From the NCBI RefSeq assembly GCF_900188275.1, contig NZ_FZNY01000001.1, positions 558,001 to 622,000 of the forward strand: DNA of 64,000 bases, read 5' to 3'. The notes under the pieces are model-generated. The model searched no databases. It worked only from the letters and a program-made list of their open reading frames with translations, and had not been told where the DNA came from. Below, piece after piece: positions 1 to 64,000 of the stretch. The position numbers and the translations under genes were made by a program. Every line of letters begins with the position of its first letter. Position 1 is the first letter of the stretch. The stretch is from Dokdonia pacifica. GTDB taxonomy: Bacteria > Bacteroidota > Bacteroidia > Flavobacteriales > Flavobacteriaceae.

Positions 1-170
1 GACTAGGAAGTGTTATTACGGATTACGCTTTCGCGAAAGCGTATAAAGGCATAATCACATCACTAGGAATTCCGGACAAGTTCATCACTCATGGCACTAC
101 CGAAGAACTGCAAGAAGAAATAGGTATTTCACCTACCCATATATCTAAAGTCATTGAAAAATATTTATAA
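1..170 (+). CDS. dxs: 1-deoxy-D-xylulose-5-phosphate synthase, C-terminal end (partial)
   Basis: Only the last 55 codons are present and the gene starts outside the window. The readable frame begins at base 3 and stops with TAA at 168-170. The tail carries LGIPDKFITHG followed by an EELQEEIGI segment, the pattern that ends the transketolase-like C-domain of DXS. This enzyme makes DXP from pyruvate and glyceraldehyde-3-phosphate in the MEP isoprenoid pathway. A full 20-bp iterated palindrome at 24-43 encodes YAFAKAY without apparent insertion relative to the family. An intrinsic terminator follows directly. The fold assignment is from family memory; I see only the tail. Confidence 0.82.
   Translation, partial: LGSVITDYAFAKAYKGIITSLGIPDKFITHGTTEELQEEIGISPTHISKVIEKYL
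24..43. repeat. Iterated palindrome, full 20-bp form, inside dxs
   Basis: A perfect TACGCTTTCGCGAAAGCGTA, read in the AFAKA frame. It is one of 21 exact-core copies in the window. Confidence 0.95.
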
Positions 171-201
171 AAAAAGGCTGGTTTAAAAAACCAGCCTTTT
201 T
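171..201. terminator. Bidirectional intrinsic terminator between dxs and the M36 peptidase gene
   Basis: The stem GGCTGGTTT (176-184) pairs with AAACCAGCC (188-196). It has an A-run on the left and a T-run on the right, so it can serve both convergent genes. Confidence 0.85.
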
Positions 202-224
202 GATATTCTATTTATTTTCTTTTC

Positions 225-2876
225 TTATTCAATAATAAGTTTAGTAGTATGACTACTGCTATCACTAGTGATATTCATGATATACACTCCTCTTGATAAT
301 CCTGCTGCATTAACAGACACATTACCTTCAAGTGTTGCAGGCTTATTATAAACCTCTCTACCATTGATATCATAGATAAGTATTTGACCTTCTCCAAATG
401 TTCCAGCTACACTTACTGTAATTTCTCCATTTGAAGGATTAGGATATACACTAAATACACTATCTAAGTCATTTTCATTTACACTAAGTAATTGCTCACA
501 GTTTTCGATTACATCTGCTGGAAGATCAAAAGCTTCTTCTTGATCAAATCTATTATTAGAACTTCCTTGTACAGCACTAAATCCTGCTCCACGATTAGCA
601 AATACATTCCAAATAGTACATACTGCAAAGTCTTTTTCGTCTTCAGGAATTAATGTATTAATCTCTACGGCAGCAATAATAGCATCTCTACCATCAAGGA
701 AACCAGGGCTACATGGTTGTAACTTTAAACCATCCATTACTAATTGGATCGCAATATTGTTTCCTCCTGTTCCATTATAAACATCTGCATCAAAACCATA
801 CTGATCTATAAAAGCCCATGTCATATCCCAGAGCATCGTAGCCCATACAGTACCTATACCATGTGGTTGAGATATGTTTGGATTATTTACATCATCATAT
901 GTTAATGGATTCACAGAAAAATCAGTACTATATCTAGCAGGACGTATTCCTTGTCCTGTAATAGGCTGACCAATAGCGTATGTTCCAATACCTCTACCTT
1001 GCTCTGCAGTATCTTCTGGAGTCATCGTAAGTACCAATCCGAAATAATCAGACCATCCTTCTCCCATTTGCTCTGCATTACCTAAACATCCAGCAGCAGC
1101 AGGACCTCCAGTTAATCTATTTGAAATTCCATGTCCATATTCATGCACAATAATTCCATTATCTAAACTACCATCTAATTGGAAAGGACCATCATTTAAA
1201 AGAGAAACATTAATTTCTTCTCCTCCTTCAAGTGCTGCAATAATTGCTTCACCATCTGCTTGACTTACCATAATACTAGGTATCGTTACTTGACCTCCTA
1301 CAGCTCCCGCTCCCATAGCAAATGGTGCATCTGGAACGTTATTAACCATAATCACAGCAATAGCTCCTTCATCTTCTGCAGCTAATACTTTTACTCCAAA
1401 CTCACATGAACCTCTTCTAATTACTACAATTTTACCATCTAGATCTGCTCCATTAGTAATAGTATCACAAGCATCTATAGGATCTGTAGAATCTCCTGCA
1501 TCATCATCTTGCACTAAAGCTAGATCACCTACTAGCGGCGTATCTTCTGGAAGCTGCGCTCCAAAACCAGCACCTACACCTGAATAACCTCCATCTAAAG
1601 TTCCTCCATTTATAGTAAGAGGCTCTCCTGGAGGTCCTGAAGCACTCCATAGGAACATTTGCATTCTAGGATTACCACCATCTGGAGGTGTTCCAAAATT
1701 TGCATTGTTTAACCCTCCACCATCTTGCGAATCGGCATTTACAGAATCACTTCCTATACCACCATTTCCGTAGTTGTTTTCTTGGAAATTACCACTTTCT
1801 TCATCAAATCCGTATTGATAGAATACATCGTGTATAATATTATTCCAGTAAAATAAGTTTGTTGTTACCGCATCCAGCATATTTACAGGAGCCGTATCAA
1901 AGTTATAATCAAAATCAAAATTTAATTCTTCACCACCATCTGGAGATTCACCAACACCATTATTTGCATTGATATCATCTTGTGCCCAAACATTGTTTCC
2001 TCTTGTAATAGTAAACTCTGCACCTTCAGCACCATTCGTATCATGCCATCCAAAAGGAGATGCTACTAAATCTTGAGGATCTGTCTCAAGAGACTCACCT
2101 CCATGGTTAGGACTTTCTATTGGCATTGGAAAAACATTATATTGCTCTCCTGCTAAAAGCTCATTAGCTATCGCAACATCCTGTGTCATAGAAAAACTTG
2201 CCGCTTCATTATTAGAAGCATTTGACGCATCGTGATTATGCGATTCAAATGTACAACTCACTACCCAGTCATTCTGATGAAGAAGCTCTCCATTAAGAGC
2301 ATCTATACGTACACTATACCAGTGTTTTGAATCTGTAGTATGAATACTTAAATCCCATGCAAGTTTAAGTGCATTATCTTCAGTAGCTTGATACACTAAT
2401 CTCACAGGTACTTCCTCTAAAGAAACACCACCTTGTGTAAGCACAAATTCTTGTGAAGATATGGTTTGATTTAAAGAAAAATTAGAACTACCTAATCCTA
2501 AAGAATTTGCCGCATTAGAAGCTGCTTGAATAGGAGAAAGAACTGGAGTTACTGCATTTACTCTAGAAGCAATATCTTTTTGCAGATTATTTGCTAAGTA
2601 AATAATAGAACCATCTTTAAAAGCAACACTTACACCTCCATTATAAACTTCGATGTTATTGATCTTTTGGATGGCGTACACATGTGTTGTTGCACTTTTT
2701 TGTGAGAAAACCTCATCTTTAATTGTTAGGTCCGAAATATCTTGATCAGTAATTCCTAGTGTGTTCCTATTGGACTCTAGGTGATCTGTAATAATCGTAC
2801 CATAATCTTGGGCATTTGTAAGTGCTGCAAAAGCAAACACACATACAAATACTGTTAATTTGTAGAGTTTCAGCAT
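225..2876 (-). CDS. Secreted M36 (fungalysin-type) zinc metallopeptidase with PA domain and T9SS sorting domain
   Basis: This is an 883-residue secreted protease. A signal peptide (about 1-22, ending near NAQ) is followed by a propeptide-like region. The zinc site is HEYGH at residues 578-582, with a probable third ligand Glu606 in GEGWSD. A protease-associated (PA) domain (about 440-555) sits inside the catalytic region just before HEYGH, as in many bacterial M36 enzymes. The last 75 residues are a type A T9SS sorting domain (YPNPSNG through GVYIMNI), so export through the type IX system and cell-surface or extracellular action are expected. It probably degrades environmental protein. It is convergent with dxs and shares its terminator. 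The family call is confident; substrates are unknown. Confidence 0.93.
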   Translation of the reverse strand: MLKLYKLTVFVCVFAFAALTNAQDYGTIITDHLESNRNTLGITDQDISDLTIKDEVFSQKSATTHVYAIQKINNIEVYNGGVSVAFKDGSIIYLANNLQKDIASRVNAVTPVLSPIQAASNAANSLGLGSSNFSLNQTISSQEFVLTQGGVSLEEVPVRLVYQATEDNALKLAWDLSIHTTDSKHWYSVRIDALNGELLHQNDWVVSCTFESHNHDASNASNNEAASFSMTQDVAIANELLAGEQYNVFPMPIESPNHGGESLETDPQDLVASPFGWHDTNGAEGAEFTITRGNNVWAQDDINANNGVGESPDGGEELNFDFDYNFDTAPVNMLDAVTTNLFYWNNIIHDVFYQYGFDEESGNFQENNYGNGGIGSDSVNADSQDGGGLNNANFGTPPDGGNPRMQMFLWSASGPPGEPLTINGGTLDGGYSGVGAGFGAQLPEDTPLVGDLALVQDDDAGDSTDPIDACDTITNGADLDGKIVVIRRGSCEFGVKVLAAEDEGAIAVIMVNNVPDAPFAMGAGAVGGQVTIPSIMVSQADGEAIIAALEGGEEINVSLLNDGPFQLDGSLDNGIIVHEYGHGISNRLTGGPAAAGCLGNAEQMGEGWSDYFGLVLTMTPEDTAEQGRGIGTYAIGQPITGQGIRPARYSTDFSVNPLTYDDVNNPNISQPHGIGTVWATMLWDMTWAFIDQYGFDADVYNGTGGNNIAIQLVMDGLKLQPCSPGFLDGRDAIIAAVEINTLIPEDEKDFAVCTIWNVFANRGAGFSAVQGSSNNRFDQEEAFDLPADVIENCEQLLSVNENDLDSVFSVYPNPSNGEITVSVAGTFGEGQILIYDINGREVYNKPATLEGNVSVNAAGLSRGVYIMNITSDSSSHTTKLIIE

Positions 2877-3215
2877 TTTTTTTGGTTTGTGTGATACATA
2901 AAAATTAATAAGAGAATTTTTCTCTCACGTTATACATATAACAATGCATAACATATAATTCCTACTTTATCGTTAAAATTTTTATTATATTTTGATTAAA
3001 TCAAAAGTATTGCAAATTTATCGATTTTGAAATTTTAACTGGTAAATTAACATTTATAATCAAAAAATGTTATTTATATTACTTTTATTTTGAGAATTGT
3101 TTAAAATGAAAGTGGTATTATTAAAAAAATGAAAATCAATAGGAGATTTCAATTTCATATAATATTTAGAAAATCTTTACAAATACTGTTAGCATTCATA
3201 ATACCCCTTTATGTA
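2877..3215. other. Intergenic stretch between the M36 peptidase start and the dgt stop
   Basis: This AT-rich stretch must contain the promoter of the leftward peptidase gene. CAAAAGTA (3002-3009) and CAAATTTA (3013-3020) match the reverse of the Bacteroidetes -7 box TAnnTTTG, but neither has a -33 TTG at the usual spacing. I see no gene, hairpin or repeat element. Confidence 0.5.
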
Positions 3216-4544
3216 CTAATGCACGTGAAGCCCCTTTAATTTTTGAAAAATACGCAAAGACTTACTGTCTGTCATAACAGATACATAGTTACACACTTTC
3301 ATTAATTCCTGATACAAAGGCATCTCTCCCCTATCTGATTCTCCAAACAGCTTTAAGACTAGCCTATCGTAATGTGTTGGTGTATTTGTAATTGCATTAC
3401 AGCGCTTATCCAGGAGTGTAGAAAGAATTTCGTAGCCAGCAATTTCTTTTTCGACCACTTCTTGGCTTTGGTAGATATTTGAAATACTAATCTTTAATAT
3501 ATCTTCTATTTGAGCTTCATATTTGGATTTATCTAATAACGCTTTCGCGAAAGCGCCCTCCAAAATAGCCTCTTCATTTTTCATAAATATAGCAACTGCT
3601 TCATCTATCAATGTTCCTATGGCCAAGGCACGCAAATATCCTACACGAGCTGCTTTTGTGGTGAGTTCATAATATTTTTTGGTATTGATATTAGGAACTA
3701 ACTTCACCATATACTCTAGCGCATACTCCTCAGAAATCAACCCTAAATTAATTCCGTCTTCAAAATCTATAATCGTATAACAAATATCATCTGCTGCTTC
3801 TACTAAGAAGGTTAAAGGGTGACGTGCATACCCTATATCATTCCCTTTTCTGGTTTGAAGCAACCCTAATTCTTCGGCTACTTCTTGAAACGATTGTTTC
3901 TCGCTTTGAAAGAAGCCAAACTTCTTATCGGCGATATGTTTTGTGGGTTTTACAGGAAGTGACTCTTTAGGATATTTCATAAAGGCACCCAAAGTTGCAT
4001 AGGATAGTCGCAACCCTCCTTCTGCACCCGGCATAGACTCTGTTAAGATCTTAAAGCCATTAGCATTTCCTTCAAAGGTGCATAAATCTTGATATTCTTT
4101 TGCTGTAAGCTCAGCAGCAAAACGCTTTCCGTTTCCATTTTTAAAATAATCCCCTATTGCTTTTTCTCCCGAATGTCCAAAGGGTGGATTTCCAATATCA
4201 TGTGCTAATGCTGCTGCTGCAACAATGGCTCCAAAATCATTAAACTGATATCCGTGCACTTCAGAAAGATGTGGATATTTTTCCAGAAGCTGCTTTCCAA
4301 CCTGCCTTCCTAAAGACCTCCCTACCACAGCTACTTCCAGACTATGGGTAAGTCGCGTATGTACAAAATCTGTTTTTGACAAAGGAATGACCTGTGTTTT
4401 ATCTTGCAAACTTCGAAATGCAGATGAAAAAATAATACGATCATAATCTACTTCAAAACCTAAGCGCGTTTCATCTTGTTCTTTTCGTAATCGTTTATTC
4501 GTATCACCATGTCTTTTAAGTGATAATAGACGTTCCCATTGCAT
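3216..4544 (-). CDS. dgt: dGTP triphosphohydrolase (HD superfamily dNTPase)
   Basis: The enzyme hydrolyses dGTP (or other dNTPs) to the nucleoside and triphosphate and so trims dNTP pools. HD-domain residues are visible in HTRLTHSLEV (first His) and ALAHDIGNPPFGHSGE (the HD pair and following His), in the first third of the protein. The open frame extends upstream to a TTG, but two adjacent ATGs (4547 and 4544) open the conserved MQWERLLSLKR-type N-terminus, so I take the ATG at 4544, giving about 442 residues. An iterated palindrome at 3540-3555 encodes GAFAKAL near the C-terminal third. A link to ribonucleotide reductase at 13.4-17.2 kb is functional only, not an operon. Confidence 0.9.
   Translation of the reverse strand: MQWERLLSLKRHGDTNKRLRKEQDETRLGFEVDYDRIIFSSAFRSLQDKTQVIPLSKTDFVHTRLTHSLEVAVVGRSLGRQVGKQLLEKYPHLSEVHGYQFNDFGAIVAAAALAHDIGNPPFGHSGEKAIGDYFKNGNGKRFAAELTAKEYQDLCTFEGNANGFKILTESMPGAEGGLRLSYATLGAFMKYPKESLPVKPTKHIADKKFGFFQSEKQSFQEVAEELGLLQTRKGNDIGYARHPLTFLVEAADDICYTIIDFEDGINLGLISEEYALEYMVKLVPNINTKKYYELTTKAARVGYLRALAIGTLIDEAVAIFMKNEEAILEGAFAKALLDKSKYEAQIEDILKISISNIYQSQEVVEKEIAGYEILSTLLDKRCNAITNTPTHYDRLVLKLFGESDRGEMPLYQELMKVCNYVSVMTDSKSLRIFQKLKGLHVH
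3540..3555. repeat. Iterated palindrome (16 bp) inside dgt
   Basis: A perfect CGCTTTCGCGAAAGCG, read as AFAKA on the minus strand. Confidence 0.95.
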
Positions 4545-4608
4545 CATAATAGTCCTATTTAATAGTTGCAAGATACGCGTTGTTACACTACTTCAACAAA
4601 CTCAACAT

Positions 4609-4672
4609 AACATTTCGCGAAATCGAACTTGTGAGATTCACGACCAAAGGGAGAGCGCAGCGTTAAAGCGTA
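4609..4672 (+). repeat. Long palindrome-headed repeat element, copy B
   Basis: It begins with ATTTCGCGAAAT (4612-4623), runs through GTGAGATTCACGACC and AAAGGGAGAG, and ends in TTAAAGCGTA (4663-4672). It aligns almost base for base with the copy at 35136-35204, but its left terminal inverted repeat has decayed. It lies between the divergent dgt and TonB receptor genes. Confidence 0.85.
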
Positions 4673-4726
4673 ATTACAGACTTCTGAATTTGGAGGAAAC
4701 ACAGAGGAAACATTAGCGCATTCCTG

Positions 4727-4744
4727 TTAACATTAATCTTACAT
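4727..4744 (+). promoter_or_regulatory. Putative PhoB-type box upstream of the TonB receptor
   Basis: TTAACAT (4727-4733) and CTTACAT (4738-4744) are direct 7-mers with a 4-bp spacer, an 11-bp period. This is the geometry of the E. coli Pho box (CTGTCAT-N4-CTGTCAT). It lies about 94 bp upstream of the ATG. A similar pair occurs upstream of the phosphate transporter. This is a motif observation only. Confidence 0.4.
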
Positions 4745-4837
4745 AAACATCACAACTTGCTAAAATAACAATAACACTCACTTAACCCCTTTCCTTCCTT
4801 CTTGGTATTTCTTTGCACGAGAAATAAACCCTAATTA

Positions 4838-7618
4838 ATGAAACATTTTTTCTTTTTAACAATCGTCCTTTTTTCTCTTGCTTCTTTTGCACAGGAGAAC
4901 GGTACTATCTCTGGAACGCTTACCGATAAGGAAAGTGCCGATGGACAACCATTACCTTTTGCAAGTGTTATCATCAAAGGATCTACACAAGGATCTACTT
5001 CTGATTTTGATGGTAATTATATTATTAATAATGTTGTGCCTGGCACCTACACACTTGTTATCTCCTTTGTAGGATATGAAACAAAAGAAGTTGCCAATGT
5101 TGTTGTTGTCTCTGGACAAACCACAACAGTAAACGAGATTATAGGCGCTAGTGCAGCACAACTAGAAGAAGTTATTGTACAAGGAACAAGCTCTAAAAGA
5201 GAAAGTGTACAAGCCTTACTTGTGGAACAACAAAACGCTGTCGTTCAAAAACAAAGTATTGGTGCTGTAGACCTTTCTAATAAAGGTGTAAGTAATGCAG
5301 CTGTAGCTGTTACTAAAATCTCTGGTATTTCTAAACAAGAAGGAGGAGGAAATGTATATGTACGTGGTCTTGGAGATCGTTACCAAAACACCACTTATAA
5401 TGGACTTCCATTACCTTCTAACAATATTGATAAGAAAAACTTAGATCTAGGCCTTTTCTCTTCTGATGTGATCCAAAACATTGGTGTAAGTAAAACATAT
5501 GCAGCCAATTTTTATGGAGATTTTGCTGCTGGAAATGTAGATATTAAATCAAAAGAACACAGTGGAGACGCCTTTATCGATGTAGATTTAGGAACTACAA
5601 TCAACACAGGTTCTGTTGGAGAAAACTTTGTAAAGAGTGAAGGAACAGGATTCTTTGGATTTTATAATAGATACCAAAACAATCCGTTTGCTGTTATCTT
5701 ATCACACGGAGTAGATCCTATCGCTTCAGATGGAACTACTGGACTTTCTGGATCAATTTCTGGTGGTAAATCATGGGATATTGGAGAAGAATCAAAATTA
5801 AGTTTATTTGCGACTACTTCTTTTGGAAGCAACTATGAATACAGAAGAGGACAAGCTGCCAATTACACTTTACTTGCAAATACTATATATCCAGATTCTG
5901 AAGAGTTTGAGTACAGCCGTACAACTACAGCACTTGCAAATATTGTATATCGTATTAATGGTGACCATAAAATCAAGTTCAACTCTCTTTTCATTAACGA
6001 TGCTACCGATGAAATAGGATTCTTCGGAATAGGCGGTAATGGTCAAAACCGTAATGCCATCTTAAACACAGATCGAGGATTCTTTACTCAAAACAACCAG
6101 TTTGAGCAAGATATGATCTATGTAAACCAGATCACAGGGACAAGCCGTCTTAACGAGAAAATCAAAATAGATTACGGAGTTGGATATAATAAAGTATTAG
6201 CTCGCCAGCCAGATCGTAAACGTGTTACTCTTGAAAGATATGATCTTGCATTAGATAATGATCCATCTACAAATCCAACATTATTTAGCAATGTCGTTTT
6301 TGACAATCAACGTTATTTCCAAAATATTGATGACGATGAGATTAATGGACGTGTAAATGTAAACTACAAATCTTCAGAAAACCTTTCTTTTAATTTTGGG
6401 TATAATGGGCGTTCAAAAAAACGTTCTTTCGACAACCAACGTTTTGGATATGATATTATAGAGCCAAATACTGAAGTTACAGATGTCAATAATTTTGATG
6501 CCATCTTTAATGCAGATAATCTTGGAACAGTTTTTAACACAAGTGTCTTTAGACCTCTTGAGGGATTAGGAACAGAGAATCTTCCAGGGCAACTAGAAAA
6601 CACCTACGAAGGAGAACTTAATATACATGCAGTATATGCAGATGCAGTATATAAATATGGAGAAAAATGGACATTCTCACCAGGTTTACGTATTGAGCAA
6701 TTCAATCAAGAGATTTCCTATGATGTGATTAACCTTGCATTTAATAACCCAGGAAGCAACGAAGCATCTGAGACGTTTTTCTTACCAAGTTTAAATATTA
6801 AATATGCTTTAAAAGATGATCAAAACCTTCGTCTTTCTGTAAGTAGAACAGTATCAAATCCTGAATTTAAAGAAGTGGCGCCTTTCGTATATGAAAACGT
6901 AGTAGATCGTATAGGAGGTAATCCAGACTTATTAAATGATCCTGCTTTTTCTTCTATTATTAATGTAGATTTAAAGTATGAGTGGTTCTTTGAACGTGGA
7001 CAAATATTTTCTCTGGCCGCTTTCGCGAAACAAATTAATGATCCTGTAAACTTAGTATCTGCAAATGATGCTACAGGAACACAACGTTTCTTTAGAACTG
7101 GTGACAAAGCAGAAGTTTTTGGTTTAGAATTAGAAGCTCGTAAAGCACTTCTTCTGGATACTGAGGAAGAAAGCCTTCTTTCTGCTGGAATGAACATTAC
7201 GTATACCCATACAAACCAAGACCTTAAAGATGTTACAGGTACGTTTAATACAAACTTTGACAGAGATTCTGATGAATTACAAGGAGCATCTCCATTCTTA
7301 ATTAATGCAGATGTAAGCTACACCCCTACTTTTGGAAACTATAAGCCTAAAGCAAACCTTGTATTCTCATACTTCTCAGATCGTATTGACGCCTTAGGTT
7401 CTGGTCAACTTTCTAACATTGTAGAAAAAGGAGTACCTACTCTTGACTTTGTATGGAAAAATAATATAGGAGAGAATATAGAATTAAACCTAAGCACTAA
7501 AAACTTATTAAACCCAACTATAGAACGTATACGTGAAAACACTGTAGATGGAGATGTTGCATTATCTAGCTATAAGAGAGGTGTTAATATAGGTTTACAA
7601 TTCAAATACAAATTTTAA
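4838..7618 (+). CDS. TonB-dependent outer-membrane receptor with carboxypeptidase-D-like N-terminal domain
   Basis: A 926-residue receptor with a signal peptide (1-18, SFAQ), a CarboxypepD_reg-like beta-sandwich (about 23-105, with a DFDGNYIINNV-type motif), a plug (about 120-235, VYVRGLGDRYQNT) and a 22-strand-type barrel ending in FKYKF. It imports a ligand across the outer membrane using TonB energy. The next gene, 43 bp downstream, encodes a beta-helix lipoprotein, a likely partner. A Pho-box-like repeat upstream and the nearby PiT gene make phosphate or an organophosphate a plausible ligand, which is inference. A palindrome core at 7021-7030 encodes AAFAKQ in the barrel. Confidence 0.9.
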   Translation: MKHFFFLTIVLFSLASFAQENGTISGTLTDKESADGQPLPFASVIIKGSTQGSTSDFDGNYIINNVVPGTYTLVISFVGYETKEVANVVVVSGQTTTVNEIIGASAAQLEEVIVQGTSSKRESVQALLVEQQNAVVQKQSIGAVDLSNKGVSNAAVAVTKISGISKQEGGGNVYVRGLGDRYQNTTYNGLPLPSNNIDKKNLDLGLFSSDVIQNIGVSKTYAANFYGDFAAGNVDIKSKEHSGDAFIDVDLGTTINTGSVGENFVKSEGTGFFGFYNRYQNNPFAVILSHGVDPIASDGTTGLSGSISGGKSWDIGEESKLSLFATTSFGSNYEYRRGQAANYTLLANTIYPDSEEFEYSRTTTALANIVYRINGDHKIKFNSLFINDATDEIGFFGIGGNGQNRNAILNTDRGFFTQNNQFEQDMIYVNQITGTSRLNEKIKIDYGVGYNKVLARQPDRKRVTLERYDLALDNDPSTNPTLFSNVVFDNQRYFQNIDDDEINGRVNVNYKSSENLSFNFGYNGRSKKRSFDNQRFGYDIIEPNTEVTDVNNFDAIFNADNLGTVFNTSVFRPLEGLGTENLPGQLENTYEGELNIHAVYADAVYKYGEKWTFSPGLRIEQFNQEISYDVINLAFNNPGSNEASETFFLPSLNIKYALKDDQNLRLSVSRTVSNPEFKEVAPFVYENVVDRIGGNPDLLNDPAFSSIINVDLKYEWFFERGQIFSLAAFAKQINDPVNLVSANDATGTQRFFRTGDKAEVFGLELEARKALLLDTEEESLLSAGMNITYTHTNQDLKDVTGTFNTNFDRDSDELQGASPFLINADVSYTPTFGNYKPKANLVFSYFSDRIDALGSGQLSNIVEKGVPTLDFVWKNNIGENIELNLSTKNLLNPTIERIRENTVDGDVALSSYKRGVNIGLQFKYKF
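7021..7030. repeat. Iterated palindrome core inside the TonB receptor gene
   Basis: The core TTTCGCGAAA, with the right arm decayed (AAACAA instead of AAAGCG). It is read as AFAKQ. Confidence 0.9.
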
Positions 7619-7661
7619 TCATAATTCATAAAACGAACAATCACTTTCAAAAAAACAAAAA

Positions 7662-8819
7662 ATGAAAACAAACAAATTTCTATTAAGTCTTTTTGCCGCT
7701 ACCGCTCTTTTTGTAGGTTGTGCAGATGACGATACAGCAGACGTAACTATTAATAACGGTGGAGGAGAAATCGTTAATCCTACATCTAATGTTATTGGAG
7801 GAACACTTACTGAAGATCTTGAATTAGTCACTGGAGTTGAGTACTCACTTGAGTCTGCTTTAATTGTACCAGAAGGTTTTACATTAACTATCAATCCTGG
7901 TGTTGTTGTGAGAGCAAGCACTGGATCTGATGTATATGTAGCGGTTCTTCAAGGAGGAACTATCAATGCAGAAGGAACATCTTCAAACCCTATTGTATTT
8001 ACATCAAATTCTTCGACACCTAACCCTGGTGATTGGGGAGGATTGATCGTTTTAGGTAGAGCACCTATAAATTCTGTTGTAAATGGAGGATCATCTACAT
8101 CAGAGATAGGACAACTTCCATATGGAGGAAGTGATGCCGCTGACGACTCAGGAATTATACGTTATGTACGTATAGAATATTCAGGTGGTGCTGCAGATGC
8201 TGCTTCAGAAAATAATGGATTCTCTTTTTATGGTGTAGGTAATGGTACTACAATCGAGTTTATTCAGGCATTTGAAGGAGCAGATGATGGAGTAGAATTT
8301 TTTGGAGGAACTGTAAATGCAAGTAATATCTCTGTAGTAGGATCTCAAGATGATTCTATAGACTGGACAGAAGGATTTACAGGAACACTTACAGATGTAT
8401 ATGTAGAACACAGACAATCTCACGATAAAGGAATAGAAGGTGACGGATTTAACACAGACATAGGAAACAATTCTAACCCTGTATTTTGGTCGGCTCCAAC
8501 GATTAACAATCTTACTATCGTAGGATTAGGTTCATCTAACGAAACGGAAGCTATTCGTTTAAGAGCAGGAACAAGAGCCGTATTTACAAATGTATTAATA
8601 GATGGTTTTGAAGAAGCATATGATCTTGATGATGATGAAACTGGAGTTGGCGTATTAAATGGGGACACAAGCGTTACTGATGTTACATTTACAGATGTGA
8701 TCCTAAACCTAAAAAATGATACCAATGCTACTTTTACAGATGCAGATTTCTTTACAGGAATAGGAAATGGAACAGGTACAGATTACCCATCTTGGAGTTC
8801 AGGATGGACTCGTAATTAA
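7662..8819 (+). CDS. Surface lipoprotein with parallel beta-helix-like repeats
   Basis: A 385-residue protein with a lipoprotein signal (ALFVGC, lipid Cys near residue 20). The rest is Gly/Asn/Thr-rich with short repeating strands (GTLTEDLELVTGVEYSL, LTINPGVVVRAS, GDWGGLIVLG, TIEFIQAFEGADDGVEFFGG), typical of right-handed beta-helix proteins that often sit next to TonB receptors in Flavobacteria. It is probably co-transcribed with the receptor upstream and exposed on the outer membrane as a ligand-capture partner. No catalytic residues are recognised. The end of the transcript is marked by the strong terminator at 8841-8876. Confidence 0.75.
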   Translation: MKTNKFLLSLFAATALFVGCADDDTADVTINNGGGEIVNPTSNVIGGTLTEDLELVTGVEYSLESALIVPEGFTLTINPGVVVRASTGSDVYVAVLQGGTINAEGTSSNPIVFTSNSSTPNPGDWGGLIVLGRAPINSVVNGGSSTSEIGQLPYGGSDAADDSGIIRYVRIEYSGGAADAASENNGFSFYGVGNGTTIEFIQAFEGADDGVEFFGGTVNASNISVVGSQDDSIDWTEGFTGTLTDVYVEHRQSHDKGIEGDGFNTDIGNNSNPVFWSAPTINNLTIVGLGSSNETEAIRLRAGTRAVFTNVLIDGFEEAYDLDDDETGVGVLNGDTSVTDVTFTDVILNLKNDTNATFTDADFFTGIGNGTGTDYPSWSSGWTRN

Positions 8820-8840
8820 TATAAATTAAGAATTTAGCCA

Positions 8841-8876
8841 ATAAAAAAGGCCTTCCAGTTTGGAAGGCCTTTTTTA
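8841..8876. terminator. Bidirectional intrinsic terminator
   Basis: The stem AAGGCCTTCCA pairs with TGGAAGGCCTT (8847-8871) around a 3-base loop, flanked by an A-run and a T-run. It serves the beta-helix lipoprotein gene and the convergent MORN-like gene. Confidence 0.9.
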
Positions 8877-8923
8877 TGATAGACAATTACTATCTAGTGC
8901 TTAATATCAATTTATAGTAAAAG

Positions 8924-9289
8924 TTACTTATTACTTACAACTCGAGTGCCTTCGTTTTTCCATGTGTTAACAGCAGCAATACGAGAATCTTTATAATCTA
9001 CTTCAGTAAGCGTATCTTTATTCCAGAAGAACCACTTTCCTACTTTAGCACCATTATCATATTGTGCCGTAGCCGTTTTTTGACCTTCTGCATTATAGCT
9101 TACCCATTCTCCTGTAAGCTTTCCTTTTGCAGTATAAAAACCAGTTTGACTCACAACACCATTATCATGGTATAATGTTGCTTCTATCAAATCTCCATTT
9201 TTTATATATGTATTTTTCTTTGTTTCTTTTTGTGCCTGTACAGAAGTGATCATCAAAACTGCAACCAATAACATCATTACCTTTTTCAT
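8924..9289 (-). CDS. Small secreted MORN/YwqK-like repeat protein
   Basis: A 121-residue protein with a signal peptide (to about residue 19, VQAQ). The mature part has three MORN-variant/YwqK-type units (NGDLIEATLYHDNG, GKLTGEWVSYNAEG, DNGAKVGKWFFWNKD). The biochemical role of such proteins is unknown; YwqK-type names refer to repeat similarity. It is transcribed away from the phosphate transporter, and the long shared upstream region holds TTTACAT repeats that lie only 50-130 bp from this start. Confidence 0.7.
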   Translation of the reverse strand: MKKVMMLLVAVLMITSVQAQKETKKNTYIKNGDLIEATLYHDNGVVSQTGFYTAKGKLTGEWVSYNAEGQKTATAQYDNGAKVGKWFFWNKDTLTEVDYKDSRIAAVNTWKNEGTRVVSNK

Positions 9290-9638
9290 TATTTGGGACT
9301 TTATTCGTTAAACTTAACGCTAAGTTAATTAAAAATTTACATTAAAAACAAGTTTACATAACTTTTTATTTACATTAAGTTTACATTAAACTCATAATAA
9401 ACTATTAATCAATAATTTACATTTCAGTAATTTCATAACATTGAGTAACATACAAGAGTGAGCAAAATGCACAAGTAGCCCTATTTCACCAAAATCACAC
9501 TTACATCTTAATACCCAAACAACACTGTAGAAACAAGCAAAAGTTCTTATCTTTCGCTCCGATATAACCTTTACATAACATACAGGCAATAAGAAATTGA
9601 GACTTTTGCAGTTAAGGGCTTTTTATAGCATATAACAT
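9290..9638. other. Intergenic regulatory stretch between the MORN-like gene and the phosphate transporter
   Basis: No gene is seen. The short leftward open frame here has no coding character. TTTACA occurs on the plus strand at 9336, 9353, 9369, 9380, 9416 and 9570. The pair at 9369 and 9380 has an exact 11-bp period. Both divergent promoters must lie here. Confidence 0.6.
9369..9386 (+). promoter_or_regulatory. Putative PhoB-type box in a TTTACAT cluster
   Basis: TTTACAT-TAAG-TTTACAT consists of two identical 7-mers with a 4-bp spacer, with four more TTTACA half-sites nearby. The spacing matches the classical Pho box. It lies 80-100 bp from the MORN-like gene start and about 250 bp from the transporter start. 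The isolated half-site at 9570-9576 is closer to the transporter. Confidence 0.4.
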
Positions 9639-11879
9639 ATGGAGAACATATATATTTTTATGATTGCTGCATTGGCTATTCTTGCTATTGCAGATTTGGT
9701 AGTAGGTGTAAGTAATGATGCCGTTAATTTTTTAAATTCTGCAATAGGCTCTAAAGCAGTTTCTTTTAGAACTATTATGATTGTAGCTAGTATTGGTATT
9801 GCTTTTGGAGCTTTATCTTCTAGCGGAATGATGGAAGTAGCTCGTAAAGGTATTTTTGACCCAAATCAATTTTACTTTAATGAGATCATGATCATCTTTA
9901 TGGCTGTTATGATCACAGATATCATCTTATTAGATATCTTTAATAGTCTAGGAATGCCTACCTCTACTACGGTTTCTATTGTTTTTGAATTATTAGGAGC
10001 TGCAGTAGCCATCTCTTTAGTAAAGATTGCAAAAGAAGGTGATGCTTATACTACCATTATACATTATATAAACACAGAACAAGCTGTAAAAATAATCTCA
10101 GGGATCTTACTCTCAGTATTTATAGCATTCACCATCGGAGCGCTTGTGCAATTTATCACTCGCGTACTACTCACTTTTAATTTTGACAAAAAACCAGGAT
10201 GGGCTGTTGCACTATTTGGAGGGCTCTCTATTACAGGGATTGCGTATTTTATTATTATAAAAGGACTCAAGGGAGCAGATATTTTGCCTGCAGGATTTAG
10301 TGCATGGGCTAGTGAAAACTTACTTGCTTTTTTAGCACTTAATACTTTAATCTGGACATTGATTTCTTTTTTAGTCCATAGTATATTTAAAATAAATGTA
10401 TACAGACTTATTATCATTTTAGGAACCTTTGCTTTAGCTATGGCTTTTGCTGGAAATGACCTTGTTAACTTCATTGGCGTTCCTATGGCAGCTTATAATG
10501 GCTTTTCAGATTGGGTAACTTCTGGCATAATACCTCAGGAATACTGTATGGAAGTTCTAGACTCCAAAGTGCCTACACAACGTGGATTATTATTCATAGC
10601 AGGACTCGTAATGGTACTCACACTATGGTTTAGCAAAAAAGCACGCCGTGTCGTTAAAACCTCTGTAGATTTATCTCGACAAGATGAAGTAAAAGAGCGC
10701 TTCCGTCCTAATTGGCTATCTCAAAATTTAGTACGTTCTGTCATTGTCATTAATGCAAGTATTAACAAGATACTTCCTCAAAGCATCAAAAATACTATCA
10801 ATAATAGTTTTATAGATTCCGAAAGTGCTGCTACGATTCCAAAATCAGAACTCCCTGCTTTTGATATGGTCAGAGCTTCTGTAAATCTTATTATCGCCAG
10901 TGTACTCATCTCTATAGCTACAGGATTAAAATTACCTTTATCAACTACCTACGTAACATTCATGGTTGCGATGGGTACATCACTAGCAGATCGTGCTTGG
11001 GGAGCAGAGAGTGCTGTGTATCGTGTTGCAGGAGTATTAAATGTAATAGGAGGTTGGTTTTTAACTGCATTAAGTGCATTTACCGCAGCGAGTATTCTAG
11101 CCTACATTATGCACTTAGGAGGTAATTATGCAGTTATTGGACTATTCTTTCTTGCTATATTAATGCTTATACGCAATTACCTTTCTAGTAAAAAGAAAAA
11201 CAAAGAAGCAAAAATAGAAGAAGATCTTCGCAAAGCAGAGAGTCAAACAATCTCTGGAATTATAGAAGAGAGCGCAGATAATATTGCTAAAACAGTATCA
11301 CGAGCTAATAAAATATACACTAGCACACTTAAAGGGCTTGCCAAAGGAAAAGTAGGGAGTCTCAAAAAGAGTCGTGCGGGTGTAGAAAAACTGAATGATG
11401 AGATTGATGAATTACGCGGAAACATCTTCTACTTCATTAAAAACCTTGAAGAAACCAGTGTACGTGGAAGTAACTTCTATATTCAGATTTTAGGATACCT
11501 AGAAGATATCACACAATCACTAGAATACATTGCAAAAGCTAGTTACAAGCACGTAAATAACAATCACAAGCCTTTACGATTTAATCAAATAAGGGATCTT
11601 CAAGAGATCAATCAGAAACTAGATGAGTTTTTAACAGCTACGCAAGCTGCTTTTAATGATCGTAATTATGCTCAAATTGGTGAGCTTTTAGGACAAAAAG
11701 AAGAACTCTACAATAGCGTTACAGATAAAATTCAAAAACAAGTAGCAAGAACACGTTCTGAGGAATCAAGTCCTAAGAACACGACCTTATATTTTGGGTT
11801 ATTATTAGAAACAAAAGATCTTATTGAAGAGATCATGAATCTATTAGATTTATATCACAATGAGCATCAAGACTCATAA
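9639..11879 (+). CDS. pit: PiT-family inorganic phosphate transporter fused to a DUF47/PhoU-like domain
   Basis: A 746-residue inner-membrane protein. Residues 1 to about 515 form a PHO4/PiT permease with the paired signatures VGVSNDAVNFLNSAIGSKA (near the start) and GNDLVNFIGVP, plus the LPLSTTYVTFMVAMGTSLADRAWG loop. Residues about 525-746 are helical and PhoU/DUF47-like (TISGIIEESADNIAKTV through LIEEIMNLLDLYHNE). Many bacteria encode these as two adjacent genes; the fusion is common in Bacteroidetes as far as I recall. It should drive Pi or metal-phosphate symport with an attached regulatory domain. An intrinsic terminator follows. Confidence 0.92.
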   Translation: MENIYIFMIAALAILAIADLVVGVSNDAVNFLNSAIGSKAVSFRTIMIVASIGIAFGALSSSGMMEVARKGIFDPNQFYFNEIMIIFMAVMITDIILLDIFNSLGMPTSTTVSIVFELLGAAVAISLVKIAKEGDAYTTIIHYINTEQAVKIISGILLSVFIAFTIGALVQFITRVLLTFNFDKKPGWAVALFGGLSITGIAYFIIIKGLKGADILPAGFSAWASENLLAFLALNTLIWTLISFLVHSIFKINVYRLIIILGTFALAMAFAGNDLVNFIGVPMAAYNGFSDWVTSGIIPQEYCMEVLDSKVPTQRGLLFIAGLVMVLTLWFSKKARRVVKTSVDLSRQDEVKERFRPNWLSQNLVRSVIVINASINKILPQSIKNTINNSFIDSESAATIPKSELPAFDMVRASVNLIIASVLISIATGLKLPLSTTYVTFMVAMGTSLADRAWGAESAVYRVAGVLNVIGGWFLTALSAFTAASILAYIMHLGGNYAVIGLFFLAILMLIRNYLSSKKKNKEAKIEEDLRKAESQTISGIIEESADNIAKTVSRANKIYTSTLKGLAKGKVGSLKKSRAGVEKLNDEIDELRGNIFYFIKNLEETSVRGSNFYIQILGYLEDITQSLEYIAKASYKHVNNNHKPLRFNQIRDLQEINQKLDEFLTATQAAFNDRNYAQIGELLGQKEELYNSVTDKIQKQVARTRSEESSPKNTTLYFGLLLETKDLIEEIMNLLDLYHNEHQDS

Positions 11880-11904
11880 AACATATATACATATTTAATA
11901 TCTT

Positions 11905-11944
11905 AGACCTGATAAAGAATGACTCTATCAGGTCTTTTTATTTT
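11905..11944 (+). terminator. Intrinsic terminator of the phosphate transporter gene
   Basis: The stem AGACCTGATA (11905-11914) pairs with TATCAGGTCT (11926-11935), followed by TTTTTATTTT. Confidence 0.88.
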
Positions 11945-11952
11945 ATCACGAG

Positions 11953-11972
11953 TACGCTTTCGCGAAAGCGTA
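11953..11972. repeat. Iterated palindrome, full 20-bp form, intergenic
   Basis: A perfect TACGCTTTCGCGAAAGCGTA between the transporter terminator and the end of the convergent CPBP gene. Confidence 0.95.
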
Positions 11973-11998
11973 TACTTGAACATAAAACTCCTAAAGTT

Positions 11999-12763
11999 TC
12001 AAAACACTTCAGGACTATAATTAATATAATCCAACATCAACACTAGAAAGTTGTGTATAAAATGTGCCACCATACATAACCATAAGGTATTATAACGCTG
12101 TCTCAAGTATCCCAAAAACAGTCCAAAGGGAAATATCCAGATAAAAGAAATAAGGGAGAAATGTACAAGAGCAAAAAGAAAGGAAGTCCCAATAATTGTT
12201 ACCTGAACAGAACTTACTTTACGCATTTCATTAAACAAGAAACCTCTAAAGGCAAGTTCTTCAAAAATAGGAGGTACTATTGTTGTAAATAAAATCGCCC
12301 AAAATAAGGCATTTTCATAATAGATATATTCTTCATATATATTTTCATCATACCACTCTAATACACCATTAAGCCATTCAATTCCATAGTACACAAAAAA
12401 AGCACTAGCTATTGGAACCAACAAGGTCATGAGGACTCCTTTTGCATCTACTTTTGAGAGAAGATACAACTTCACAATGGCTTTCCAATCTAACGCACAA
12501 AATCCCAGTGTCATTCCTATAAAAATAACTTCAACAAGAACTTCAGAAAAAAAGGAGATATCATTACTAAAAATAACGGCACTAACGATAGCCAGTAAAA
12601 GAAAGGCTACATAGAAAGCGATGATATAATAGATACTCTTTTGAATTCTTGTATCTACTGGAATTGCTATTGCTGTACCACATTGTGAGCAAAATTTTGC
12701 CGTATTGGGTAAAGGAGCAGAACAATGAAGGCAATATTGTACAGGGTTTGACTGATCTTCCAT
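11999..12763 (-). CDS. Zinc-ribbon CPBP-family intramembrane metalloprotease
   Basis: A 254-residue protein. An N-terminal zinc ribbon has Cys11, Cys14, Cys25 and Cys28. Several membrane spans follow, then the CPBP (Rce1/Abi) signature: EE168-169xxxR173 (EELAFRG), a second motif FALVHFS and a third HFIHN near the C-terminus. The family includes CAAX-type and bacteriocin-immunity proteases; substrates here are unknown. Its ATG overlaps the stop of the upstream gene by one base (TAATG), so the two are translationally coupled. Confidence 0.85.
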   Translation of the reverse strand: MEDQSNPVQYCLHCSAPLPNTAKFCSQCGTAIAIPVDTRIQKSIYYIIAFYVAFLLLAIVSAVIFSNDISFFSEVLVEVIFIGMTLGFCALDWKAIVKLYLLSKVDAKGVLMTLLVPIASAFFVYYGIEWLNGVLEWYDENIYEEYIYYENALFWAILFTTIVPPIFEELAFRGFLFNEMRKVSSVQVTIIGTSFLFALVHFSLISFIWIFPFGLFLGYLRQRYNTLWLCMVAHFIHNFLVLMLDYINYSPEVF

Positions 12764-13278
12764 TAGCTCTTTTTTATATGCAATGCTGCATTAATACCCT
12801 TAGCTAAATAGATAATTACAAAAGATTTCAAAAATAAACCACTTACACTTATTATAGACTCTGGCTCATAAATAGCACCTAATACAATTACCGTAAGATA
12901 TACGAGTAATCCCAATACTAGAGCCATTAATGGTTTTTGTTGTGACCAGTAACCTAAAACCAAATACATAACTGATAAAATCGGAAAGTAAATAAGCAAC
13001 GAAATGTCTTGACTATTTTGGAAGAAATAAAAAATGCCCCAAAGCATATTGATGGCCGCTATAATAAACAATATATTTCTTGCACTTGTAATTCCTTGTC
13101 TAGCATCACTAGATTTACGCATATTCAGTATACGATGTGCGTGAAATTTTGTTTGCTCTTCTTCCGAGCCTTTTTCAGGATATCCGCATGAAATACAAAA
13201 TATATAATTTTCTTCCATAGCGGCAGTACATAAAGAACATTGTAATTGTTCAGAGATATCAATGATATCTTCTTCCAT
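12763..13278 (-). CDS. Zinc-ribbon membrane protein of unknown function
   Basis: I start it at the ATG at 13278 (MEEDIIDISEQLQC), giving 171 residues. A longer frame to 13338 adds a basic, poorly plausible leader. A zinc ribbon with Cys14, Cys17, Cys28 and Cys31 is followed by a helical linker and about four hydrophobic spans. Its stop overlaps the start of the zinc-ribbon CPBP protease, so the pair probably works together. The shared ribbon-plus-membrane plan suggests a common partner or a common origin of the N-terminus. The function is not recognised. Confidence 0.7.
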   Translation of the reverse strand: MEEDIIDISEQLQCSLCTAAMEENYIFCISCGYPEKGSEEEQTKFHAHRILNMRKSSDARQGITSARNILFIIAAINMLWGIFYFFQNSQDISLLIYFPILSVMYLVLGYWSQQKPLMALVLGLLVYLTVIVLGAIYEPESIISVSGLFLKSFVIIYLAKGINAALHIKKS

Positions 13279-13410
13279 AGATTGTTTTTTATATGAATAT
13301 ATAAAAATTAGGGAGAACCTTATTCTCTTATATGACAAAACCCAATTTTCAGATTTGAAAATTGGGTTTATATATTAACACTTGGTATTTTTTGCTATTG
13401 CAAAAGGGTA

Positions 13411-16020
13411 TTAAGAACCACACATTAAGCAATCATCATCTCCTTGAGATGCTTTTGCTTGTGCTATGATCGCTTTCATTTCTTCTGGCGTCATAGGCTC
13501 TGTATTGAGTTGAGATGTTGCTTGTGTTTGTTCTTGAAGATTTGATTGTTGCACTTCATAAGAAGCACTAGGCTCTTCAAGGCTCATTTGCACTTGCATC
13601 TCTGCTGCTGCTTGCGCATGTTCCACTACTTGAGATGGCACATTGCTATCTGAAGATGGAAGTGGTGTTGCGGCAGGTTGCTGCGTTGCTGCTAACTTTT
13701 GAGCTGCTCTTGCTGCCACTTGTTGTTGCGCTGGTTTTGGCGCACTTTTCTTCTCTGCAGATAATGTAAACTTCTTAGCATCTACTGCAGATTTTGTACG
13801 CAAGTAATACATACCTGTCTTTAACCCGCTCTGCCATGCATAGAAATGCATTGATGTAAGTTTTGCAAAGTTTGCACCTTCCATGAATAAGTTAAGCGAT
13901 TGAGACTGATCAATAAAATACCCTCTATGACGAGACATATCTATAATGTCTTTCATACTCATTTCCCAAACTGTTTTATACAGTTCTTTTAATTCTTGAG
14001 GAATTACATCAATTCCTTGAATAGATCCATTGGCACGCATAATTGCAGCTTTAAGATCATCATTCCAAAGATTAAGTGATACCAAATCTTCAAGAAGATG
14101 CTTATTTACAACAATAAACTCTCCGGATAATACACGACGTGTATAGATATTTGATGTATATGGCTCAAAAGCTTCATTATTCCCAAGAATCTGTGAAGTA
14201 GACGCTGTAGGCATAGGAGCAACTAATAATGAGTTACGTACACCATGTTCCATCACCTCTTTACGTAATGATGCCCAATCCCAACGACCACTTAATTCTT
14301 CATCTTTTATGTTCCAAAGGTTATATTGGAATTCTCCTTTTGCTATTGGAGATCCTTCAAAAGATGAATATGGTCCTTCTTTTATCGCCAAGTCTTTAGA
14401 AGCTGTTACTGCTGCAAAATACAGTGTTTCAAAAATCTCTTGATTTAATTTTTTTGCCTCATCACTTGTAAAAGGCAAACGCAGTTTGATAAATGTATCT
14501 GCTAGTCCTTGTACTCCTAATCCAATAGGACGGTGACGCATATTAGAGTTTTCTGCTTCTTTAACCGGATAGTAATTACGATCTATAACCGTATTTAAGT
14601 TTTTAGTTGCTCTTACTGTAATATTATATAATTCCTGATGATCAAAAGCACCATCTTTTATAAACATAGGAAGTGCTATAGATGCAAGATTACATACTGC
14701 TATCTCATCTGGTGATGTATACTCAAGAATCTCTGTACATAAATTTGATGAGCGTATGGTTCCAAGATTCTTCTGATTAGATTTACGGTTTGCCGCATCT
14801 TTATAAAGCATATATGGTGTACCAGTCTCAATTTGAGATTCCATAATTTTCTCCCAAAGCTCACGTGCTTTAATTGTTCTACGACCCTTTCCTTCTTCTT
14901 CGTATTTTGTATATAATGCTTCAAATTCATCTCCATATACATCAAAAAGATTTGGACATTCATTTGGACACATTAACGTCCATTTTCCATCTTCTTGCAC
15001 ACGTTTCATAAACAGGTCAGAAATCCACATTGCATAGAATAAGTCACGAGCTCTCATTTCTTCAGCTCCATGATTTTTCTTAAGATCTAAGAAATCAAAG
15101 ATATCTGCATGCCAAGGTTCCATGTAAATTGCAAAAGAACCTTTACGCTTTCCTCCTCCTTGATCTACATATCTTGCAGTATCGTTAAATACTTTAAGCA
15201 TAGGAACAATTCCATTAGAAGTTCCATTAGTTCCTCCAATGTAAGAGCCTTTTGCGCGAATATTATGTATAGAAAGACCTATTCCTCCAGCACTTTGAGA
15301 AATTTTTGCTGTCTGCTTAAGTGTATCATAAATACCATCAATACTGTCTTCTTTCATTGTCAGTAGGAAACAAGATGACATTTGTGGTTTAGGTGTTCCT
15401 GAATTAAATAGTGTAGGTGTTGCGTGTGTAAAATACTTTTTAGACATCAACTCATATGTCTCTCTTGCTGCATCTAAGTCGTTTAGGTGGATTCCTATAG
15501 ATACACGCATTAACATATGCTGAGGACGCTCTGCTATTTTCCCATTGATTTTTAATAAATAAGAACGCTCTAATGTTTTGAAACCGAAATAATCGTATCC
15601 AAAATCACGATTATAAATAATCATAGAGTCAATTGCATCTTTATTATCCATCATTACTTGATAGACTTCATCTGCAATCATTGGAGCTTTTTTCCCTGTA
15701 CGAGGGTTTACATACTCGTATAAGTCTGTCATCACTTCTGAGAAAGACTTTTTTGTGTTTTTATGTAGGTTTGATACTGAAATACGCGCAGCAAGTTTTG
15801 CATAATCTGGATGACTTGTGGTCATAGACGCTGCTGTTTCTGCGGCTAGGTTATCAAGCTCACTTGTAGTTACTCCATCATAAAGACCTTCAATAACACG
15901 CATTGAGATTTTTACTGGATCTACAAAGTCACTTAACCCGTAACATAATTTTCTTACTCTAGAAGTAATTTTATCAAACATGACCGGCTCCTGACGACCA
16001 TCTCTTTTTACTACATACAT
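13411..16020 (-). CDS. nrdA: Ribonucleoside-diphosphate reductase class Ia, alpha subunit
   Basis: An 869-residue protein that reduces NDPs to dNDPs with NrdB. The N-terminal ATP-cone (about 1-95, starting [18 protein letters not shown]) binds the activity effector. The catalytic barrel follows, with SSCFLLTM and NLCTEI cysteine motifs, and the redox-active tail CLMCGS has Cys864 and Cys867. It is longer than the E. coli protein (761): a Gln/Ala/Ser-rich linker of about 120 residues (about 740-860) separates the barrel from the CxxC tail. It lies 206 bp downstream of nrdB on the same strand and is probably one transcript. Confidence 0.95.
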
Positions 16021-16167
16021 ACACTTAAAATATTTATTCTCCCCAAAATGTCTTCCCCCAAATTGAGAAAAAGGTTTGTTAATTTATAACACACAGTTTT
16101 TCCCAAAAACTGTGTGAGTTATGATTTGTTATTATGAAATCCCGAAATAGAATATCAAGCAATACTA

Positions 16168-16177
16168 TTTCGCGAAA
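16168..16177. repeat. Iterated palindrome core in the nrdB-nrdA spacer
   Basis: TTTCGCGAAA with only its right arm (GCG) kept. The left arm is decayed. Confidence 0.9.
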
Positions 16178-16226
16178 GCGGTCTTTAAAACGTATTACAA
16201 AAAGACCTAAAAGTTTATTCTAAATA

Positions 16227-17213
16227 TTAGAATGAAGCGTCAAAACTGATTTTTTGACCTTCTCCATCATCATCTTTATCTTTTACAACACCTGCTTTTT
16301 GGTATTCTCCTACTCTTTTTTCGAAGAAGTTTGTTTTTCCTTGTAATGAGATCATATCCATGAAGTCAAAAGGATTTGCAGTATTGTATACTTTCTCACA
16401 ATTTAACTCTGTAAGTAAGCGATCTGTCACATACTCTAAGTATTGTGTCATTAAATTTGCGTTCATACCGATTAAGCTCACAGGCAATGATTCGGTAATA
16501 AACTCACGCTCTATATCTAAAGCGTTTACAATAATTTCTTTAATACGCTCTGTAGGTACTTTGTTAATTAGGTGATGATTATGTAAGTGAACTGCAAAGT
16601 CACAGTGCACTCCTTCATCACGAGAAATTAACTCATTAGAAAAGGTAAGTCCAGGCATAAGCCCTCTTTTCTTTAACCAATAAATAGAACAGAAAGCTCC
16701 AGAGAAGAAAATACCTTCTACGGCAGCAAAAGCGATAAGACGCTCTGCAAAGCTTGGACTATCTATCCATTTTAGAGCCCAGTCTGCTTTTTTCTTAATC
16801 GCAGGAAAGTTTTCTAAGGCATTAAAAAGTTTATCTTTTTCTGTCTCATCTTTTACATAGGTATCGATAAGCAGAGAGTAGGTTTCAGAATGGATATTCT
16901 CCATCATGATTTGGAATCCGTAAAAGAATTTTGCTTCAGAATATTGTACTTCATTTACAAAATTTTCAGCAAGGTTTTCATTTACAATCCCATCAGATGC
17001 GGCAAAAAAGGCTAGAATGTGTTTAATAAAATAACGTTCATCATCAGTTAGTTTTGTAGCCCAATCTGTTAAGTCTTGATGTAAGTCAATTTCTTCTGCA
17101 GTCCAAAAACTTGCTTCCGATTTCTTATACCATTCCCATATATCATGGTGTTGGATAGGAAATATCACAAATCTGTCTTTATTTTCTGCTAAGATAGGCT
17201 CTACTACACTCAT
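16227..17213 (-). CDS. nrdB: Ribonucleoside-diphosphate reductase class Ia, beta subunit
   Basis: A 328-residue radical-generating subunit. The di-iron ligands are all present by alignment to E. coli NrdB: Asp74, Glu105, His108, Glu166, Glu200 and His203. The radical tyrosine is Tyr112 (in HSETY), with the E. coli spacing D84/E115/H118/Y122 kept exactly. This makes it a tyrosyl-radical class Ia enzyme, oxygen dependent. It is the first gene of the nrdB-nrdA unit. The 454-bp upstream region should hold the promoter, but I found no clear NrdR box pair. Confidence 0.95.
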
Positions 17214-17667
17214 TGTCCGTTATGATTTAAATTGATTTTTTTCATTCCACTAGGGACTAACAAATATCAATAAAAAAGAGAGCGAGCTTTCGGTTTTAAC
17301 GTTATGGTTATTCACAAAGTTTTCAACATTTAAGAAAACAGAATTTTCTTATATTTTTGTTAAACAAAATGAATAAAATATTGATTGTCAGTATTTTATA
17401 TTCTTTATTTTTACAACAAAAATAAAGATGATTTAGAGGGTAAAAATGGCCTCACCAAGGGGTTTTACACTTGATTCCAATTGTTTTTGATAACGTTTTG
17501 ATAACATTGAGAATTAAAGTTATGTATAATCAAAAAAAAAGATTAAACAGATTTATTTTGTACTTGTATCTATTTTTTCACAACATATCCTTTGCCAAAT
17601 ACTTAGAGAATATTTGATTTAAAAAATAAATTACATCTCATCTTTTTTTATAGATATTTATTCATAT
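17214..17667. other. Long AT-rich intergenic region upstream of nrdB
   Basis: No coding frame is seen. It must contain the nrdB promoter. CAAAAATA (17417-17424) matches a reversed -7 box without a good -33. A single DnaA-box-like TTATTCACA lies at 17308-17316. I see no hairpin strong enough to call a terminator for the M28 gene, which ends at 17668. Confidence 0.5.
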
Positions 17668-18555
17668 TTAGAGTCCATTTGCATCTACTTGAACCAAAAC
17701 AGAAATTACTATATGAACGGAATTTTTATAAAATTCTGGAGTAATATTTTCATAATCATCTGAAGGCTGGTGATATCCAGCATGATCTTCGTTTCCAAAA
17801 TATAGAAAAGGAATCCCTTCTTTATGAAAAGCAGCATGATCTGAAGCATTTGTCCAGTTTTGTTTTTTATCTGCTCCATCATGTCCTATTAAAAGTTTAG
17901 ACGAAGTGGGATTCTCAAAGTTTTCTATGATAGACTTCAATCGTTCGTTATGTGGTGTTCCCACAACATAGAGTTCATTTTTAGCACTACGACTTATCAT
18001 ATCCATATTGATATTTGCCACAATATGAGCTCCTTTCATTTTATCTACAAAATAATAAGCTCCTTTAAGACCTAATTCTTCGGCATCAAAAGCCGCTAGA
18101 ATTATAGTGTGTTTTGGAGGGTTTTTAGCTAAGTATTCTGCAAGTGCAAATAAAGCCGATACACCTGAGGCATCGTCATCAGCACCATTATAGACTTCTC
18201 CTTTTTTAACTCCTACATGATCATAATGCGCGCTTACTACAATATATTTATCTGGATAATCAGTTCCTTTAATCTGCCCTAAAATATTTGCTGCATTGTA
18301 TTCTTTTCCTTGTATTTCAAAAGTAAATTTGTGTTCGTATTTACTACCAAAAGGAGCTACCTGTAGACTGTCAAATGTTTTGATAACATAAGCTCTTGCT
18401 AGCAATCCCCCTTTTTCTCCTGTTCTTCTTCCTTCAAAAGTATCAGAAGAAAGTGTCTTAACATGTTCTAATAGTTTTGCTTCATTAAAGGATTGTGCAG
18501 TACTAGTAAATCCTATAAAAATTAATAACACAAGAAAAGGGATCTTCTTTTTCAT
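17668..18555 (-). CDS. Secreted M28-family zinc aminopeptidase-like protease
   Basis: A 295-residue protein with a signal peptide (about 1-20, STAQ). The co-catalytic two-zinc site is visible in order: SAHYDHVG (His), GADDDASG (bridging Asp), DAEELG (catalytic and ligand Glu), NMDMIS (Asp) and a late His in GYHQPSDDY. It is expected to act in the periplasm or at the cell surface on peptide N-termini. It stands alone between sdhB and nrdB. The length is compact for the family, with no extra domains. Confidence 0.9.
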   Translation of the reverse strand: MKKKIPFLVLLIFIGFTSTAQSFNEAKLLEHVKTLSSDTFEGRRTGEKGGLLARAYVIKTFDSLQVAPFGSKYEHKFTFEIQGKEYNAANILGQIKGTDYPDKYIVVSAHYDHVGVKKGEVYNGADDDASGVSALFALAEYLAKNPPKHTIILAAFDAEELGLKGAYYFVDKMKGAHIVANINMDMISRSAKNELYVVGTPHNERLKSIIENFENPTSSKLLIGHDGADKKQNWTNASDHAAFHKEGIPFLYFGNEDHAGYHQPSDDYENITPEFYKNSVHIVISVLVQVDANGL

Positions 18556-18636
18556 CTATTCGATTTTAGATATTAAAAGACTAAGATACTGAACTCATTT
18601 TGACTTTTGTTTTTATCTCCATTGGAATTAAGGCTG

Positions 18637-18700
18637 TATACGCTTTCGCGAAAGCGAACTTATGAGATCCACAACCATTAGGAGTGCAAAGCATTAAAGC
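18637..18700 (+). repeat. Long palindrome-headed repeat element, copy C
   Basis: It starts TATACGCTTTCGCGAAAGCG (18637-18656), runs on through AACTTATGAGATCCACAACC and TAGGAGTGCAAAGC, and ends in ATTAAAGC. It matches the 35136 copy with about a dozen substitutions, and the right terminal repeat has partly decayed. It lies between the M28 peptidase start and the sdh terminator. Confidence 0.8.
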
Positions 18701-18739
18701 AAAAAAAATCCCAAAACCTTCGTATAGGTATTGGGATTT
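18701..18739 (-). terminator. Intrinsic terminator of the sdhCAB operon
   Basis: AAATCCCAA (18706-18714) pairs with TTGGGATTT (18731-18739). On the minus strand the stem is followed by a run of eight T. Confidence 0.85.
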
Positions 18740-18749
18740 ATATTATAAG

Positions 18750-18769
18750 ATTCCCGCCTACGCGGGAAT
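18750..18769. repeat. 20-bp inverted repeat ATTCCC-N8-GGGAAT
   Basis: ATTCCCGCCTACGCGGGAAT forms a perfect 8-bp stem with a 4-base loop, 3 bp beyond the sdhB stop. The layout equals the dRS3 repeat known from Neisseria (ATTCCC-N8-GGGAAT). Here it may act as a 3'-protecting hairpin ahead of the terminator. Confidence 0.7.
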
Positions 18770-18772
18770 GTA

Positions 18773-19519
18773 TTATCCTTTCATACTCGCAGACATATAT
18801 TCACGATTCATACGTGCAATATTTTCTAGAGAAATTCCTTTTGGACATTCTACTTCACATGCTCCAGTATTAGTACAGTTACCAAAACCTTCTTCATCCA
18901 TTTGCTTTACCATATTCATCACACGGTCTGTAGCCTCTACTTTTCCTTGTGGTAATAATGCAAACTGACTCACTTTTGCACTTACAAACAGCATAGCGCT
19001 AGAATTTTTACAACTTGCCACACAAGCTCCACAACCTATACAAGTAGCTGCATCAAATGCCGCATCGGCATCTGCCTTTTCAATAGGAATTGCATTTGCA
19101 TCTTGTGTGTTTCCTGAGGTATTAATAGAAATAAATCCTCCTGCATGTTGGATACGATCAAAAGCAGAACGGTCTACCATTAAATCTTTAATCACAGGAA
19201 AACCTCCTGCACGAAATGGTTCTATGGTAATTGTATCACCGTCTTTAAATTTACGCATATGGAGTTGGCAGGTAGTCACTAAACGGTCTGGACCATGTGC
19301 TTCTCCATTAATAAACATAGAGCATGAACCACAGATTCCTTCACGGCAATCATGATCAAAAACCACAGGGTCATCTCCTTTATTGATAAGCTCATTATTA
19401 AGCACATCCATCATTTCTAAGAAAGACATATCTCCATCAATCCCATCAATTGGGTATGTCACCATTTGTCCTTTTGCTTGAGCGTTCTTTTGACGCCAAA
19501 TTTTCAACGTTAGTTTCAT
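18773..19519 (-). CDS. sdhB: Succinate dehydrogenase/fumarate reductase iron-sulfur subunit
   Basis: A 248-residue electron-transfer subunit of complex II. It carries the three cluster motifs in order: CREGICGSC...C for [2Fe-2S], [11 protein letters not shown] for [4Fe-4S] and [15 protein letters not shown] for the [3Fe-4S] centre. It is the last gene of sdhC-sdhA-sdhB, 10 bp after sdhA. Two hairpins follow the stop, the second with a T-run. Confidence 0.95.
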
Positions 19520-19529
19520 AATATCTTTC

Positions 19530-21542
19530 TTATTTATAACTTCTTTGTTTCAATTCAATATTCTCATAGGTAAGCTCTTCTTTATGCAATACCGCATCTT
19601 TAGGCGCTCCTTTGTATTCCCAAGCAGATACAAATGTGAAGTTTTTATCATCACGTTTTGCTTCTCCTTTTTGAGGTCCATCTTCTTCTACAGACTCTTC
19701 ACGGAAATGTCCTCCACAAGATTCATTTCGCGTAAGCGCATCCTTTGCAAACAGCTCTCCTAATTCTAGAAAATCTGCTACACGTAATGCTTTTGCAAGC
19801 TCTTCATTGTATTCATCTTCTCCTCCTGGTACACGTACTTCTTTATAGAACTCATCACGTAAATCAGAAATCTCATTGATAGCGCTTTCTAAATCTTTTG
19901 CATTACGAGACATTCCGCATTTATTCCACATGATTTTTCCTAATTTCTTATGGAAATAATCTACTGCTTTTGTACCGTTATTATTTACTAAAGCATCTAT
20001 TTGAGAGCGTACATTCTTTTCTGCTTCTTCAAACTCTTTTGTATCGGTAGCGATAGGTCCAGTACGAATATCCTGTGACAAATAATCTCCAATAGTATAT
20101 GGTAACACAAAATATCCATCTGCAAGACCTTGCATCAAAGCAGAGGCTCCTAAACGGTTGGCTCCGTGATCTGAGAAGTTTGCTTCTCCAATAGCATATA
20201 GTCCTTCTACAGATGTTTGTAGGTTATAATCTACCCAAAGTCCCCCCATTGTATAGTGAACTGCTGGATAAATCATCATAGGAGTTTCATATGGATTTTG
20301 ATCTACGATTTTCTCGTACATCTGGAATAAGTTTCCATATTTTGTTTTTACGATCTCTTGCCCTAGTTTTTTAACCAATGCTGCATTGTTTGCATCTTGG
20401 TGAGTTACATAGGCTTGTTCTTTTCCATAGCGTTCAATGGCACTTGCAAAATCAAGGTATACAGCCTCTCCAGTTTTATTGACACCAAATCCTGCATCAC
20501 AACGTTCTTTTGCTGCTCTTGAAGCTACATCACGCGGCACTAAGTTTCCAAAGGCTGGGTAACGACGTTCTAGATAGTAATCTCTATTTTCTTCAGCAAT
20601 CTCAGTAGGTTTTAATTTACCTGCTCTAATAGCTTCAGCATCTTCTTTTTTCTTAGGCACCCAAATACGTCCATCATTACGAAGCGACTCAGACATCAGT
20701 GTTAATTTAGACTGATGATCTCCAGATACTGGAATACATGTTGGATGAATTTGCGTATAACATGGGTTTGCAAAATGAGCTCCACGTTTGTGAGCTTTCC
20801 AAGCGGCTGTTACATTAGACCCCATAGCATTGGTAGAAAGATAGAATACATTTCCATATCCTCCTGTTCCTAATACAACAGCGTGTGCAGAGTGACGCTC
20901 TATCTCACCAGTAACAAGGTTACGTGTGATGATCCCTCTTGCTTTTCCATCTACTTTTACAACGTCTAGCATTTCGTGACGGTTGTACATTTTGATCTTA
21001 CCACGACCTATCTGACGGTTCATAGCAGAATACGCACCTAGAAGTAACTGTTGTCCCGTTTGTCCTTTTGCATAAAATGTACGACTTACTAACACCCCTC
21101 CAAAAGAACGGTTATCAAGTAATCCCCCATAATCACGAGCAAATGGCACTCCTTGTGCTACACATTGATCTATAATATTTGCCGATACCTCAGCAAGGCG
21201 ATATACATTTGCCTCTCGGCTACGGTAATCTCCTCCTTTTACAGTATCGTAAAAAAGACGGTATGTAGAATCTCCGTCTCCTTGGTAATTTTTTGCTGCA
21301 TTGATCCCTCCTTGTGCTGCAATAGAGTGTGCACGACGTGGGGAATCTTGAAAGCAAAATGCTTTTACGTTATATCCTAATTCTGCTAGCGTTGCTGCTG
21401 CAGATCCTCCTGCAAGTCCAGTTCCTACAACAATTACGTCAATAAGACGCTTGTTTGCTGGATTTACAAGGTTAATGTCATTTTTATATTGTGTCCACTT
21501 ATCTGCTAGTGGTCCTGAAGGTATTTTTGAATCTAATGCCAT
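19530..21542 (-). CDS. sdhA: Succinate dehydrogenase flavoprotein subunit
   Basis: A 670-residue catalytic subunit that oxidises succinate to fumarate. The FAD dinucleotide fold [17 protein letters not shown] lies at about 37-53. The covalent-FAD histidine is in [13 protein letters not shown], and substrate and FAD loops such as [15 protein letters not shown] follow. The length and the [16 protein letters not shown] start fit the Bacteroidetes/epsilon-type (class B) flavoprotein. It is the middle gene of the operon, with about 10-bp spacers on both sides. Confidence 0.95.
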
Positions 21543-21552
21543 AGCGATTTTT

Positions 21553-22230
21553 TTAATGTGGTAATTGATTAAAGTGGTGATAAACTGCTATAAAGATGAA
21601 ACCTAACGGGATAATGATTGCCCACGCCGTGGTAAATCCTTTAAGCGCCTTCGAGTATTTATTATTAAATCCAACAGATTGAAATGAAGATTGGAATCCG
21701 TGTAATAAGTGTAGCATTAGTAATACAAAGGACACTACATAAATACCTACTCTCCAAGGTTGTTCAAACTTGTGAATTGTCTCAGCATAATAACGAGTAG
21801 CATCACCTACTTCTGCAGTATGATTTTCTGCATACTTGTGAATCAATTCTGGAATGAAGAAATCATAGAAGTGTAATCCTAAAAAGGCTAATACCACTAG
21901 GCCTGTATAGATCATATTTCGAGACATCCAAGTAGCATTTGCACCACCATTGTAACTCACATATTTCACAGGTCTAGATTTTCTATTCTGAAGCTCTAAT
22001 TTAATTCCCATAATGAAGTGAAAAAAGACTCCAAAAATCAATACAGGCTGTAATCCAAACTGTACTAATGGGTTTGTTCCCATAAAATGGGATACCGTAT
22101 TGTGCGTTTCTTCAGAAAAAACCGAAAGTAAGTTAATAACAAAATGTTGTGTAAGAAAAACAACGAGAAAAAGGCCTGAAAGTGCCATTGCGACTTTTCT
22201 ACCTATCGAAGATTTTAATAATCCGCTCAT
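21553..22230 (-). CDS. sdhC: Succinate dehydrogenase cytochrome b subunit (five-helix, diheme type)
   Basis: A 225-residue membrane anchor with about five hydrophobic spans and conserved His residues in each half ([37 protein letters not shown]). It is the single-subunit b558-type anchor that reduces menaquinone in class B complex II, so no separate sdhD is expected. It is the first gene of the operon, and a promoter of the Bacteroidetes type ends about 27 bp upstream. Confidence 0.92.
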
Positions 22231-22256
22231 TAAAAAGTTGATTTAAATAATTCACA

Positions 22257-22287
22257 CAAATGTACGGCGCAAACGTTATTTTAACAA
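22257..22287 (-). promoter_or_regulatory. Predicted sdhCAB promoter
   Basis: Read on the minus strand, TTG (22287-22285), 20 bp, then TACATTTG (22264-22257). This fits the Bacteroidetes primary sigma consensus TTG-N19/20-TAnnTTTG. The start codon is 26 bp further down. Confidence 0.6.
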
Positions 22288-22441
22288 CTTTACAGGGCAA
22301 GGATCACCTCTATTTAGAATGATTATAAGAAGTGTCCTTGCTGTGTTTAACTTGTTCTTCTTTAAACTTTATTTTAAAAGTGTAAAATTGAACACTTTCA
22401 ATATTTATGAAAGTTTTTTTAAATAGTTTTAGGCTTTTATA

Positions 22442-22457
22442 CGCTTTCGCGAAAGCG
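22442..22457. repeat. Iterated palindrome (16 bp), intergenic
   Basis: CGCTTTCGCGAAAGCG with TA on the left (TACGC) but GA on the right. It lies upstream of sdhC and downstream of the serine hydrolase gene. Confidence 0.95.
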
Positions 22458-22667
22458 GACTCAGATATAATTCCATAGAAAGCATTACTAAATCCTTTAC
22501 TATAAATGACTACTCATCACGTTATCACTACATCTCGATAATCTCAAACCGACTTCTATATTTAGATCCAACTTTGATATAGCTTTTAAAATAAAGCTAT
22601 TTCTCGTTATGCTATAATGTCGTGAAATTGACAATTAAAAAGATAGAATAGTCTTGACCTCATTTTA

Positions 22668-23759
22668 TTATTTTTTTTGTTTTAACATCGTATGAGCTTT
22701 TATCAAACCACTCAAATTAGAGTCCATATTCTTATTTAGAAGCCAAAGCCCCGTAGTGAATAAGGAATTTCCTGTATAGTTTTGTTCGACTAATGTTAGC
22801 TTTTCACTCGGATCAATAATCATAAATCGCTCACCATATCCGTCTGTCCAAATAGTACCTGTATCTGAAGCAAGCCACCACTGATAGCCAAACCCATCAT
22901 AGCGACCATAGTCAATATGATTTTCTTTTAAATTACTATACGAAGTTGTACTTTTTTTAATCCAATTTTGAGACACAATTTGCGTTCCTCTCCAACGACC
23001 ATTATTTGCCACCATTGCACCTATTCTTGCTAAATCTCGCGTGCTTAAATACATATAATACTGTTTATGCATTGACTTCTTTTTAGGCCAAAACCAAGGA
23101 TCACCTACAACCACATTATCTTCCGAAAAATCTTGCAAACCTAATGGTTCTGCTAGATATTTTTCCATAAAGACACCTATAGACATCCCTGTTTCTTGCA
23201 TAAAAATTGTTCCAAGTGCATTGGCATCAAAATTATTCATATGAAAATAGCTTCCTGGCTTATGGTTTCCTCTTTTTGGGCGTTGAGTTATTTGATTATC
23301 ATGCTCTCCTTGAGAAGGCAAATACACTCCCGATTTTGCCATTAATAAATCCTGAATAGTAGCGGTTTTCTCTAGATCTGTCAAAGGTGTATATTCATCT
23401 ATTTCGAGTTCTGCCAAAGTTTTATAGATATCAATAAGTCCTTTATCTACCGCTATTCCATATAACAGTCCTATCAGTGATTTACGTATAGATGCGGTAT
23501 TCATTATTTTATCAGTAGGTCCATATTCATAAATAATTTTTTCATCTTCAAGAATGATCACAGCCCTTGTTCGTTCGGGAGCTACTTCTGGAGTTAACAA
23601 CTTTTCAATTTCTTCAGAAACAGGATTACCGTATGCTAGCTCCGTTTGATATGCAGGAGAAGAATTACTCACTCTTGGAATTAGGGAAACCATGAGCAAT
23701 ATAAATATCAGACCGAAGATGCTTACTCCTATAATCTTTAGTATTTTTTTAAGTTTCAT
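22668..23759 (-). CDS. Membrane-anchored serine hydrolase of the beta-lactamase/class C family
   Basis: I start at the ATG at 23759 (MKLKKILK), giving 363 residues. An N-terminal signal anchor spans about 5-30. The SxxK nucleophile motif is SIRK in NTASIRKSLIG. The usual second motif YxN appears as HMNN in GSYFHMNNFDANALG, so the family Tyr is replaced by Met. A Gly-rich third motif lies in WTDGYGERF. Family members hydrolyse D-Ala peptides, esters or beta-lactams. With the Tyr missing, activity may be altered. A long repeat element lies just upstream. Confidence 0.82.
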   Translation of the reverse strand: MKLKKILKIIGVSIFGLIFILLMVSLIPRVSNSSPAYQTELAYGNPVSEEIEKLLTPEVAPERTRAVIILEDEKIIYEYGPTDKIMNTASIRKSLIGLLYGIAVDKGLIDIYKTLAELEIDEYTPLTDLEKTATIQDLLMAKSGVYLPSQGEHDNQITQRPKRGNHKPGSYFHMNNFDANALGTIFMQETGMSIGVFMEKYLAEPLGLQDFSEDNVVVGDPWFWPKKKSMHKQYYMYLSTRDLARIGAMVANNGRWRGTQIVSQNWIKKSTTSYSNLKENHIDYGRYDGFGYQWWLASDTGTIWTDGYGERFMIIDPSEKLTLVEQNYTGNSLFTTGLWLLNKNMDSNLSGLIKAHTMLKQKK

Positions 23760-23860
23760 TTTGATTGATTTTTTGATTGATGGGTCAAACAACGTGTTTT
23801 TAAAGACACCAAACTTCTCAAAACCTATTATGAGAGTAAAAATAGGTTTTGAGAAAGAGG

Positions 23861-23945
23861 ACGCCTTACCGTTTCACTCTCCCTCTGGCCGTGAACCTGC
23901 CTACCGGTAGACAGGTCTCACAGGCTCGATTTCGCGAAAGCGTAT
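23861..23945 (-). repeat. Long palindrome-headed repeat element, copy D, with nested palindrome
   Basis: Read on the minus strand it begins TACGCTTTCGCGAAATCGAG and ends CGGTAAGGCGT, following the same order as the 35136 copy. Between GAGA and TTCACG it contains 20 extra bp (23896-23915). It lies between the serine hydrolase and amidohydrolase genes. Confidence 0.85.
23896..23915. repeat. 20-bp palindrome nested in repeat copy D
   Basis: CCTGCCTACCGGTAGACAGG is palindromic with one mismatch. It interrupts the element exactly where the other three copies are continuous. Confidence 0.85.
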
Positions 23946-23956
23946 TTAAAAACATA

Positions 23957-25285
23957 TCACCAAGTGATCATATCCTTTAACGCATTATCATCATACCAAC
24001 TCCCTCCGTGCATCACGCCTTCGGGTGTTCTCAGAATTGTCATATTATCTAAAGGATTTGAGGAAAGCAATAAGAGGTTGGCTCGATATCCTTCTTTTAC
24101 TTGACCAAATTTTGCTTGATCATCTATATGAGTTACAATATAAAGCCCTGCGTTGTAGGTTCCCATTTTTAGCGTTTCATAAGGAGTCATTCCAATAGCA
24201 AGCATTAGGTCTATCTCATCATGCAAAGAAACTCCTGGAGGAACTGCTGGCATAGGAGTATCTGTTCCTAATAACAATTTGACTCCAGCATTATACATAC
24301 CCGTTACAAGAGGTTTATGAAATGTATTTGCTTTTTGAAAAAAATCTCTAGCAGTTATATCACGATCTCCATACCAATCTTGTTTATATACTTTTTGAAT
24401 ATAAGGGTGCAATTCTTTGGTTTCTGGAAGTTCCATGACGGCATCTATTACTGTAGGATCTCCCCATGATTTAGACAATGTATTAAAAGCAGTCATGGTG
24501 GGAGCGAGCCACATTCCCATCGCTCCCGCTTGTTGCGCATAGGGTGCAATTGTGGTCGTATCGAGTTTTACAAATTGTGTGTAAATCATTTCTTCTGCAT
24601 GTGCCAATGATAATTGCCTTACATCTATCGCATTTTGAAATGTCAAATTACGTGGTATATGCCCCATGACATGCATATCGTGCTTTCTAGAAAAATCCAT
24701 AAGATGTTGATATACCTCTAAAGTCATATCTCCATGAATTTTCATCATATCATATCCTGCTTTTTTCTGACTTAAGACTTCCTTTTCTATTCCTTTTTTT
24801 GTGAGCTTATGTAGGTTTTTACTTCTCATTCCTATAAAAGGGCCCGAGGTGTAAATATCTGGTGCAAGTAATTGTTTCTTACGTACTGACTCCCGAAGGG
24901 ATAGTACTTTTTTATTACCTTTTAAGTTAAACACGGTCGTAACCCCATTAGCTACAAAATAGGTAGCCCACTCTTTTGATTTAGACCTATTGATATGTAC
25001 GTGAGTATCTACTAGACCAGGGGTTATGTATTTTTGATTTTCCCCATCGATGATGCATGCATTCTCAGGGATCTTAATAGTAGATGAAGGTCCGATAGTT
25101 GTTATTACCTCATCTTTTACAATAATTGTTTGATCCATCAAAGGTTCAGGGTCACTCATAGTAATTACGTTTACGTGTATAAACGCGGTAACTTCATGTA
25201 TGGGTAATGGTTTTTTACCTTGCGCACAGGAACTAATTGTCATACAAAAAGTTAAAAATGTGCATACTTTCATTAGATAATTCAT
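23957..25285 (-). CDS. Lipoprotein-type amidohydrolase
   Basis: A 442-residue protein of the metal-dependent amidohydrolase superfamily. A lipoprotein signal ends SSCAQ (lipid Cys near 20). Metal ligands are visible as DTHVHI (HxH, residues about 92-94), a candidate carboxylated Lys in MMKIHGD, VMGHIP and LAHAEE His residues, and GTDTP (Asp). The substrate is unknown; imidazolonepropionase-like and prolidase-like members look similar. It lies downstream of an AraC-type regulator on the same strand, 144 bp away, and may be its target. Confidence 0.87.
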   Translation of the reverse strand: MNYLMKVCTFLTFCMTISSCAQGKKPLPIHEVTAFIHVNVITMSDPEPLMDQTIIVKDEVITTIGPSSTIKIPENACIIDGENQKYITPGLVDTHVHINRSKSKEWATYFVANGVTTVFNLKGNKKVLSLRESVRKKQLLAPDIYTSGPFIGMRSKNLHKLTKKGIEKEVLSQKKAGYDMMKIHGDMTLEVYQHLMDFSRKHDMHVMGHIPRNLTFQNAIDVRQLSLAHAEEMIYTQFVKLDTTTIAPYAQQAGAMGMWLAPTMTAFNTLSKSWGDPTVIDAVMELPETKELHPYIQKVYKQDWYGDRDITARDFFQKANTFHKPLVTGMYNAGVKLLLGTDTPMPAVPPGVSLHDEIDLMLAIGMTPYETLKMGTYNAGLYIVTHIDDQAKFGQVKEGYRANLLLLSSNPLDNMTILRTPEGVMHGGSWYDDNALKDMITW

Positions 25286-25429
25286 ACTAGTTTTTGATTT
25301 GTTTTTTGATTTAATGATGATGATCTTTTAAAAAATGAGCCCTGTCATTTCTCTAAAATCTGTTACAAACAAAAGACTTTTATGATGTTGAGACTTCCCA
25401 AAACACGTTTTGAGAGTAAATAAATAGAC

Positions 25430-26551
25430 TTATGCAGATTGCCGTCTATATTCTTTTGGCGAAAGACCTGTATTCTTTTTAAATATTCTATAAAAAGTAG
25501 CTTCCGAATTGAACCCGCATTCTAAAGCAACTCCTAAAATAGACATATGAGACATCTTTTCACTATGAAGCATTTTCTTTACTTCTTCTACACGATATTC
25601 GTTAATAAGATCTCTAAATTTTTTATGAAAATGCGCATTGATCACTTGAGAAATTTCTTGTTGTGGCAATGATAGCTTTCGCGAAAGCTCTTGAATATTT
25701 AAGGTAGGATTTAGAAATACTTTATCTTTTTTTAATGCGTCATTAATCACTTTAACTATTTCAGTATCTCTCTGAGAAGGTGCTGTTTTTTTTAAAGTAC
25801 TGAGGTCTTTTTTTGAAGATAAGACTGCAACATCCTCCTGAAGTTTTAATTCGTAATTAGGCAATTTGTAACCTGCAATTCCTAAATAATATATAGAGAA
25901 AGCTCCAAAAAGCGAGAATATTGTCCAGTGAAGGTCCGTTATCCTATTGAGATCAAATAAAAGGTCTGCGCTATAATTAAATATTAAAAAAGCACCTATT
26001 GCTAAACACAGGAGTAATAATTGTTTGATCCATTTAAATTCTGGAAATGAACTGTCAGATATTGTATTGGAAAGCCATTCTCTATACTCCCTAAATTTTT
26101 TAAATGAAAGTATAAGATATACCACAGAAGATAACGCCGCTCCATGACTTTCTAGATCTTTTACGGGATTAAAATAGAGGCTATTTGCTATCTGATCTTT
26201 CATTACTACATCTGAAGTTCCTACTAATGAAAAATAGATAAACATTAGATATCCTTGTAGTAATATAAAAGGGATAAAGTGTATGATATGCTTTCGCGAA
26301 AAGCGAAACTCAGGATCTATCAAAGAAACCAAATACAAATACAGTAATGGGGCTATGGCCAAATCGGCGCCATTAGGAAAATACCTAAAAAAGGGAGTAT
26401 CCCAAAGATGTAATGTATGTAATAGCGGTTTGGTACTCACCCAGGAAAAAGCTAGAATTCCCAATGCCAAAAAAGGATTGCTTCGTTTATTATTTTTTGA
26501 ACGAAATAACAACACACTCATCACAACTCCTTGTGTGATTCCTATTAACAT
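25430..26551 (-). CDS. Membrane-anchored AraC-family transcriptional regulator
   Basis: A 373-residue protein with about seven hydrophobic segments in the first 240 residues and an AraC-type double helix-turn-helix at the C-terminus (about 275-370, ending CGFNSEATFYRIFKKNTGLSPKEYR). It probably senses an envelope signal and controls nearby genes such as the amidohydrolase and serine hydrolase. The first ATG is at 26551, but the upstream frame continues in plausible protein (FSLFDLL) without any ATG, GTG or TTG start before a stop, so the true start may be non-standard. Two palindrome copies lie in the gene, encoding LSRKL and FSRKH. Confidence 0.85.
   Translation of the reverse strand: MLIGITQGVVMSVLLFRSKNNKRSNPFLALGILAFSWVSTKPLLHTLHLWDTPFFRYFPNGADLAIAPLLYLYLVSLIDPEFRFSRKHIIHFIPFILLQGYLMFIYFSLVGTSDVVMKDQIANSLYFNPVKDLESHGAALSSVVYLILSFKKFREYREWLSNTISDSSFPEFKWIKQLLLLCLAIGAFLIFNYSADLLFDLNRITDLHWTIFSLFGAFSIYYLGIAGYKLPNYELKLQEDVAVLSSKKDLSTLKKTAPSQRDTEIVKVINDALKKDKVFLNPTLNIQELSRKLSLPQQEISQVINAHFHKKFRDLINEYRVEEVKKMLHSEKMSHMSILGVALECGFNSEATFYRIFKKNTGLSPKEYRRQSA
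25674..25689. repeat. Iterated palindrome (16 bp) inside the AraC-type gene, HTH region
   Basis: AGCTTTCGCGAAAGCT, perfect, read on the minus strand in the LSRKL frame just before the DNA-binding domain. The outer bases differ from the usual CGC/GCG. Confidence 0.93.
26290..26305. repeat. Iterated palindrome with a one-base insertion inside the AraC-type gene
   Basis: GCTTTCGCGAAAAGCG has the exact core at 26292-26301 plus one extra A in the right arm. It is read as FSRK at the edge of a membrane segment. Confidence 0.9.
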
Positions 26552-26675
26552 AAGAAGGTCAAACAGTGAAAATTGAGGTTGTGTTGTAATTTGTAATACG
26601 ATGATGGCTTGTATATTTTGATTGATGATTTAATAGACAACAAAGGATTCTTAATGTTACAAAAAATCCCATTTA

Positions 26676-27569
26676 TTATACGTCTACTACTCCACAGTGG
26701 TCGCCCACATTTTCAAACTCTAAAGTAATATGCTCTACATGGAATTCTTTTAAATCTTCTCGTATTTTCTTTTTAAGAGGATCTAGTGCCGTGAGTGTAT
26801 CTTTATCTTGCACTACAATATGAGCTGTCATAATCGTATACTCTCCATCCATAGACCAGATATGAATATCATGTACGGCAACTATTTCTGGATATGAAAG
26901 TAATGCATGTTCTATATCTTTTACATTGGTATTTTCTGGCACACCTTGCATCACAATCTGAATAGTTTCTTTGAGGTTTTTATACACATTTATTAAAATA
27001 AATAGTGCGATTCCTAACGATAAAATAGGGTCGATAATAGGAATGTCAAAAAAATGCATAATTATAGATCCTATAAGTACTGCAATCCAACCTAAGACAT
27101 CTTCCAATAAATGAAGAGACACTACTCGCTCATTAACACTTGTTCCTTTTTTTAGGCGTAATACGGCAGCACCATTAAAAACAACACCAAGTACTGCCAA
27201 TAGCATCATGCCTTGCGTTTCTGGCTGCTGTGGTTCTATTAATCTAGGAATTGCTTCAATAAAAATAAAAATACTCCCCACTACTAAAACAATCGAGTTT
27301 ATAATCGCTCCAAGCAAAGAAAAACGACCATATCCATAGCTAAAAGAAGGGCTTCTTTTTTTCTTAGAGTAGTTTTGAAAGTACCATGCGAGTCCTAATG
27401 ACAAACTATCTCCTAAGTCATGTACTGCATCTGATAGAATGGCGACACTATTGGTCAGAACACCACCAATAATCTCAATAATAGTAAAGAGCAAATTAAT
27501 AAAAAAAGCAACTTTAATATTACCAGTATCGTGACTGTGACCATGCGTATGATTGTGATGATGCGCCAT
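26676..27569 (-). CDS. Cation diffusion facilitator family metal exporter
   Basis: A 297-residue inner-membrane antiporter that exports Zn2+, Co2+, Cd2+ or similar ions. It has a His-rich N-terminus (HHHNHTHGHSHD), six spans, and transport-site aspartates in SDAVHDLGDSLSLG (span 2) and the matching segment of span 5 (IIDPILS). A cytosolic C-terminal domain has a metal-binding ending DHCGVVDV. The organisation matches CzcD/ZitB-type proteins. It stands 82 bp downstream of the collagen-like lipoprotein gene, with a terminator between them. Confidence 0.93.
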   Translation of the reverse strand: MAHHHNHTHGHSHDTGNIKVAFFINLLFTIIEIIGGVLTNSVAILSDAVHDLGDSLSLGLAWYFQNYSKKKRSPSFSYGYGRFSLLGAIINSIVLVVGSIFIFIEAIPRLIEPQQPETQGMMLLAVLGVVFNGAAVLRLKKGTSVNERVVSLHLLEDVLGWIAVLIGSIIMHFFDIPIIDPILSLGIALFILINVYKNLKETIQIVMQGVPENTNVKDIEHALLSYPEIVAVHDIHIWSMDGEYTIMTAHIVVQDKDTLTALDPLKKKIREDLKEFHVEHITLEFENVGDHCGVVDV

Positions 27570-27581
27570 ATTCTAAAATAC

Positions 27582-27614
27582 AAAAAAAGCAGCTAATACA
27601 TCTTAACTGCTTTT
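27582..27614 (-). terminator. Intrinsic terminator of the collagen-like lipoprotein gene
   Basis: On the minus strand AAAAGCAGTTAA pairs with TTAGCTGCTTTT (one mismatch), followed by T residues. The stem is nearly the same as the one at 30126-30155. Confidence 0.75.
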
Positions 27615-27651
27615 AATAATTAGGGAATGAAAGGACTTTACGTTTACGTCC

Positions 27652-28257
27652 TTAATCTTTAATATTAAATAGATGAGCGATTTCTTCATAACTCATATTT
27701 TGATAATCTTGAGCACTCATTGTACGTCCACCTTCAGCTTCTTGACCTCCTGGAATGAGCACATAACGGTACTCATCATTTAAAAAGGGTTCTCCTATTA
27801 CTCCACCATCAGTTGAGTTTACTCGAACAGCAATAATATCATCATTAGTTGTTAATAATCTCCAATTATAGTTTTCGTCTAAACTTCCAAAAAAAGTAAT
27901 AGGAATTGGATAGATTAATGTTGATCTACGAGCGTATACTAATATCACTCCTGAATCCTGAAGGACTTCATTTAATTGTGGTACATCTAATTCAAATTGA
28001 TCAAAATCATCAGTAATAGGACTTGCAAAATCTGAAGGAATCCATTCTGAATAAATCACATTTGCTGTTCCTGTCTCCCCTTGTTCTCCTTGCTCACCAT
28101 CTTGGCCATCTTCTCCAGCTGGGCCCGGAACTCCTTGTTCTCCTTGTGGGCCTTGAGGTCCAATTTCTCCATCTTCTGGAGAACAGCTTATCACTAAACT
28201 AATTAGTAGTATTGCGGTTAATAGTTGTTTGCTAATTTGCATTGCATTTTTCATCAT
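27652..28257 (-). CDS. Lipoprotein with collagen-like Gly-X-Y repeats
   Basis: A 201-residue protein with a lipoprotein signal (LVISC, lipid Cys near residue 25). Residues about 30-62 form about ten uninterrupted Gly-X-Y triplets (GEIGPQGPQGEQGVPG onward), capable of a triple helix, followed by a globular domain of about 130 residues with no family I recognise. In Bacteroidetes such proteins are usually surface lipoproteins; the role is unknown. It may be the target of the adjacent upstream AraC/GAF regulator. Confidence 0.8.
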   Translation of the reverse strand: MMKNAMQISKQLLTAILLISLVISCSPEDGEIGPQGPQGEQGVPGPAGEDGQDGEQGEQGETGTANVIYSEWIPSDFASPITDDFDQFELDVPQLNEVLQDSGVILVYARRSTLIYPIPITFFGSLDENYNWRLLTTNDDIIAVRVNSTDGGVIGEPFLNDEYRYVLIPGGQEAEGGRTMSAQDYQNMSYEEIAHLFNIKD

Positions 28258-28337
28258 AAAAATTTTATAGTTAATAATGCCACAAACTTAGATGGGACCT
28301 CTTCCAAGAGTGTCCGTAATTATACAATCTGAAAGAT

Positions 28338-30029
28338 TTAGGACTCAAATGGGGCTTTTGCCCTGTATACGGATGGAGTTACGCCTGTATGTTTTTTAAA
28401 AGCAGCATAAAACGTACTTTTTGAATTAAACCCAGATTCCAATCCTATAGAAAGAATGGCATAACTAGTATAATTGGGGTGTGTAAGTAACCGTTTAGAT
28501 TCTTTTACTCTATAATCATTTATAAAATCAGAAAAATTAACCCCACTTATTTTATTAATAAGTTGTGATAGATATGTAATACTTATATCTAATCTAGCAG
28601 CTATTTTACCTAGACTTATATCGGGGTCTTTATATATTTTTTCGTTCTCAAGTAAGAAACATAATTCTTTATAATATCCATTATCATTTGTAATTGTAGT
28701 GGACTCTTTTTTTAGAAGTTGTTTGAGTTTTGTAGCAGTAAGTTTTGCTATAAGCTGAAAAATAAAAATATGTTGTTTCTTAAAAAACCCTTTTTCAGTA
28801 TGCTCAGAATCTAACACCCCCAAAACAATTCCTTCATCATGAATAGGAACAGCAAATTCTGATTGTCGTTGCATATCATCTAGCACATATCTTGCATCTT
28901 GATGTACATCAGAAATACACTCCCATTTACAAGTTTTTGCAACAGTTCCTACGATACCTTCTCCTAAAGGGATTTCTATTGGACTTACTACTTTGCGAGT
29001 ACCTTTATCTTTATTTCCATACGCTGCTTTTTGCACTAAGACATTACGTTCTTTATCTACCATATAAATCACGCAATCTTCTAAATCTAGTTTTCCAATC
29101 GCGTTTCGAACGATATCCCAGAGGACATCATCTATATTACGTTTGTCAAAAAGTGAGGTAGCAAAAAAGCTTAATATTCTTGTGACATCATAAGTGTCTC
29201 CATCAATAATGTTTTGTAATTCTTTTGTTTCAAAAATTTTATTTAATCCTTCTATTTGAAAATCGGTAATGATAGTTTCAAAAGCTACTTGCCTTTTTTT
29301 CTCTTCTTCTCTTTTTGTTTTTAAATGACGATCTCCTATGTATAAAAAGACAAAATAAAAACCAAGAAAGAGAAGCCACAGTGGATAATAGGCCATCATT
29401 CCTCTTTCAAATTTTGTGACTTTAAGATATAATATTACCAATATCCAAACACTGCACAACACTACCAATAGTGTATACATGACTCGTAACCAATTTGTTT
29501 TTTCTACAACTGTTTTATAGGATACTCCTAATAAACTGCGTTCATAGTTTTTGATCATTCTATAATTCCAAACCCCATTAATAAATGCAAAAAGAACAGC
29601 TAAATTTTCATCCCACTCGGCACCAATGGTAAGTGATATTGCCTTTGAAAAAAAAGCATACTCAGTAAAAGCATTTACTTTTAAAACTATATATAGAATA
29701 AAGAATAGTACAAATGGAGCTAATAGAAATTTCTTATACTTCTTAAACTCCCACATTCTATCTAGGTAAGAGCATATTAATAATGAGAAAAAAACTGGCG
29801 CTAAAAATTGCCATGGAATGAAGAAAACATAAAATATCGGAAAAGCATTCACCACTTTTGCATCTACGAGTATTACTTGAATAATTGTCATACCCGATGC
29901 AATGAGTAGCCAGTTAAGATATTTTCCAGTAGCCACTATCTCATGACCTCTCACCAATCGCCATACAGCACAAATAACAAGCAGTGATGATAAAATAAGT
30001 ATTGCGCTATTTCCAATATTCCAATCCAA
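28338..30029 (-). CDS. Membrane AraC-family regulator with a GAF domain
   Basis: A 563-residue protein. The first 240 residues hold about seven membrane spans. A short linker is followed by a GAF-type sensor domain (about 265-425: VLWDIVRNAIGKL, IPLGEGIVGTVAKT, SEFAVPIHDEGIVLGVLDSEH). An AraC-type double HTH (about 455-560, ending ESGFNSKSTFYAAFKKHTGVTPSVYR) completes it. This one-component layout lets a membrane or small-molecule signal act directly on transcription. Neighbouring candidate targets are the collagen-like lipoprotein and the metal exporter. The specific ligand cannot be inferred. Confidence 0.88.
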   Translation of the reverse strand: MDWNIGNSAILILSSLLVICAVWRLVRGHEIVATGKYLNWLLIASGMTIIQVILVDAKVVNAFPIFYVFFIPWQFLAPVFFSLLICSYLDRMWEFKKYKKFLLAPFVLFFILYIVLKVNAFTEYAFFSKAISLTIGAEWDENLAVLFAFINGVWNYRMIKNYERSLLGVSYKTVVEKTNWLRVMYTLLVVLCSVWILVILYLKVTKFERGMMAYYPLWLLFLGFYFVFLYIGDRHLKTKREEEKKRQVAFETIITDFQIEGLNKIFETKELQNIIDGDTYDVTRILSFFATSLFDKRNIDDVLWDIVRNAIGKLDLEDCVIYMVDKERNVLVQKAAYGNKDKGTRKVVSPIEIPLGEGIVGTVAKTCKWECISDVHQDARYVLDDMQRQSEFAVPIHDEGIVLGVLDSEHTEKGFFKKQHIFIFQLIAKLTATKLKQLLKKESTTITNDNGYYKELCFLLENEKIYKDPDISLGKIAARLDISITYLSQLINKISGVNFSDFINDYRVKESKRLLTHPNYTSYAILSIGLESGFNSKSTFYAAFKKHTGVTPSVYRAKAPFES

Positions 30030-30125
30030 TACTATAGGTGTTTAGATATATAATGTACGAATAAACAATAGGATTGGATGGATGCTAGTAAAAACTACCC
30101 TTTATTCGAAAATGTTACAAAACAA

Positions 30126-30155
30126 AAAAGCAGTTAAGAATTCTTAACTGCTTTT
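30126..30155. terminator. Perfect 30-bp palindromic terminator
   Basis: AAAAGCAGTTAAGAA joined directly to its reverse complement. T and A flanks allow use in both directions. It lies just beyond the stop of the leftward Vps10-type gene. Confidence 0.8.
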
Positions 30156-30178
30156 GAATATTTAAAAAGAAAGGTTCT

Positions 30179-33028
30179 TTATTTCACTTCTAGAGTTGTT
30201 GTTGCTGCTGCAGCATTTCCGCCGCCGCCATCTAGTACAATCGTATACATTCCTTTAGGCAAGTAATACTTCCCATTACTCGCTTTTCTAATATTGAGTT
30301 CTGTATTTGCTTTTTCTAATGTCTTTTTCCCTTTTTCTGTAATAGACATATCATAATCAAGTACATTAATACCTGCCTGAGGCACTAACGGCATGCGTTG
30401 TAATTCTTTTCCGTTTGCATCTTTCACAACCATAGAGAATTTACCTGCATAGCTTGAAAAGTAAGAAATAGCTACAGAAGGTTCAAAAGCATTCCCCCAC
30501 ATACTAAAACTATTTCCCCAACGTGGTGAGTTACGCAAGGAAGCCACTTCAAATAACTGTACACTTTGAGAGGCATCCATTTGTTGAATGGTTGTGATAT
30601 CTGCTCTATAAATACTTCTTCCATGCGTTCCCAGCAAGAGATGATTTTCTCTTTTCTGAATTTTCATATCATGTACGGCTACAGCTGGCAATCCTTTCGC
30701 GAAAGCGTGATAACTCGTCCCTCCATCTACACTCACATAGGCTCCATTATCAGTACCTACATAAATGATATTTTCTTTTTTAGAATCTTCTACAATTACA
30801 TTAACAGGTGACATCGGGATATTTCCTGATATGTTCTTCCAAGTTTGACCATAATTATCTGAGACATATACATAGGTTTTAAAATCGTCCCAACGGTATC
30901 CGTTTAAGGTAACATACACCCGTTCTTTTTTATGTTCTGAAGCCACTACACGTGACACCCATAAATCTTTTGGAAAGCTAGCACTAATATCTGTCCAACT
31001 TCCTCCTGAGTTTTTAGTAACATATACTTTCCCATCATCACTCCCCGTATAAATCAGTCCAAACTGAAATGGTGATTCACTTACAGTAGCAAGTGTTCCA
31101 TAGGCTACATTTCCTTCTTTTCCACCATTGGTTAAATCGTCACTGATAGCCATCCAATCATTTCCTTGATTCATAGAGCGCATTAATTTATTACCTCCTA
31201 AATACAGAATATCTTGGTTATGCGAACTCAATAAAATAGGAGTCTGCCAATTAAAACGGTATGGTTTTTCTCCTAATTCATGCTTGATATTAAAACGTTT
31301 AAAATCTTCGGTTTCACGATTGATTCTAAAGTAATTTCCAAACTGAAATCCTGTATACACAACATTTGCATCACGGCTATCTACTTGTACTTGCATCCCA
31401 TCACCTCCCATGATACTTTCCCAAGGGTATTGCCCACTTTGGTGCCAGCTTTTATTTTCTTGAGCGGTATTTGCTCCTACCCAAACCCCATTATCCTGAA
31501 GTCCTCCATAGACATTATAAGGCTCTTCATTATCTACTTGAATGTAATAAAACTGTCCTACCGAAGGGTCATTTGCTTTGATCCAGTTTTCACCATCATC
31601 ATAGGTAATATTTACGCCTCCGTCATTTCCATTTATAAGGTGTTTTTCGTTTTTAGGATTGATCCATAAAGCATGGTGATCTGCATGTACATTTTCTGCA
31701 CCAATACTTTTAAAAGTTTTCCCTCCATCTTTTGAAGCAACAATAGGTACCCCATAGATGTATATGTCTTTATCATCTTGAGGGTTTACGTGAATTTCTC
31801 CAAAGTAATATCCATAACTATAGTAGATATCATCCAGATAGCCATCATGTGTTTTTTTCCATGTTTTTCCTGCATCGTCAGATCTGTATACTTCGGCACC
31901 TACAACAGGTGTATCAAATAATTGTGTATTTGCAGTTTCTAAATATTTTGCAAGATCTTCTGGTTGTACAGATCCATTACGCACCATTGCTTTTACATTT
32001 TCTGCACGGTACTTTTCTTGGAAATTATTACGTTTTAGAAACCCATTGAGTTTTTTGTTATCCAGTGCTAGAAAAGCATCTTTACCCATGGTTTTGAAAT
32101 CGTCTTTTGTTAAGGCACCATTGCTTTTATTGCCTTTATCATCTCCTTCACGTCTAAACTGACTATCGTGTACAGCATATACCGTATTGGCATCATACAC
32201 TGCAATCCCGATACGACCTACGCCATTTCCAGAAGGAAATCCATTTAGTTTTTGCCAAGTAGTTCCGCCATCCGTACTTTTATAAACACCAGATCCAGAA
32301 CCGCTCCCTTCAAAATGCCATGCTTTACGGTCTTTATCCCAAGCCGATGCATACATCAAATTAAAATTTGCAGGGTCATGATCTATATCTATAATCCCGC
32401 TTTCACTATTTACAAATAGTGTTTTATTCCATGTCTTTCCTCCATCGGTGGTTTTATAAACACCACGTTCGTCATTTGAAGAATATAGATGTCCAGTAAC
32501 ACCTACCACTACCTCATCAGGATTTGATGGATTAATTAAAATACGTCCTATATGATGCGAATCTGTGAGTCCTACATTTTTCCAAGTTGCTCCTTTATCG
32601 GTTGACTTTAAGATTCCAATTCCCGCATAACTAGAACGAGAAGAATTATTTTCTCCTGTTCCCACCCAGATAGTACCACTTTTCCAGTCTACTGCTACAT
32701 CACCTACATTTTGTGTATCACTACTATCTAATACAGGTTCAAAGGTAGTTCCGTTATTATTTGTATACCATAAACCTCCACTGGCATAGCCTACATAAAA
32801 CTCTGATGGTTTATCAGGATTTACGGCAAGATCTACCACACGACCACTCATCACGGTGGGTCCAATATTTTCAAAAGGAAGATTCTTAACAAGTGAGTTT
32901 TGTTGTGCTGTACGTTTTTGAGCAATGCCTTGTTGTACTTGAGATGCTGATGTTGCAGGTTGTTGTGGGTACGCTTTCGCGAAAGCGAACACAGCCATAC
33001 CTACACAGAGGAAAGTGCGTATTTTCAT
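30179..33028 (-). CDS. Secreted Vps10/sortilin-like BNR-repeat protein
   Basis: A 949-residue protein with a signal peptide (about 1-20). The mature protein is a large beta-propeller with many Asp-box/BNR motifs (STDKGATWKN, TTDGGKTWNK, STDGGTTWQK, SDDAGKTWKK, YDDGENW, NSGGSWTD, SDNYGQTWKN), the pattern that earns the database names Vps10 or glycosyl hydrolase. No sialidase arginine triad can be claimed. The C-terminal 130 residues are a separate beta domain without a T9SS signature that I recognise. Two palindromes lie in the gene, one in the signal peptide (VFAFAKAYPQQ). The function is unknown. Confidence 0.82.
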   Translation of the reverse strand: MKIRTFLCVGMAVFAFAKAYPQQPATSASQVQQGIAQKRTAQQNSLVKNLPFENIGPTVMSGRVVDLAVNPDKPSEFYVGYASGGLWYTNNNGTTFEPVLDSSDTQNVGDVAVDWKSGTIWVGTGENNSSRSSYAGIGILKSTDKGATWKNVGLTDSHHIGRILINPSNPDEVVVGVTGHLYSSNDERGVYKTTDGGKTWNKTLFVNSESGIIDIDHDPANFNLMYASAWDKDRKAWHFEGSGSGSGVYKSTDGGTTWQKLNGFPSGNGVGRIGIAVYDANTVYAVHDSQFRREGDDKGNKSNGALTKDDFKTMGKDAFLALDNKKLNGFLKRNNFQEKYRAENVKAMVRNGSVQPEDLAKYLETANTQLFDTPVVGAEVYRSDDAGKTWKKTHDGYLDDIYYSYGYYFGEIHVNPQDDKDIYIYGVPIVASKDGGKTFKSIGAENVHADHHALWINPKNEKHLINGNDGGVNITYDDGENWIKANDPSVGQFYYIQVDNEEPYNVYGGLQDNGVWVGANTAQENKSWHQSGQYPWESIMGGDGMQVQVDSRDANVVYTGFQFGNYFRINRETEDFKRFNIKHELGEKPYRFNWQTPILLSSHNQDILYLGGNKLMRSMNQGNDWMAISDDLTNGGKEGNVAYGTLATVSESPFQFGLIYTGSDDGKVYVTKNSGGSWTDISASFPKDLWVSRVVASEHKKERVYVTLNGYRWDDFKTYVYVSDNYGQTWKNISGNIPMSPVNVIVEDSKKENIIYVGTDNGAYVSVDGGTSYHAFAKGLPAVAVHDMKIQKRENHLLLGTHGRSIYRADITTIQQMDASQSVQLFEVASLRNSPRWGNSFSMWGNAFEPSVAISYFSSYAGKFSMVVKDANGKELQRMPLVPQAGINVLDYDMSITEKGKKTLEKANTELNIRKASNGKYYLPKGMYTIVLDGGGGNAAAATTTLEVK
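30694..30705. repeat. Iterated palindrome (12 bp) inside the Vps10-type gene
   Basis: CTTTCGCGAAAG, read as HAFAKG. Confidence 0.92.
32972..32987. repeat. Iterated palindrome (16 bp) in the signal peptide of the Vps10-type gene
   Basis: CGCTTTCGCGAAAGCG, read as FAFAKAY at the end of the hydrophobic core of the signal peptide. Confidence 0.94.
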
Positions 33029-33107
33029 TTTGGTTTTGTTTTAGCGCCTTGAAAGTACGGAAATGTGAAATTATGTGAAAGTTTTTGGAAGGAGTTTAAC
33101 TATTTTA

Positions 33108-33139
33108 TTGTTTTATAGAATAGCTCTTTCGTACTTTTA
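33108..33139 (+). promoter_or_regulatory. Possible promoter of the Crp-like regulator gene
   Basis: TTG (33108-33110), 21 bp, then TACTTTTA (33132-33139), one mismatch from TAnnTTTG. It lies 27 bp upstream of the ATG. Confidence 0.35.
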
Positions 33140-33166
33140 ATCCATTATAAAAGGAGCCCACTTAAA

Positions 33167-33748
33167 ATGACAACTCATTCTACTTTTGAAACCTACCTAC
33201 AAACTGTCATTAATGATACATCACTCCATCACCTTATTCCTGAAATTATAACGACGTTTTCTCAAATCCAACTATCAAAAAATGAATTCTTTGTTACTAG
33301 CGGAACTATCTGCAAGTACTTTTGTTACATAGAAGCTGGTGTTTTACAACATTCGCTAGCTGTTTTAGAAGAAGAGAAAACTACGTATTTAGCATTAAAA
33401 AATTCTTGCACGGCCGCATTGAAAAGCTTTAAAAACAACCTCCCTTCTAGAAAAAACATCAAGGCTATCACCGATTGTAATCTACAAGTGATCACCCTTC
33501 AGGAATTTGAATATTTAATGGAGCATAATCAGGCTTTTTATACCTTTTATTACAACCTTATTGAAAACCAGATTTATAAAATAGACGATCATCGTATTGA
33601 TTTATTGACATTACCTCCTGAAGAGCGATATCAAAAGTTATTGCAAAACGAACCTACATTACTTCAAAAAGTGCCATTACATTACTTAGCTTCTTTTTTA
33701 GGAATTTCTTTAAGGCATATGAGTAGAATCCGAAAAAATATAAAATAA
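33167..33748 (+). CDS. Crp/Fnr-type transcriptional regulator
   Basis: A 193-residue protein. The cyclic-nucleotide-binding-like beta roll spans about 25-115 (NEFFVTSGTICKYFCYIEAGVLQ). A long dimer helix and a C-terminal winged helix follow (VPLHYLASFLGISLRHMSRIRKNIK). The phosphate-binding cassette of true cAMP binders is not evident, so the ligand is unknown, as for most Bacteroidetes members. The pepP gene follows 73 bp downstream on the same strand. Confidence 0.85.
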   Translation: MTTHSTFETYLQTVINDTSLHHLIPEIITTFSQIQLSKNEFFVTSGTICKYFCYIEAGVLQHSLAVLEEEKTTYLALKNSCTAALKSFKNNLPSRKNIKAITDCNLQVITLQEFEYLMEHNQAFYTFYYNLIENQIYKIDDHRIDLLTLPPEERYQKLLQNEPTLLQKVPLHYLASFLGISLRHMSRIRKNIK

Positions 33749-33821
33749 TGCCATTTGGCGTATTTATTAAAAATTGCAATCCTTATTTTTGGGTATAGCT
33801 AAATCTAGAAATACTACTGTT

Positions 33822-35114
33822 ATGAAATATCACCTAATAGACAACACACTCTTTATAAAAAATCGCAAAAACTTTATGGCTCAGATGAAGCCAAATAGTC
33901 TTGCCGTTTTTAATAGCAATGACATTTATCCTATTAGTGCAGATAGCACGATGCCTTTTGAGCAACATAGAGATATTTTTTACTTAAGTGGGGTGGATCA
34001 AGAAGAATCTATTTTGGTCGTATTTCCAGATTGCCCAAAAGAAAAATACCGTGAGATCTTATTCTTAAAAGAAACCAATGAGCATATTGCTGTTTGGGAA
34101 GGAGAGAAGCTCACCAAAGAAAAAGCGCTAGAAACCTCAGGCATTAAAACAGTATTTTGGCTTCAAGACCTAGAAAAAATATTTGCAGAGTTAATGACCT
34201 ATGCAGATACCGTATACGTAAATACTAATGAGCATTATCGTGCCGCTGTAGAGACTGAAACGCGTGAAGATCGTTTTACAAAGTGGTGGAAAGCTAAATA
34301 TCCTGCGCATAGTGTTGCAAAAAGCAATCCTATTTTACAGCGTTTACGTTCTGTAAAAGATCAAATAGAAATAGATTTGATTCAACAGGCATGTGATATC
34401 ACTAATAAAGGATTCAGGCGTGTATTAGGGTTTGTAAAACCTGGAGTTTGGGAATATGAAATCGAAGCAGAGTACATTCACGAGTTTTTACGTAATCGTT
34501 CCAAAAAATTTGCCTACACCCCTATTGTCGCTGCTGGAAATAATGCAAATGTGTTGCATTATATCGAAAATAACCAACAGTGTAAAGATGGCGACTTAAT
34601 TCTTATGGATGTAGGTGCCGAATATGCAAATTATGCTAGTGATATGACGCGTACTATTCCTGTAAATGGACGTTTTACAGAGCGTCAAAAAGCAGTTTAC
34701 AATGCTGTATTACGTGTAAAAGATGAGGCTACCAAAATGCTTGTTCCAGGAACCTATTGGGAGCAATATCATATAGAAGTGGGTAAACTTATGACCTCTG
34801 AGTTATTAGATTTAGGGCTTTTAGATAAGGCAGATGTACAAAATGAAAATCCAGATTGGCCAGCGTATAAAAAGTACTTTATGCACGGCACAAGTCACCA
34901 TATGGGATTAGATACGCATGACTACGGACTCCTACACGAGCCTATGCAAGCCAATAATGTTTTTACCGTGGAGCCTGGTATTTATCTTCCAGATGAAGGA
35001 TTTGGTATTCGACTGGAAGATGATGTTGTGATTCAAGAAAGTGGCGCTCCTTTCAACTTAATGCATGATATTCCAATTTCTATTGAAGAGATCGAGGATC
35101 TCATGAATTCATAA
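33822..35114 (+). CDS. pepP: Xaa-Pro aminopeptidase (M24B)
   Basis: I start at the ATG at 33822 (MKYHLIDNTLF), giving 430 residues; a longer frame begins only with TTG. The N-terminal creatinase-like domain (1 to about 165) is followed by a pita-bread catalytic domain. The dinuclear metal ligands are visible: Asp in LILMDVGAE, Asp in ASDMTRTIP, His in FMHGTSHHMGLD, Glu in TVEPGIY and Glu in IRLEDDVV. It removes N-terminal residues preceding proline in the cytosol. A possible -7 box TATTTTTG lies at 33784-33791 with an overlong spacer to the nearest TTG. Confidence 0.92.
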   Translation: MKYHLIDNTLFIKNRKNFMAQMKPNSLAVFNSNDIYPISADSTMPFEQHRDIFYLSGVDQEESILVVFPDCPKEKYREILFLKETNEHIAVWEGEKLTKEKALETSGIKTVFWLQDLEKIFAELMTYADTVYVNTNEHYRAAVETETREDRFTKWWKAKYPAHSVAKSNPILQRLRSVKDQIEIDLIQQACDITNKGFRRVLGFVKPGVWEYEIEAEYIHEFLRNRSKKFAYTPIVAAGNNANVLHYIENNQQCKDGDLILMDVGAEYANYASDMTRTIPVNGRFTERQKAVYNAVLRVKDEATKMLVPGTYWEQYHIEVGKLMTSELLDLGLLDKADVQNENPDWPAYKKYFMHGTSHHMGLDTHDYGLLHEPMQANNVFTVEPGIYLPDEGFGIRLEDDVVIQESGAPFNLMHDIPISIEEIEDLMNS

Positions 35115-35135
35115 AATATTAATGAGTTGTTTATG

Positions 35136-35204
35136 TATACGCTTTCGCGAAATTGAGCTTGCGAGATTCACGACCAAAGGGAGAGTGAAACGGTAAAGCG
35201 TATA
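35136..35204 (+). repeat. Long palindrome-headed repeat element, copy A (best preserved)
   Basis: A 69-bp element bounded by perfect 10-bp terminal inverted repeats, TATACGCTTT (35136-35145) and AAAGCGTATA (35195-35204). The left end contains the core TTTCGCGAAA. The interior reads through GAGATTCACGACC and AAAGGGAGAGTGAAACGG. It lies between pepP and the DUF1330 gene. Confidence 0.9.
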
Positions 35205-35233
35205 TAGACATTTTAACTACTAATAAATATCAC

Positions 35234-35656
35234 ATGTCAAGAATCTCTTATCTAGACGTGACTCCAGAGGCTGGTAGAAATTATTTTTCCAATCCGCCTA
35301 AAGGAGAAATCGTTATGCTTAATCTTTTAAAATTTAAAGACATTGCAAATTATTCTCAAACACCTGCGCTAACTCCAGAAACACCTATCTCTGGAAAGGA
35401 GGCCTATCAATTATATATGGAGCATACCCTTCCGTTTTTAAAAGAAGCTGGAAGTGAGGTTTTATTTAGCGGAAAAAGTGCTTCTTTTTTAATTGGACCT
35501 TCTCAAGAAGATTGGGATTTGGTTTTATTGGTAAAGCATAAAGACGCTGCTACATTTTTGAAATTTGCACAAAACGAAGCTTACTTATCTATTGCGGGAC
35601 ATCGCGCGGCGGCTCTTGAAGATTCAAGATTATTACCTATAACACCTGAACATTAG
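35234..35656 (+). CDS. DUF1330 family protein (dimeric alpha/beta barrel)
   Basis: A 140-residue cytosolic protein. It has the DUF1330-like features PKGEIVMLNLLKFKD, a YQLYMEHTLPFLKEAGSEVLFSGK segment and WDLVLLVKHKDAATFLKFAQNEAYLSIAGHRAAALEDSRLLP. This is the ferredoxin-like fold of the dimeric alpha/beta barrel group. No catalytic role is established for most members. It sits alone, separated from pepP by a repeat element. Confidence 0.75.
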   Translation: MSRISYLDVTPEAGRNYFSNPPKGEIVMLNLLKFKDIANYSQTPALTPETPISGKEAYQLYMEHTLPFLKEAGSEVLFSGKSASFLIGPSQEDWDLVLLVKHKDAATFLKFAQNEAYLSIAGHRAAALEDSRLLPITPEH

Positions 35657-35805
35657 TAACAAAACCCGTTACACATATAGAAAACGGGATAGTTCTTCTG
35701 TCTATAGGAAAGAACCAAGTAGTTATTCTATTTTATCATGATTGGAAAGTTAGTTAGTACTTGATAAAATAAAACACTCTATTTTCTATATGCTAACAGG
35801 CTTTT

Positions 35806-37152
35806 TTAATCACATCCTAAATCTATCCTAGCTTGAGGGTCATTTGCTGGAAAGCAAAAACCACTATTGGATACTTCAGGTACATATCTTGTTAAATCTC
35901 GATCTCGAAGTGCATCTGATAAAAATGCGGTAAGGTCATTGATTTGTGTTTCTGTAAGTCCTAATCCTCCAAACTGATCTGCAAATTGACCAGAAGGAAC
36001 ATCTGTATTTTGAGGAACACCTTCATTTTTATAAGCAACAACATCTCTTATAGATGTAAAGGTACTTCCATGTCCAAAGAAGCCTCCATCTATTAGATTA
36101 TAAAGGGTAGGCGTTTTGAATTTATAATCATCGGCTGCATTTCCTGTAAAGTTCCCTCTTCCTCTTGCTACTGCATTAATATCTACATCTGGTCTAATTA
36201 CCGCATCTGAACTCCCATCAAAATCTCCAAATCCAAAGGCATGAAACGCTTTATCTTTTAGTGCTGGGCCTGTATGACATTGCACACATTTTCCTTGATC
36301 AAAGAAAACAACAGCGCCTCTTTTTTGTTGTTTTGTCATTGCAGTCAAATCTCCTTTAAGGTATTCCTGCCAAGGAGCTCTATTAGAAAGTAATGTTCTA
36401 TTAAATGCTGCAATGGCAAGTCCAGCTGTTCTTCTAGAATATCGATCTGCTTCAGGAATATTTGGAAAAGCTGCATCAAATAAATCTCTGTAATTATAGG
36501 TATCTACAAAAGCTTCATCTATAAAAAGACGATGCTCGTCTTGTCCTTGCATAGCTTGTACTTCAATCCCTTGAAATCCTTCAAAGTTTTCTGGAATGAG
36601 TTCCCATCCGGCTTCTGTTCCTTCATTGGTTCCTGTACCTCCAAAACGTCCATCCCACAAAGCAACATCTTGGTATGCTAAATTTAATAAAGTAGGCACA
36701 CGCACTGGTTGCACATCTACTGAATCTATAGGCATTAATGGATCTATAAAACGTCCTTCTCCACTAAGTCCAAAACCAATACCTCCTTCTCCAATTCCTT
36801 GTCTTCTCCCTGCATTAAAACCAGCTGCCACTGGATGACACGTAGCACATGCAAATTGAAACTCACGGCCTTCTATTTTAGGATCTCCACCCATAGCAGT
36901 ATCATGCAATAATAATTGCCCTAGAGCGACTTTTGCAGATGTGATTGGATTTAAAGGATCCTGAGGAATAGATGCAAAGTCATCACTATCTGGTAATACA
37001 AAAAATGAATTTCCCTCTTCTCCTGAAGCATCTAGTATTAATTCACTTAGTGTATCATCTAATAAAGATTGGTCAATCTCCTGATAATCATCGTCATTTT
37101 GACAAGATATAAATATTGTCAAAAATGCCATTGTAAAAATAACTTTCTTCAT
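35806..37152 (-). CDS. Diheme cytochrome c peroxidase (CcpA/MauG superfamily), lipoprotein
   Basis: I start at the ATG at 37152 (MKKVIFTM), giving 448 residues; an in-frame ATG 8 codons upstream adds a less typical leader. The lipoprotein signal ends FISC (Cys17). Heme sites are CATCH (102-106) and CVQCH (289-293). It reduces H2O2 or acts as a MauG-like oxidase in the periplasm. It is unlinked to the MbnH-like gene at 48.4 kb, which belongs to the same superfamily but is about 90 residues shorter. Confidence 0.9.
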   Translation of the reverse strand: MKKVIFTMAFLTIFISCQNDDDYQEIDQSLLDDTLSELILDASGEEGNSFFVLPDSDDFASIPQDPLNPITSAKVALGQLLLHDTAMGGDPKIEGREFQFACATCHPVAAGFNAGRRQGIGEGGIGFGLSGEGRFIDPLMPIDSVDVQPVRVPTLLNLAYQDVALWDGRFGGTGTNEGTEAGWELIPENFEGFQGIEVQAMQGQDEHRLFIDEAFVDTYNYRDLFDAAFPNIPEADRYSRRTAGLAIAAFNRTLLSNRAPWQEYLKGDLTAMTKQQKRGAVVFFDQGKCVQCHTGPALKDKAFHAFGFGDFDGSSDAVIRPDVDINAVARGRGNFTGNAADDYKFKTPTLYNLIDGGFFGHGSTFTSIRDVVAYKNEGVPQNTDVPSGQFADQFGGLGLTETQINDLTAFLSDALRDRDLTRYVPEVSNSGFCFPANDPQARIDLGCD

Positions 37153-37603
37153 GATCTTTAATTTAATAAATAGCATATTTGATGTCTATACATGTTATAG
37201 AAACACCTAATCATTACTCAAACTTAAACTATATTTTTGAAAAAAGACAATTATTTATCATCCAAAATATTTATAAATAATGAATCTAAGTAGCCTATAT
37301 ATCAATGATTAAAGAAATATTAGGCAGACACAAAGGTTTTCCCTGACAATAATATGTCAGTCATCCCCAGACATACTATTACATTGTTCGAATTTTCATA
37401 CAAGATTATTTTAAGAAATGTCAATTCTACACTTTTTAAAAATAAACAACAGTAGCAAAGAGTAGCATATACTTTTTATAGTTATATGCAAAATAAAGTG
37501 TGATTTAAAAAAAAGGAGAGGTAATTAGACATAAAAAGAGACTACCCAATGGTAGCCTCTTCAATAACTAACTAAACTAACTTAACTTCCTTTTTCATTT
37601 ATT
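37153..37603. other. Intergenic region between the peroxidase start and the aspartate kinase stop
   Basis: It holds the peroxidase promoter and the aspartate kinase terminator (37533-37560). I see no gene, and no repeat of the palindrome family. Confidence 0.5.
37533..37560 (-). terminator. Intrinsic terminator of the aspartate kinase gene
   Basis: On the minus strand GAGGCTACC pairs with GGTAGTCTC (37538-37559, one G-T position), followed by TTTTTAT. Confidence 0.8.
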
Positions 37604-38926
37604 TTACACAGTTACGACATCAAAAAGGTAGGTGTGTAACCGTTGTAGGGTTGCTATTTTATGATCTGAATGGATCAATAAAGAAATATTATTATGACTT
37701 CCTCCATATGAGATCATACGAACATCTACATCTTGAAGGATTTGAAATAATTTATGTGTTTGACTATGGTATATAATTGAGTTTCCAACAAGACATACGA
37801 TAGATTGTTGTTGATCTACATCTACAAAAGAAAATCGTTCTAATTCTTCTACGATAGGGTCTAAATATGTTGTATCATCTATGGTTAATGAAATAGCAAT
37901 TTCTGAAGTCGTAATCATATCGATAGCGGTTTCATAACGTTCAAAAATTTCGAATACTTTTTTCAAAAAACCATGTGCAAGTAGCATTCTACCAGACTTT
38001 ATTTTTATAGCAGTAATTCCATCTTTTGCCGCAATCGCTTTAATTCCTTCACCATGTACATTATTAGTAATTAATGTTCCATATGATGTTGGTTCCATAG
38101 TATTCTTTAAACGCACTGGAATATCTAATTCACGTACAGGCATTACTGTTTGCGGATGCAAAATCTTAGCTCCAAAATAAGCAAGCTCTGCTGCCTCATC
38201 AAACGAGAGGTTTGAGATAGGTCTTGTCGTATTTACAAAACGAGGGTCATTATTATGAAAACCATCTATATCTGTCCAGATTTGCACTTCTTCTGCTCGA
38301 ATAGCTGCTCCTATAATAGTTGCCGTATAATCACTTCCTCCTCTTTGCAAATTAGATACCTTCCCATCTACATCAAGACAAATAAAACCTTGTGTAATGT
38401 ATATATCTGCCACAGGCAACTCATCAATAATGCGATGGATGTTCTGGCGTATATAGAAATTATCAGGTTCATTATTACGATCAATCCTCATAAAGTCTAA
38501 TGCAGGCAATAACTGCACCTTTATACCTTCTTGACGTAAGTATGCACTAAATATATAAGTAGACAATAACTCTCCATAGGAAAGAATTGTATTATACATT
38601 AATTGATCATGGGGCTTATCTGTAGCTGCTCTTAAATAATAGAAAACATCTTGAACGTATTCTTGTACATCATATAAAATTGCTTCATCAGAAAATAATG
38701 ATTGAATTGTATGTGCATACGATATTTCTAATGCATCTATACTAGTAGAAGCTTTAGAAATATGCCCTTCCTTTATATCATTAGATATAGCAACAAGTGC
38801 ATTTGTAGTTCCTGACATAGCCGAAAGCACAACGATCTTTTTCTCTTGATCATTGATAATATCTTTCACTTGGATCATATTCTCTACAGATCCTACAGAT
38901 GTGCCTCCAAATTTTAATACATGCAT
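37604..38926 (-). CDS. lysC: Aspartate kinase with C-terminal ACT domains
   Basis: A 440-residue enzyme that phosphorylates aspartate, the first step to lysine, threonine and methionine. The kinase start is KFGGTSVGS, with the nucleotide and substrate motifs QGFICLD...LQRGGSDYTA and WTDIDGFHNNDPR. Two ACT domains (about 295-440) bring feedback control (IKIKSGRMLLAHGFLKKVF, VCLVGNSIIYHSQTHKLFQIL). It has no homoserine dehydrogenase fusion. The divergent gene 104 bp away has an ACT-like tail and may regulate it. Confidence 0.92.
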   Translation of the reverse strand: MHVLKFGGTSVGSVENMIQVKDIINDQEKKIVVLSAMSGTTNALVAISNDIKEGHISKASTSIDALEISYAHTIQSLFSDEAILYDVQEYVQDVFYYLRAATDKPHDQLMYNTILSYGELLSTYIFSAYLRQEGIKVQLLPALDFMRIDRNNEPDNFYIRQNIHRIIDELPVADIYITQGFICLDVDGKVSNLQRGGSDYTATIIGAAIRAEEVQIWTDIDGFHNNDPRFVNTTRPISNLSFDEAAELAYFGAKILHPQTVMPVRELDIPVRLKNTMEPTSYGTLITNNVHGEGIKAIAAKDGITAIKIKSGRMLLAHGFLKKVFEIFERYETAIDMITTSEIAISLTIDDTTYLDPIVEELERFSFVDVDQQQSIVCLVGNSIIYHSQTHKLFQILQDVDVRMISYGGSHNNISLLIHSDHKIATLQRLHTYLFDVVTV

Positions 38927-39030
38927 CGGTATATCATTTTATGAGGTCAAAAATATTATTATCACCTCTCTAAACCTTATAAATGATAAAATTATTCTAA
39001 TTTTGCACAATATGTTATATAATTAACAAA

Positions 39031-39699
39031 ATGAAAACAATAGCATCTTGTGTCGAAGAAATTATTCTTACACAGCCTTTTATAGAAGAAGGTCTCTCGA
39101 AAAACATTATCAACTATTCTGCACTAGCAGAACATATACAACCTCTCATAGAAAAACGTTTACACAAGACGGTAAAAACGGGTGCAATTATGATGGCGTT
39201 GCGTCGTTACAATCCTCCTATTCATGCGAGTAATAGTGTAAAAATGCAACGTATCCTTAAAAACTTAGGAGATATTACCGTGCGTTCTAATTTAAGTGAT
39301 TTTACATTTCAAAATTCACCTACCTTAATTAGAAGTCATGCAAAAATCTTAGACCTCATTACAATTGACCGAAGCATTTTCTATGCCTTTACAAGAGGAA
39401 TTTTAGAAAGTAACATTATTATTTCTTCTTCAGAAAAAGAGAAGGTAATTGCTAGTTTCACAAATGAAACCCAATTAGATATTCAAGAAAACTTATCAGC
39501 TATCAGCATCAATTTACCTCACGATAACTCTACCGTGCCAGGATTATATTATCAACTTTTTAAAAGACTTGCTTGGGAAGGTATTGCATTACACGAAGTG
39601 GTATCTACTACCAATGAGTTTACCATTTTAGTAAAAGATTTTTTAGTAGACAGAGCCTTTTCAGTCATCAAAAACCTTAAAAATGAAGCTAGTTCTTAA
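39031..39699 (+). CDS. Unknown protein with ACT-like C-terminal domain, divergent from aspartate kinase
   Basis: A 222-residue protein. I do not recognise a named family. The first 75 residues look helical and HTH-like (SCVEEIILTQPFIEEGL...YSALAEHIQPLIEKRL...VKTGAIMMALRRYN). Residues about 155-218 (LSAISINLPHDNSTVPGLYYQLFKRLAWEGIALHEVVSTTNEFTILVKD) have the beta-alpha-beta pattern of an ACT domain as in aspartokinases. It is divergent from lysC with a 104-bp intergenic region and may be an amino-acid-responsive regulator of it. TAATTTTG at 38998-39005 is a candidate -7 box. The function is inferred. Confidence 0.6.
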   Translation: MKTIASCVEEIILTQPFIEEGLSKNIINYSALAEHIQPLIEKRLHKTVKTGAIMMALRRYNPPIHASNSVKMQRILKNLGDITVRSNLSDFTFQNSPTLIRSHAKILDLITIDRSIFYAFTRGILESNIIISSSEKEKVIASFTNETQLDIQENLSAISINLPHDNSTVPGLYYQLFKRLAWEGIALHEVVSTTNEFTILVKDFLVDRAFSVIKNLKNEASS

Positions 39700-39701
39700 G
39701 A

Positions 39702-40997
39702 TTATTCATTTTTTTTAAACCCAATTAGATTAACAACAATAAAAGTAACTAATGCAGGTAATAACCAACCTAATGTAACGGTTCCAAAAGGCAGAAACTC
39801 TTGAATAGGTTGTACCATTTCAGAAAGCCCTATAGAAGATAAAAAATCTGGCAAACTGAATAAAACAGTAATAAGGACTACAGCTTTAAATACAGTAGGT
39901 GTTGCAAACTTATCTGGAAGTGCATTCAGTAGTATAAGCACAATCGTAATTGGGTAGATAAACATAAGCGCAGGAAGTGCCACTACAATAATAGAGTGCA
40001 CATCTAATTGCCCCATTCCTACGCCAAGAATACAACTAATCACCGCTGTGATTATATAAGCTTTTTGAGAATCTTTAAAGAGTCCTTTAAAGAAATCGGC
40101 AGTTCCTGTTACGATACCAACTGCTGTTGTAAAACAAGCAAGTGCTACTAGAACTCCCAAAGCTGACCTCCCCATGTTTCCAAGCGTGTTATAACTTAAA
40201 AGGCTCAGTAATTCTGTTCGATTATCTATATCAAGAGTTCCGCTATTTGCAGCTCCAAGAGCAATTAAGCCTACATACATAATCACAAAACCTATTCCTG
40301 CAAACAACCCAGCTTTAGCAATCACCCCCTTACTCTCTTCTTTAGAAACTCCTTTAAGACTAAGCGAAACTACTAGAACACCTCCTACTAGAACACCTCC
40401 TATGGCATCAAAGGTTTGATACCCTTCTAAAATCCCACTGGTTAAATTACTAGGGTACTCAGAGGCAGTCATCGCACTATAATCTCCAAAAAGACCTATT
40501 AATATGATAGATCCTAAGATGATCAAAATACCAGGAGTTAAAAATTTTCCTATGATATCTATAATTTTAGAGCGATTCAACACAAATAATAATACCAGTG
40601 CAAAATACACGGTACTCAATATTAAGGGAAGGTATTTTCCTATCGCTCCCAAAGATGGAATATCAAAATAAGGTTGCACTGCCATTTCATAGGTTACAGA
40701 AGCGGTACGCGGACTAGGAAAAGAAACTGAAATCACATACACGACAAGACTGTATATAAAAGCAAAAGCAGGAGATACTTTTCTCCCAAAATCCATCATT
40801 GTCCCTTGTAATCGTGCATGACCATATATTGCTAAAATAGGAATCACTACGGCCGAAAGCACAAATCCTACAGCGACCATAAACCAACCATCGCCAGCAT
40901 TATACCCTAAAAAAGCAGGGAATATGAGATTTCCAGCTCCAAAAAAAAGTGAAAACAGTGCAAAAGAAGTGATAAAAGTTTGTTTGGTGATTTTCAT
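39702..40997 (-). CDS. brnQ: Branched-chain amino acid:cation symporter, BrnQ type
   Basis: A 431-residue inner-membrane carrier with about twelve hydrophobic spans. The BrnQ-type N-terminus is MKITKQTFITSFALFSLFFGAGNLIFPAFLGYNAG. Other family stretches are GVLVALACFTTAVGIVTGTADFF and the terminal WLLPALVTFIVVN. It takes up Leu, Ile and Val with Na+ or H+. Its stop is only 2 bp from the stop of the convergent ACT-like gene, with no room for a private terminator. Confidence 0.92.
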   Translation of the reverse strand: MKITKQTFITSFALFSLFFGAGNLIFPAFLGYNAGDGWFMVAVGFVLSAVVIPILAIYGHARLQGTMMDFGRKVSPAFAFIYSLVVYVISVSFPSPRTASVTYEMAVQPYFDIPSLGAIGKYLPLILSTVYFALVLLFVLNRSKIIDIIGKFLTPGILIILGSIILIGLFGDYSAMTASEYPSNLTSGILEGYQTFDAIGGVLVGGVLVVSLSLKGVSKEESKGVIAKAGLFAGIGFVIMYVGLIALGAANSGTLDIDNRTELLSLLSYNTLGNMGRSALGVLVALACFTTAVGIVTGTADFFKGLFKDSQKAYIITAVISCILGVGMGQLDVHSIIVVALPALMFIYPITIVLILLNALPDKFATPTVFKAVVLITVLFSLPDFLSSIGLSEMVQPIQEFLPFGTVTLGWLLPALVTFIVVNLIGFKKNE

Positions 40998-41033
40998 AGG
41001 TTACTTGATATTTGCGCTTCAAGATAAGTCAAA

Positions 41034-41828
41034 ATGGAGATTACACATAAAGGGAGCCGTATTTTTTATACAGATCAAGGAGAAGGCTCTCCTATTATAT
41101 TAATACACGGATTTTTAGAAAACAGCACTATGTGGGAAATCCTACTTCCATTTCTTGTCAAAAAACATCGAGTTATATGTATTGATCTTCTAGGTCATGG
41201 CAAAACAGAATGTCTAGGGTATATACATACTATGCAGGATTTTTCTGAAACTGTACATGCAGTCATTAATGAATTACACCTCAACCAAGTTATACTTATT
41301 GGACATTCTATGGGGGGATATGTAGGGATCGCTTTCGCGAAAGCGTACCCAGAAAAAGTGAATGCATTATGTCTCCTAAATTCTACCCCAGAAGCAGATC
41401 GTGAAGAACGAAAACAATTACGCCTTAGAGCTAATCAAATGGCCAAAACACAATTTGAACAATTGATACGTATGTCTTTTATTAATCTTTTTGATCCCGC
41501 TTCCAAAGAAATATATCATGATGATATTGCAGTAGCATTAGATCATGCCCTACAAACTCCAGTACAAGGATATATTGCTTCAAATGAAGGTATGCGATTA
41601 AGAGAAGACGCAACAACCTTCTGGAAAAATGCTTCTTTTAAAAGAGGTATGATCCTAGGAGAAAAAGATTGGATTATAGATGCAGATAAACAAAAAGAAA
41701 AGTTTGCTTCTTATATAGAACATTTCTCAATAATTAAAGGAGGGCATATGAGTCATATCTCAAATAGAGATGCTATGATTATGGACATTTTAAATTTCTT
41801 AGATATAACAACACATCGCATTACTTAA
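41034..41828 (+). CDS. Alpha/beta hydrolase
   Basis: A 264-residue cytosolic protein with the alpha/beta-hydrolase fold. The oxyanion HG is in LIHGFLENSTMW, the nucleophile Ser92 in GHSMGG, the acid Asp in GEKDWIIDAD and the catalytic His in KGGHMSHIS. The best general match is the menaquinone-type or esterase-like subgroup, but the substrate is not determinable. A palindrome at 41330-41345 encodes GIAFAKAYPEKV, a stretch that in this family normally reads much the same (AFAxxYPEKV). It is divergent from brnQ with only 36 bp between start codons. Confidence 0.85.
   Translation: MEITHKGSRIFYTDQGEGSPIILIHGFLENSTMWEILLPFLVKKHRVICIDLLGHGKTECLGYIHTMQDFSETVHAVINELHLNQVILIGHSMGGYVGIAFAKAYPEKVNALCLLNSTPEADREERKQLRLRANQMAKTQFEQLIRMSFINLFDPASKEIYHDDIAVALDHALQTPVQGYIASNEGMRLREDATTFWKNASFKRGMILGEKDWIIDADKQKEKFASYIEHFSIIKGGHMSHISNRDAMIMDILNFLDITTHRIT
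41330..41345. repeat. Iterated palindrome (16 bp) inside the alpha/beta hydrolase gene
   Basis: CGCTTTCGCGAAAGCG, read as AFAKA in the helix after the nucleophile elbow. Confidence 0.94.
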
Positions 41829-41998
41829 ATTATCCAAATAAGGTTTTTAACAAGTAAATTACTATAAAAACAACCTCTAAATATCTTAATAAGTTGGGAA
41901 AATATTTCTAATTGTTAAATTTTTGTGCATTTCATCGATATTTTTGTGTTGTTTGTAGAATTTTTTTACATTAGTACTCAAGTTAAAACCCCAAATCA

Positions 41999-42247
41999 AT
42001 GAATACAACTAAAACTAAAAGCGAGCCTACATACAGTCCATTTTCAAACCTACAATGCAAAGTATTTGGACATAAATACCGTATTACTAAAAGGTATGAA
42101 TCAAATATTAAAGAGTTTGAATGTGCAAATTGTAAAAAGCAATTTACATTAGATGGATATGGCCACTACACCCCACTCACTCCAAAATTACGTCGTATCA
42201 ATGAAGTGTACGAAAATTTCTACACTAGAAGATTAGCGACACGTTAA
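41999..42247 (+). CDS. Small putative zinc-binding protein
   Basis: An 82-residue protein. It shows the spacing C-x4-H (CKVFGH) then C-x2-C (CANC), a short zinc-knuckle pattern like the DUF1660-type small proteins, followed by a basic tail. It has no signal peptide. A -7-like TATTTTTG lies at 41939-41946, with the nearest upstream TTG 24 bp away, a slightly long spacer. It ends 6 bp before the convergent thiL stop. The role is unknown. Confidence 0.65.
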   Translation: MNTTKTKSEPTYSPFSNLQCKVFGHKYRITKRYESNIKEFECANCKKQFTLDGYGHYTPLTPKLRRINEVYENFYTRRLATR

Positions 42248-42253
42248 TTAAAA

Positions 42254-43303
42254 TTACTCAGATTGTAATGCATTCCAGCCTCTTGCTATTAAAGGAATTT
42301 TAGTATTAGCTCTTGTGATAAGATGAGCCCCCTCTCTCTCTTCTGTCATATGCCCTACTACAGTAAAATTTGGATTTGCTTTAATCTTAGGGTAATCCTC
42401 TTGACGTATGGTAAATAACAACTCATAGTCTTCTCCACCACTTAAGGCTATAGTAGTACTATCAAGTTCAAACTCTTCACAAGTATTAATTACTTGAGGA
42501 TCTAATGGAATTTTCTCTTCGTATAGATTACACCCTACTTTAGAGTTTTTACATAAATGCAAAATTTCTGAAGATAAACCATCACTTATATCTATCATAG
42601 ATGTAGGCAATACTTCTAGAGATTCTAATAATAAAACAACATCTTTCCTTGCTTCTGGTTTTAACTGACGTTCAACAATATAAGCGTATTGTTCTAAATC
42701 TGGTTGACTATTAGGGTTTACTTTAAATACTGCTTTTTCTCTTTCAAGGACTTGTAATCCCATATAAGCAGCTCCTATATCACCTGTTACAACAACAAGA
42801 TCACCCGCCTTTGCAGTATCTCTTCCTACTATTTTTTCTTTTGTAGTATTTCCTATTGCTGTTACACTAATAACAAGCCCTGTTGTAGACGATGTAGTAT
42901 CACCACCTATTAAATCTACTTTATAATTAGTGCAGGCTGTTTGTATACCCACATATAAATCTTCTAATGCTTCTAATGGAAAACGATTAGAAACAGCTAT
43001 CGAAACTGTAATCTGACTAGCCATTGCATTCATAGCATATACATCAGAAAGGTTGACCATCACAGCCTTGTATCCTAAGTGCTTTAAGGGCACATAACTC
43101 AAATCAAAATGAACCCCTTCAATTAGAAGATCTGTTGTCACTACAATTTGTGTGTCTGGAAATGATAATACTGCAGCATCATCACCGATTCCTTTTAAGG
43201 TAGTTTTATGAGTAATTTTAAAATGTTCCGTAAGATGATTTATGAGTCCAAACTCACCTAATTCTTCTAAAGAAGTTCGGGATTGATCTTTATTTTCTAA
43301 CAT
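42254..43303 (-). CDS. thiL: Thiamine-monophosphate kinase
   Basis: I start at the ATG at 43303 (MLENKDQSRTSLEELGEFGLI), giving 349 residues; 7 more codons are open upstream. It phosphorylates thiamine monophosphate to the cofactor thiamine diphosphate. Family motifs are GIGDDAAV, VTTDLLIEGVHFD, GYKAVMVNLSDVYAMNA, GGDTTSS, GDIGAAYMGL, MIDISDGLSSEILHLC and SGGEDYELLFT. No other thi genes are near. Confidence 0.93.
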   Translation of the reverse strand: MLENKDQSRTSLEELGEFGLINHLTEHFKITHKTTLKGIGDDAAVLSFPDTQIVVTTDLLIEGVHFDLSYVPLKHLGYKAVMVNLSDVYAMNAMASQITVSIAVSNRFPLEALEDLYVGIQTACTNYKVDLIGGDTTSSTTGLVISVTAIGNTTKEKIVGRDTAKAGDLVVVTGDIGAAYMGLQVLEREKAVFKVNPNSQPDLEQYAYIVERQLKPEARKDVVLLLESLEVLPTSMIDISDGLSSEILHLCKNSKVGCNLYEEKIPLDPQVINTCEEFELDSTTIALSGGEDYELLFTIRQEDYPKIKANPNFTVVGHMTEEREGAHLITRANTKIPLIARGWNALQSE

Positions 43304-43508
43304 AATTGCAAAGGTACTAAACAACCTTATGAAGGCTATAACTTGCTATAACTTTTTATGGATTTCAGAATATTTATCACAGGTTACGGGGGATTTTGCA
43401 CATATATTTGTTATATAAGTGAATATTGACAAGTAATACTTGATCGGATATTTCGTGTGTACTACACAAATTTTATAAGTTTACAATAATCCTAGACAAA
43501 ACTACCTA

Positions 43509-44933
43509 ATGAAATCTTATCTAACCAAAATATGCTTTCTGTTTGGACTCCTACAATTTTCTTCTATCACAATAGCACAAACTCCTTGCGAAGGAAATAT
43601 GGCAGCAGGATTTCCATGTGAAGGATACACCCTTCAAGACATACTTACCAATGCCGATATGAGTACCAACTTCACAAATGATAGTTGGGGATGGACAGAT
43701 CCAGATGATGGTAAAGAATATGCCATTATAGGGCTCGGAAACGGAACTGCATTTGTAGATATTTCAAATCCAAATGATATGATTTACCTTGGTAAATTAC
43801 CCACACATACCACAAATAGCATATGGAGAGATATAAAAGTATACCAAAATCATGCATTTGTAGTAAGTGAGGCTGGTGGTCACGGGATGCAAGTTTTTGA
43901 TCTTACCCAATTACGTACAGTGACAAATCCTCCTGTTACTTTTTCTGAAACAGCACATTATGATGGGTTTGGAAGCGCACATAATATTGTTATAAATACA
44001 GAATCTGGATATGCATATGGTGTTGGTACACAAACATTTTCTGGAGGCCCTCACTTTATAAATATCCAAGATCCAATAAACCCTGTAGGAGAAGGAGGAT
44101 ATGCGGACAACAGTTATAGTCACGATGCGCAAGTAGTAACATATCATGGTCCTGATAGTGATTATGAAGATCACGAAATACTAATAGGTAGTAATGAAAA
44201 TGAAATTGCTATTGTAGATATTACAGATAAAGATAATCCTGAAGAAATAGCAACTATCTCATATCCAAATATAGGATATACACATCAAGGATGGTTTACA
44301 GAAGATCAACGTTATTTCCTTTTAGGTGATGAGACAGACGAAATTGGCTTTGGATTTAACACGAGAACCATTGTTTTTGATTTTAATGATTTAGACAATC
44401 CGCAACTTCATTTTGAATATGAAGGAACTAATACATCTACAGATCATAATGGATATGTCGTTGGAAACTTATTTTACTTAGCAAGCTATAGAGCTGGGAT
44501 GCGTGTTATAAATATCTCAGACATTGCTAATCAAAACATAAATGAAGTAGGGTATTTTGATACGGTACCAAGTACAGATAATGTAGGGACAGGGTCTGGT
44601 GCTTGGAATGTATATCCATTTTTTGAAAGTGGAAATATTATTATTAGCGATCAAGATGGCGGTTTTATACTTGTAAAACAAAATGAAACGCTAGACGTTA
44701 CTACTTTTGAGGCTCCTAAAGAAATTACAATGTTTCCTAATCCTTCCTCAGGTATAGTATCTATAAATACAAATGATCCAATAGGACAAGTAGTAGTAAT
44801 CAACACATTGGGACAAGTAGTACACCAAACTAAGATCGCTACAACAGATGCACAATTAGACCTCACGCATTTAAAAACAGGGCTCTATTTTGTAAAAACA
44901 ACAAATAGCACACAAAAACTGATATTAAAATGA
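43509..44933 (+). CDS. Secreted choice-of-anchor-B propeller protein with T9SS sorting domain
   Basis: A 474-residue protein with a signal peptide (1-23). A WGWTDPDDGKEYAIIG start leads into LVIVD-type propeller repeats (TAFVDISNPNDMIYLGKL, HAFVVSEAGGHGMQVFDL, HFINIQDPINP, EIAIVDITDKDNPEEIA). The last 75 residues (FPNPSSGIVSINTN through GLYFVKTTNSTQKLILK) are a type A T9SS sorting domain. It is the first gene of a five-gene unit with MbnP/MbnH-like proteins. It overlaps the next gene by 4 bp (ATGA). Its substrate or partner is unknown; it is about half identical by eye to the next gene's product. Confidence 0.87.
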   Translation: MKSYLTKICFLFGLLQFSSITIAQTPCEGNMAAGFPCEGYTLQDILTNADMSTNFTNDSWGWTDPDDGKEYAIIGLGNGTAFVDISNPNDMIYLGKLPTHTTNSIWRDIKVYQNHAFVVSEAGGHGMQVFDLTQLRTVTNPPVTFSETAHYDGFGSAHNIVINTESGYAYGVGTQTFSGGPHFINIQDPINPVGEGGYADNSYSHDAQVVTYHGPDSDYEDHEILIGSNENEIAIVDITDKDNPEEIATISYPNIGYTHQGWFTEDQRYFLLGDETDEIGFGFNTRTIVFDFNDLDNPQLHFEYEGTNTSTDHNGYVVGNLFYLASYRAGMRVINISDIANQNINEVGYFDTVPSTDNVGTGSGAWNVYPFFESGNIIISDQDGGFILVKQNETLDVTTFEAPKEITMFPNPSSGIVSINTNDPIGQVVVINTLGQVVHQTKIATTDAQLDLTHLKTGLYFVKTTNSTQKLILK

Positions 44934-46183
44934 AATTAAAGTTCTTCTTTTCTCTGATTGTTATAAGCATTATAATAGTAAGCTGTAGTGACGATGATGA
45001 TAGCACAGCGCCTATTCTTGTAACTCCAGACACAGAAGAAGAACCAAATCCTGTAGCCGATGGCCGCCTTGTATGTGAAAATGGATTTGCAGGTATTTTT
45101 CCTTGTGATGATTTTGACCTTATGGCACAAATTAACTTATCACAATTAGGAAACTCAACAGGTGGAAATGACATCTGGGGATGGACAGATCCAGTTACAG
45201 GTACAGAATATGCACTTTTAGGAACCCGTGAAGGCACCACATTTATAGATATATCAACACCTACAGCACCAAGAATTGTAGGATTTCTTCCTACAGAAAC
45301 CACGGTTTCTCAATGGAGAGATATAAAAGTATACAATGACTATGCATTTATTGTAAGCGAAGCTGGAGGGCATGGAATGCAAATATTTGATCTCTCTTTA
45401 TTGCGAGATGCAGATCCAGACCAAAACATAACATTTACACCAAATGCAGTATATACAGAATTTGGAAATGCACATAATATTGTCATTAATGAACAACAAG
45501 GATTTGCATATGCCGTAGGCACAAGCACTTTTAGTGGAGGACCGCATATTGTAGATATAAGTGACCCATTGAATCCTACATTTGCAGGAGGTTTTTCAGG
45601 ACAAGGATACACACATGATGCACAAGTAGTCACCTATAATGGACCCGATCCAGACTATGCAGGAAGAGAAATATACGTAGGAAGTAATGAAGATGAAGTA
45701 GTTATTCTGGATGTGACAGACAAAGCAAATGTGGTTCAAATTTCAGAAGTAAGTTACCCTAATATCGGATATACACATCAAGGATGGCTTACAGAGAATC
45801 AGCGTTATTTTATAGCAAATGATGAGTTAGATGAAAGTAATATAGGATTTAATACACGCACGCTTTTATTTGATTTTACAGATTTAGACAATCCTTCATT
45901 TGCAGGAACTTTTACCGGAGACACAGGAGCTATAGATCATAATCTATACGTAAAAGGTAACGAAGTATTTTTATCAAATTACACACGAGGCATTCGTGTA
46001 GCTGACATATCAGGAATCACAACAGGCAACTTATTTGACACAGGATCTTTTGATACATTCCCAACAAATAACAATACGTCCTTTAATGGCGTGTGGAGCA
46101 TATACCCATATTTTAGTAGTAATAATATCATCATTAGTGATATAGATGGCGGTCTGTTTATTATTAGAAGAACTGGAACCTAA
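44930..46183 (+). CDS. Lipoprotein choice-of-anchor-B propeller protein (paralogue of the preceding gene)
   Basis: A 417-residue protein. Its lipoprotein signal ends VSCSDDDD (lipid Cys near 19), replacing the T9SS route of its paralogue. The same repeats occur in the same order: DIWGWTDPVTGTEYALLG, TTFIDISTPTAPRIVGFL, YAFIVSEAGGHGMQIFDL, GPHIVDISDPLNPTF, EVVILDVTDKANVVQ and IGYTHQGW. A tandem duplication followed by a change of anchoring best explains the pair. It is expected on the outer membrane. Confidence 0.85.
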   Translation: MKLKFFFSLIVISIIIVSCSDDDDSTAPILVTPDTEEEPNPVADGRLVCENGFAGIFPCDDFDLMAQINLSQLGNSTGGNDIWGWTDPVTGTEYALLGTREGTTFIDISTPTAPRIVGFLPTETTVSQWRDIKVYNDYAFIVSEAGGHGMQIFDLSLLRDADPDQNITFTPNAVYTEFGNAHNIVINEQQGFAYAVGTSTFSGGPHIVDISDPLNPTFAGGFSGQGYTHDAQVVTYNGPDPDYAGREIYVGSNEDEVVILDVTDKANVVQISEVSYPNIGYTHQGWLTENQRYFIANDELDESNIGFNTRTLLFDFTDLDNPSFAGTFTGDTGAIDHNLYVKGNEVFLSNYTRGIRVADISGITTGNLFDTGSFDTFPTNNNTSFNGVWSIYPYFSSNNIIISDIDGGLFIIRRTGT

Positions 46184-46199
46184 ATTAAGAAGAAGAAAA

Positions 46200-47618
46200 A
46201 TGAAATATTTGCTTTTTATGCTTTCGCGAAAGCGTATACTCACCCTTTTATTACTTATAACAATAACTATAAGTTGTAGCGACGAAGAGGCTGACTTACC
46301 AACAACTGTGGTTACAGATTCAGAAACAGACGATCCAGATGTTGATAACGAAACAGCATCTATCACCTTGGATTTTACAAGAGTGTATGGCGGTAGTGAA
46401 GATGATACATTTCATGATGTAACTGCAACTAATGATGGAGGTTTTATTGCGCTTGGATATTCGCAAAGTATAGATGGTGATATAACAGATAATACAAACC
46501 AAGTAAATATGTACTGGCTTGTAAAAACAGATAGTGAAGGGGCTATTCAATGGTCAAAAACCTATGGAGGTACAGATGATGATCGTGGTGAAGAAGTCAT
46601 ACAAACTTCAGATGGAGGGTATGCGATGATAGGATATAGTAGAAGTAGTGATGGTGATGTTAGTACTAACGAAGGATTTCAAGACCACTGGGTTGTAAAA
46701 TTAGATGCGCAAGGAGAAATCCAATGGGAAAAAAGTTATGGATTCCCTGGTTCCGATCAAGCTTTTTCAATTATACAAACTTCAGATGGAGGTTATTTTA
46801 CGTCAGGGTTTTTAGATGTAACCGCTTCTGGCGGTGATGGCAATGACTTTACAGTATCTGACGATAACGAAACAAGAGCCGTCTTACATGGGGTAGGTGA
46901 ATTTTGGGGACACAAATTAGATGCCAACGGGACTAAAGAATGGCGCCGTTACTTTGGAGGCACTAACAATGACAGAGCCTATGCAACCCTACAAGCCGAT
47001 GACGGAGGAATTCTTATGATAGGAGCTAGCGAAAGTAATGACTTTGATATCTCAAACTCAAAAGGAAGTTATGACTTCTGGATAGTTCGAATAGATGCTT
47101 CTGGCAATTTAGTGTGGGAACGCTCTTTTGGCGGATCAGAAATTGATATTGCATATGCCGCTACAAAAACACCAGACGGTAATTATGTAATTGCCGGAGA
47201 TACAAGAAGTAATGATGGCGATGTCACAGAATTTAATGGTAATGCCGATGTATGGGTAATTAAAATAAATGATCAAGGTACTTTACTTTGGGAAAAAACT
47301 TTAGGAGGAACAAGCTTTGATTCTGCTAGAGCTGTTGTTGCTACTACAAATGGAATTGCTATTACTGGATCATCCCGGAGTAATGATATAGATGTTACAA
47401 CTAATGGTGGTCAAAATGATATTTGGATTGCTTTATTAGATGACAATGGTGATTTACAAGATCAACGAGCCATAGGTGGAGATGGGATTGATTTTGGGTT
47501 AGGAATTGCCTCAAATAATCAAGGAGAGATCATTATAGCTGGAGAAACTCAGAGTAATACTGGAGAACTTACAAGTAATAATGGTTCTCTGGATGGTGTA
47601 TTAATAAAAATAAACTAA
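46200..47618 (+). CDS. Lipoprotein with about seven 55-residue propeller repeats
   Basis: I start at the ATG at 46200 (MKYLLFMLSRKR), giving 472 residues; the frame is open to 46146 but that overlaps the previous gene. The lipoprotein signal ends TISCSDEE (Cys near 26). About seven repeats follow, each of the form YGGSxxDxxxxVxxTxDGGFxxxGYSxSxDGDV...WxVKxDxxGxIxWxKx, suggesting a seven-bladed propeller. A palindrome at 46220-46233 encodes LSRKR, the basic n-region of the signal peptide. It is the third gene of the MbnP/MbnH-like operon, 16 bp after its neighbour. Confidence 0.83.
   Translation: MKYLLFMLSRKRILTLLLLITITISCSDEEADLPTTVVTDSETDDPDVDNETASITLDFTRVYGGSEDDTFHDVTATNDGGFIALGYSQSIDGDITDNTNQVNMYWLVKTDSEGAIQWSKTYGGTDDDRGEEVIQTSDGGYAMIGYSRSSDGDVSTNEGFQDHWVVKLDAQGEIQWEKSYGFPGSDQAFSIIQTSDGGYFTSGFLDVTASGGDGNDFTVSDDNETRAVLHGVGEFWGHKLDANGTKEWRRYFGGTNNDRAYATLQADDGGILMIGASESNDFDISNSKGSYDFWIVRIDASGNLVWERSFGGSEIDIAYAATKTPDGNYVIAGDTRSNDGDVTEFNGNADVWVIKINDQGTLLWEKTLGGTSFDSARAVVATTNGIAITGSSRSNDIDVTTNGGQNDIWIALLDDNGDLQDQRAIGGDGIDFGLGIASNNQGEIIIAGETQSNTGELTSNNGSLDGVLIKIN
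46220..46233. repeat. Iterated palindrome (14 bp) in a signal-peptide coding region
   Basis: GCTTTCGCGAAAGC followed by GTATA, read in the LSRKR frame. Confidence 0.94.
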
Positions 47619-47629
47619 GAAAAATTGAT

Positions 47630-48394
47630 ATGAGAAAGTATGTTGCACTTTTAGTAGGATTTGCTACCCTACTTACCGCATGTAATAATAATGATGAACC
47701 TGGTAGTATAGTTCAAGACCCTGGAAGTTTAAATCTAACATTTGAAAATGTTGTTATTGGAACCTCTATATCTATGAATCCTACTTCATACACAAATAGT
47801 AGCAATGAGACCTATACTATAAGTGAATTAAAGTATATTATCTCAAATATTACATTAATTAAATCAGATAATACAGAATACATCTATCCAGTAGAAGACA
47901 GTTATTTTTTAATTAATGAAGATGGAAGTAAGACTGCCAGCTTATCAGATATTCCAGCAGACACTTACAAAGGAATTAAATTTGGTTTTGGTGTTGATCC
48001 CACAAAGTACCCTATAGAATCTGGAACATTAAACTTTATTCCACTAGCAGAAGAAGCTGGCATGTTGTGGTCATGGTCTGCAGGGTATAAATTTTTAAAA
48101 TTTGAAGGCAATTATAGTAGTGCTACAGATCCTACTAATGAAACTCCGTTCCGATACCATGTGGGTAGTCATGGGGCAAATCTTGACAACTATAAAGAAA
48201 TAACACTGACTCTTAATGAGTTTCAAATAAGTAGCGAAAATACAGCTTCAAAAACCATACAATTTGATATCGCTAAAATTTTTGACGCAATACACACTTT
48301 ATCTTTAGAAGAAAAAGACGATATTCAGGTAGATCCTGTAAATGCACCAAAAATTGCAGAAAATATAAGTACCGCTTTTAGTATTTCAGAGTAA
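47630..48394 (+). CDS. MbnP-family putative copper-binding lipoprotein
   Basis: A 254-residue protein with a lipoprotein signal (Cys18, LLTAC). The MbnP-family core is visible: ISELKYIISNITL, the aromatic motif WSWSAGYKFLKFEG with Trp147 and Trp149, and FRYHVGSHG with His177 and His181. In the studied methanotroph pair, a partner diheme enzyme (MbnH) oxidises a tryptophan of MbnP to kynurenine and so forms a copper site. The stop overlaps the start of the MbnH-like gene by one base (TAATG), strongly implying a joint product. No methanobactin precursor is seen nearby. Confidence 0.83.
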   Translation: MRKYVALLVGFATLLTACNNNDEPGSIVQDPGSLNLTFENVVIGTSISMNPTSYTNSSNETYTISELKYIISNITLIKSDNTEYIYPVEDSYFLINEDGSKTASLSDIPADTYKGIKFGFGVDPTKYPIESGTLNFIPLAEEAGMLWSWSAGYKFLKFEGNYSSATDPTNETPFRYHVGSHGANLDNYKEITLTLNEFQISSENTASKTIQFDIAKIFDAIHTLSLEEKDDIQVDPVNAPKIAENISTAFSISE

Positions 48395-49464
48395 TGAAAA
48401 TAACGCACTATTTTATTCTTATCCTTCTTTGTTGGAGCTGTAGCTCAGAATCTGGTGATGCTGACACCATTGCAACAGATGATTCTCCTATGACGGTTAC
48501 AAATCCGTTATTAGACTTTACAGTACCTTCTAATTTTCCTGATGCCACGTATAGCATAATACAAAACCCACCTACAGAGAAGGGATTCGAATTAGGTAAA
48601 AAATTATTTTATGATGGGCAGTTAGCCTCCGATGGAGTGGTTTCTTGTGGGTTTTGCCATATTCAATCATTTGCATTTACACACCATACACATATTACCA
48701 GTCATGGTGTAGACGGACAGATCGGAACACGTAATGCACAGCCATTGCATAACCTAGCTTTTATGAATGAGTTTACATGGGATGGTGCCGCTACATTTTT
48801 AGACACACAACCTATTATTCCCATTACAGCAGAAGTAGAAATGAATGAAACGGTATCTAATGTGATTGCAAAATTAAATGCAGATGATGACTACCCTACT
48901 TTATTTGCTGAAGCTTTTGGATCTGAAGGTGTCAGTGCAGATAGAATGTTTAAAGCTTTATCCCAATTTATGGTGATGATGGTGAGTGCCAATTCTAAGT
49001 ATGACAAACTAGAACGAGGAGAAGCGGTCACTTTTACTGATGAAGAAAATGCTGGACGAGCTGTATTTGACACAAAATGTGCTTCTTGCCATGCGGGTAC
49101 TTTACAAACTGATCAATCTTATCGTAATAATGGGCTTCCAGTAGATCCTGAGTTCAATGACATAGGACGTGAACGTGTTACTGGGTTACCAAGTGATAAT
49201 CGCAAATTTAAAGTGCCTAGTTTACGCAATATAGAAATCACTTTCCCGTATATGCATGATGGGCGCTTAGGAACCCTTGAAGATGTCCTTGATTTTTATA
49301 CAGATGGTATGGAAGATAGCCCTACGCTAGACGATCAATTCAGGCGTCCAGATGGCACCTTAGGACTTGATATTACCCCTGAAGAAAAAGTACAACTTAT
49401 TGCTTTCTTAAAAACATTGACAGACAATGACTTTATAGAAGACAGACGCTTTGCTGAGTTTTAG
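48394..49464 (+). CDS. MbnH-like diheme cytochrome c peroxidase-family protein
   Basis: A 356-residue protein with a lipoprotein-type signal (LLCWSC). Heme sites are CGFCH (85-89) and CASCH (229-233), and further family stretches are NAQPLHNLAFMNEFTWDGA, FKVPSLRNIEITFPYMHDGRLGTLEDVLDFY. It is the last gene of the operon and translationally coupled to the MbnP-like gene. The expected role is long-range oxidative modification of its MbnP partner rather than peroxide detoxification. The stop lies in a 14-bp palindrome shared with the convergent gene. Confidence 0.85.
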   Translation: MKITHYFILILLCWSCSSESGDADTIATDDSPMTVTNPLLDFTVPSNFPDATYSIIQNPPTEKGFELGKKLFYDGQLASDGVVSCGFCHIQSFAFTHHTHITSHGVDGQIGTRNAQPLHNLAFMNEFTWDGAATFLDTQPIIPITAEVEMNETVSNVIAKLNADDDYPTLFAEAFGSEGVSADRMFKALSQFMVMMVSANSKYDKLERGEAVTFTDEENAGRAVFDTKCASCHAGTLQTDQSYRNNGLPVDPEFNDIGRERVTGLPSDNRKFKVPSLRNIEITFPYMHDGRLGTLEDVLDFYTDGMEDSPTLDDQFRRPDGTLGLDITPEEKVQLIAFLKTLTDNDFIEDRRFAEF

Positions 49465-49476
49465 AATAGCTATTCT
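49463..49476. repeat. 14-bp palindrome joining two convergent stop codons
   Basis: AGAATAGCTATTCT contains most of the TAG stop of the MbnH-like gene and all of the TAG stop of the leftward TPR gene, only 5 bp apart. Confidence 0.6.
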
Positions 49477-50315
49477 TCTAGACGCTTATCAATATCGCTT
49501 TTTAATCCCTGAGCAATGATATGCATTGGGTCTAATGCTACTGCTTTATCAATATGCTTTTTAGCGAGTGATAAACTATCCATTTTAAAATAGATATCTG
49601 CATACGTTGCATGAGGACCTGCAAGTGTAGTATCATTATGCATTGCCACAACCTCATCTGCATACGATAGCGCTGTATCATAATTGCCTATTGCTGCCTC
49701 TAAAGAAGCTAGATAGCTTTTAAAAAAAGCCACTTCTTCTATCTCTTCTTGAGAAGTCAAGACTTGTAATGAATCTATCGCTTGTTGTGCTCCGTATCTT
49801 GCATGTAACACCTCTATATATTCTGCTTTGATATAACTTTCATGTGGGTACTTGTGAACAAATGTTCTATAATTTTCTTCAGACAAGGCACGAAACTTTT
49901 TTACAATAGCTCCTGTCTTATCTGGAGATTGCGATCGTGCATTCATGATATCAATATTTAACAAATAGACATCTAGTAATAACCTTTGATCTTCCGTTAG
50001 TTTTTCTTTTTGAGTATCTAGAATTTCTTTAATTGCTATACGCTCTTCTAGATTTCCACTTATTCTTCCCACTAAACTTAATCCTACAAAAAAATTAGGA
50101 TCATGAGCATGTGCCTTACGAAATGACGTTTCTGACAACGTCCACTGTCCTTTATCCATGATATGTTCCCATCCTTTATGAAAGTAAAACAAAGCTGAGT
50201 CATTTTTTGTCCCATAATCAAATACTACTTGTTTCTTTTTAGAAGTACATGAATTTATAACACAACAAATACACACACTCAAAACAATTATAGATCGTAT
50301 ATTTCTTTTAAGCAT
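49470..50315 (-). CDS. TPR-containing putative lipoprotein
   Basis: A 281-residue protein with a lipoprotein-type signal (CVINSC, Cys near 22). The mature part is helical, with TPR-like pairs at the start (YFHKGWEHIMDKGQWTLSETSFRKAHAHDPNFF) and the end (LAGPHATYADIYFKMDSLSLAKKHIDKAVALDPMHIIA). It probably works as a scaffold in the envelope. It is convergent with the MbnH-like gene and not in that operon. The function is not recognised. Confidence 0.72.
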   Translation of the reverse strand: MLKRNIRSIIVLSVCICCVINSCTSKKKQVVFDYGTKNDSALFYFHKGWEHIMDKGQWTLSETSFRKAHAHDPNFFVGLSLVGRISGNLEERIAIKEILDTQKEKLTEDQRLLLDVYLLNIDIMNARSQSPDKTGAIVKKFRALSEENYRTFVHKYPHESYIKAEYIEVLHARYGAQQAIDSLQVLTSQEEIEEVAFFKSYLASLEAAIGNYDTALSYADEVVAMHNDTTLAGPHATYADIYFKMDSLSLAKKHIDKAVALDPMHIIAQGLKSDIDKRLEE

Positions 50316-50402
50316 TATATAAGGGTTTAATTGACTGGTGAAAGCAATATACTATAACAAAAAATAAGTTCTTAGATTCCTGTCACTATTTTAACTACAT
50401 TT

Positions 50403-50924
50403 ATGAAAAACAAAATAGATCATATGAAAAAAATTACATGCGTTATCATCTTAGCATTCATAGGAATGCAACTCATTGCTCAATCATTTGAAGTCCCTAA
50501 AAATGTAAATTTAGTGAAGGCAGAAGACTACAAACAATATGAAGAAGCTATTGTAAAAGGAACAGATTGGTTACTTAACACTCCTATAAATTCAGAACAA
50601 GCTAAACGAAAAGAGGTAAATGCTTTTCTGATGAAATGGATGACAGGAAGTCCAGATGTATCATTAGAAATGAATGCAGATGTACTCACTTTTATGGAAT
50701 GTCCAGATTGCCTAATGATGTTCTTAGCAGGTTGGACAAAACTTGCTATACAAAGTGATACAAAAGTTTCTAATGTAGAAGGATCTATTCAAGGGGTTAA
50801 AGATGTTATTGCGTTATATCAAAAAAACAAAGCATACATTGGAAAAAACAAAGCCATTGAAAAATACATTAAACTAGATAATAAAGGAAAATTAGAAACC
50901 TATCTTGCTTCAAAACTTAAGTAA
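50403..50924 (+). CDS. Small secreted protein of unknown family
   Basis: At most 173 residues; the ATG at 50424 (MKKITCVIILAFIG) may be the true start, giving 166. A signal peptide ends LIAQ. The mature protein is helical and charged, with a CPDC motif in the middle (FMECPDCLMMFLAGWTKLA) and Lys-rich ends. The two cysteines two residues apart could be redox-active or metal-binding, but I recognise no family. Its last 8 bp overlap the end of the convergent TauE gene. Confidence 0.65.
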   Translation: MKNKIDHMKKITCVIILAFIGMQLIAQSFEVPKNVNLVKAEDYKQYEEAIVKGTDWLLNTPINSEQAKRKEVNAFLMKWMTGSPDVSLEMNADVLTFMECPDCLMMFLAGWTKLAIQSDTKVSNVEGSIQGVKDVIALYQKNKAYIGKNKAIEKYIKLDNKGKLETYLASKLK

Positions 50925-51675
50925 AAAACAACTTTCCTATAGCAAGTATTAAAACAACAATAAGCACATAATACGCTACTTGATCTGCCCATTTGCTTTT
51001 ACTAGCAAATCGGGCAGTAAAATAGCCACCTATGGTTTGTCCTACAGCCATAATACCTCCTAGTTTCCAATCTATCAATCCTTGATAATGGAACAAAAAT
51101 ATAATCACCAAAGTATATAACGCAATCACAAATGATTTTAAGGCATTCCCTTCAATAATATTAAGACGCATTCCTAGCACCATAATAATCAAAAAGAATA
51201 CACCCATTCCCATCTGAATGAATCCTCCATAAAAACCTAATGCTAGTAACAAAGGCCAATATATATACCATTTAGGTTGAAAATCGGCGTCAGTTTTACG
51301 TAACCACCTTTTAGGCTTTACTAAGACGGCAATGAGCATAAAAACCATCATAAATCGAAATACCGATCTGAATTGCTCATTACTTACATTAAGCGCAAGA
51401 ATAGCACCCGCAATAGCTCCAATAAAAATGGGATACACATATTTTTTTGTGTTTGACAGATTGAGTTTTCCATTTTTGTAAAACACCCATGACGTAGCTG
51501 TGCATTGTGTAAAAACTCCTATACGATTGGTTCCATTGGCCATATTTGGCGTAAGCCCAAGTATTTCGGTTAAAATCGTTAAGGTAATAGCACTTCCATT
51601 ACCAGCGAGTGTATTAATGCCTCCAGCAAACATAGCGCCTACAATGGCTATTAGGTACAATTGAATATCTGTCAT
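50917..51675 (-). CDS. TauE/SafE-family sulfite/organosulfonate exporter-like permease
   Basis: I start at the ATG at 51675 (MTDIQLYLIAIVGAMFAGG), giving 252 residues; 30 extra codons upstream are open but lack the family pattern. It has about eight hydrophobic spans in two halves, with the family stretches GGINTLAGNGSAITLTIL and GGIMAVGQTIGGYFTARFASK. Substrates of most members are unknown. A decayed palindrome lies 33 bp upstream. Confidence 0.87.
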   Translation of the reverse strand: MTDIQLYLIAIVGAMFAGGINTLAGNGSAITLTILTEILGLTPNMANGTNRIGVFTQCTATSWVFYKNGKLNLSNTKKYVYPIFIGAIAGAILALNVSNEQFRSVFRFMMVFMLIAVLVKPKRWLRKTDADFQPKWYIYWPLLLALGFYGGFIQMGMGVFFLIIMVLGMRLNIIEGNALKSFVIALYTLVIIFLFHYQGLIDWKLGGIMAVGQTIGGYFTARFASKSKWADQVAYYVLIVVLILAIGKLFFT

Positions 51676-51707
51676 ACCCTTCAAAGATACTGTACAATCT
51701 AATAATG

Positions 51708-51719
51708 CTTTCACGAAAG
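51708..51719. repeat. Decayed iterated palindrome
   Basis: CTTTCACGAAAG, one substitution from the core, upstream of the TauE-like gene. Confidence 0.6.
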
Positions 51720-51767
51720 TGAAATTTATACAGATTATATCAAAATACGAAAGCTCAAAAAACAAAA

Positions 51768-51800
51768 AGACACCTTAAAAAAAAGTGCCTTTTCTATAGT
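51768..51800 (-). terminator. Probable terminator of the cadherin-like lipoprotein gene
   Basis: On the minus strand AAAAGGCACTT is followed by T8 and AAGGTGTCTTTTT, an imperfect stem with a T-tail. Confidence 0.55.
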
Positions 51801-51815
51801 GAGATAACATTGAGA

Positions 51816-52760
51816 TCAATCCCATTGTTTCAGAGGAGTCACCAATCCTTGTATCAAGATTTGAACATTATTTACACCGTTAGTCAAATCGCTACCATTC
51901 CCAAAACGAAAAAACATCTCGCTATTAAAGTTTTCTTTCCATCCCATAGAATATGGAGAATAGATTGCCAAGTAGGAATTACTAGCATTGGTTGCGACCG
52001 ATTCTGCTCTTACAAAATAGCGAAATCCAGCACTGTGAGGAGGTAACGGACCTCTTCCTATATATCCAGTAGTAGGGGAACCTTCTGAAACCTTAGGACG
52101 CACCTGTCCTTCAGCATTTCCATTCGTTCCATTAGTACTGTAATATTTGAAAGCAAAAAGATAACTTCCAAAAGGCATCGGAATATCAATATCATTTTTA
52201 ACCGTAATATCACCTGCGGTTTGAAGTATAGGAACAGGAGCATTAAAATCGGTATCAGAAACACCTACTTTAGATACTCCTGCGATACGAGCGGCTAATA
52301 CGTTGTATTCCTCTTCAGTTACTTCAATCCATCCTGAAGTATTCTCATAAGCAGTACGAGAGGTGGTAAGTAGTGTTTGAAGGTCGTCAGCATCAGTAAT
52401 GGATATATTTATATTAGAAAAGGTAGTCGCATCCCCATTTACAATAGAAATGGTTGCTGTTACACTTGTACGGGTTTCAAAATCAAAAGCAGCAGGATCA
52501 CTTACAAGCACTTGTCCAAAGCTATCTACACTTATAGCTCCCATGGGATCACTAGCACTCACAGAAAAAATAGTGCCATCACTTTCATTTACAGAAATAG
52601 CTCCTAAAACATCATTTTGAGCAGGATTTTCAGTAACAGTTGTGACTAGATCTGAAGCTTCAAGATTTAATGAATCTTGTTGATCATCTGAGCAGCTAAT
52701 TACGATACATAGTGGCACACACCATATAAAGGTCTTTAAAAATTTAAAATACATCTTCAT
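51816..52760 (-). CDS. Lipoprotein with a cadherin-like domain
   Basis: A 314-residue protein with a lipoprotein signal (CIVISC, Cys near 23). Residues about 38-125 look like one cadherin-like beta-sandwich (FSVSASDPMGAISVDSFGQVLVSDPAAFDFETRTSVTATISIVNG...NINISITDADD). The remaining 190 residues form an unassigned beta-rich domain. It is probably exposed at the cell surface for adhesion or binding. No partner gene is evident. Confidence 0.72.
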   Translation of the reverse strand: MKMYFKFLKTFIWCVPLCIVISCSDDQQDSLNLEASDLVTTVTENPAQNDVLGAISVNESDGTIFSVSASDPMGAISVDSFGQVLVSDPAAFDFETRTSVTATISIVNGDATTFSNINISITDADDLQTLLTTSRTAYENTSGWIEVTEEEYNVLAARIAGVSKVGVSDTDFNAPVPILQTAGDITVKNDIDIPMPFGSYLFAFKYYSTNGTNGNAEGQVRPKVSEGSPTTGYIGRGPLPPHSAGFRYFVRAESVATNASNSYLAIYSPYSMGWKENFNSEMFFRFGNGSDLTNGVNNVQILIQGLVTPLKQWD

Positions 52761-52947
52761 GAGAATTATGTTTTGTGGTTAAAATAATTCCTGTTTTGTG
52801 TACTGCTCCTATAAGAGCTGCAGTCACTTCTAGAGCAGCATCCACAAAACGGGTGTCAATCATTGACTTCACAAACGTATCTGGAATTTTTAAAGATGCA
52901 AAAAATGTATGGGGGACAAAGGTAGGACAGTCACCAAAGCCTTATTT

Positions 52948-54720
52948 TTAAAGGGATACCACGAGCGCCTCCAAAGACTCATTAGGTTGTATTTCTAGCT
53001 TTTTACGTAATCTCTGGCGTGCTTTTTTAACCCCTTCGGCAGAAATATTAAGCATATTTGCAATCTCTTTGGAGGTGAGATTCATCTTAAGTAATGCCAT
53101 AAGTCGGAGTTCATTTGGAGTCACACCTGGGTATTTTTCTTGAACTGTTTTGCTAAAATCGGTATGTACTTGTTCAAAATACTGAACAAAGGTGCTCCAA
53201 TTTTCTTCGTCTTTTAAATCAAAGTTTATTTTATTAATAATAGCTCTGGTATCGCAACCGCCTTGCAATTGTTCTACCTTGCCTTTAAGCTCGGCAAGGA
53301 TTTCATTTTTCTTAGCCAAGTGCAAGGTATGCGTGGTGAGTTCTTTGTTTTTATGATGCAATTCGGCATCGAGTTTTTGACGTTCGAGTGCTGTTCTTTT
53401 TACGCTTTCGCGAAAGCGTACCCAAAGCGCTCCCAATATTCCTAAAACAGCTAGTAATCCTGCTCCCAACAACCCTTTCTGTAATTTACTATTGGTTTCT
53501 TTTTCTTCAAGCAAAGCAATTTGCGCCTCTCTTTTTTCAGTTTCGTGAATCTCTTGCAACTTTTTTACTTCACGTTGTTTAGTGATCATATTCAAAGAGT
53601 CTACAAGTTCAGGAAACTTCTTCATGATCTCATAGGCTTTATCTTTTTGCCCACTTTTACCAAGGGCTACAGAGTATATTACGTGAGCTCCTAATACTTG
53701 CTCATCTAATACTTTTTTATCTTTTTCAAATAAATAAGCTTCATAGGCATAAGGGAGTGCCTCTTCTCCTCTTCCAGTTTCTATATACCCTTTTGCTAGC
53801 AATCGATTATTAAGACTAATAATGGTAGGGTCATAAATCTCTTTCACAGCTGCTAGGCATTCTTCATGAATAGGAATGCTTTTTTCATAGTTCCCTACTA
53901 TTGAATAGGCATTAGCCAATTGTGTTTTTGCGGTCCACTCAAGATTACGGCCTTCAAAAAAGGAAATTGCTTCTGGAAGTTTATCTATAACGGGTTGTAC
54001 ACTATCCATATGATTCATCGCCATACTCCAATTAATCAATGCTCTATAATAAAGTTCTTCTTGATCCTTTGAAGATTCGAGTGCATCTGCAAGTGTTTTT
54101 TTAGCTTCTTGAAAATCATAATTACTCAAATAGATATTCCCCATCGTAAAATCGATTCCTGCAACTTGCCTTTTTAATCCTGATTTTTGGGCATATCCTT
54201 TTGCCTCTGCCAATATTTCTAATGCTTCGGTAGAATTTCCCATTCTATGAAGCAAGTCTGCTTTTTGGATATACGCTTCAGTAATTGCCACATAATCCCC
54301 ACCAATAAATGCCCATTCTCTGGCTTTATCTATGGTAGGGATAATGCTATCTAGAGACCCTACACGTGCAAGGGCATAGGTTTTTTTTCGATATAATGCA
54401 GCTGTCACAATAGGATGATTATTTCCATTGGTTTGCTCAATCCCTTTTGTGAGATATGCTAAAAAATCTGGTAATTGCCCAAAGCGAGATATACTTACTC
54501 CTACTTCATGATAGGTCATTGCCAGTGTAGAATCTGGCAAGGTTGCTGCGAGTTCTAATGCTTGATCATAGGTTTTTAAACAATCTACCCCTTTTGATTT
54601 TAAGCATTCATCTCCCTGATCTATAAGAGATTTTAAATCGTCATCAAGTACTTTATAGTAATTCTGACCCCATAAAGAGACAGCACTTAACCAACAGAAA
54701 AGTATACATAGGGCTCGCAT
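52948..54720 (-). CDS. TPR-repeat transmembrane regulator with LuxR-type HTH
   Basis: A 590-residue protein with a signal peptide (1-18) and tandem TPRs over about 40-380 on the outer side. A coiled-coil segment precedes a single transmembrane helix (about 415-435, LLGAGLLAVLGILGALWV). A cytosolic coiled coil and a C-terminal LuxR-like HTH (about 530-588, TPNELRLMALLKMNLTSKEIANMLNISAEGVKKARQRLRKKL) complete it. This is a Bacteroidetes one-component architecture. It lies 34 bp downstream of the TonB receptor gene and is likely co-transcribed. A full palindrome just after the membrane helix encodes VRFRESV. Confidence 0.85.
   Translation of the reverse strand: MRALCILFCWLSAVSLWGQNYYKVLDDDLKSLIDQGDECLKSKGVDCLKTYDQALELAATLPDSTLAMTYHEVGVSISRFGQLPDFLAYLTKGIEQTNGNNHPIVTAALYRKKTYALARVGSLDSIIPTIDKAREWAFIGGDYVAITEAYIQKADLLHRMGNSTEALEILAEAKGYAQKSGLKRQVAGIDFTMGNIYLSNYDFQEAKKTLADALESSKDQEELYYRALINWSMAMNHMDSVQPVIDKLPEAISFFEGRNLEWTAKTQLANAYSIVGNYEKSIPIHEECLAAVKEIYDPTIISLNNRLLAKGYIETGRGEEALPYAYEAYLFEKDKKVLDEQVLGAHVIYSVALGKSGQKDKAYEIMKKFPELVDSLNMITKQREVKKLQEIHETEKREAQIALLEEKETNSKLQKGLLGAGLLAVLGILGALWVRFRESVKRTALERQKLDAELHHKNKELTTHTLHLAKKNEILAELKGKVEQLQGGCDTRAIINKINFDLKDEENWSTFVQYFEQVHTDFSKTVQEKYPGVTPNELRLMALLKMNLTSKEIANMLNISAEGVKKARQRLRKKLEIQPNESLEALVVSL
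53401..53420. repeat. Iterated palindrome, full 20-bp form, inside the TPR-LuxR gene
   Basis: A perfect TACGCTTTCGCGAAAGCGTA, the only copy read in the RFRES frame. It encodes the positively charged stop-transfer side of the membrane helix. Confidence 0.95.
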
Positions 54721-54754
54721 AAAAGAGTCTTTTTTACTCTTTAAATATAGCTAT

Positions 54755-56791
54755 TTAGATTTTTACGACTACCCCACCATATCCATTAAAGCCTGGTGCA
54801 GGTTCAAAAAAGCGCCCTCCAAAAGCATTGATACGTACGTTATCTGTATATTCTTGATCGAGTAGATTATTGATTCCAATGTAGGGTTGTATGATTACAT
54901 TCTTATAGATAAAATCATACCCGCCACGTACGTTTATATTCTCGTAGCCTTCTACTTCTGCTTCATTGCTATCATTGGCATATTGCAATCCTACGATGGC
55001 TGTTTGAATTCCGGCATAAAATCCTTTTTCAGAGTGATATTGTAGGCTTATATTTCCTACGTGTTTTGGAATACCTGGCAATGCATTTCCATCAAAAGTA
55101 CCATTGGGTGTTGTAAAGTCACTGTACGTAAAATCAGAATAGGCATATGCTGCCGATACGGTCCACGCTTTCGCGAAAGCGTATACGCCTTCTACCTCAA
55201 CACCATTACGAGCTGTTTTTCCAGCATTTCTAAAGAATGTACGATCTGGAAAGGCTTCCAATTCAAAAGGCACTAAGTCATCTCGGGTATCGATTCTGAA
55301 TACAGCTACTTGGTATCGAAACGCATTTGCAAACTGCCCTTTAAATCCTATCTCATAATTGGTGGCTTTCTGCGCTTCCAGACCTTCATTAAACCCTTGA
55401 TCTCCATTTGGGTTTGCTGAAAGTTCAGATAGTGCGGGTGTTTCAAAACTTGTGGAGAAGTTGGTGTAGACATTATGTGTTTTCGCGAAAGCGTAATTCA
55501 CCCCAACACTTGGATTTACAGCATTTAATGTAATATCATCTGAGTCGTCACCATTGCTTAAAAAAGCATCATCTGCCGTGAGTTTATTGTAATCAAAACG
55601 AATCCCTCCTGTAATATACCACTTATCAATCTCTAGGTGATCTGTTATGTATATGCCTAAATTTGTAAATCGTTCTTTTTGATCTAGTGTTTGATCTCCT
55701 TGCGTTCCTTCCAGATTTCTGAAACGTTGCCTATCGTCATTTTGATAGGCAAAATCATAACCTGCTTTTAATGTGTTTTTGCCTTTGGCATAGGTAATTG
55801 AGGCGCCTTGACCTACATAATCTCTTCCCAAATCTACAATACCGCCAAACTCAAAAGGAAGCTTTCCATCAAACTGCCTATTATTATAAAATAAATAACC
55901 ATCTATGGATGTAAACTTATTTTTAATCCACGTGGTACTAATTCCAACTTTAAATTGACGTATCGTTTCCCCTGTCTCAAAAAGCACATTACGATCTCTG
56001 GCCTGTCTCCTATTTTCTTGAACAGCTTCCAGTGTTAAGCTTCCCGGATCGTCTGCTTCGGGGGAGTCACTATAGTTAAGAAGTGTTCTTATAGTTAAGC
56101 GATCGCTAATATCAAATTTTGCTTTAAAATTGGTATTTACTTGTTTGAAACCACTTTGATCTCGATATCCATCGGAAGCCACATAATTTCCATGAAATAT
56201 ATAAGTCGCATTTTCAGAATTAATTCCTCCGGTTGCTTGAAAGTTTTGGAATCCGTAAGAACCTACACTTCCCTTCCAATGAGAGAAAGGCTTCTCTACC
56301 TCATCTATGGTTTGAATATCAATCACGCCACCCGATGCATTTCCATATAAACTAGAGCTGGGTCCTTTTACTATTTCAATACGATCTATAATTCCTAATG
56401 TAAGATTATCTAATTGTCCTTGACCATCTGGTGTGGTTTCTGGAATACCATCTACTATTAATTTTATACCTCGTATTCCAAAAGCAGACCTTGCCCCAAA
56501 ACCACGTATAGAAATACGTAAATCTTGTGCAAAATTATTGGTGTTTTGCGCAAACAACCCCGGACTTTGTTGCGTAAACTCTTGTAAAGAAAGCTGTTGT
56601 CTTGTTGCGTCGTCTTGTGTTGTTTGATATACTGATACTGTAGCAGGTATCTTTTGAAGTGTACTAATGATACGAGAAGATTGTAAAAAAACAGTATCTA
56701 ATTTTTGAGATGGAATGGAATCTGTTTGACTATAACTCAAATGAATCATACACATACATAAACCAACAGTGCTAAGTAAAATCTTTTTCAA
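54755..56791 (-). CDS. TonB-dependent receptor of the iron/siderophore type
   Basis: A 678-residue protein with a signal peptide (1-21, SYSQ). A short N-terminus is followed directly by the plug (about 40-160: ATVSVYQTTQDD, RISIRGFGARSAFGIRGIKLIVDGIPETTPDGQ, IVKGPSSSLYGNASGGVIDI) and a barrel. It lacks the carboxypeptidase-like domain of the 4.8-kb receptor and resembles FecA/FyuA-like siderophore receptors. The ligand is not determined. Two palindromes in the barrel encode YAFAKAW and YAFAKTH. The downstream TPR-LuxR regulator may control it. Confidence 0.87.
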   Translation of the reverse strand: MKKILLSTVGLCMCMIHLSYSQTDSIPSQKLDTVFLQSSRIISTLQKIPATVSVYQTTQDDATRQQLSLQEFTQQSPGLFAQNTNNFAQDLRISIRGFGARSAFGIRGIKLIVDGIPETTPDGQGQLDNLTLGIIDRIEIVKGPSSSLYGNASGGVIDIQTIDEVEKPFSHWKGSVGSYGFQNFQATGGINSENATYIFHGNYVASDGYRDQSGFKQVNTNFKAKFDISDRLTIRTLLNYSDSPEADDPGSLTLEAVQENRRQARDRNVLFETGETIRQFKVGISTTWIKNKFTSIDGYLFYNNRQFDGKLPFEFGGIVDLGRDYVGQGASITYAKGKNTLKAGYDFAYQNDDRQRFRNLEGTQGDQTLDQKERFTNLGIYITDHLEIDKWYITGGIRFDYNKLTADDAFLSNGDDSDDITLNAVNPSVGVNYAFAKTHNVYTNFSTSFETPALSELSANPNGDQGFNEGLEAQKATNYEIGFKGQFANAFRYQVAVFRIDTRDDLVPFELEAFPDRTFFRNAGKTARNGVEVEGVYAFAKAWTVSAAYAYSDFTYSDFTTPNGTFDGNALPGIPKHVGNISLQYHSEKGFYAGIQTAIVGLQYANDSNEAEVEGYENINVRGGYDFIYKNVIIQPYIGINNLLDQEYTDNVRINAFGGRFFEPAPGFNGYGGVVVKI
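55165..55182. repeat. Iterated palindrome (18 bp) inside the siderophore-type receptor gene
   Basis: ACGCTTTCGCGAAAGCGT, read as YAFAKAW in a barrel strand. Confidence 0.94.
55481..55490. repeat. Iterated palindrome core inside the siderophore-type receptor gene
   Basis: TTTCGCGAAA with only one arm (GCGTA) intact, read as YAFAKTH. It is a second copy about 300 bp from the first and at a matching strand position (NYAFAKTHNVYT vs GVYAFAKAWTVSA). Confidence 0.92.
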
Positions 56792-56907
56792 CGGATTGTT
56801 ATTTTTTTGAAAAGTACGCCCTTGTATAGAAACCTCAAAATAAAGTTAGAAAATTAAGGTATCTTTAAGAGACTTGAGATCTTGAAAATACTTATTTAAA
56901 TTTTATG

Positions 56908-56927
56908 TACGCTTTCGCGAAAGCGTA
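56908..56927. repeat. Iterated palindrome, full 20-bp form, between divergent genes
   Basis: A perfect TACGCTTTCGCGAAAGCGTA, about 117 bp from the receptor start and 127 bp from the start of the T9SS protein gene. Confidence 0.95.
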
Positions 56928-57053
56928 TACAGAATCAAATTTGAGATAACCCATAGCAAATATGAAATGTATATAGTACAATGTTACTTTTAACAAAATT
57001 AAAAGCGCTAACTAACTACAAATTAGTATTTTTAATCTACAACATCAATCATT

Positions 57054-58163
57054 ATGAAATCAATTTACTCAGTGCTTTTTTTACTATTCCCTTTTATAGT
57101 TGTTGCTCAAGAAGGTTTAAATCGAACTTGGTTTTTAACTGAGCTTATAGTAGATGGAAACTCTGTAAATATTCCTAATGAAGAGGGTCAAGATGGATAC
57201 CCTACATTATCTATTTTAATAAATGACGCAGAAGGTCAAGTAGAAGGAATCGGTATTTGCAATGGTTTTTTATCTTCTATGCCTATTTCTGCCACAGAGA
57301 CCATGATTACATTAGATATTTCTCATACTCTTGTTTTCTGTGAAACGCAAGAAGAAATTGATTTTGAATTTGCTTATTTTAATTTTTTTGGAACTCCTGA
57401 ATCTCAGGATTTTTCTTATGCTATTATATACGGAGATTCAGTAGAAAGTGCAGAGCTCACACTCATTAATAGTAGCGGAGATCAAGCTGTTTACGAAGCT
57501 CTTAATCAAAATCCACCGCAAGCCCTTACACAAGAACCTTGGTATTTAGATTATTTTGAAATAGATGGTGTTGCTCAAAATTACCCTGCGCAACAAAATG
57601 GACAACTCAATAATTATACGATAAGTTATTTTGATGAAGGCGCTGGTATAGGTCAAGAATATATTTGTTTCTATGGAGGAGGAGGAGCTTATTCTGCTTT
57701 TAACTATTTTGGAACTCCTACAATTTCAATAAGCGGTCTTGCCTTATTGGCTATGGATTGCGGTATAGAAGATTTAAATGCTTTTGATGACGCATTCACA
57801 ACACAATTAGAAAACAAAACATTTACCTATGAAATTATAGAAGAAGGTCAAGGAAGACGTCTTATTCTTACTGACGCAAATGGAGATCGTATTTTTTACA
57901 CCAACGGTTTTTTAAGCGTCGAAGAGTTCAATCAAGATATTTCTATTGCGCTTTTTCCTAATCCTTCATCAGATAAAATCACCATTACAGGAGCACCTAT
58001 AAATCGCATACAATCCTACCAAATAATAGATATACAAGGAAGGGTTGTCTCTAAAAATACTTTTCATACCATTATTGATGTAGAAAGCCTTGCTACAGGT
58101 ATGTACTTTTTAAAACTACAAGGAATACAAACAGAAACTATACATCGTTTTATTAAAAAATAA
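57054..58163 (+). CDS. Secreted T9SS-sorted protein of unknown function
   Basis: A 369-residue protein with a signal peptide (1-18, VVAQ). Two similar beta-rich segments follow (NRTWFLTELIVDGNSVNIPN... and EPWYLDYFEIDGVAQNYPA...), suggesting an internal duplication reminiscent of lipocalin/META-like folds. The last 75 residues (LFPNPSSDKITITG through GMYFLKLQGIQTETIHRFIKK) are a type A T9SS sorting domain. It is divergent from the TonB receptor. No enzymatic motif is seen. Confidence 0.78.
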   Translation: MKSIYSVLFLLFPFIVVAQEGLNRTWFLTELIVDGNSVNIPNEEGQDGYPTLSILINDAEGQVEGIGICNGFLSSMPISATETMITLDISHTLVFCETQEEIDFEFAYFNFFGTPESQDFSYAIIYGDSVESAELTLINSSGDQAVYEALNQNPPQALTQEPWYLDYFEIDGVAQNYPAQQNGQLNNYTISYFDEGAGIGQEYICFYGGGGAYSAFNYFGTPTISISGLALLAMDCGIEDLNAFDDAFTTQLENKTFTYEIIEEGQGRRLILTDANGDRIFYTNGFLSVEEFNQDISIALFPNPSSDKITITGAPINRIQSYQIIDIQGRVVSKNTFHTIIDVESLATGMYFLKLQGIQTETIHRFIKK

Positions 58164-58271
58164 AGGTTTAAAAAAATGCAACATACACCATAAAGTGATT
58201 TTAAAAACTTTTAATTACTTCTTAATAGAAAAACCCTATCACAGTATATGTTAGAATAATGTTAGGTTCTA

Positions 58272-58301
58272 TTGAAAAAAGCTACTTATCGCGTATATTT
58301 G
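58272..58301 (+). promoter_or_regulatory. Predicted suf operon promoter
   Basis: TTG (58272-58274), 19 bp, then TATATTTG (58294-58301), an exact fit to TTG-N19-TAnnTTTG. The ATG of the SufA-like gene is 19 bp further on. Confidence 0.7.
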
Positions 58302-58320
58302 CATATTATTTAGAATCATT

Positions 58321-58650
58321 ATGATTAAAGTAACAACAGAAGCAAAAACAAAAATCGCTGGTCTTATGCAAGAAGACGGATATGACATTGCTACAGACTA
58401 TGTAAGAGTAGGTGTAAAAAGCGGTGGATGTTCGGGTTTATCATATGATTTACATTTTGATAAATCACAAGCAGACGACGATAAAGTTTTTGAAGATAAC
58501 GATGTACGCTTAATAGTAGATAAGCGTAGTTTTTTATATCTCATTGGCACCACACTAGAATATAGTGGAGGTCTTAATGGAAAAGGATTTGTATTTAACA
58601 ATCCGAATGCACAGCGCACCTGTGGATGCGGAGAAAGTTTTTCATTATAA
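58321..58650 (+). CDS. sufA: A-type Fe-S carrier (SufA/IscA family)
   Basis: A 109-residue cytosolic protein. The three conserved cysteines of A-type carriers are present: one in VKSGGCSGLSY and two in the C-terminal TCGCGESF. It receives clusters from the SufBCD scaffold and passes them to apoproteins. It is the first gene of the suf operon, with a clear promoter just upstream and 135 bp before sufB. Confidence 0.92.
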   Translation: MIKVTTEAKTKIAGLMQEDGYDIATDYVRVGVKSGGCSGLSYDLHFDKSQADDDKVFEDNDVRLIVDKRSFLYLIGTTLEYSGGLNGKGFVFNNPNAQRTCGCGESFSL

Positions 58651-58661
58651 TAAAACTAATG

Positions 58662-58698
58662 GGCCAACGGGAGAATGAAACAGTTTAGAGATAAACGC
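58662..58698 (+). repeat. Possible degenerate remnant of the long repeat element
   Basis: GGCCAACGGGAGAATGAAAC followed by AGTTTAGAGATAAACGCA resembles the right half of the 35136 element (GACCAAAGGGAGAGTGAAAC then GGTAAAGCGTA). The palindromic head is absent. It is weak evidence on its own. Confidence 0.4.
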
Positions 58699-58785
58699 AC
58701 CACCTTTTTGTTCTCCTAAGCCCTATTAGAATTATTATTTAAAAACGTACATAGATTGATTTTTAATCAATCATAACAAAAAAAA

Positions 58786-60231
58786 ATGGCATATACTGAA
58801 GACGATTTAAGGGAAGAACTTAAAACTAAAGAATACGAATATGGTTTTTACACCGATATTGATTCTGAAACATTTCCTGTAGGGCTTAACGAAGATATTG
58901 TTATAGCAATCTCAAAGAAAAAAGAAGAACCAGAATGGATGACAAAGTGGCGACTTGAGGCTTTTCGTCATTGGTCTAAAATGGAAGAACCAGAATGGGC
59001 AAATGTCAATTATGACAAACCAGACTTTCAGGCAATTTCTTATTACTCGGCTCCTAATTCTAAACCTAAGTATGATAGCTTAGACGAGGTTGATCCAGAA
59101 TTACTAGAAACTTTTAAGAAGTTAGGAATTTCTATCGATGAACAAAAGAAGCTTGCCAATGTAGCAATGGATGTAGTTATAGACTCTGTTTCTGTAGCTA
59201 CTACTTTTAAAGACACCCTTGCCGAAAAAGGAATTATTTTTATGAGTATCTCTGAAGCGATCAAAGAGCATCCAGAACTCGTTAAAAAATATTTAGGAAC
59301 GGTTGTACCTCAAAAAGACAACTTCTACGCTGCATTAAATAGTGCGGTATTCTCAGATGGATCTTTTTGTTATATTCCAAAAGGAGTACGTTGCCCTATG
59401 GAGCTATCTACTTATTTTAGAATTAACCAAGCTGGAACTGGTCAATTTGAGCGTACCCTTGTTATTGCAGATGAAGGTAGTTATGTAAGTTACCTAGAAG
59501 GATGTACAGCTCCTAGTCGTGATGAAAATCAATTACACGCAGCCGTTGTGGAATTGATTGCTCTTGATGACGCTGAAATTAAATATTCGACTGTACAAAA
59601 TTGGTACCCTGGAAATAGTGAAGGAAAAGGAGGCGTTTTTAACTTTGTGACAAAGCGTGGTATTTGTGAGAAAAATGCAAAAATCTCTTGGACGCAAGTA
59701 GAAACAGGAAGTGCTGTTACTTGGAAATATCCTAGTTGTGTACTTAAAGGAGATAATTCTATAGGAGAGTTTTACTCAATAGCGGTAACCAATAATTACC
59801 AACAAGCAGATACAGGAACAAAAATGATACACTTAGGAAAAAACACTAAGAGTACTATTATTTCAAAAGGTATTTCTGCTGGAAAATCACAAAACTCATA
59901 TCGTGGTTTGGTAAAAATAAATGCTAATGCAGATAATGCACGTAACTTTTCACAATGTGATAGTTTACTAATGGGCAATGCATGTGGCGCACATACATTT
60001 CCATATATAGAAGCAAAAAACAAATCTGCGCAGATTGAGCATGAGGCTACCACTAGTAAAATTGGAGAAGATCAAATTTTTTACTGTAACCAACGTGGTA
60101 TTGATACAGAAAAGGCAATTGCACTTATCGTAAATGGTTTTAGCAAAGAAGTACTTAATAAGCTTCCTATGGAATTTGCTGTAGAGGCTCAAAAATTACT
60201 AGAAATTAGTTTAGAAGGAAGTGTAGGATAA
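58786..60231 (+). CDS. sufB: Fe-S cluster assembly scaffold subunit SufB
   Basis: A 481-residue core subunit of the SufBC2D scaffold, where clusters are built from cysteine-derived sulfur. Typical stretches are [94 protein letters not shown], and the late [22 protein letters not shown]. It is followed by two lipoprotein genes before sufC, an unusual interruption. Confidence 0.96.
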
Positions 60232-60264
60232 TTACTAAACCTATAACCATTTAGCTCAAAAACC

Positions 60265-61140
60265 ATGAAAAAGATAATCACATTAATAGCTGTTGCAATA
60301 GCTATAATAGCATGTAAAGAATCTTCTACTGAGGATAAGCAGGTTTCTGAAGAGGTTAAAACTCCAGCAAAACCAGCTGTAGCATTATATACCTTTAATG
60401 GAGGCTCTGTAGGAGCAAATGATTTAAATCTTTTTGCTCAAGGAGAAACTTATAAAGGAACATCTAAACAGCTAGTTGATGCTTTTTATGTAATAAAGCA
60501 CCCTAATGGTGTTTTGTTATGGGATACAGGTTTACCTGAAGGTCTTGTAGGGCAAGAACCCTATACAACTCCTGATGGGGCTTTTACAATTGCTCGTAAA
60601 GATTCTATATTAAATCAATTAGCTACTATTGGAATTACGAAAGATGATATAGATTATATCGCGTTCTCTCATATTCATTTTGATCATACAGGTGCTGCAA
60701 ACCATTTTGCTGCATCAAAATGGCTAGTACAAAAACCTGAATATAATTTTGCGATAAGTGAAGAAATAAAAGGGAATGGATTTTATGCCCCGGACACATT
60801 TAAAGAACTTACCAATGTAATTGGACTTTCTGGAGATCATGATGTATTTGGTGATGGTAGCGTTATCATAAAATCAATGCCTGGTCATACTCCTGGTCAC
60901 CAAGTTCTTTTTATTGATTTACCAGAACATGGCCCAACGTTATTATCTGGAGACATGTACCACTTCCAAGAAAATCGAGATGGAAAAGTGATTCCTGGAT
61001 TTAACCATGACCTTGAACAAAGCAAAACTGCGATTGCTGATTTTGAAGCTTTCGCGAAAGCAAAAAAAGCCAAAGTATATATACAACATGAGCCTGCAGA
61101 CTTTGTTAAGATGCCTGTAGCTCCTAAAGCACTTAACTAA
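60265..61140 (+). CDS. Lipoprotein metallo-beta-lactamase-fold hydrolase, AHL-lactonase-like
   Basis: A 291-residue protein with a lipoprotein signal (AIIAC, Cys near 17). The metal site is HIHFDH in FSHIHFDHTGAANHF, with PGHTPGH, LSGDMYH and a final His in IQHEP. The best resemblance is to the N-acyl-homoserine lactonase branch of the MBL superfamily; the true substrate is unknown. It sits 33 bp after sufB on the same strand, so it is transcribed with Fe-S assembly genes although its product is an envelope protein. A palindrome at 61048-61061 encodes EAFAKAK. Confidence 0.86.
   Translation: MKKIITLIAVAIAIIACKESSTEDKQVSEEVKTPAKPAVALYTFNGGSVGANDLNLFAQGETYKGTSKQLVDAFYVIKHPNGVLLWDTGLPEGLVGQEPYTTPDGAFTIARKDSILNQLATIGITKDDIDYIAFSHIHFDHTGAANHFAASKWLVQKPEYNFAISEEIKGNGFYAPDTFKELTNVIGLSGDHDVFGDGSVIIKSMPGHTPGHQVLFIDLPEHGPTLLSGDMYHFQENRDGKVIPGFNHDLEQSKTAIADFEAFAKAKKAKVYIQHEPADFVKMPVAPKALN
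61048..61061. repeat. Iterated palindrome (14 bp) inside the MBL-fold gene
   Basis: GCTTTCGCGAAAGC, read as EAFAKAK. Confidence 0.93.
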
Positions 61141-61148
61141 TACAACCT

Positions 61149-61568
61149 ATGAAAAAAATTGTCATTTTATTTGTTTTAGCAGTGAGTATCATAAGCTGTA
61201 AAAACGAAACCAAAACAGAAGACACCTCTACAGAAAATACATCTGCAGCTATAGGTAATCTAGATAATGATGGAACTCTTAAAACAATAGAAGGGGAATT
61301 TCTTTATGTAGATGGTGCAGGGGTCATTATGGGTAAAAATTTTATCTATGGGGTTTCCATAAACGAAATGACCGAAAAACTTATCAAAGAAGTCTCTGAA
61401 AAACAAAAAGACAAATTTGATATGGTACCCGTCATTATAAAAGGAGAAATAAATCCTAAACCAGAAGGTAGTGATGTTTGGGATGAAATTGTGACCATTA
61501 AAGAAATCATTAAAGTACTTCCTCCTAAAGAAGGAGAAGCGCCTATAAAAATAGAAACAGGGAAATAA
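61149..61568 (+). CDS. Small lipoprotein of unknown function in the suf operon
   Basis: A 139-residue protein with a lipoprotein signal (SIISC, Cys near 17) followed by an acidic Thr/Glu-rich linker and a compact domain of about 85 residues (GEFLYVDGAGVIMGKNFIYGVSINEMTEKLIKEV...MVPVIIKGEINP...EIVTIKEIIKV). The domain resembles a small OB-like or beta-barrel fold by pattern, without a named family. It lies 8 bp after the MBL gene and 33 bp before sufC. Confidence 0.68.
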   Translation: MKKIVILFVLAVSIISCKNETKTEDTSTENTSAAIGNLDNDGTLKTIEGEFLYVDGAGVIMGKNFIYGVSINEMTEKLIKEVSEKQKDKFDMVPVIIKGEINPKPEGSDVWDEIVTIKEIIKVLPPKEGEAPIKIETGK

Positions 61569-61601
61569 ACAAGCCTGAAACAAAAAGTAATAAAAGACAC
61601 T

Positions 61602-62351
61602 ATGTTAACAGTAAAAAACCTGTATGCAGGTATAGAAGAAAAAGATATCCTAAAAGGAATTAATCTTGAGATCAAAGCTGGAGAAGTACATGCAATCATG
61701 GGACCTAATGGTTCTGGAAAAAGTACATTATCATCAGTGATAGCTGGAAAAGAAGAATATGAAGTTACTGATGGTGATATCTTCCTTAACGAAGAGTCTA
61801 TTTTAGAAATGGACCCTGAGGAACGTGCACATGAAGGCGTATTTTTATCTTTTCAATATCCTGTTGAAATTCCTGGAGTAACCGTTACAAATTTTATCAA
61901 GACGGCTATTAACCAAACTCGTAAAGCAAAAGGATTAGAAGACATGCCTGCTAGTGAAATGCTAAAAATGATACGAGAAAAATCAGAGCTTCTTGAGATA
62001 GATCGTAAGTTTTTATCTAGATCTCTTAACGTAGGATTTTCTGGAGGAGAGAAGAAACGTAATGAGATCTTCCAAATGGCAATGCTAGAACCTAAATTAG
62101 CCATACTAGATGAAACTGACTCTGGTCTTGATATTGATGCCTTACGTATCGTAGCAAACGGTGTAAATAAGTTACGTAGTGAAGATAATGCTGTTCTAGT
62201 AATCACGCATTACCAAAGATTATTAGATTATATCGTACCAGACGTTGTACATGTACTTATGGATGGTAAAATTGTAAAGACAGGAGGAAAAGAACTTGCG
62301 CACGAGCTTGAAGAAAAAGGATACGACTGGCTTAAAGAAGAGCTTGTTTAA
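61602..62351 (+). CDS. sufC: Fe-S assembly ATPase SufC
   Basis: A 249-residue ABC-type ATPase that drives the SufBCD scaffold. Walker A is GPNGSGKST, the signature is [13 protein letters not shown], Walker B is [12 protein letters not shown] and the switch His is in VLVITHYQR. It lacks membrane domains, as expected. It is separated from sufB by two lipoprotein genes and from sufD by a four-helix-bundle gene. Confidence 0.96.
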
Positions 62352-62799
62352 AAGTTCCAAGTCTAAAGTTTAAATGGCTACAGTTAAACGTTTTGAAGAT
62401 TTAAGAATATGGCAAGATGCACATGCATTAAACAAAGAGATTATTCTGATTGCTAAATCAACAAAACTAAAGGACAACTTTAAACTTAAAGACCAAATTT
62501 GTAGTTCTGCTGGATCCATTATGGACAATATAGCTGAAGGTTTTGAACGGGATGGAAATTTAGAATTTAGACAATTTTTAGCTATTGCTAAAGGTTCGGC
62601 AGGAGAAACAAGATCTCAGTTATATAGATTATTAGACTGGGAATATATAAATGAAATGACTTTTGAAAAATTAATTACTGATTGCGAATACTTAAGTAAA
62701 CGTATATCTAACTTCATAAGTTATCTCAATAAAAAAGATTACAAAGGAACAAAATTTAAGAGTTAACGCTTTTAAGCGTGAAACCTTAAACTTGAAACC
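62352..62799 (+). mobile_element. Putative IVP-type cassette flanked by inverted repeats
   Basis: The four-helix-bundle gene is bounded by AAGTTCCAAGTCTAAAGTTT (62352-62371) and CCTTAAACTTGAAACC (62784-62799). The second is close to the reverse complement of the first (GTTnCAAGT...TTTAA). The cassette interrupts the otherwise contiguous sufC-sufD pair. Mobility is inferred, not shown. Confidence 0.45.
62374..62766 (+). CDS. Four-helix-bundle protein (23S rRNA intervening-sequence type)
   Basis: A 130-residue protein of the S23/IVP family. It shows FEDLRIWQDAHALNKEI, SSAGSIMDNIAEGFERDGNLEFRQFLAIAKGSAGETRSQLYRLLDWEYI and the final helix. Such genes were first seen in rRNA intervening sequences and also occur scattered, and with diversity-generating retroelements as avd. 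Its biochemical role is uncertain. It lies between sufC and sufD with 22 bp on the left and 40 bp on the right, flanked by inverted repeats. Confidence 0.88.
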   Translation: MATVKRFEDLRIWQDAHALNKEIILIAKSTKLKDNFKLKDQICSSAGSIMDNIAEGFERDGNLEFRQFLAIAKGSAGETRSQLYRLLDWEYINEMTFEKLITDCEYLSKRISNFISYLNKKDYKGTKFKS

Positions 62800-62806
62800 A
62801 AAAAAT

Positions 62807-64000
62807 ATGAGTTTAAAAGATAAATTAGTAAGTTCACATATCGTTTTTCAAGATAGTCTTGATCCAGACTCTCCTATATATGATGTGCGTGGTAATGCCA
62901 TAAAAACATTTGAAGCAGAAGGCTTTCCTTCAAAAAAGGATGAAGCATGGAAATATACATCGCTTAACAGCATCTTGAAGAAAGACTACAATATCTTTCC
63001 AACTAAAAAATCGACATTAGATTTTAAAGATGTAGAGCATTATTTTATCAATGATATAGACACTTATAATATCGTTTTTGTAGATGGTATTTTTAATGCA
63101 CACTTATCATCTACCACACATGATGGTATTGATGTATGTACTATGAATTCTGCACTTACAAAGTCTAAGTATCAACAAATCATTGATGTATACTTTAATA
63201 AAATTGCAAAAGAAGAGAGTTTAACATCGTTAAACACTGCCTATGCTAGAGATGGTGCTTACATCTATATCCCAAAAGGAAAAGTAGCAGATAAGCCTAT
63301 TCAGATTATTCATTTTGCAACAGGATCACAAGAAGCATCCCTTTTACAGCCTCGCAACCTTATTGTTGCCGAAGAAAATACAGAAGTACAGATTATAGAG
63401 CGTCATCAGAGTCTATCCGATAGTCCTACGTTTACAAATTCTGTTACCGAAGTATATGCTGCAAAACGTGCCATTGTAGATTATTATAAGATCCAAAATG
63501 ATAAGCTAGATGCTTCTCTAGTAGATACTACAGAAATAGAACAACACGGAGAGAGTATTGTTTCTGTTCATACTTTTTCATTAGGAGGGAATATTACACG
63601 TAATAATCTTAACTATTATCAAAAAGGAGAACGTATAGATTCTATCTTAAAAGGAGTAACACTTATAGAGGGAAAGCAACATGTAGATCACAATACGCTC
63701 GTTCATCATATAGAACCAAATTGCGAATCTCATCAAGATTACAAAGGTATCTTTGCAGAGAATGCAACAGGTGTTTTTAATGGAAAAGTTGTTGTAGAAA
63801 AAGAAGCACAAAAAACAAACGCCTATCAATCTAACAATAATATCCTGATAGATGATAAAGCGACTATCAACTCAAAACCTCAACTAGAGATTTTTGCAGA
63901 TGATGTACGTTGTTCACACGGTTGTACTATTGGACAACTGGATGAAAGTGCCTTATTCTATTTACAATCAAGAGGAATTGCAAAGAAAGAAGCAAGAGCA
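62807..64000 (+). CDS. sufD: Fe-S cluster assembly protein SufD (partial, cut by window end)
   Basis: It starts at the ATG at 62807 (MSLKDKLVSSHIVFQ), and 398 codons are visible before the window ends. SufD-type features are AEGFPSKKDEAWKYTSLNSIL near the start, a parallel beta-helix core (EEENTEVQIIERHQS-like strands), and the conserved late stretch DVRCSHGCTIGQLDESALFYLQSRGI. It forms the SufBC2D scaffold with sufB and sufC. The start codon follows the flanking repeat of the IVP cassette by only 7 bp. Confidence 0.95.
   Translation, partial: MSLKDKLVSSHIVFQDSLDPDSPIYDVRGNAIKTFEAEGFPSKKDEAWKYTSLNSILKKDYNIFPTKKSTLDFKDVEHYFINDIDTYNIVFVDGIFNAHLSSTTHDGIDVCTMNSALTKSKYQQIIDVYFNKIAKEESLTSLNTAYARDGAYIYIPKGKVADKPIQIIHFATGSQEASLLQPRNLIVAEENTEVQIIERHQSLSDSPTFTNSVTEVYAAKRAIVDYYKIQNDKLDASLVDTTEIEQHGESIVSVHTFSLGGNITRNNLNYYQKGERIDSILKGVTLIEGKQHVDHNTLVHHIEPNCESHQDYKGIFAENATGVFNGKVVVEKEAQKTNAYQSNNNILIDDKATINSKPQLEIFADDVRCSHGCTIGQLDESALFYLQSRGIAKKEARA

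Follow-up and report, generated by a model that had tools for sequence, protein, structure and literature searches.

In this study, the window, that is the whole 64-kb stretch analysed here (GC 35.1%), was found to hold 21 exact copies of the palindromic 10-mer TTTCGCGAAA, one per 3.05 kb, together with one decayed copy and four members of an insert family lying in or beside copies (Table 1). A recount confirmed every position that a preliminary description of this DNA had given for the exact copies and for its four full 20-mers, which start at 24, 11953, 53401 and 56908, and the decayed copy that it had placed near 51713 was found at 51709. Its division into 13 genic and 8 intergenic copies agrees with the ORF list, the copy at 29 being counted as coding by inference.

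Table 1. Copies of the palindrome and insert-family members in the window (a palindrome has no strand, marked by a dot)
Positions	Strand	Feature	Aligned relatives
29-38	.	TTTCGCGAAA in 20-mer 24-43; ORF cut by window edge, coding inferred	intact in G014; TTTTGCAAAA in G013
3543-3552	.	in HD-domain gene 3216-4571	intact in G014, G004; not in G013, G016
4613-4622	.	intergenic, followed by 42-bp insert	palindrome uninterrupted in G014
4623-4664	+	insert-family member, adjoins copy 4613	
7021-7030	.	in TonB-dependent receptor gene	not intact in G013, sole aligned relative
11958-11967	.	intergenic, in 20-mer 11953-11972	G014 has 1174 extra bases between two copies
16168-16177	.	intergenic, between two ribonucleotide reductase genes	intact in G014, G016; not in G013
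18644-18653	.	intergenic, downstream of sdhB, followed by diverged insert copy	
18654-18695	+	insert-family member, diverged, adjoins copy 18644	
22445-22454	.	intergenic, upstream of sdhC	present in G014
23868-23929	-	insert-family member, 62 bp, adjoins copy 23930	
23930-23939	.	intergenic, insert on minus-strand side	
25677-25686	.	first copy in AraC-type regulator gene	intact in G014
26292-26301	.	second copy in the same regulator gene	intact in G014
30695-30704	.	in sortilin/BNR-repeat gene	intact in G014, G015, G004, G016 (beside 24-bp insertion); not in G013
32975-32984	.	near start of the same sortilin/BNR-repeat gene; by reading, putative signal-peptide region	intact in G014, G015, G013
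35143-35152	.	intergenic; 42-bp insert, AAA repeated	empty site in G014
35153-35194	+	42-bp insert inside palindrome, then repeated AAA	empty site in G014
41333-41342	.	in alpha/beta hydrolase gene	GCTTTCGCGAAAGC same in G014, G013, G016, G004
46222-46231	.	near start of gene 46146-47618	intact in G014, G013, G016
51709-51718	.	decayed copy TTTCACGAAA	
53406-53415	.	in TPR-repeat gene (weak LuxR-type match below cut-off), 20-mer 53401-53420	
55169-55178	.	in TonB-dependent receptor gene, first of two copies	intact in G014; not in G013, G016
55481-55490	.	in the same receptor gene, second of two copies	intact in G014, G013, G016, G004
56913-56922	.	intergenic, 20-mer 56908-56927	
61050-61059	.	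in metallo-beta-lactamase-fold gene	intact in G014, G016, G004; not in G013

First- and third-order Markov models, fitted with the motif masked, predict 0.05 and 0.01 exact copies in the window, thus the 21 copies lie far above chance, as had been claimed. Allowing at most one mismatch gave 24 occurrences against a mean of 1.75, and 0 of 100 shuffles scored as high. The 10-letter core usually comes with matching flanks and lies in a symmetric block of 14-16 bp that is conserved and in its longest form reads CGCTTTCGCGAAAGCG; 13 of the 21 window copies attain the 14-mer and 10 the 16-mer, and every TCGCGA of the window (21) is part of the 10-mer. The genome-wide count proposed in the preliminary description gave 1195 copies in the 5.52 Mb of the source genome compared with 15 of the reversed word, ruling out a count near expectation, and the genomic density of one per 4.6 kb is lower than that of the window. 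Across 744 kb, 221 copies were found and the runner-up palindromic 10-mer reached 22. The near-miss half-site ATTCGCG occurred 3 times; with any of the remaining seven A/T triplets the count was 20-49.

Conservation in place

Within the 5-183 kb that were aligned for each pair, an alignment that the conserved block may itself favour, the 10-mer was intact in place at 21 of 23 sites between G006 and G016 (77% identity; 21 of 22 in reverse; random 10-mers 10%), 62 of 63 between G006 and G008 (89%; random 39.5%), 31 of 34 between G008 and G009 (89.5%; random 40%) and 31 of 34 between G006 and G009 (94%; random 60%). For the window, the corresponding figures were 16 of 17 with G014 (85%; random 25%), 6 of 8 with G016 (74%; random 7%) and 5 of 12 aligned sites with G013 (77%; random 11%), and the single site compared between G281 and G433 was intact. 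The plateau of conservation extends 8 bases from the centre for G006-G016 and about 7 for closer pairs. Control words of similar F-A-K codons (frame unchecked) were intact at 0 of 15 and 1 of 15 sites between G006 and G016 and at 21 of 43 between G006 and G008, and an artefact of codon use was rejected on the former, given their 77% identity.

One-mismatch variants occurred at 1.3-2.1 times expectation in Dokdonia, 0.7-2.2 in g11 and 2.9-4.1 in G230, the last having a one-mismatch halo of 17 compared with 4-6 expected. Outside the motif, the half-word CGCTTTCG was counted 0-5 times per stretch compared with 0-4 for its reversed word, a comparison set aside for reversed words of different CpG content.

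Spacing and gene context

The spacing is quasi-regular, with a coefficient of variation (CV) of 0.54 for 214 pooled spacings (interdependent, as related stretches share sites, and with G230 excluded) compared with 0.90-0.98 in single-stretch nulls. None of 5000 simulations was as regular as G006, G016, G281 or G004, and P was about 0.01 for the window, G014 and G433; G230 is over-represented yet unevenly spaced (CV 0.85, P 0.43). On crude ORF calls, the 221 copies split into 131 coding (0.20 per kb) and 90 intergenic ones (1.09 per kb), a 5.5-fold higher density between genes. Coding copies occupy all three codon phases (72, 32 and 27) and all quintiles of the gene (33, 30, 15, 25 and 28), and tandem, divergent and convergent gaps are alike. 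A role as transcription factor operator, promoter or terminator was rejected, since there is no preference for gap orientation and position is not tied to gene starts or ends.

Distribution among Flavobacteriaceae and viral contigs

Flavobacteriaceae, the family named in the preliminary description, fits the source of the DNA. The count in related Flavobacteriaceae that had been called for gave 481-1195 copies in all 18 genomes examined of Dokdonia (genus name from the label of one record) and 559-700 in two further genera, g11 and g210, which share the identical core and differ in outer flank preferences. In a sample of the family, 391 of the 397 genomes drawn had at most 34 copies. Among the Dokdonia genomes, the 12 with a completeness of at least 99% had densities of 154-317 per Mb (sizes rounded). 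A suggestion that copy number tracks core-genome size was dropped, as density differs by clade too. The near relative g164 has few copies, and the 16-mer count is low, 3-13, in G184, G116, G326, G091, G376 and G435. No alternate palindrome stood out in five other genera (80 kb each, the stretches of G141 and G435 including masked N runs). In SdhA, the three carrier genera were not grouped together. The RpoB tree joined g1 with g210 (support 93/83), a clade of carriers alone was rejected (p-AU 0.025), and the best tree placed carriers and G184 on one branch with weak support (46/25). By this best RpoB tree, the carriers may go back to a single origin, g164 having lost the palindrome.

The palindrome is also present in viruses. 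Of 30 viral contigs with the 16-mer, 22 hold at least two 10-mers in the part examined; these have a GC of 0.36-0.47, and the 8 single-copy contigs of 0.48-0.67. Some viral copies lie inside terminase and portal genes, and some motif-rich contigs encode an integrase or a Mu-type transposition protein. At 63-72% identity, phage copies were kept in place in 36 of 56 comparisons; sites recur among these comparisons, and the stretches had been selected for the presence of the motif. No copy occurred in two phages of Persicivirga sp. IMCC12024, a host that may or may not be a carrier.

Search for a partner protein

The preliminary description had likened the pattern to HIP1 and to a RAYT/REP system, and had proposed a search for a cognate methylase, a DnaA/ParB/FtsK-type protein or a REP-associated tyrosine transposase. 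Among 16 carrier genomes, the C5 methyltransferase family PF00145 was present in 7 and absent in 9, the N4/N6 family PF01555 scored above cut-off in 2 and not in 14, and neither did so in 8. A cognate methylase was not borne out in the two families tested, and a C5 or N4/N6 link was rejected as not conserved in carriers. ParB_N (PF02195) was matched in all 30 genomes, the match being a single one in 14 of the 16 carriers and in 11 of the 14 non-carriers; as no paralogue is specific to carriers, a ParB/Noc-type reader was rejected as well. No reader protein for the palindrome was found in this search.

REP/BIME elements are iterated palindromes too, extragenic and tied to Y1_Tnp, whereas 59% of the copies counted here (131 of 221) are coding and Y1_Tnp had no match in 11 of 16 carriers, so that the RAYT/REP likeness is not supported. 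The likeness to HIP1 holds for a palindrome iterated within and between genes of certain genomes, but not for a methyltransferase partner of the two families tested, given the 8 carriers with neither family. No published description of the palindrome was found in the open-access papers searched, in line with the preliminary description.

Discussion

The palindrome is best explained as a functional DNA-protein site whose copies are selected individually, neither a mobile repeat nor a by-product of codon use. Its symmetry with graded flanks suggests recognition of the double strand by a dimeric DNA-binding protein, and the even spacing together with the few near-copies suggests a need of the cell for a strong site in every few kb of its resident DNA. 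We thus consider it rather probable that the palindrome belongs to the class of selected dimer sites needed every few kb. Against this class stand the failure to find a reader protein, the two copy-free Persicivirga phages, the uneven G230 with its one-mismatch halo, the 5 of 12 sites kept in G013 and two G006-only segments (4.2 and 2.8 kb) with no copy inside, and even spacing and non-coding excess are known for DNA uptake sequences as well (PMC1939737). With several hundred to more than 1000 copies per genome, conserved and mostly evenly spaced, the site is probably read at the scale of a few kb, and its reader would probably act on nearly all resident DNA.

As to the role of such a site, we tentatively propose a self-address that serves to maintain DNA in the cell or to recognise it as self, rather than gene regulation, as the likeliest one, because phages and much DNA unique to one of two relatives carry the palindrome. 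A dimeric host protein would read it in double-stranded DNA, putatively as part of a repair, nuclease-control or silencing system. Resident chromosomes would keep one copy about every 3 kb, DNA without a copy every few kb would be poorly tolerated or maintained, and acquired DNA would come mostly from other carriers, while temperate phages would keep copies in their own structural genes and so pass as self. If true, this would be a sequence-based self-recognition scheme imitated by phages.

Alternatively, and overlapping with the class of selected sites, the palindrome might be architectural, anchoring at intervals of a few kb a protein that organises the nucleoid or acts in segregation, with phages carrying sites through a long prophage life in that chromosome. 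The even spacing and the lack of a gene-orientation preference fit this possible but doubtful role, as do the integrase or Mu-type transposition proteins of motif-rich viral contigs; however, a site-free prophage should then matter little to the chromosome, which is at odds with the in-place conservation of phage copies at 63-72% identity, and no candidate protein was found.

A DNA uptake signal, with a competence receptor preferring palindrome-bearing DNA and transformation driving and repairing copies as in Haemophilus and Neisseria, seems unlikely. The USS/DUS of Pasteurellaceae and Neisseria resemble the palindrome in copy number, even spacing, non-coding excess and presence in genes (PMC1939737), over-representation with even spacing being found here except in the over-represented but uneven G230. 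Natural competence is described in Riemerella (PMC7965970), and the halo of G230 points the same way. The known USS/DUS are, however, non-palindromic, and the one-mismatch excess outside G230 is weaker than the about 3 and 5.8 times of these known sequences (PMC1939737), on differing expectation models. In addition, phages, which enter by injection, carry the palindrome in core genes.

It is improbable that, in the manner of HIP1, the palindrome owes its origin and upkeep to a DNA methyltransferase and methylation-directed repair. The usual sites of methyltransferases are shorter than 14-16 bp, and the graded block exceeds them. Nor are the two families tested conserved in the carriers, whereas cyanobacterial HIPs are tied to methyltransferases according to PMC4390886. 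The phenomenon is of the same class, as HIPs too are palindromes over-represented genome-wide and iterated in some related genomes and not in others (PMC4390886). But HIPs reach 1000-2000 per Mb (PMC4390886) compared with 154-317 in Dokdonia, and they are GC-rich (75-100%) compared with 40% for the Dokdonia 10-mer and 62.5% for the 16-mer. The Dokdonia word further differs by an exact 10-bp core in a 14-16 bp block, by even spacing and by its presence in phages. The role of HIP1 in cyanobacteria is described as unsettled (PMC4390886). A lineage unrelated to cyanobacteria here gives a clean signal, with a long symmetric unit, even spacing and sharing with phages, and this signal together with the copy-poor relative g164 makes the question testable.

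Still less plausible appears a Chi-like site acting in both directions, at which a nuclease of the RecBCD/AddAB type would halt or change course. E. coli Chi is likewise over-represented, at a similar density with a mean of one per 5 kb (PMC8022716), and a palindrome would act from both sides. Chi is, however, a short (8 nt), non-palindromic and strand-polarised word (PMC8022716), and the Dokdonia palindrome cannot be polarised; a single-strand reader would need the word of one strand, yet both halves are conserved, and CGCTTTCG outside the motif is not commoner than its reversed word. An 18-nt palindrome of Caldithrix abyssi is also conserved and rather uniformly spread and has no known function, but it has 38 exact copies, mostly intergenic, a strand-specific centre and an unrelated sequence (PMC5317091).

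A mobile repeat, REP/RAYT-like or other, that spreads by insertion is hardly credible. In its favour, 2 of 22 gaps between paired stretches have extra DNA with a copy on either side, against a single copy in the relative, and a 42-bp element lies within the palindrome. Judged by alignment, however, this reading is largely refuted, since at five window sites (29, 3543, 7021, 55169 and 61050) a relative without the copy aligns gapless. In addition, Y1_Tnp is unmatched in 11 of 16 carriers, and coding copies use all three codon phases.

In 4 more of the 22 gaps a copy lies at one edge, and recombination at motifs is a lead, a conserved block at a gap edge biasing such counts. The 42-bp element in the Dokdonia palindrome has a parallel in the small repeat module SDR5, which inserts precisely into HIP1 (cited in PMC4390886).

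Copy number and distribution

The iteration of the palindrome is a robust and specific observation. In the window the 10-mer TTTCGCGAAA is present in 21 exact copies, against 0.01-0.05 expected from Markov models of the same sequence; all lie where the preliminary description had placed them, and it was equally right that four of them reach the full 20-mer and that one decayed copy is present. Every TCGCGA in the window (21/21) falls inside the 10-mer. The whole genome carries 1195 10-mers in 5.52 Mb (15 for the reversed word), with 903 of the 1195 reaching the 14-mer GCTTTCGCGAAAGC, and among 221 10-mers in 744 kb of fetched sequence (seven stretch sets) 182 reach the 14-mer and 131 the 16-mer.

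All 18 genus genomes examined, the genus being named Dokdonia from the label on a single record (L001), contain 481-1195 copies of the 10-mer each. Among 397 genomes drawn from across the family, high counts (559-1195) were found only in this genus (2 genomes drawn) and in two further Flavobacteriaceae genera, g11 (3) and g210 (1), the remaining 391 genomes having at most 34 copies. Among 198 genomes across the class, a draw to which g11 and g210 did not belong, no genome except G000 had more than four 14-mers, and 79 named sdhA loci from other members of the Flavobacteriaceae or Bacteroidota, 1.52 Mb in all, had no copies; the Dokdonia sdhA locus has 4 within 11.6 kb. Full 16-mers number 1-13 in genomes of other genera (G116, G326, G302 and G091, at loci L401, L402, L404 and L405, respectively); CCGC...GCGG flanks occur at three of these four loci, and every listed 16-mer copy lies inside an open frame.

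Conserved unit

At 173 Dokdonia sites the flanks read, outward from the core on each side, G (0.91), C (0.91), G (0.78), T (0.63) and A (0.68), and then fade. The outer bases in g11 are unlike those of Dokdonia (GCG, then mainly A/G/T, A, A), and g210 shows hardly any marked base outside the 14-mer. Between the aligned relatives G006 and G016 (77% identity), 21/23 copies are intact (21/22 counted the other way), whereas random 10-mers survive in 10% of cases and control words in 0-1/15; conservation is 0.91-1.00 at positions 1-8 from the centre and about background from position 9 outward. The plateau stops near position 7 in closer pairs, thus the unit comprises 14-16 bp, CGCTTTCGCGAAAGCG at its widest; the 10-mer is the counted invariant part, with 14-16 bp conserved around it. 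The exception is G013: its 4.3 Mb contain 663 copies, roughly half as dense as in most Dokdonia genomes, and its losses fall mainly on the second base from the centre and lost sites are often TTTTGCAAAA-like (L109-L112).

Palindrome copies intact between aligned genomes
Pair	Intact copies	Remark
G006-G008	62/63	
G008-G009	31/34	
G006-G009	31/34	random 10-mers already 60%
Window-G014	16/17	
Window-G016	6/8	
Window-G013	5/12	
G281-G433 (further carriers)	1/1	

Placement and spacing

Crude ORF calls on 744 kb from seven genomes place 131 copies in coding sequence and 90 between genes; since intergenic sequence makes up 11% of this DNA, the density is 1.09 per kb intergenic versus 0.20 coding. Gap types are alike (tandem, 50 sites/41.7 kb; divergent, 20/18.8 kb; convergent, 19/15.9 kb), and coding copies, by the same crude calls, occupy all three phases (72, 32 and 27), the AFAK type being commonest. 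Spacing is quasi-regular, with a pooled CV of 0.54 and 11 spacings under a quarter of the mean versus 47 expected, over 214 spacings that leave out G230 and are not independent, since related stretches share sites. One-mismatch words number 20 versus 10-16 expected in Dokdonia (544 kb, 174 exact copies) and 5 versus 2-7 in g11; ATTCGCG is found as a half-site 3 times, against 20-49 occurrences for each of the seven remaining A/T triplets ahead of CGCG. The carrier G230 (GC 45.6%) is unevenly spaced, quasi-regularity not being seen at L177-L181, and has an excess of one-mismatch words (17 versus 4-6 expected); it perhaps represents a building or decaying state. Copies are frequent in DNA present in just one of two relatives: six lie inside or at the edge of a 26-kb G014-only segment, but no copy lies within two G006-only segments of 4.2 and 2.8 kb.

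Phage copies and putative role

In an IMG/VR scan, 41 stretches from 30 contigs match the 16-mer. Counted over these and 8 earlier-fetched stretches of the same contigs, 22 contigs contain at least two 10-mers in the fetched part (GC 0.36-0.47, one per 2.8-10.3 kb), and the eight single-copy contigs (GC 0.48-0.67) look like chance matches. Scanning 40 proteins, taken from 10 of these multi-copy contigs, with PHROG gave matches to terminase, portal, head protease, major head, tail sheath, baseplate hub and tape measure, together with integrase, Mu-type transposition and replication proteins; a single contig among these ten matched only families of unknown function. Copies lie within the terminase and portal ORFs of one viral contig and the head-protease ORF of another. 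Phage pairs at 63-72% identity kept 36/56 comparisons intact versus 3% of random 10-mers, and those at 85-97% identity 44/50 versus 65%, in comparisons that repeat the same sites and draw on stretches picked for containing the motif. No copies occur in the 35.7 and 34.0 kb covered of two Persicivirga sp. IMCC12024 phages, whose host may or may not carry the motif.

The symmetry and graded flanks suggest a putative dimeric protein as the reader, and we consider it reasonably probable that the palindrome is a dimer site under selection, required once in every few kb. The role we infer for it is intracellular rather than in DNA uptake, because the palindrome is shared with phages; an architectural role, as one version of such a dimer site, is possible but rather unlikely. 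For the cognate methylase and REP-associated transposase suggested earlier as things to look for, the three protein families searched are not consistently present: among 16 carriers, PF00145 (C5 type) is absent from 9, PF01555 (N4/N6 type) gave no match above cut-off in 14, and Y1_Tnp is absent from 11. Unlike HIP1, which is marked by a methyltransferase link, the palindrome lacks that link in the two families tested. ParB_N was rejected as a carrier-specific reader, being present in all 30 genomes of the test, non-carriers included. In G230 one N4/N6 methyltransferase (L318) exceeded the cut-off, against 0/12 Dokdonia genomes tested. Searches of the open-access PubMed Central literature for the 10-mer, for a Dokdonia palindrome and for related terms gave no description; the 12- and 14-mers stand in no paper there, and the papers retrieved with the 10-mer are by their titles on other subjects, one of them on words absent from genomes.

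Inserts at palindromes

A 42- or 62-bp element is joined to the palindrome at four window sites, and at one of them, 35143, comparison with G014 shows the window palindrome split by 42 bases, with AAA repeated as well. Elhai (PMC4390886) cites a repeat module that inserts precisely into HIP1. At two other places, a pair of palindrome copies encloses extra DNA, the other genome having a single copy. An adjacent gene pair in the window shares common blocks at 75-81% identity and is likely a tandem duplication.

Coordinates of inserts and associated features
Feature	Location	Remark
Insert element	window 4623-4664	bare palindrome in G014, 4613 site
Insert element	window 18654-18695	
Insert element	window 23868-23929	
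Insert element	window 35153-35194	uninterrupted palindrome in G014
Extra DNA flanked by two copies	G006:C1:1750531-1753966	joined stretch 140531-143966
Extra DNA between two copies	window 11958	extra bases in G014
N4/N6 methyltransferase	G230:C1:860981-861964	
Gene pair with common blocks	window 43676-45894
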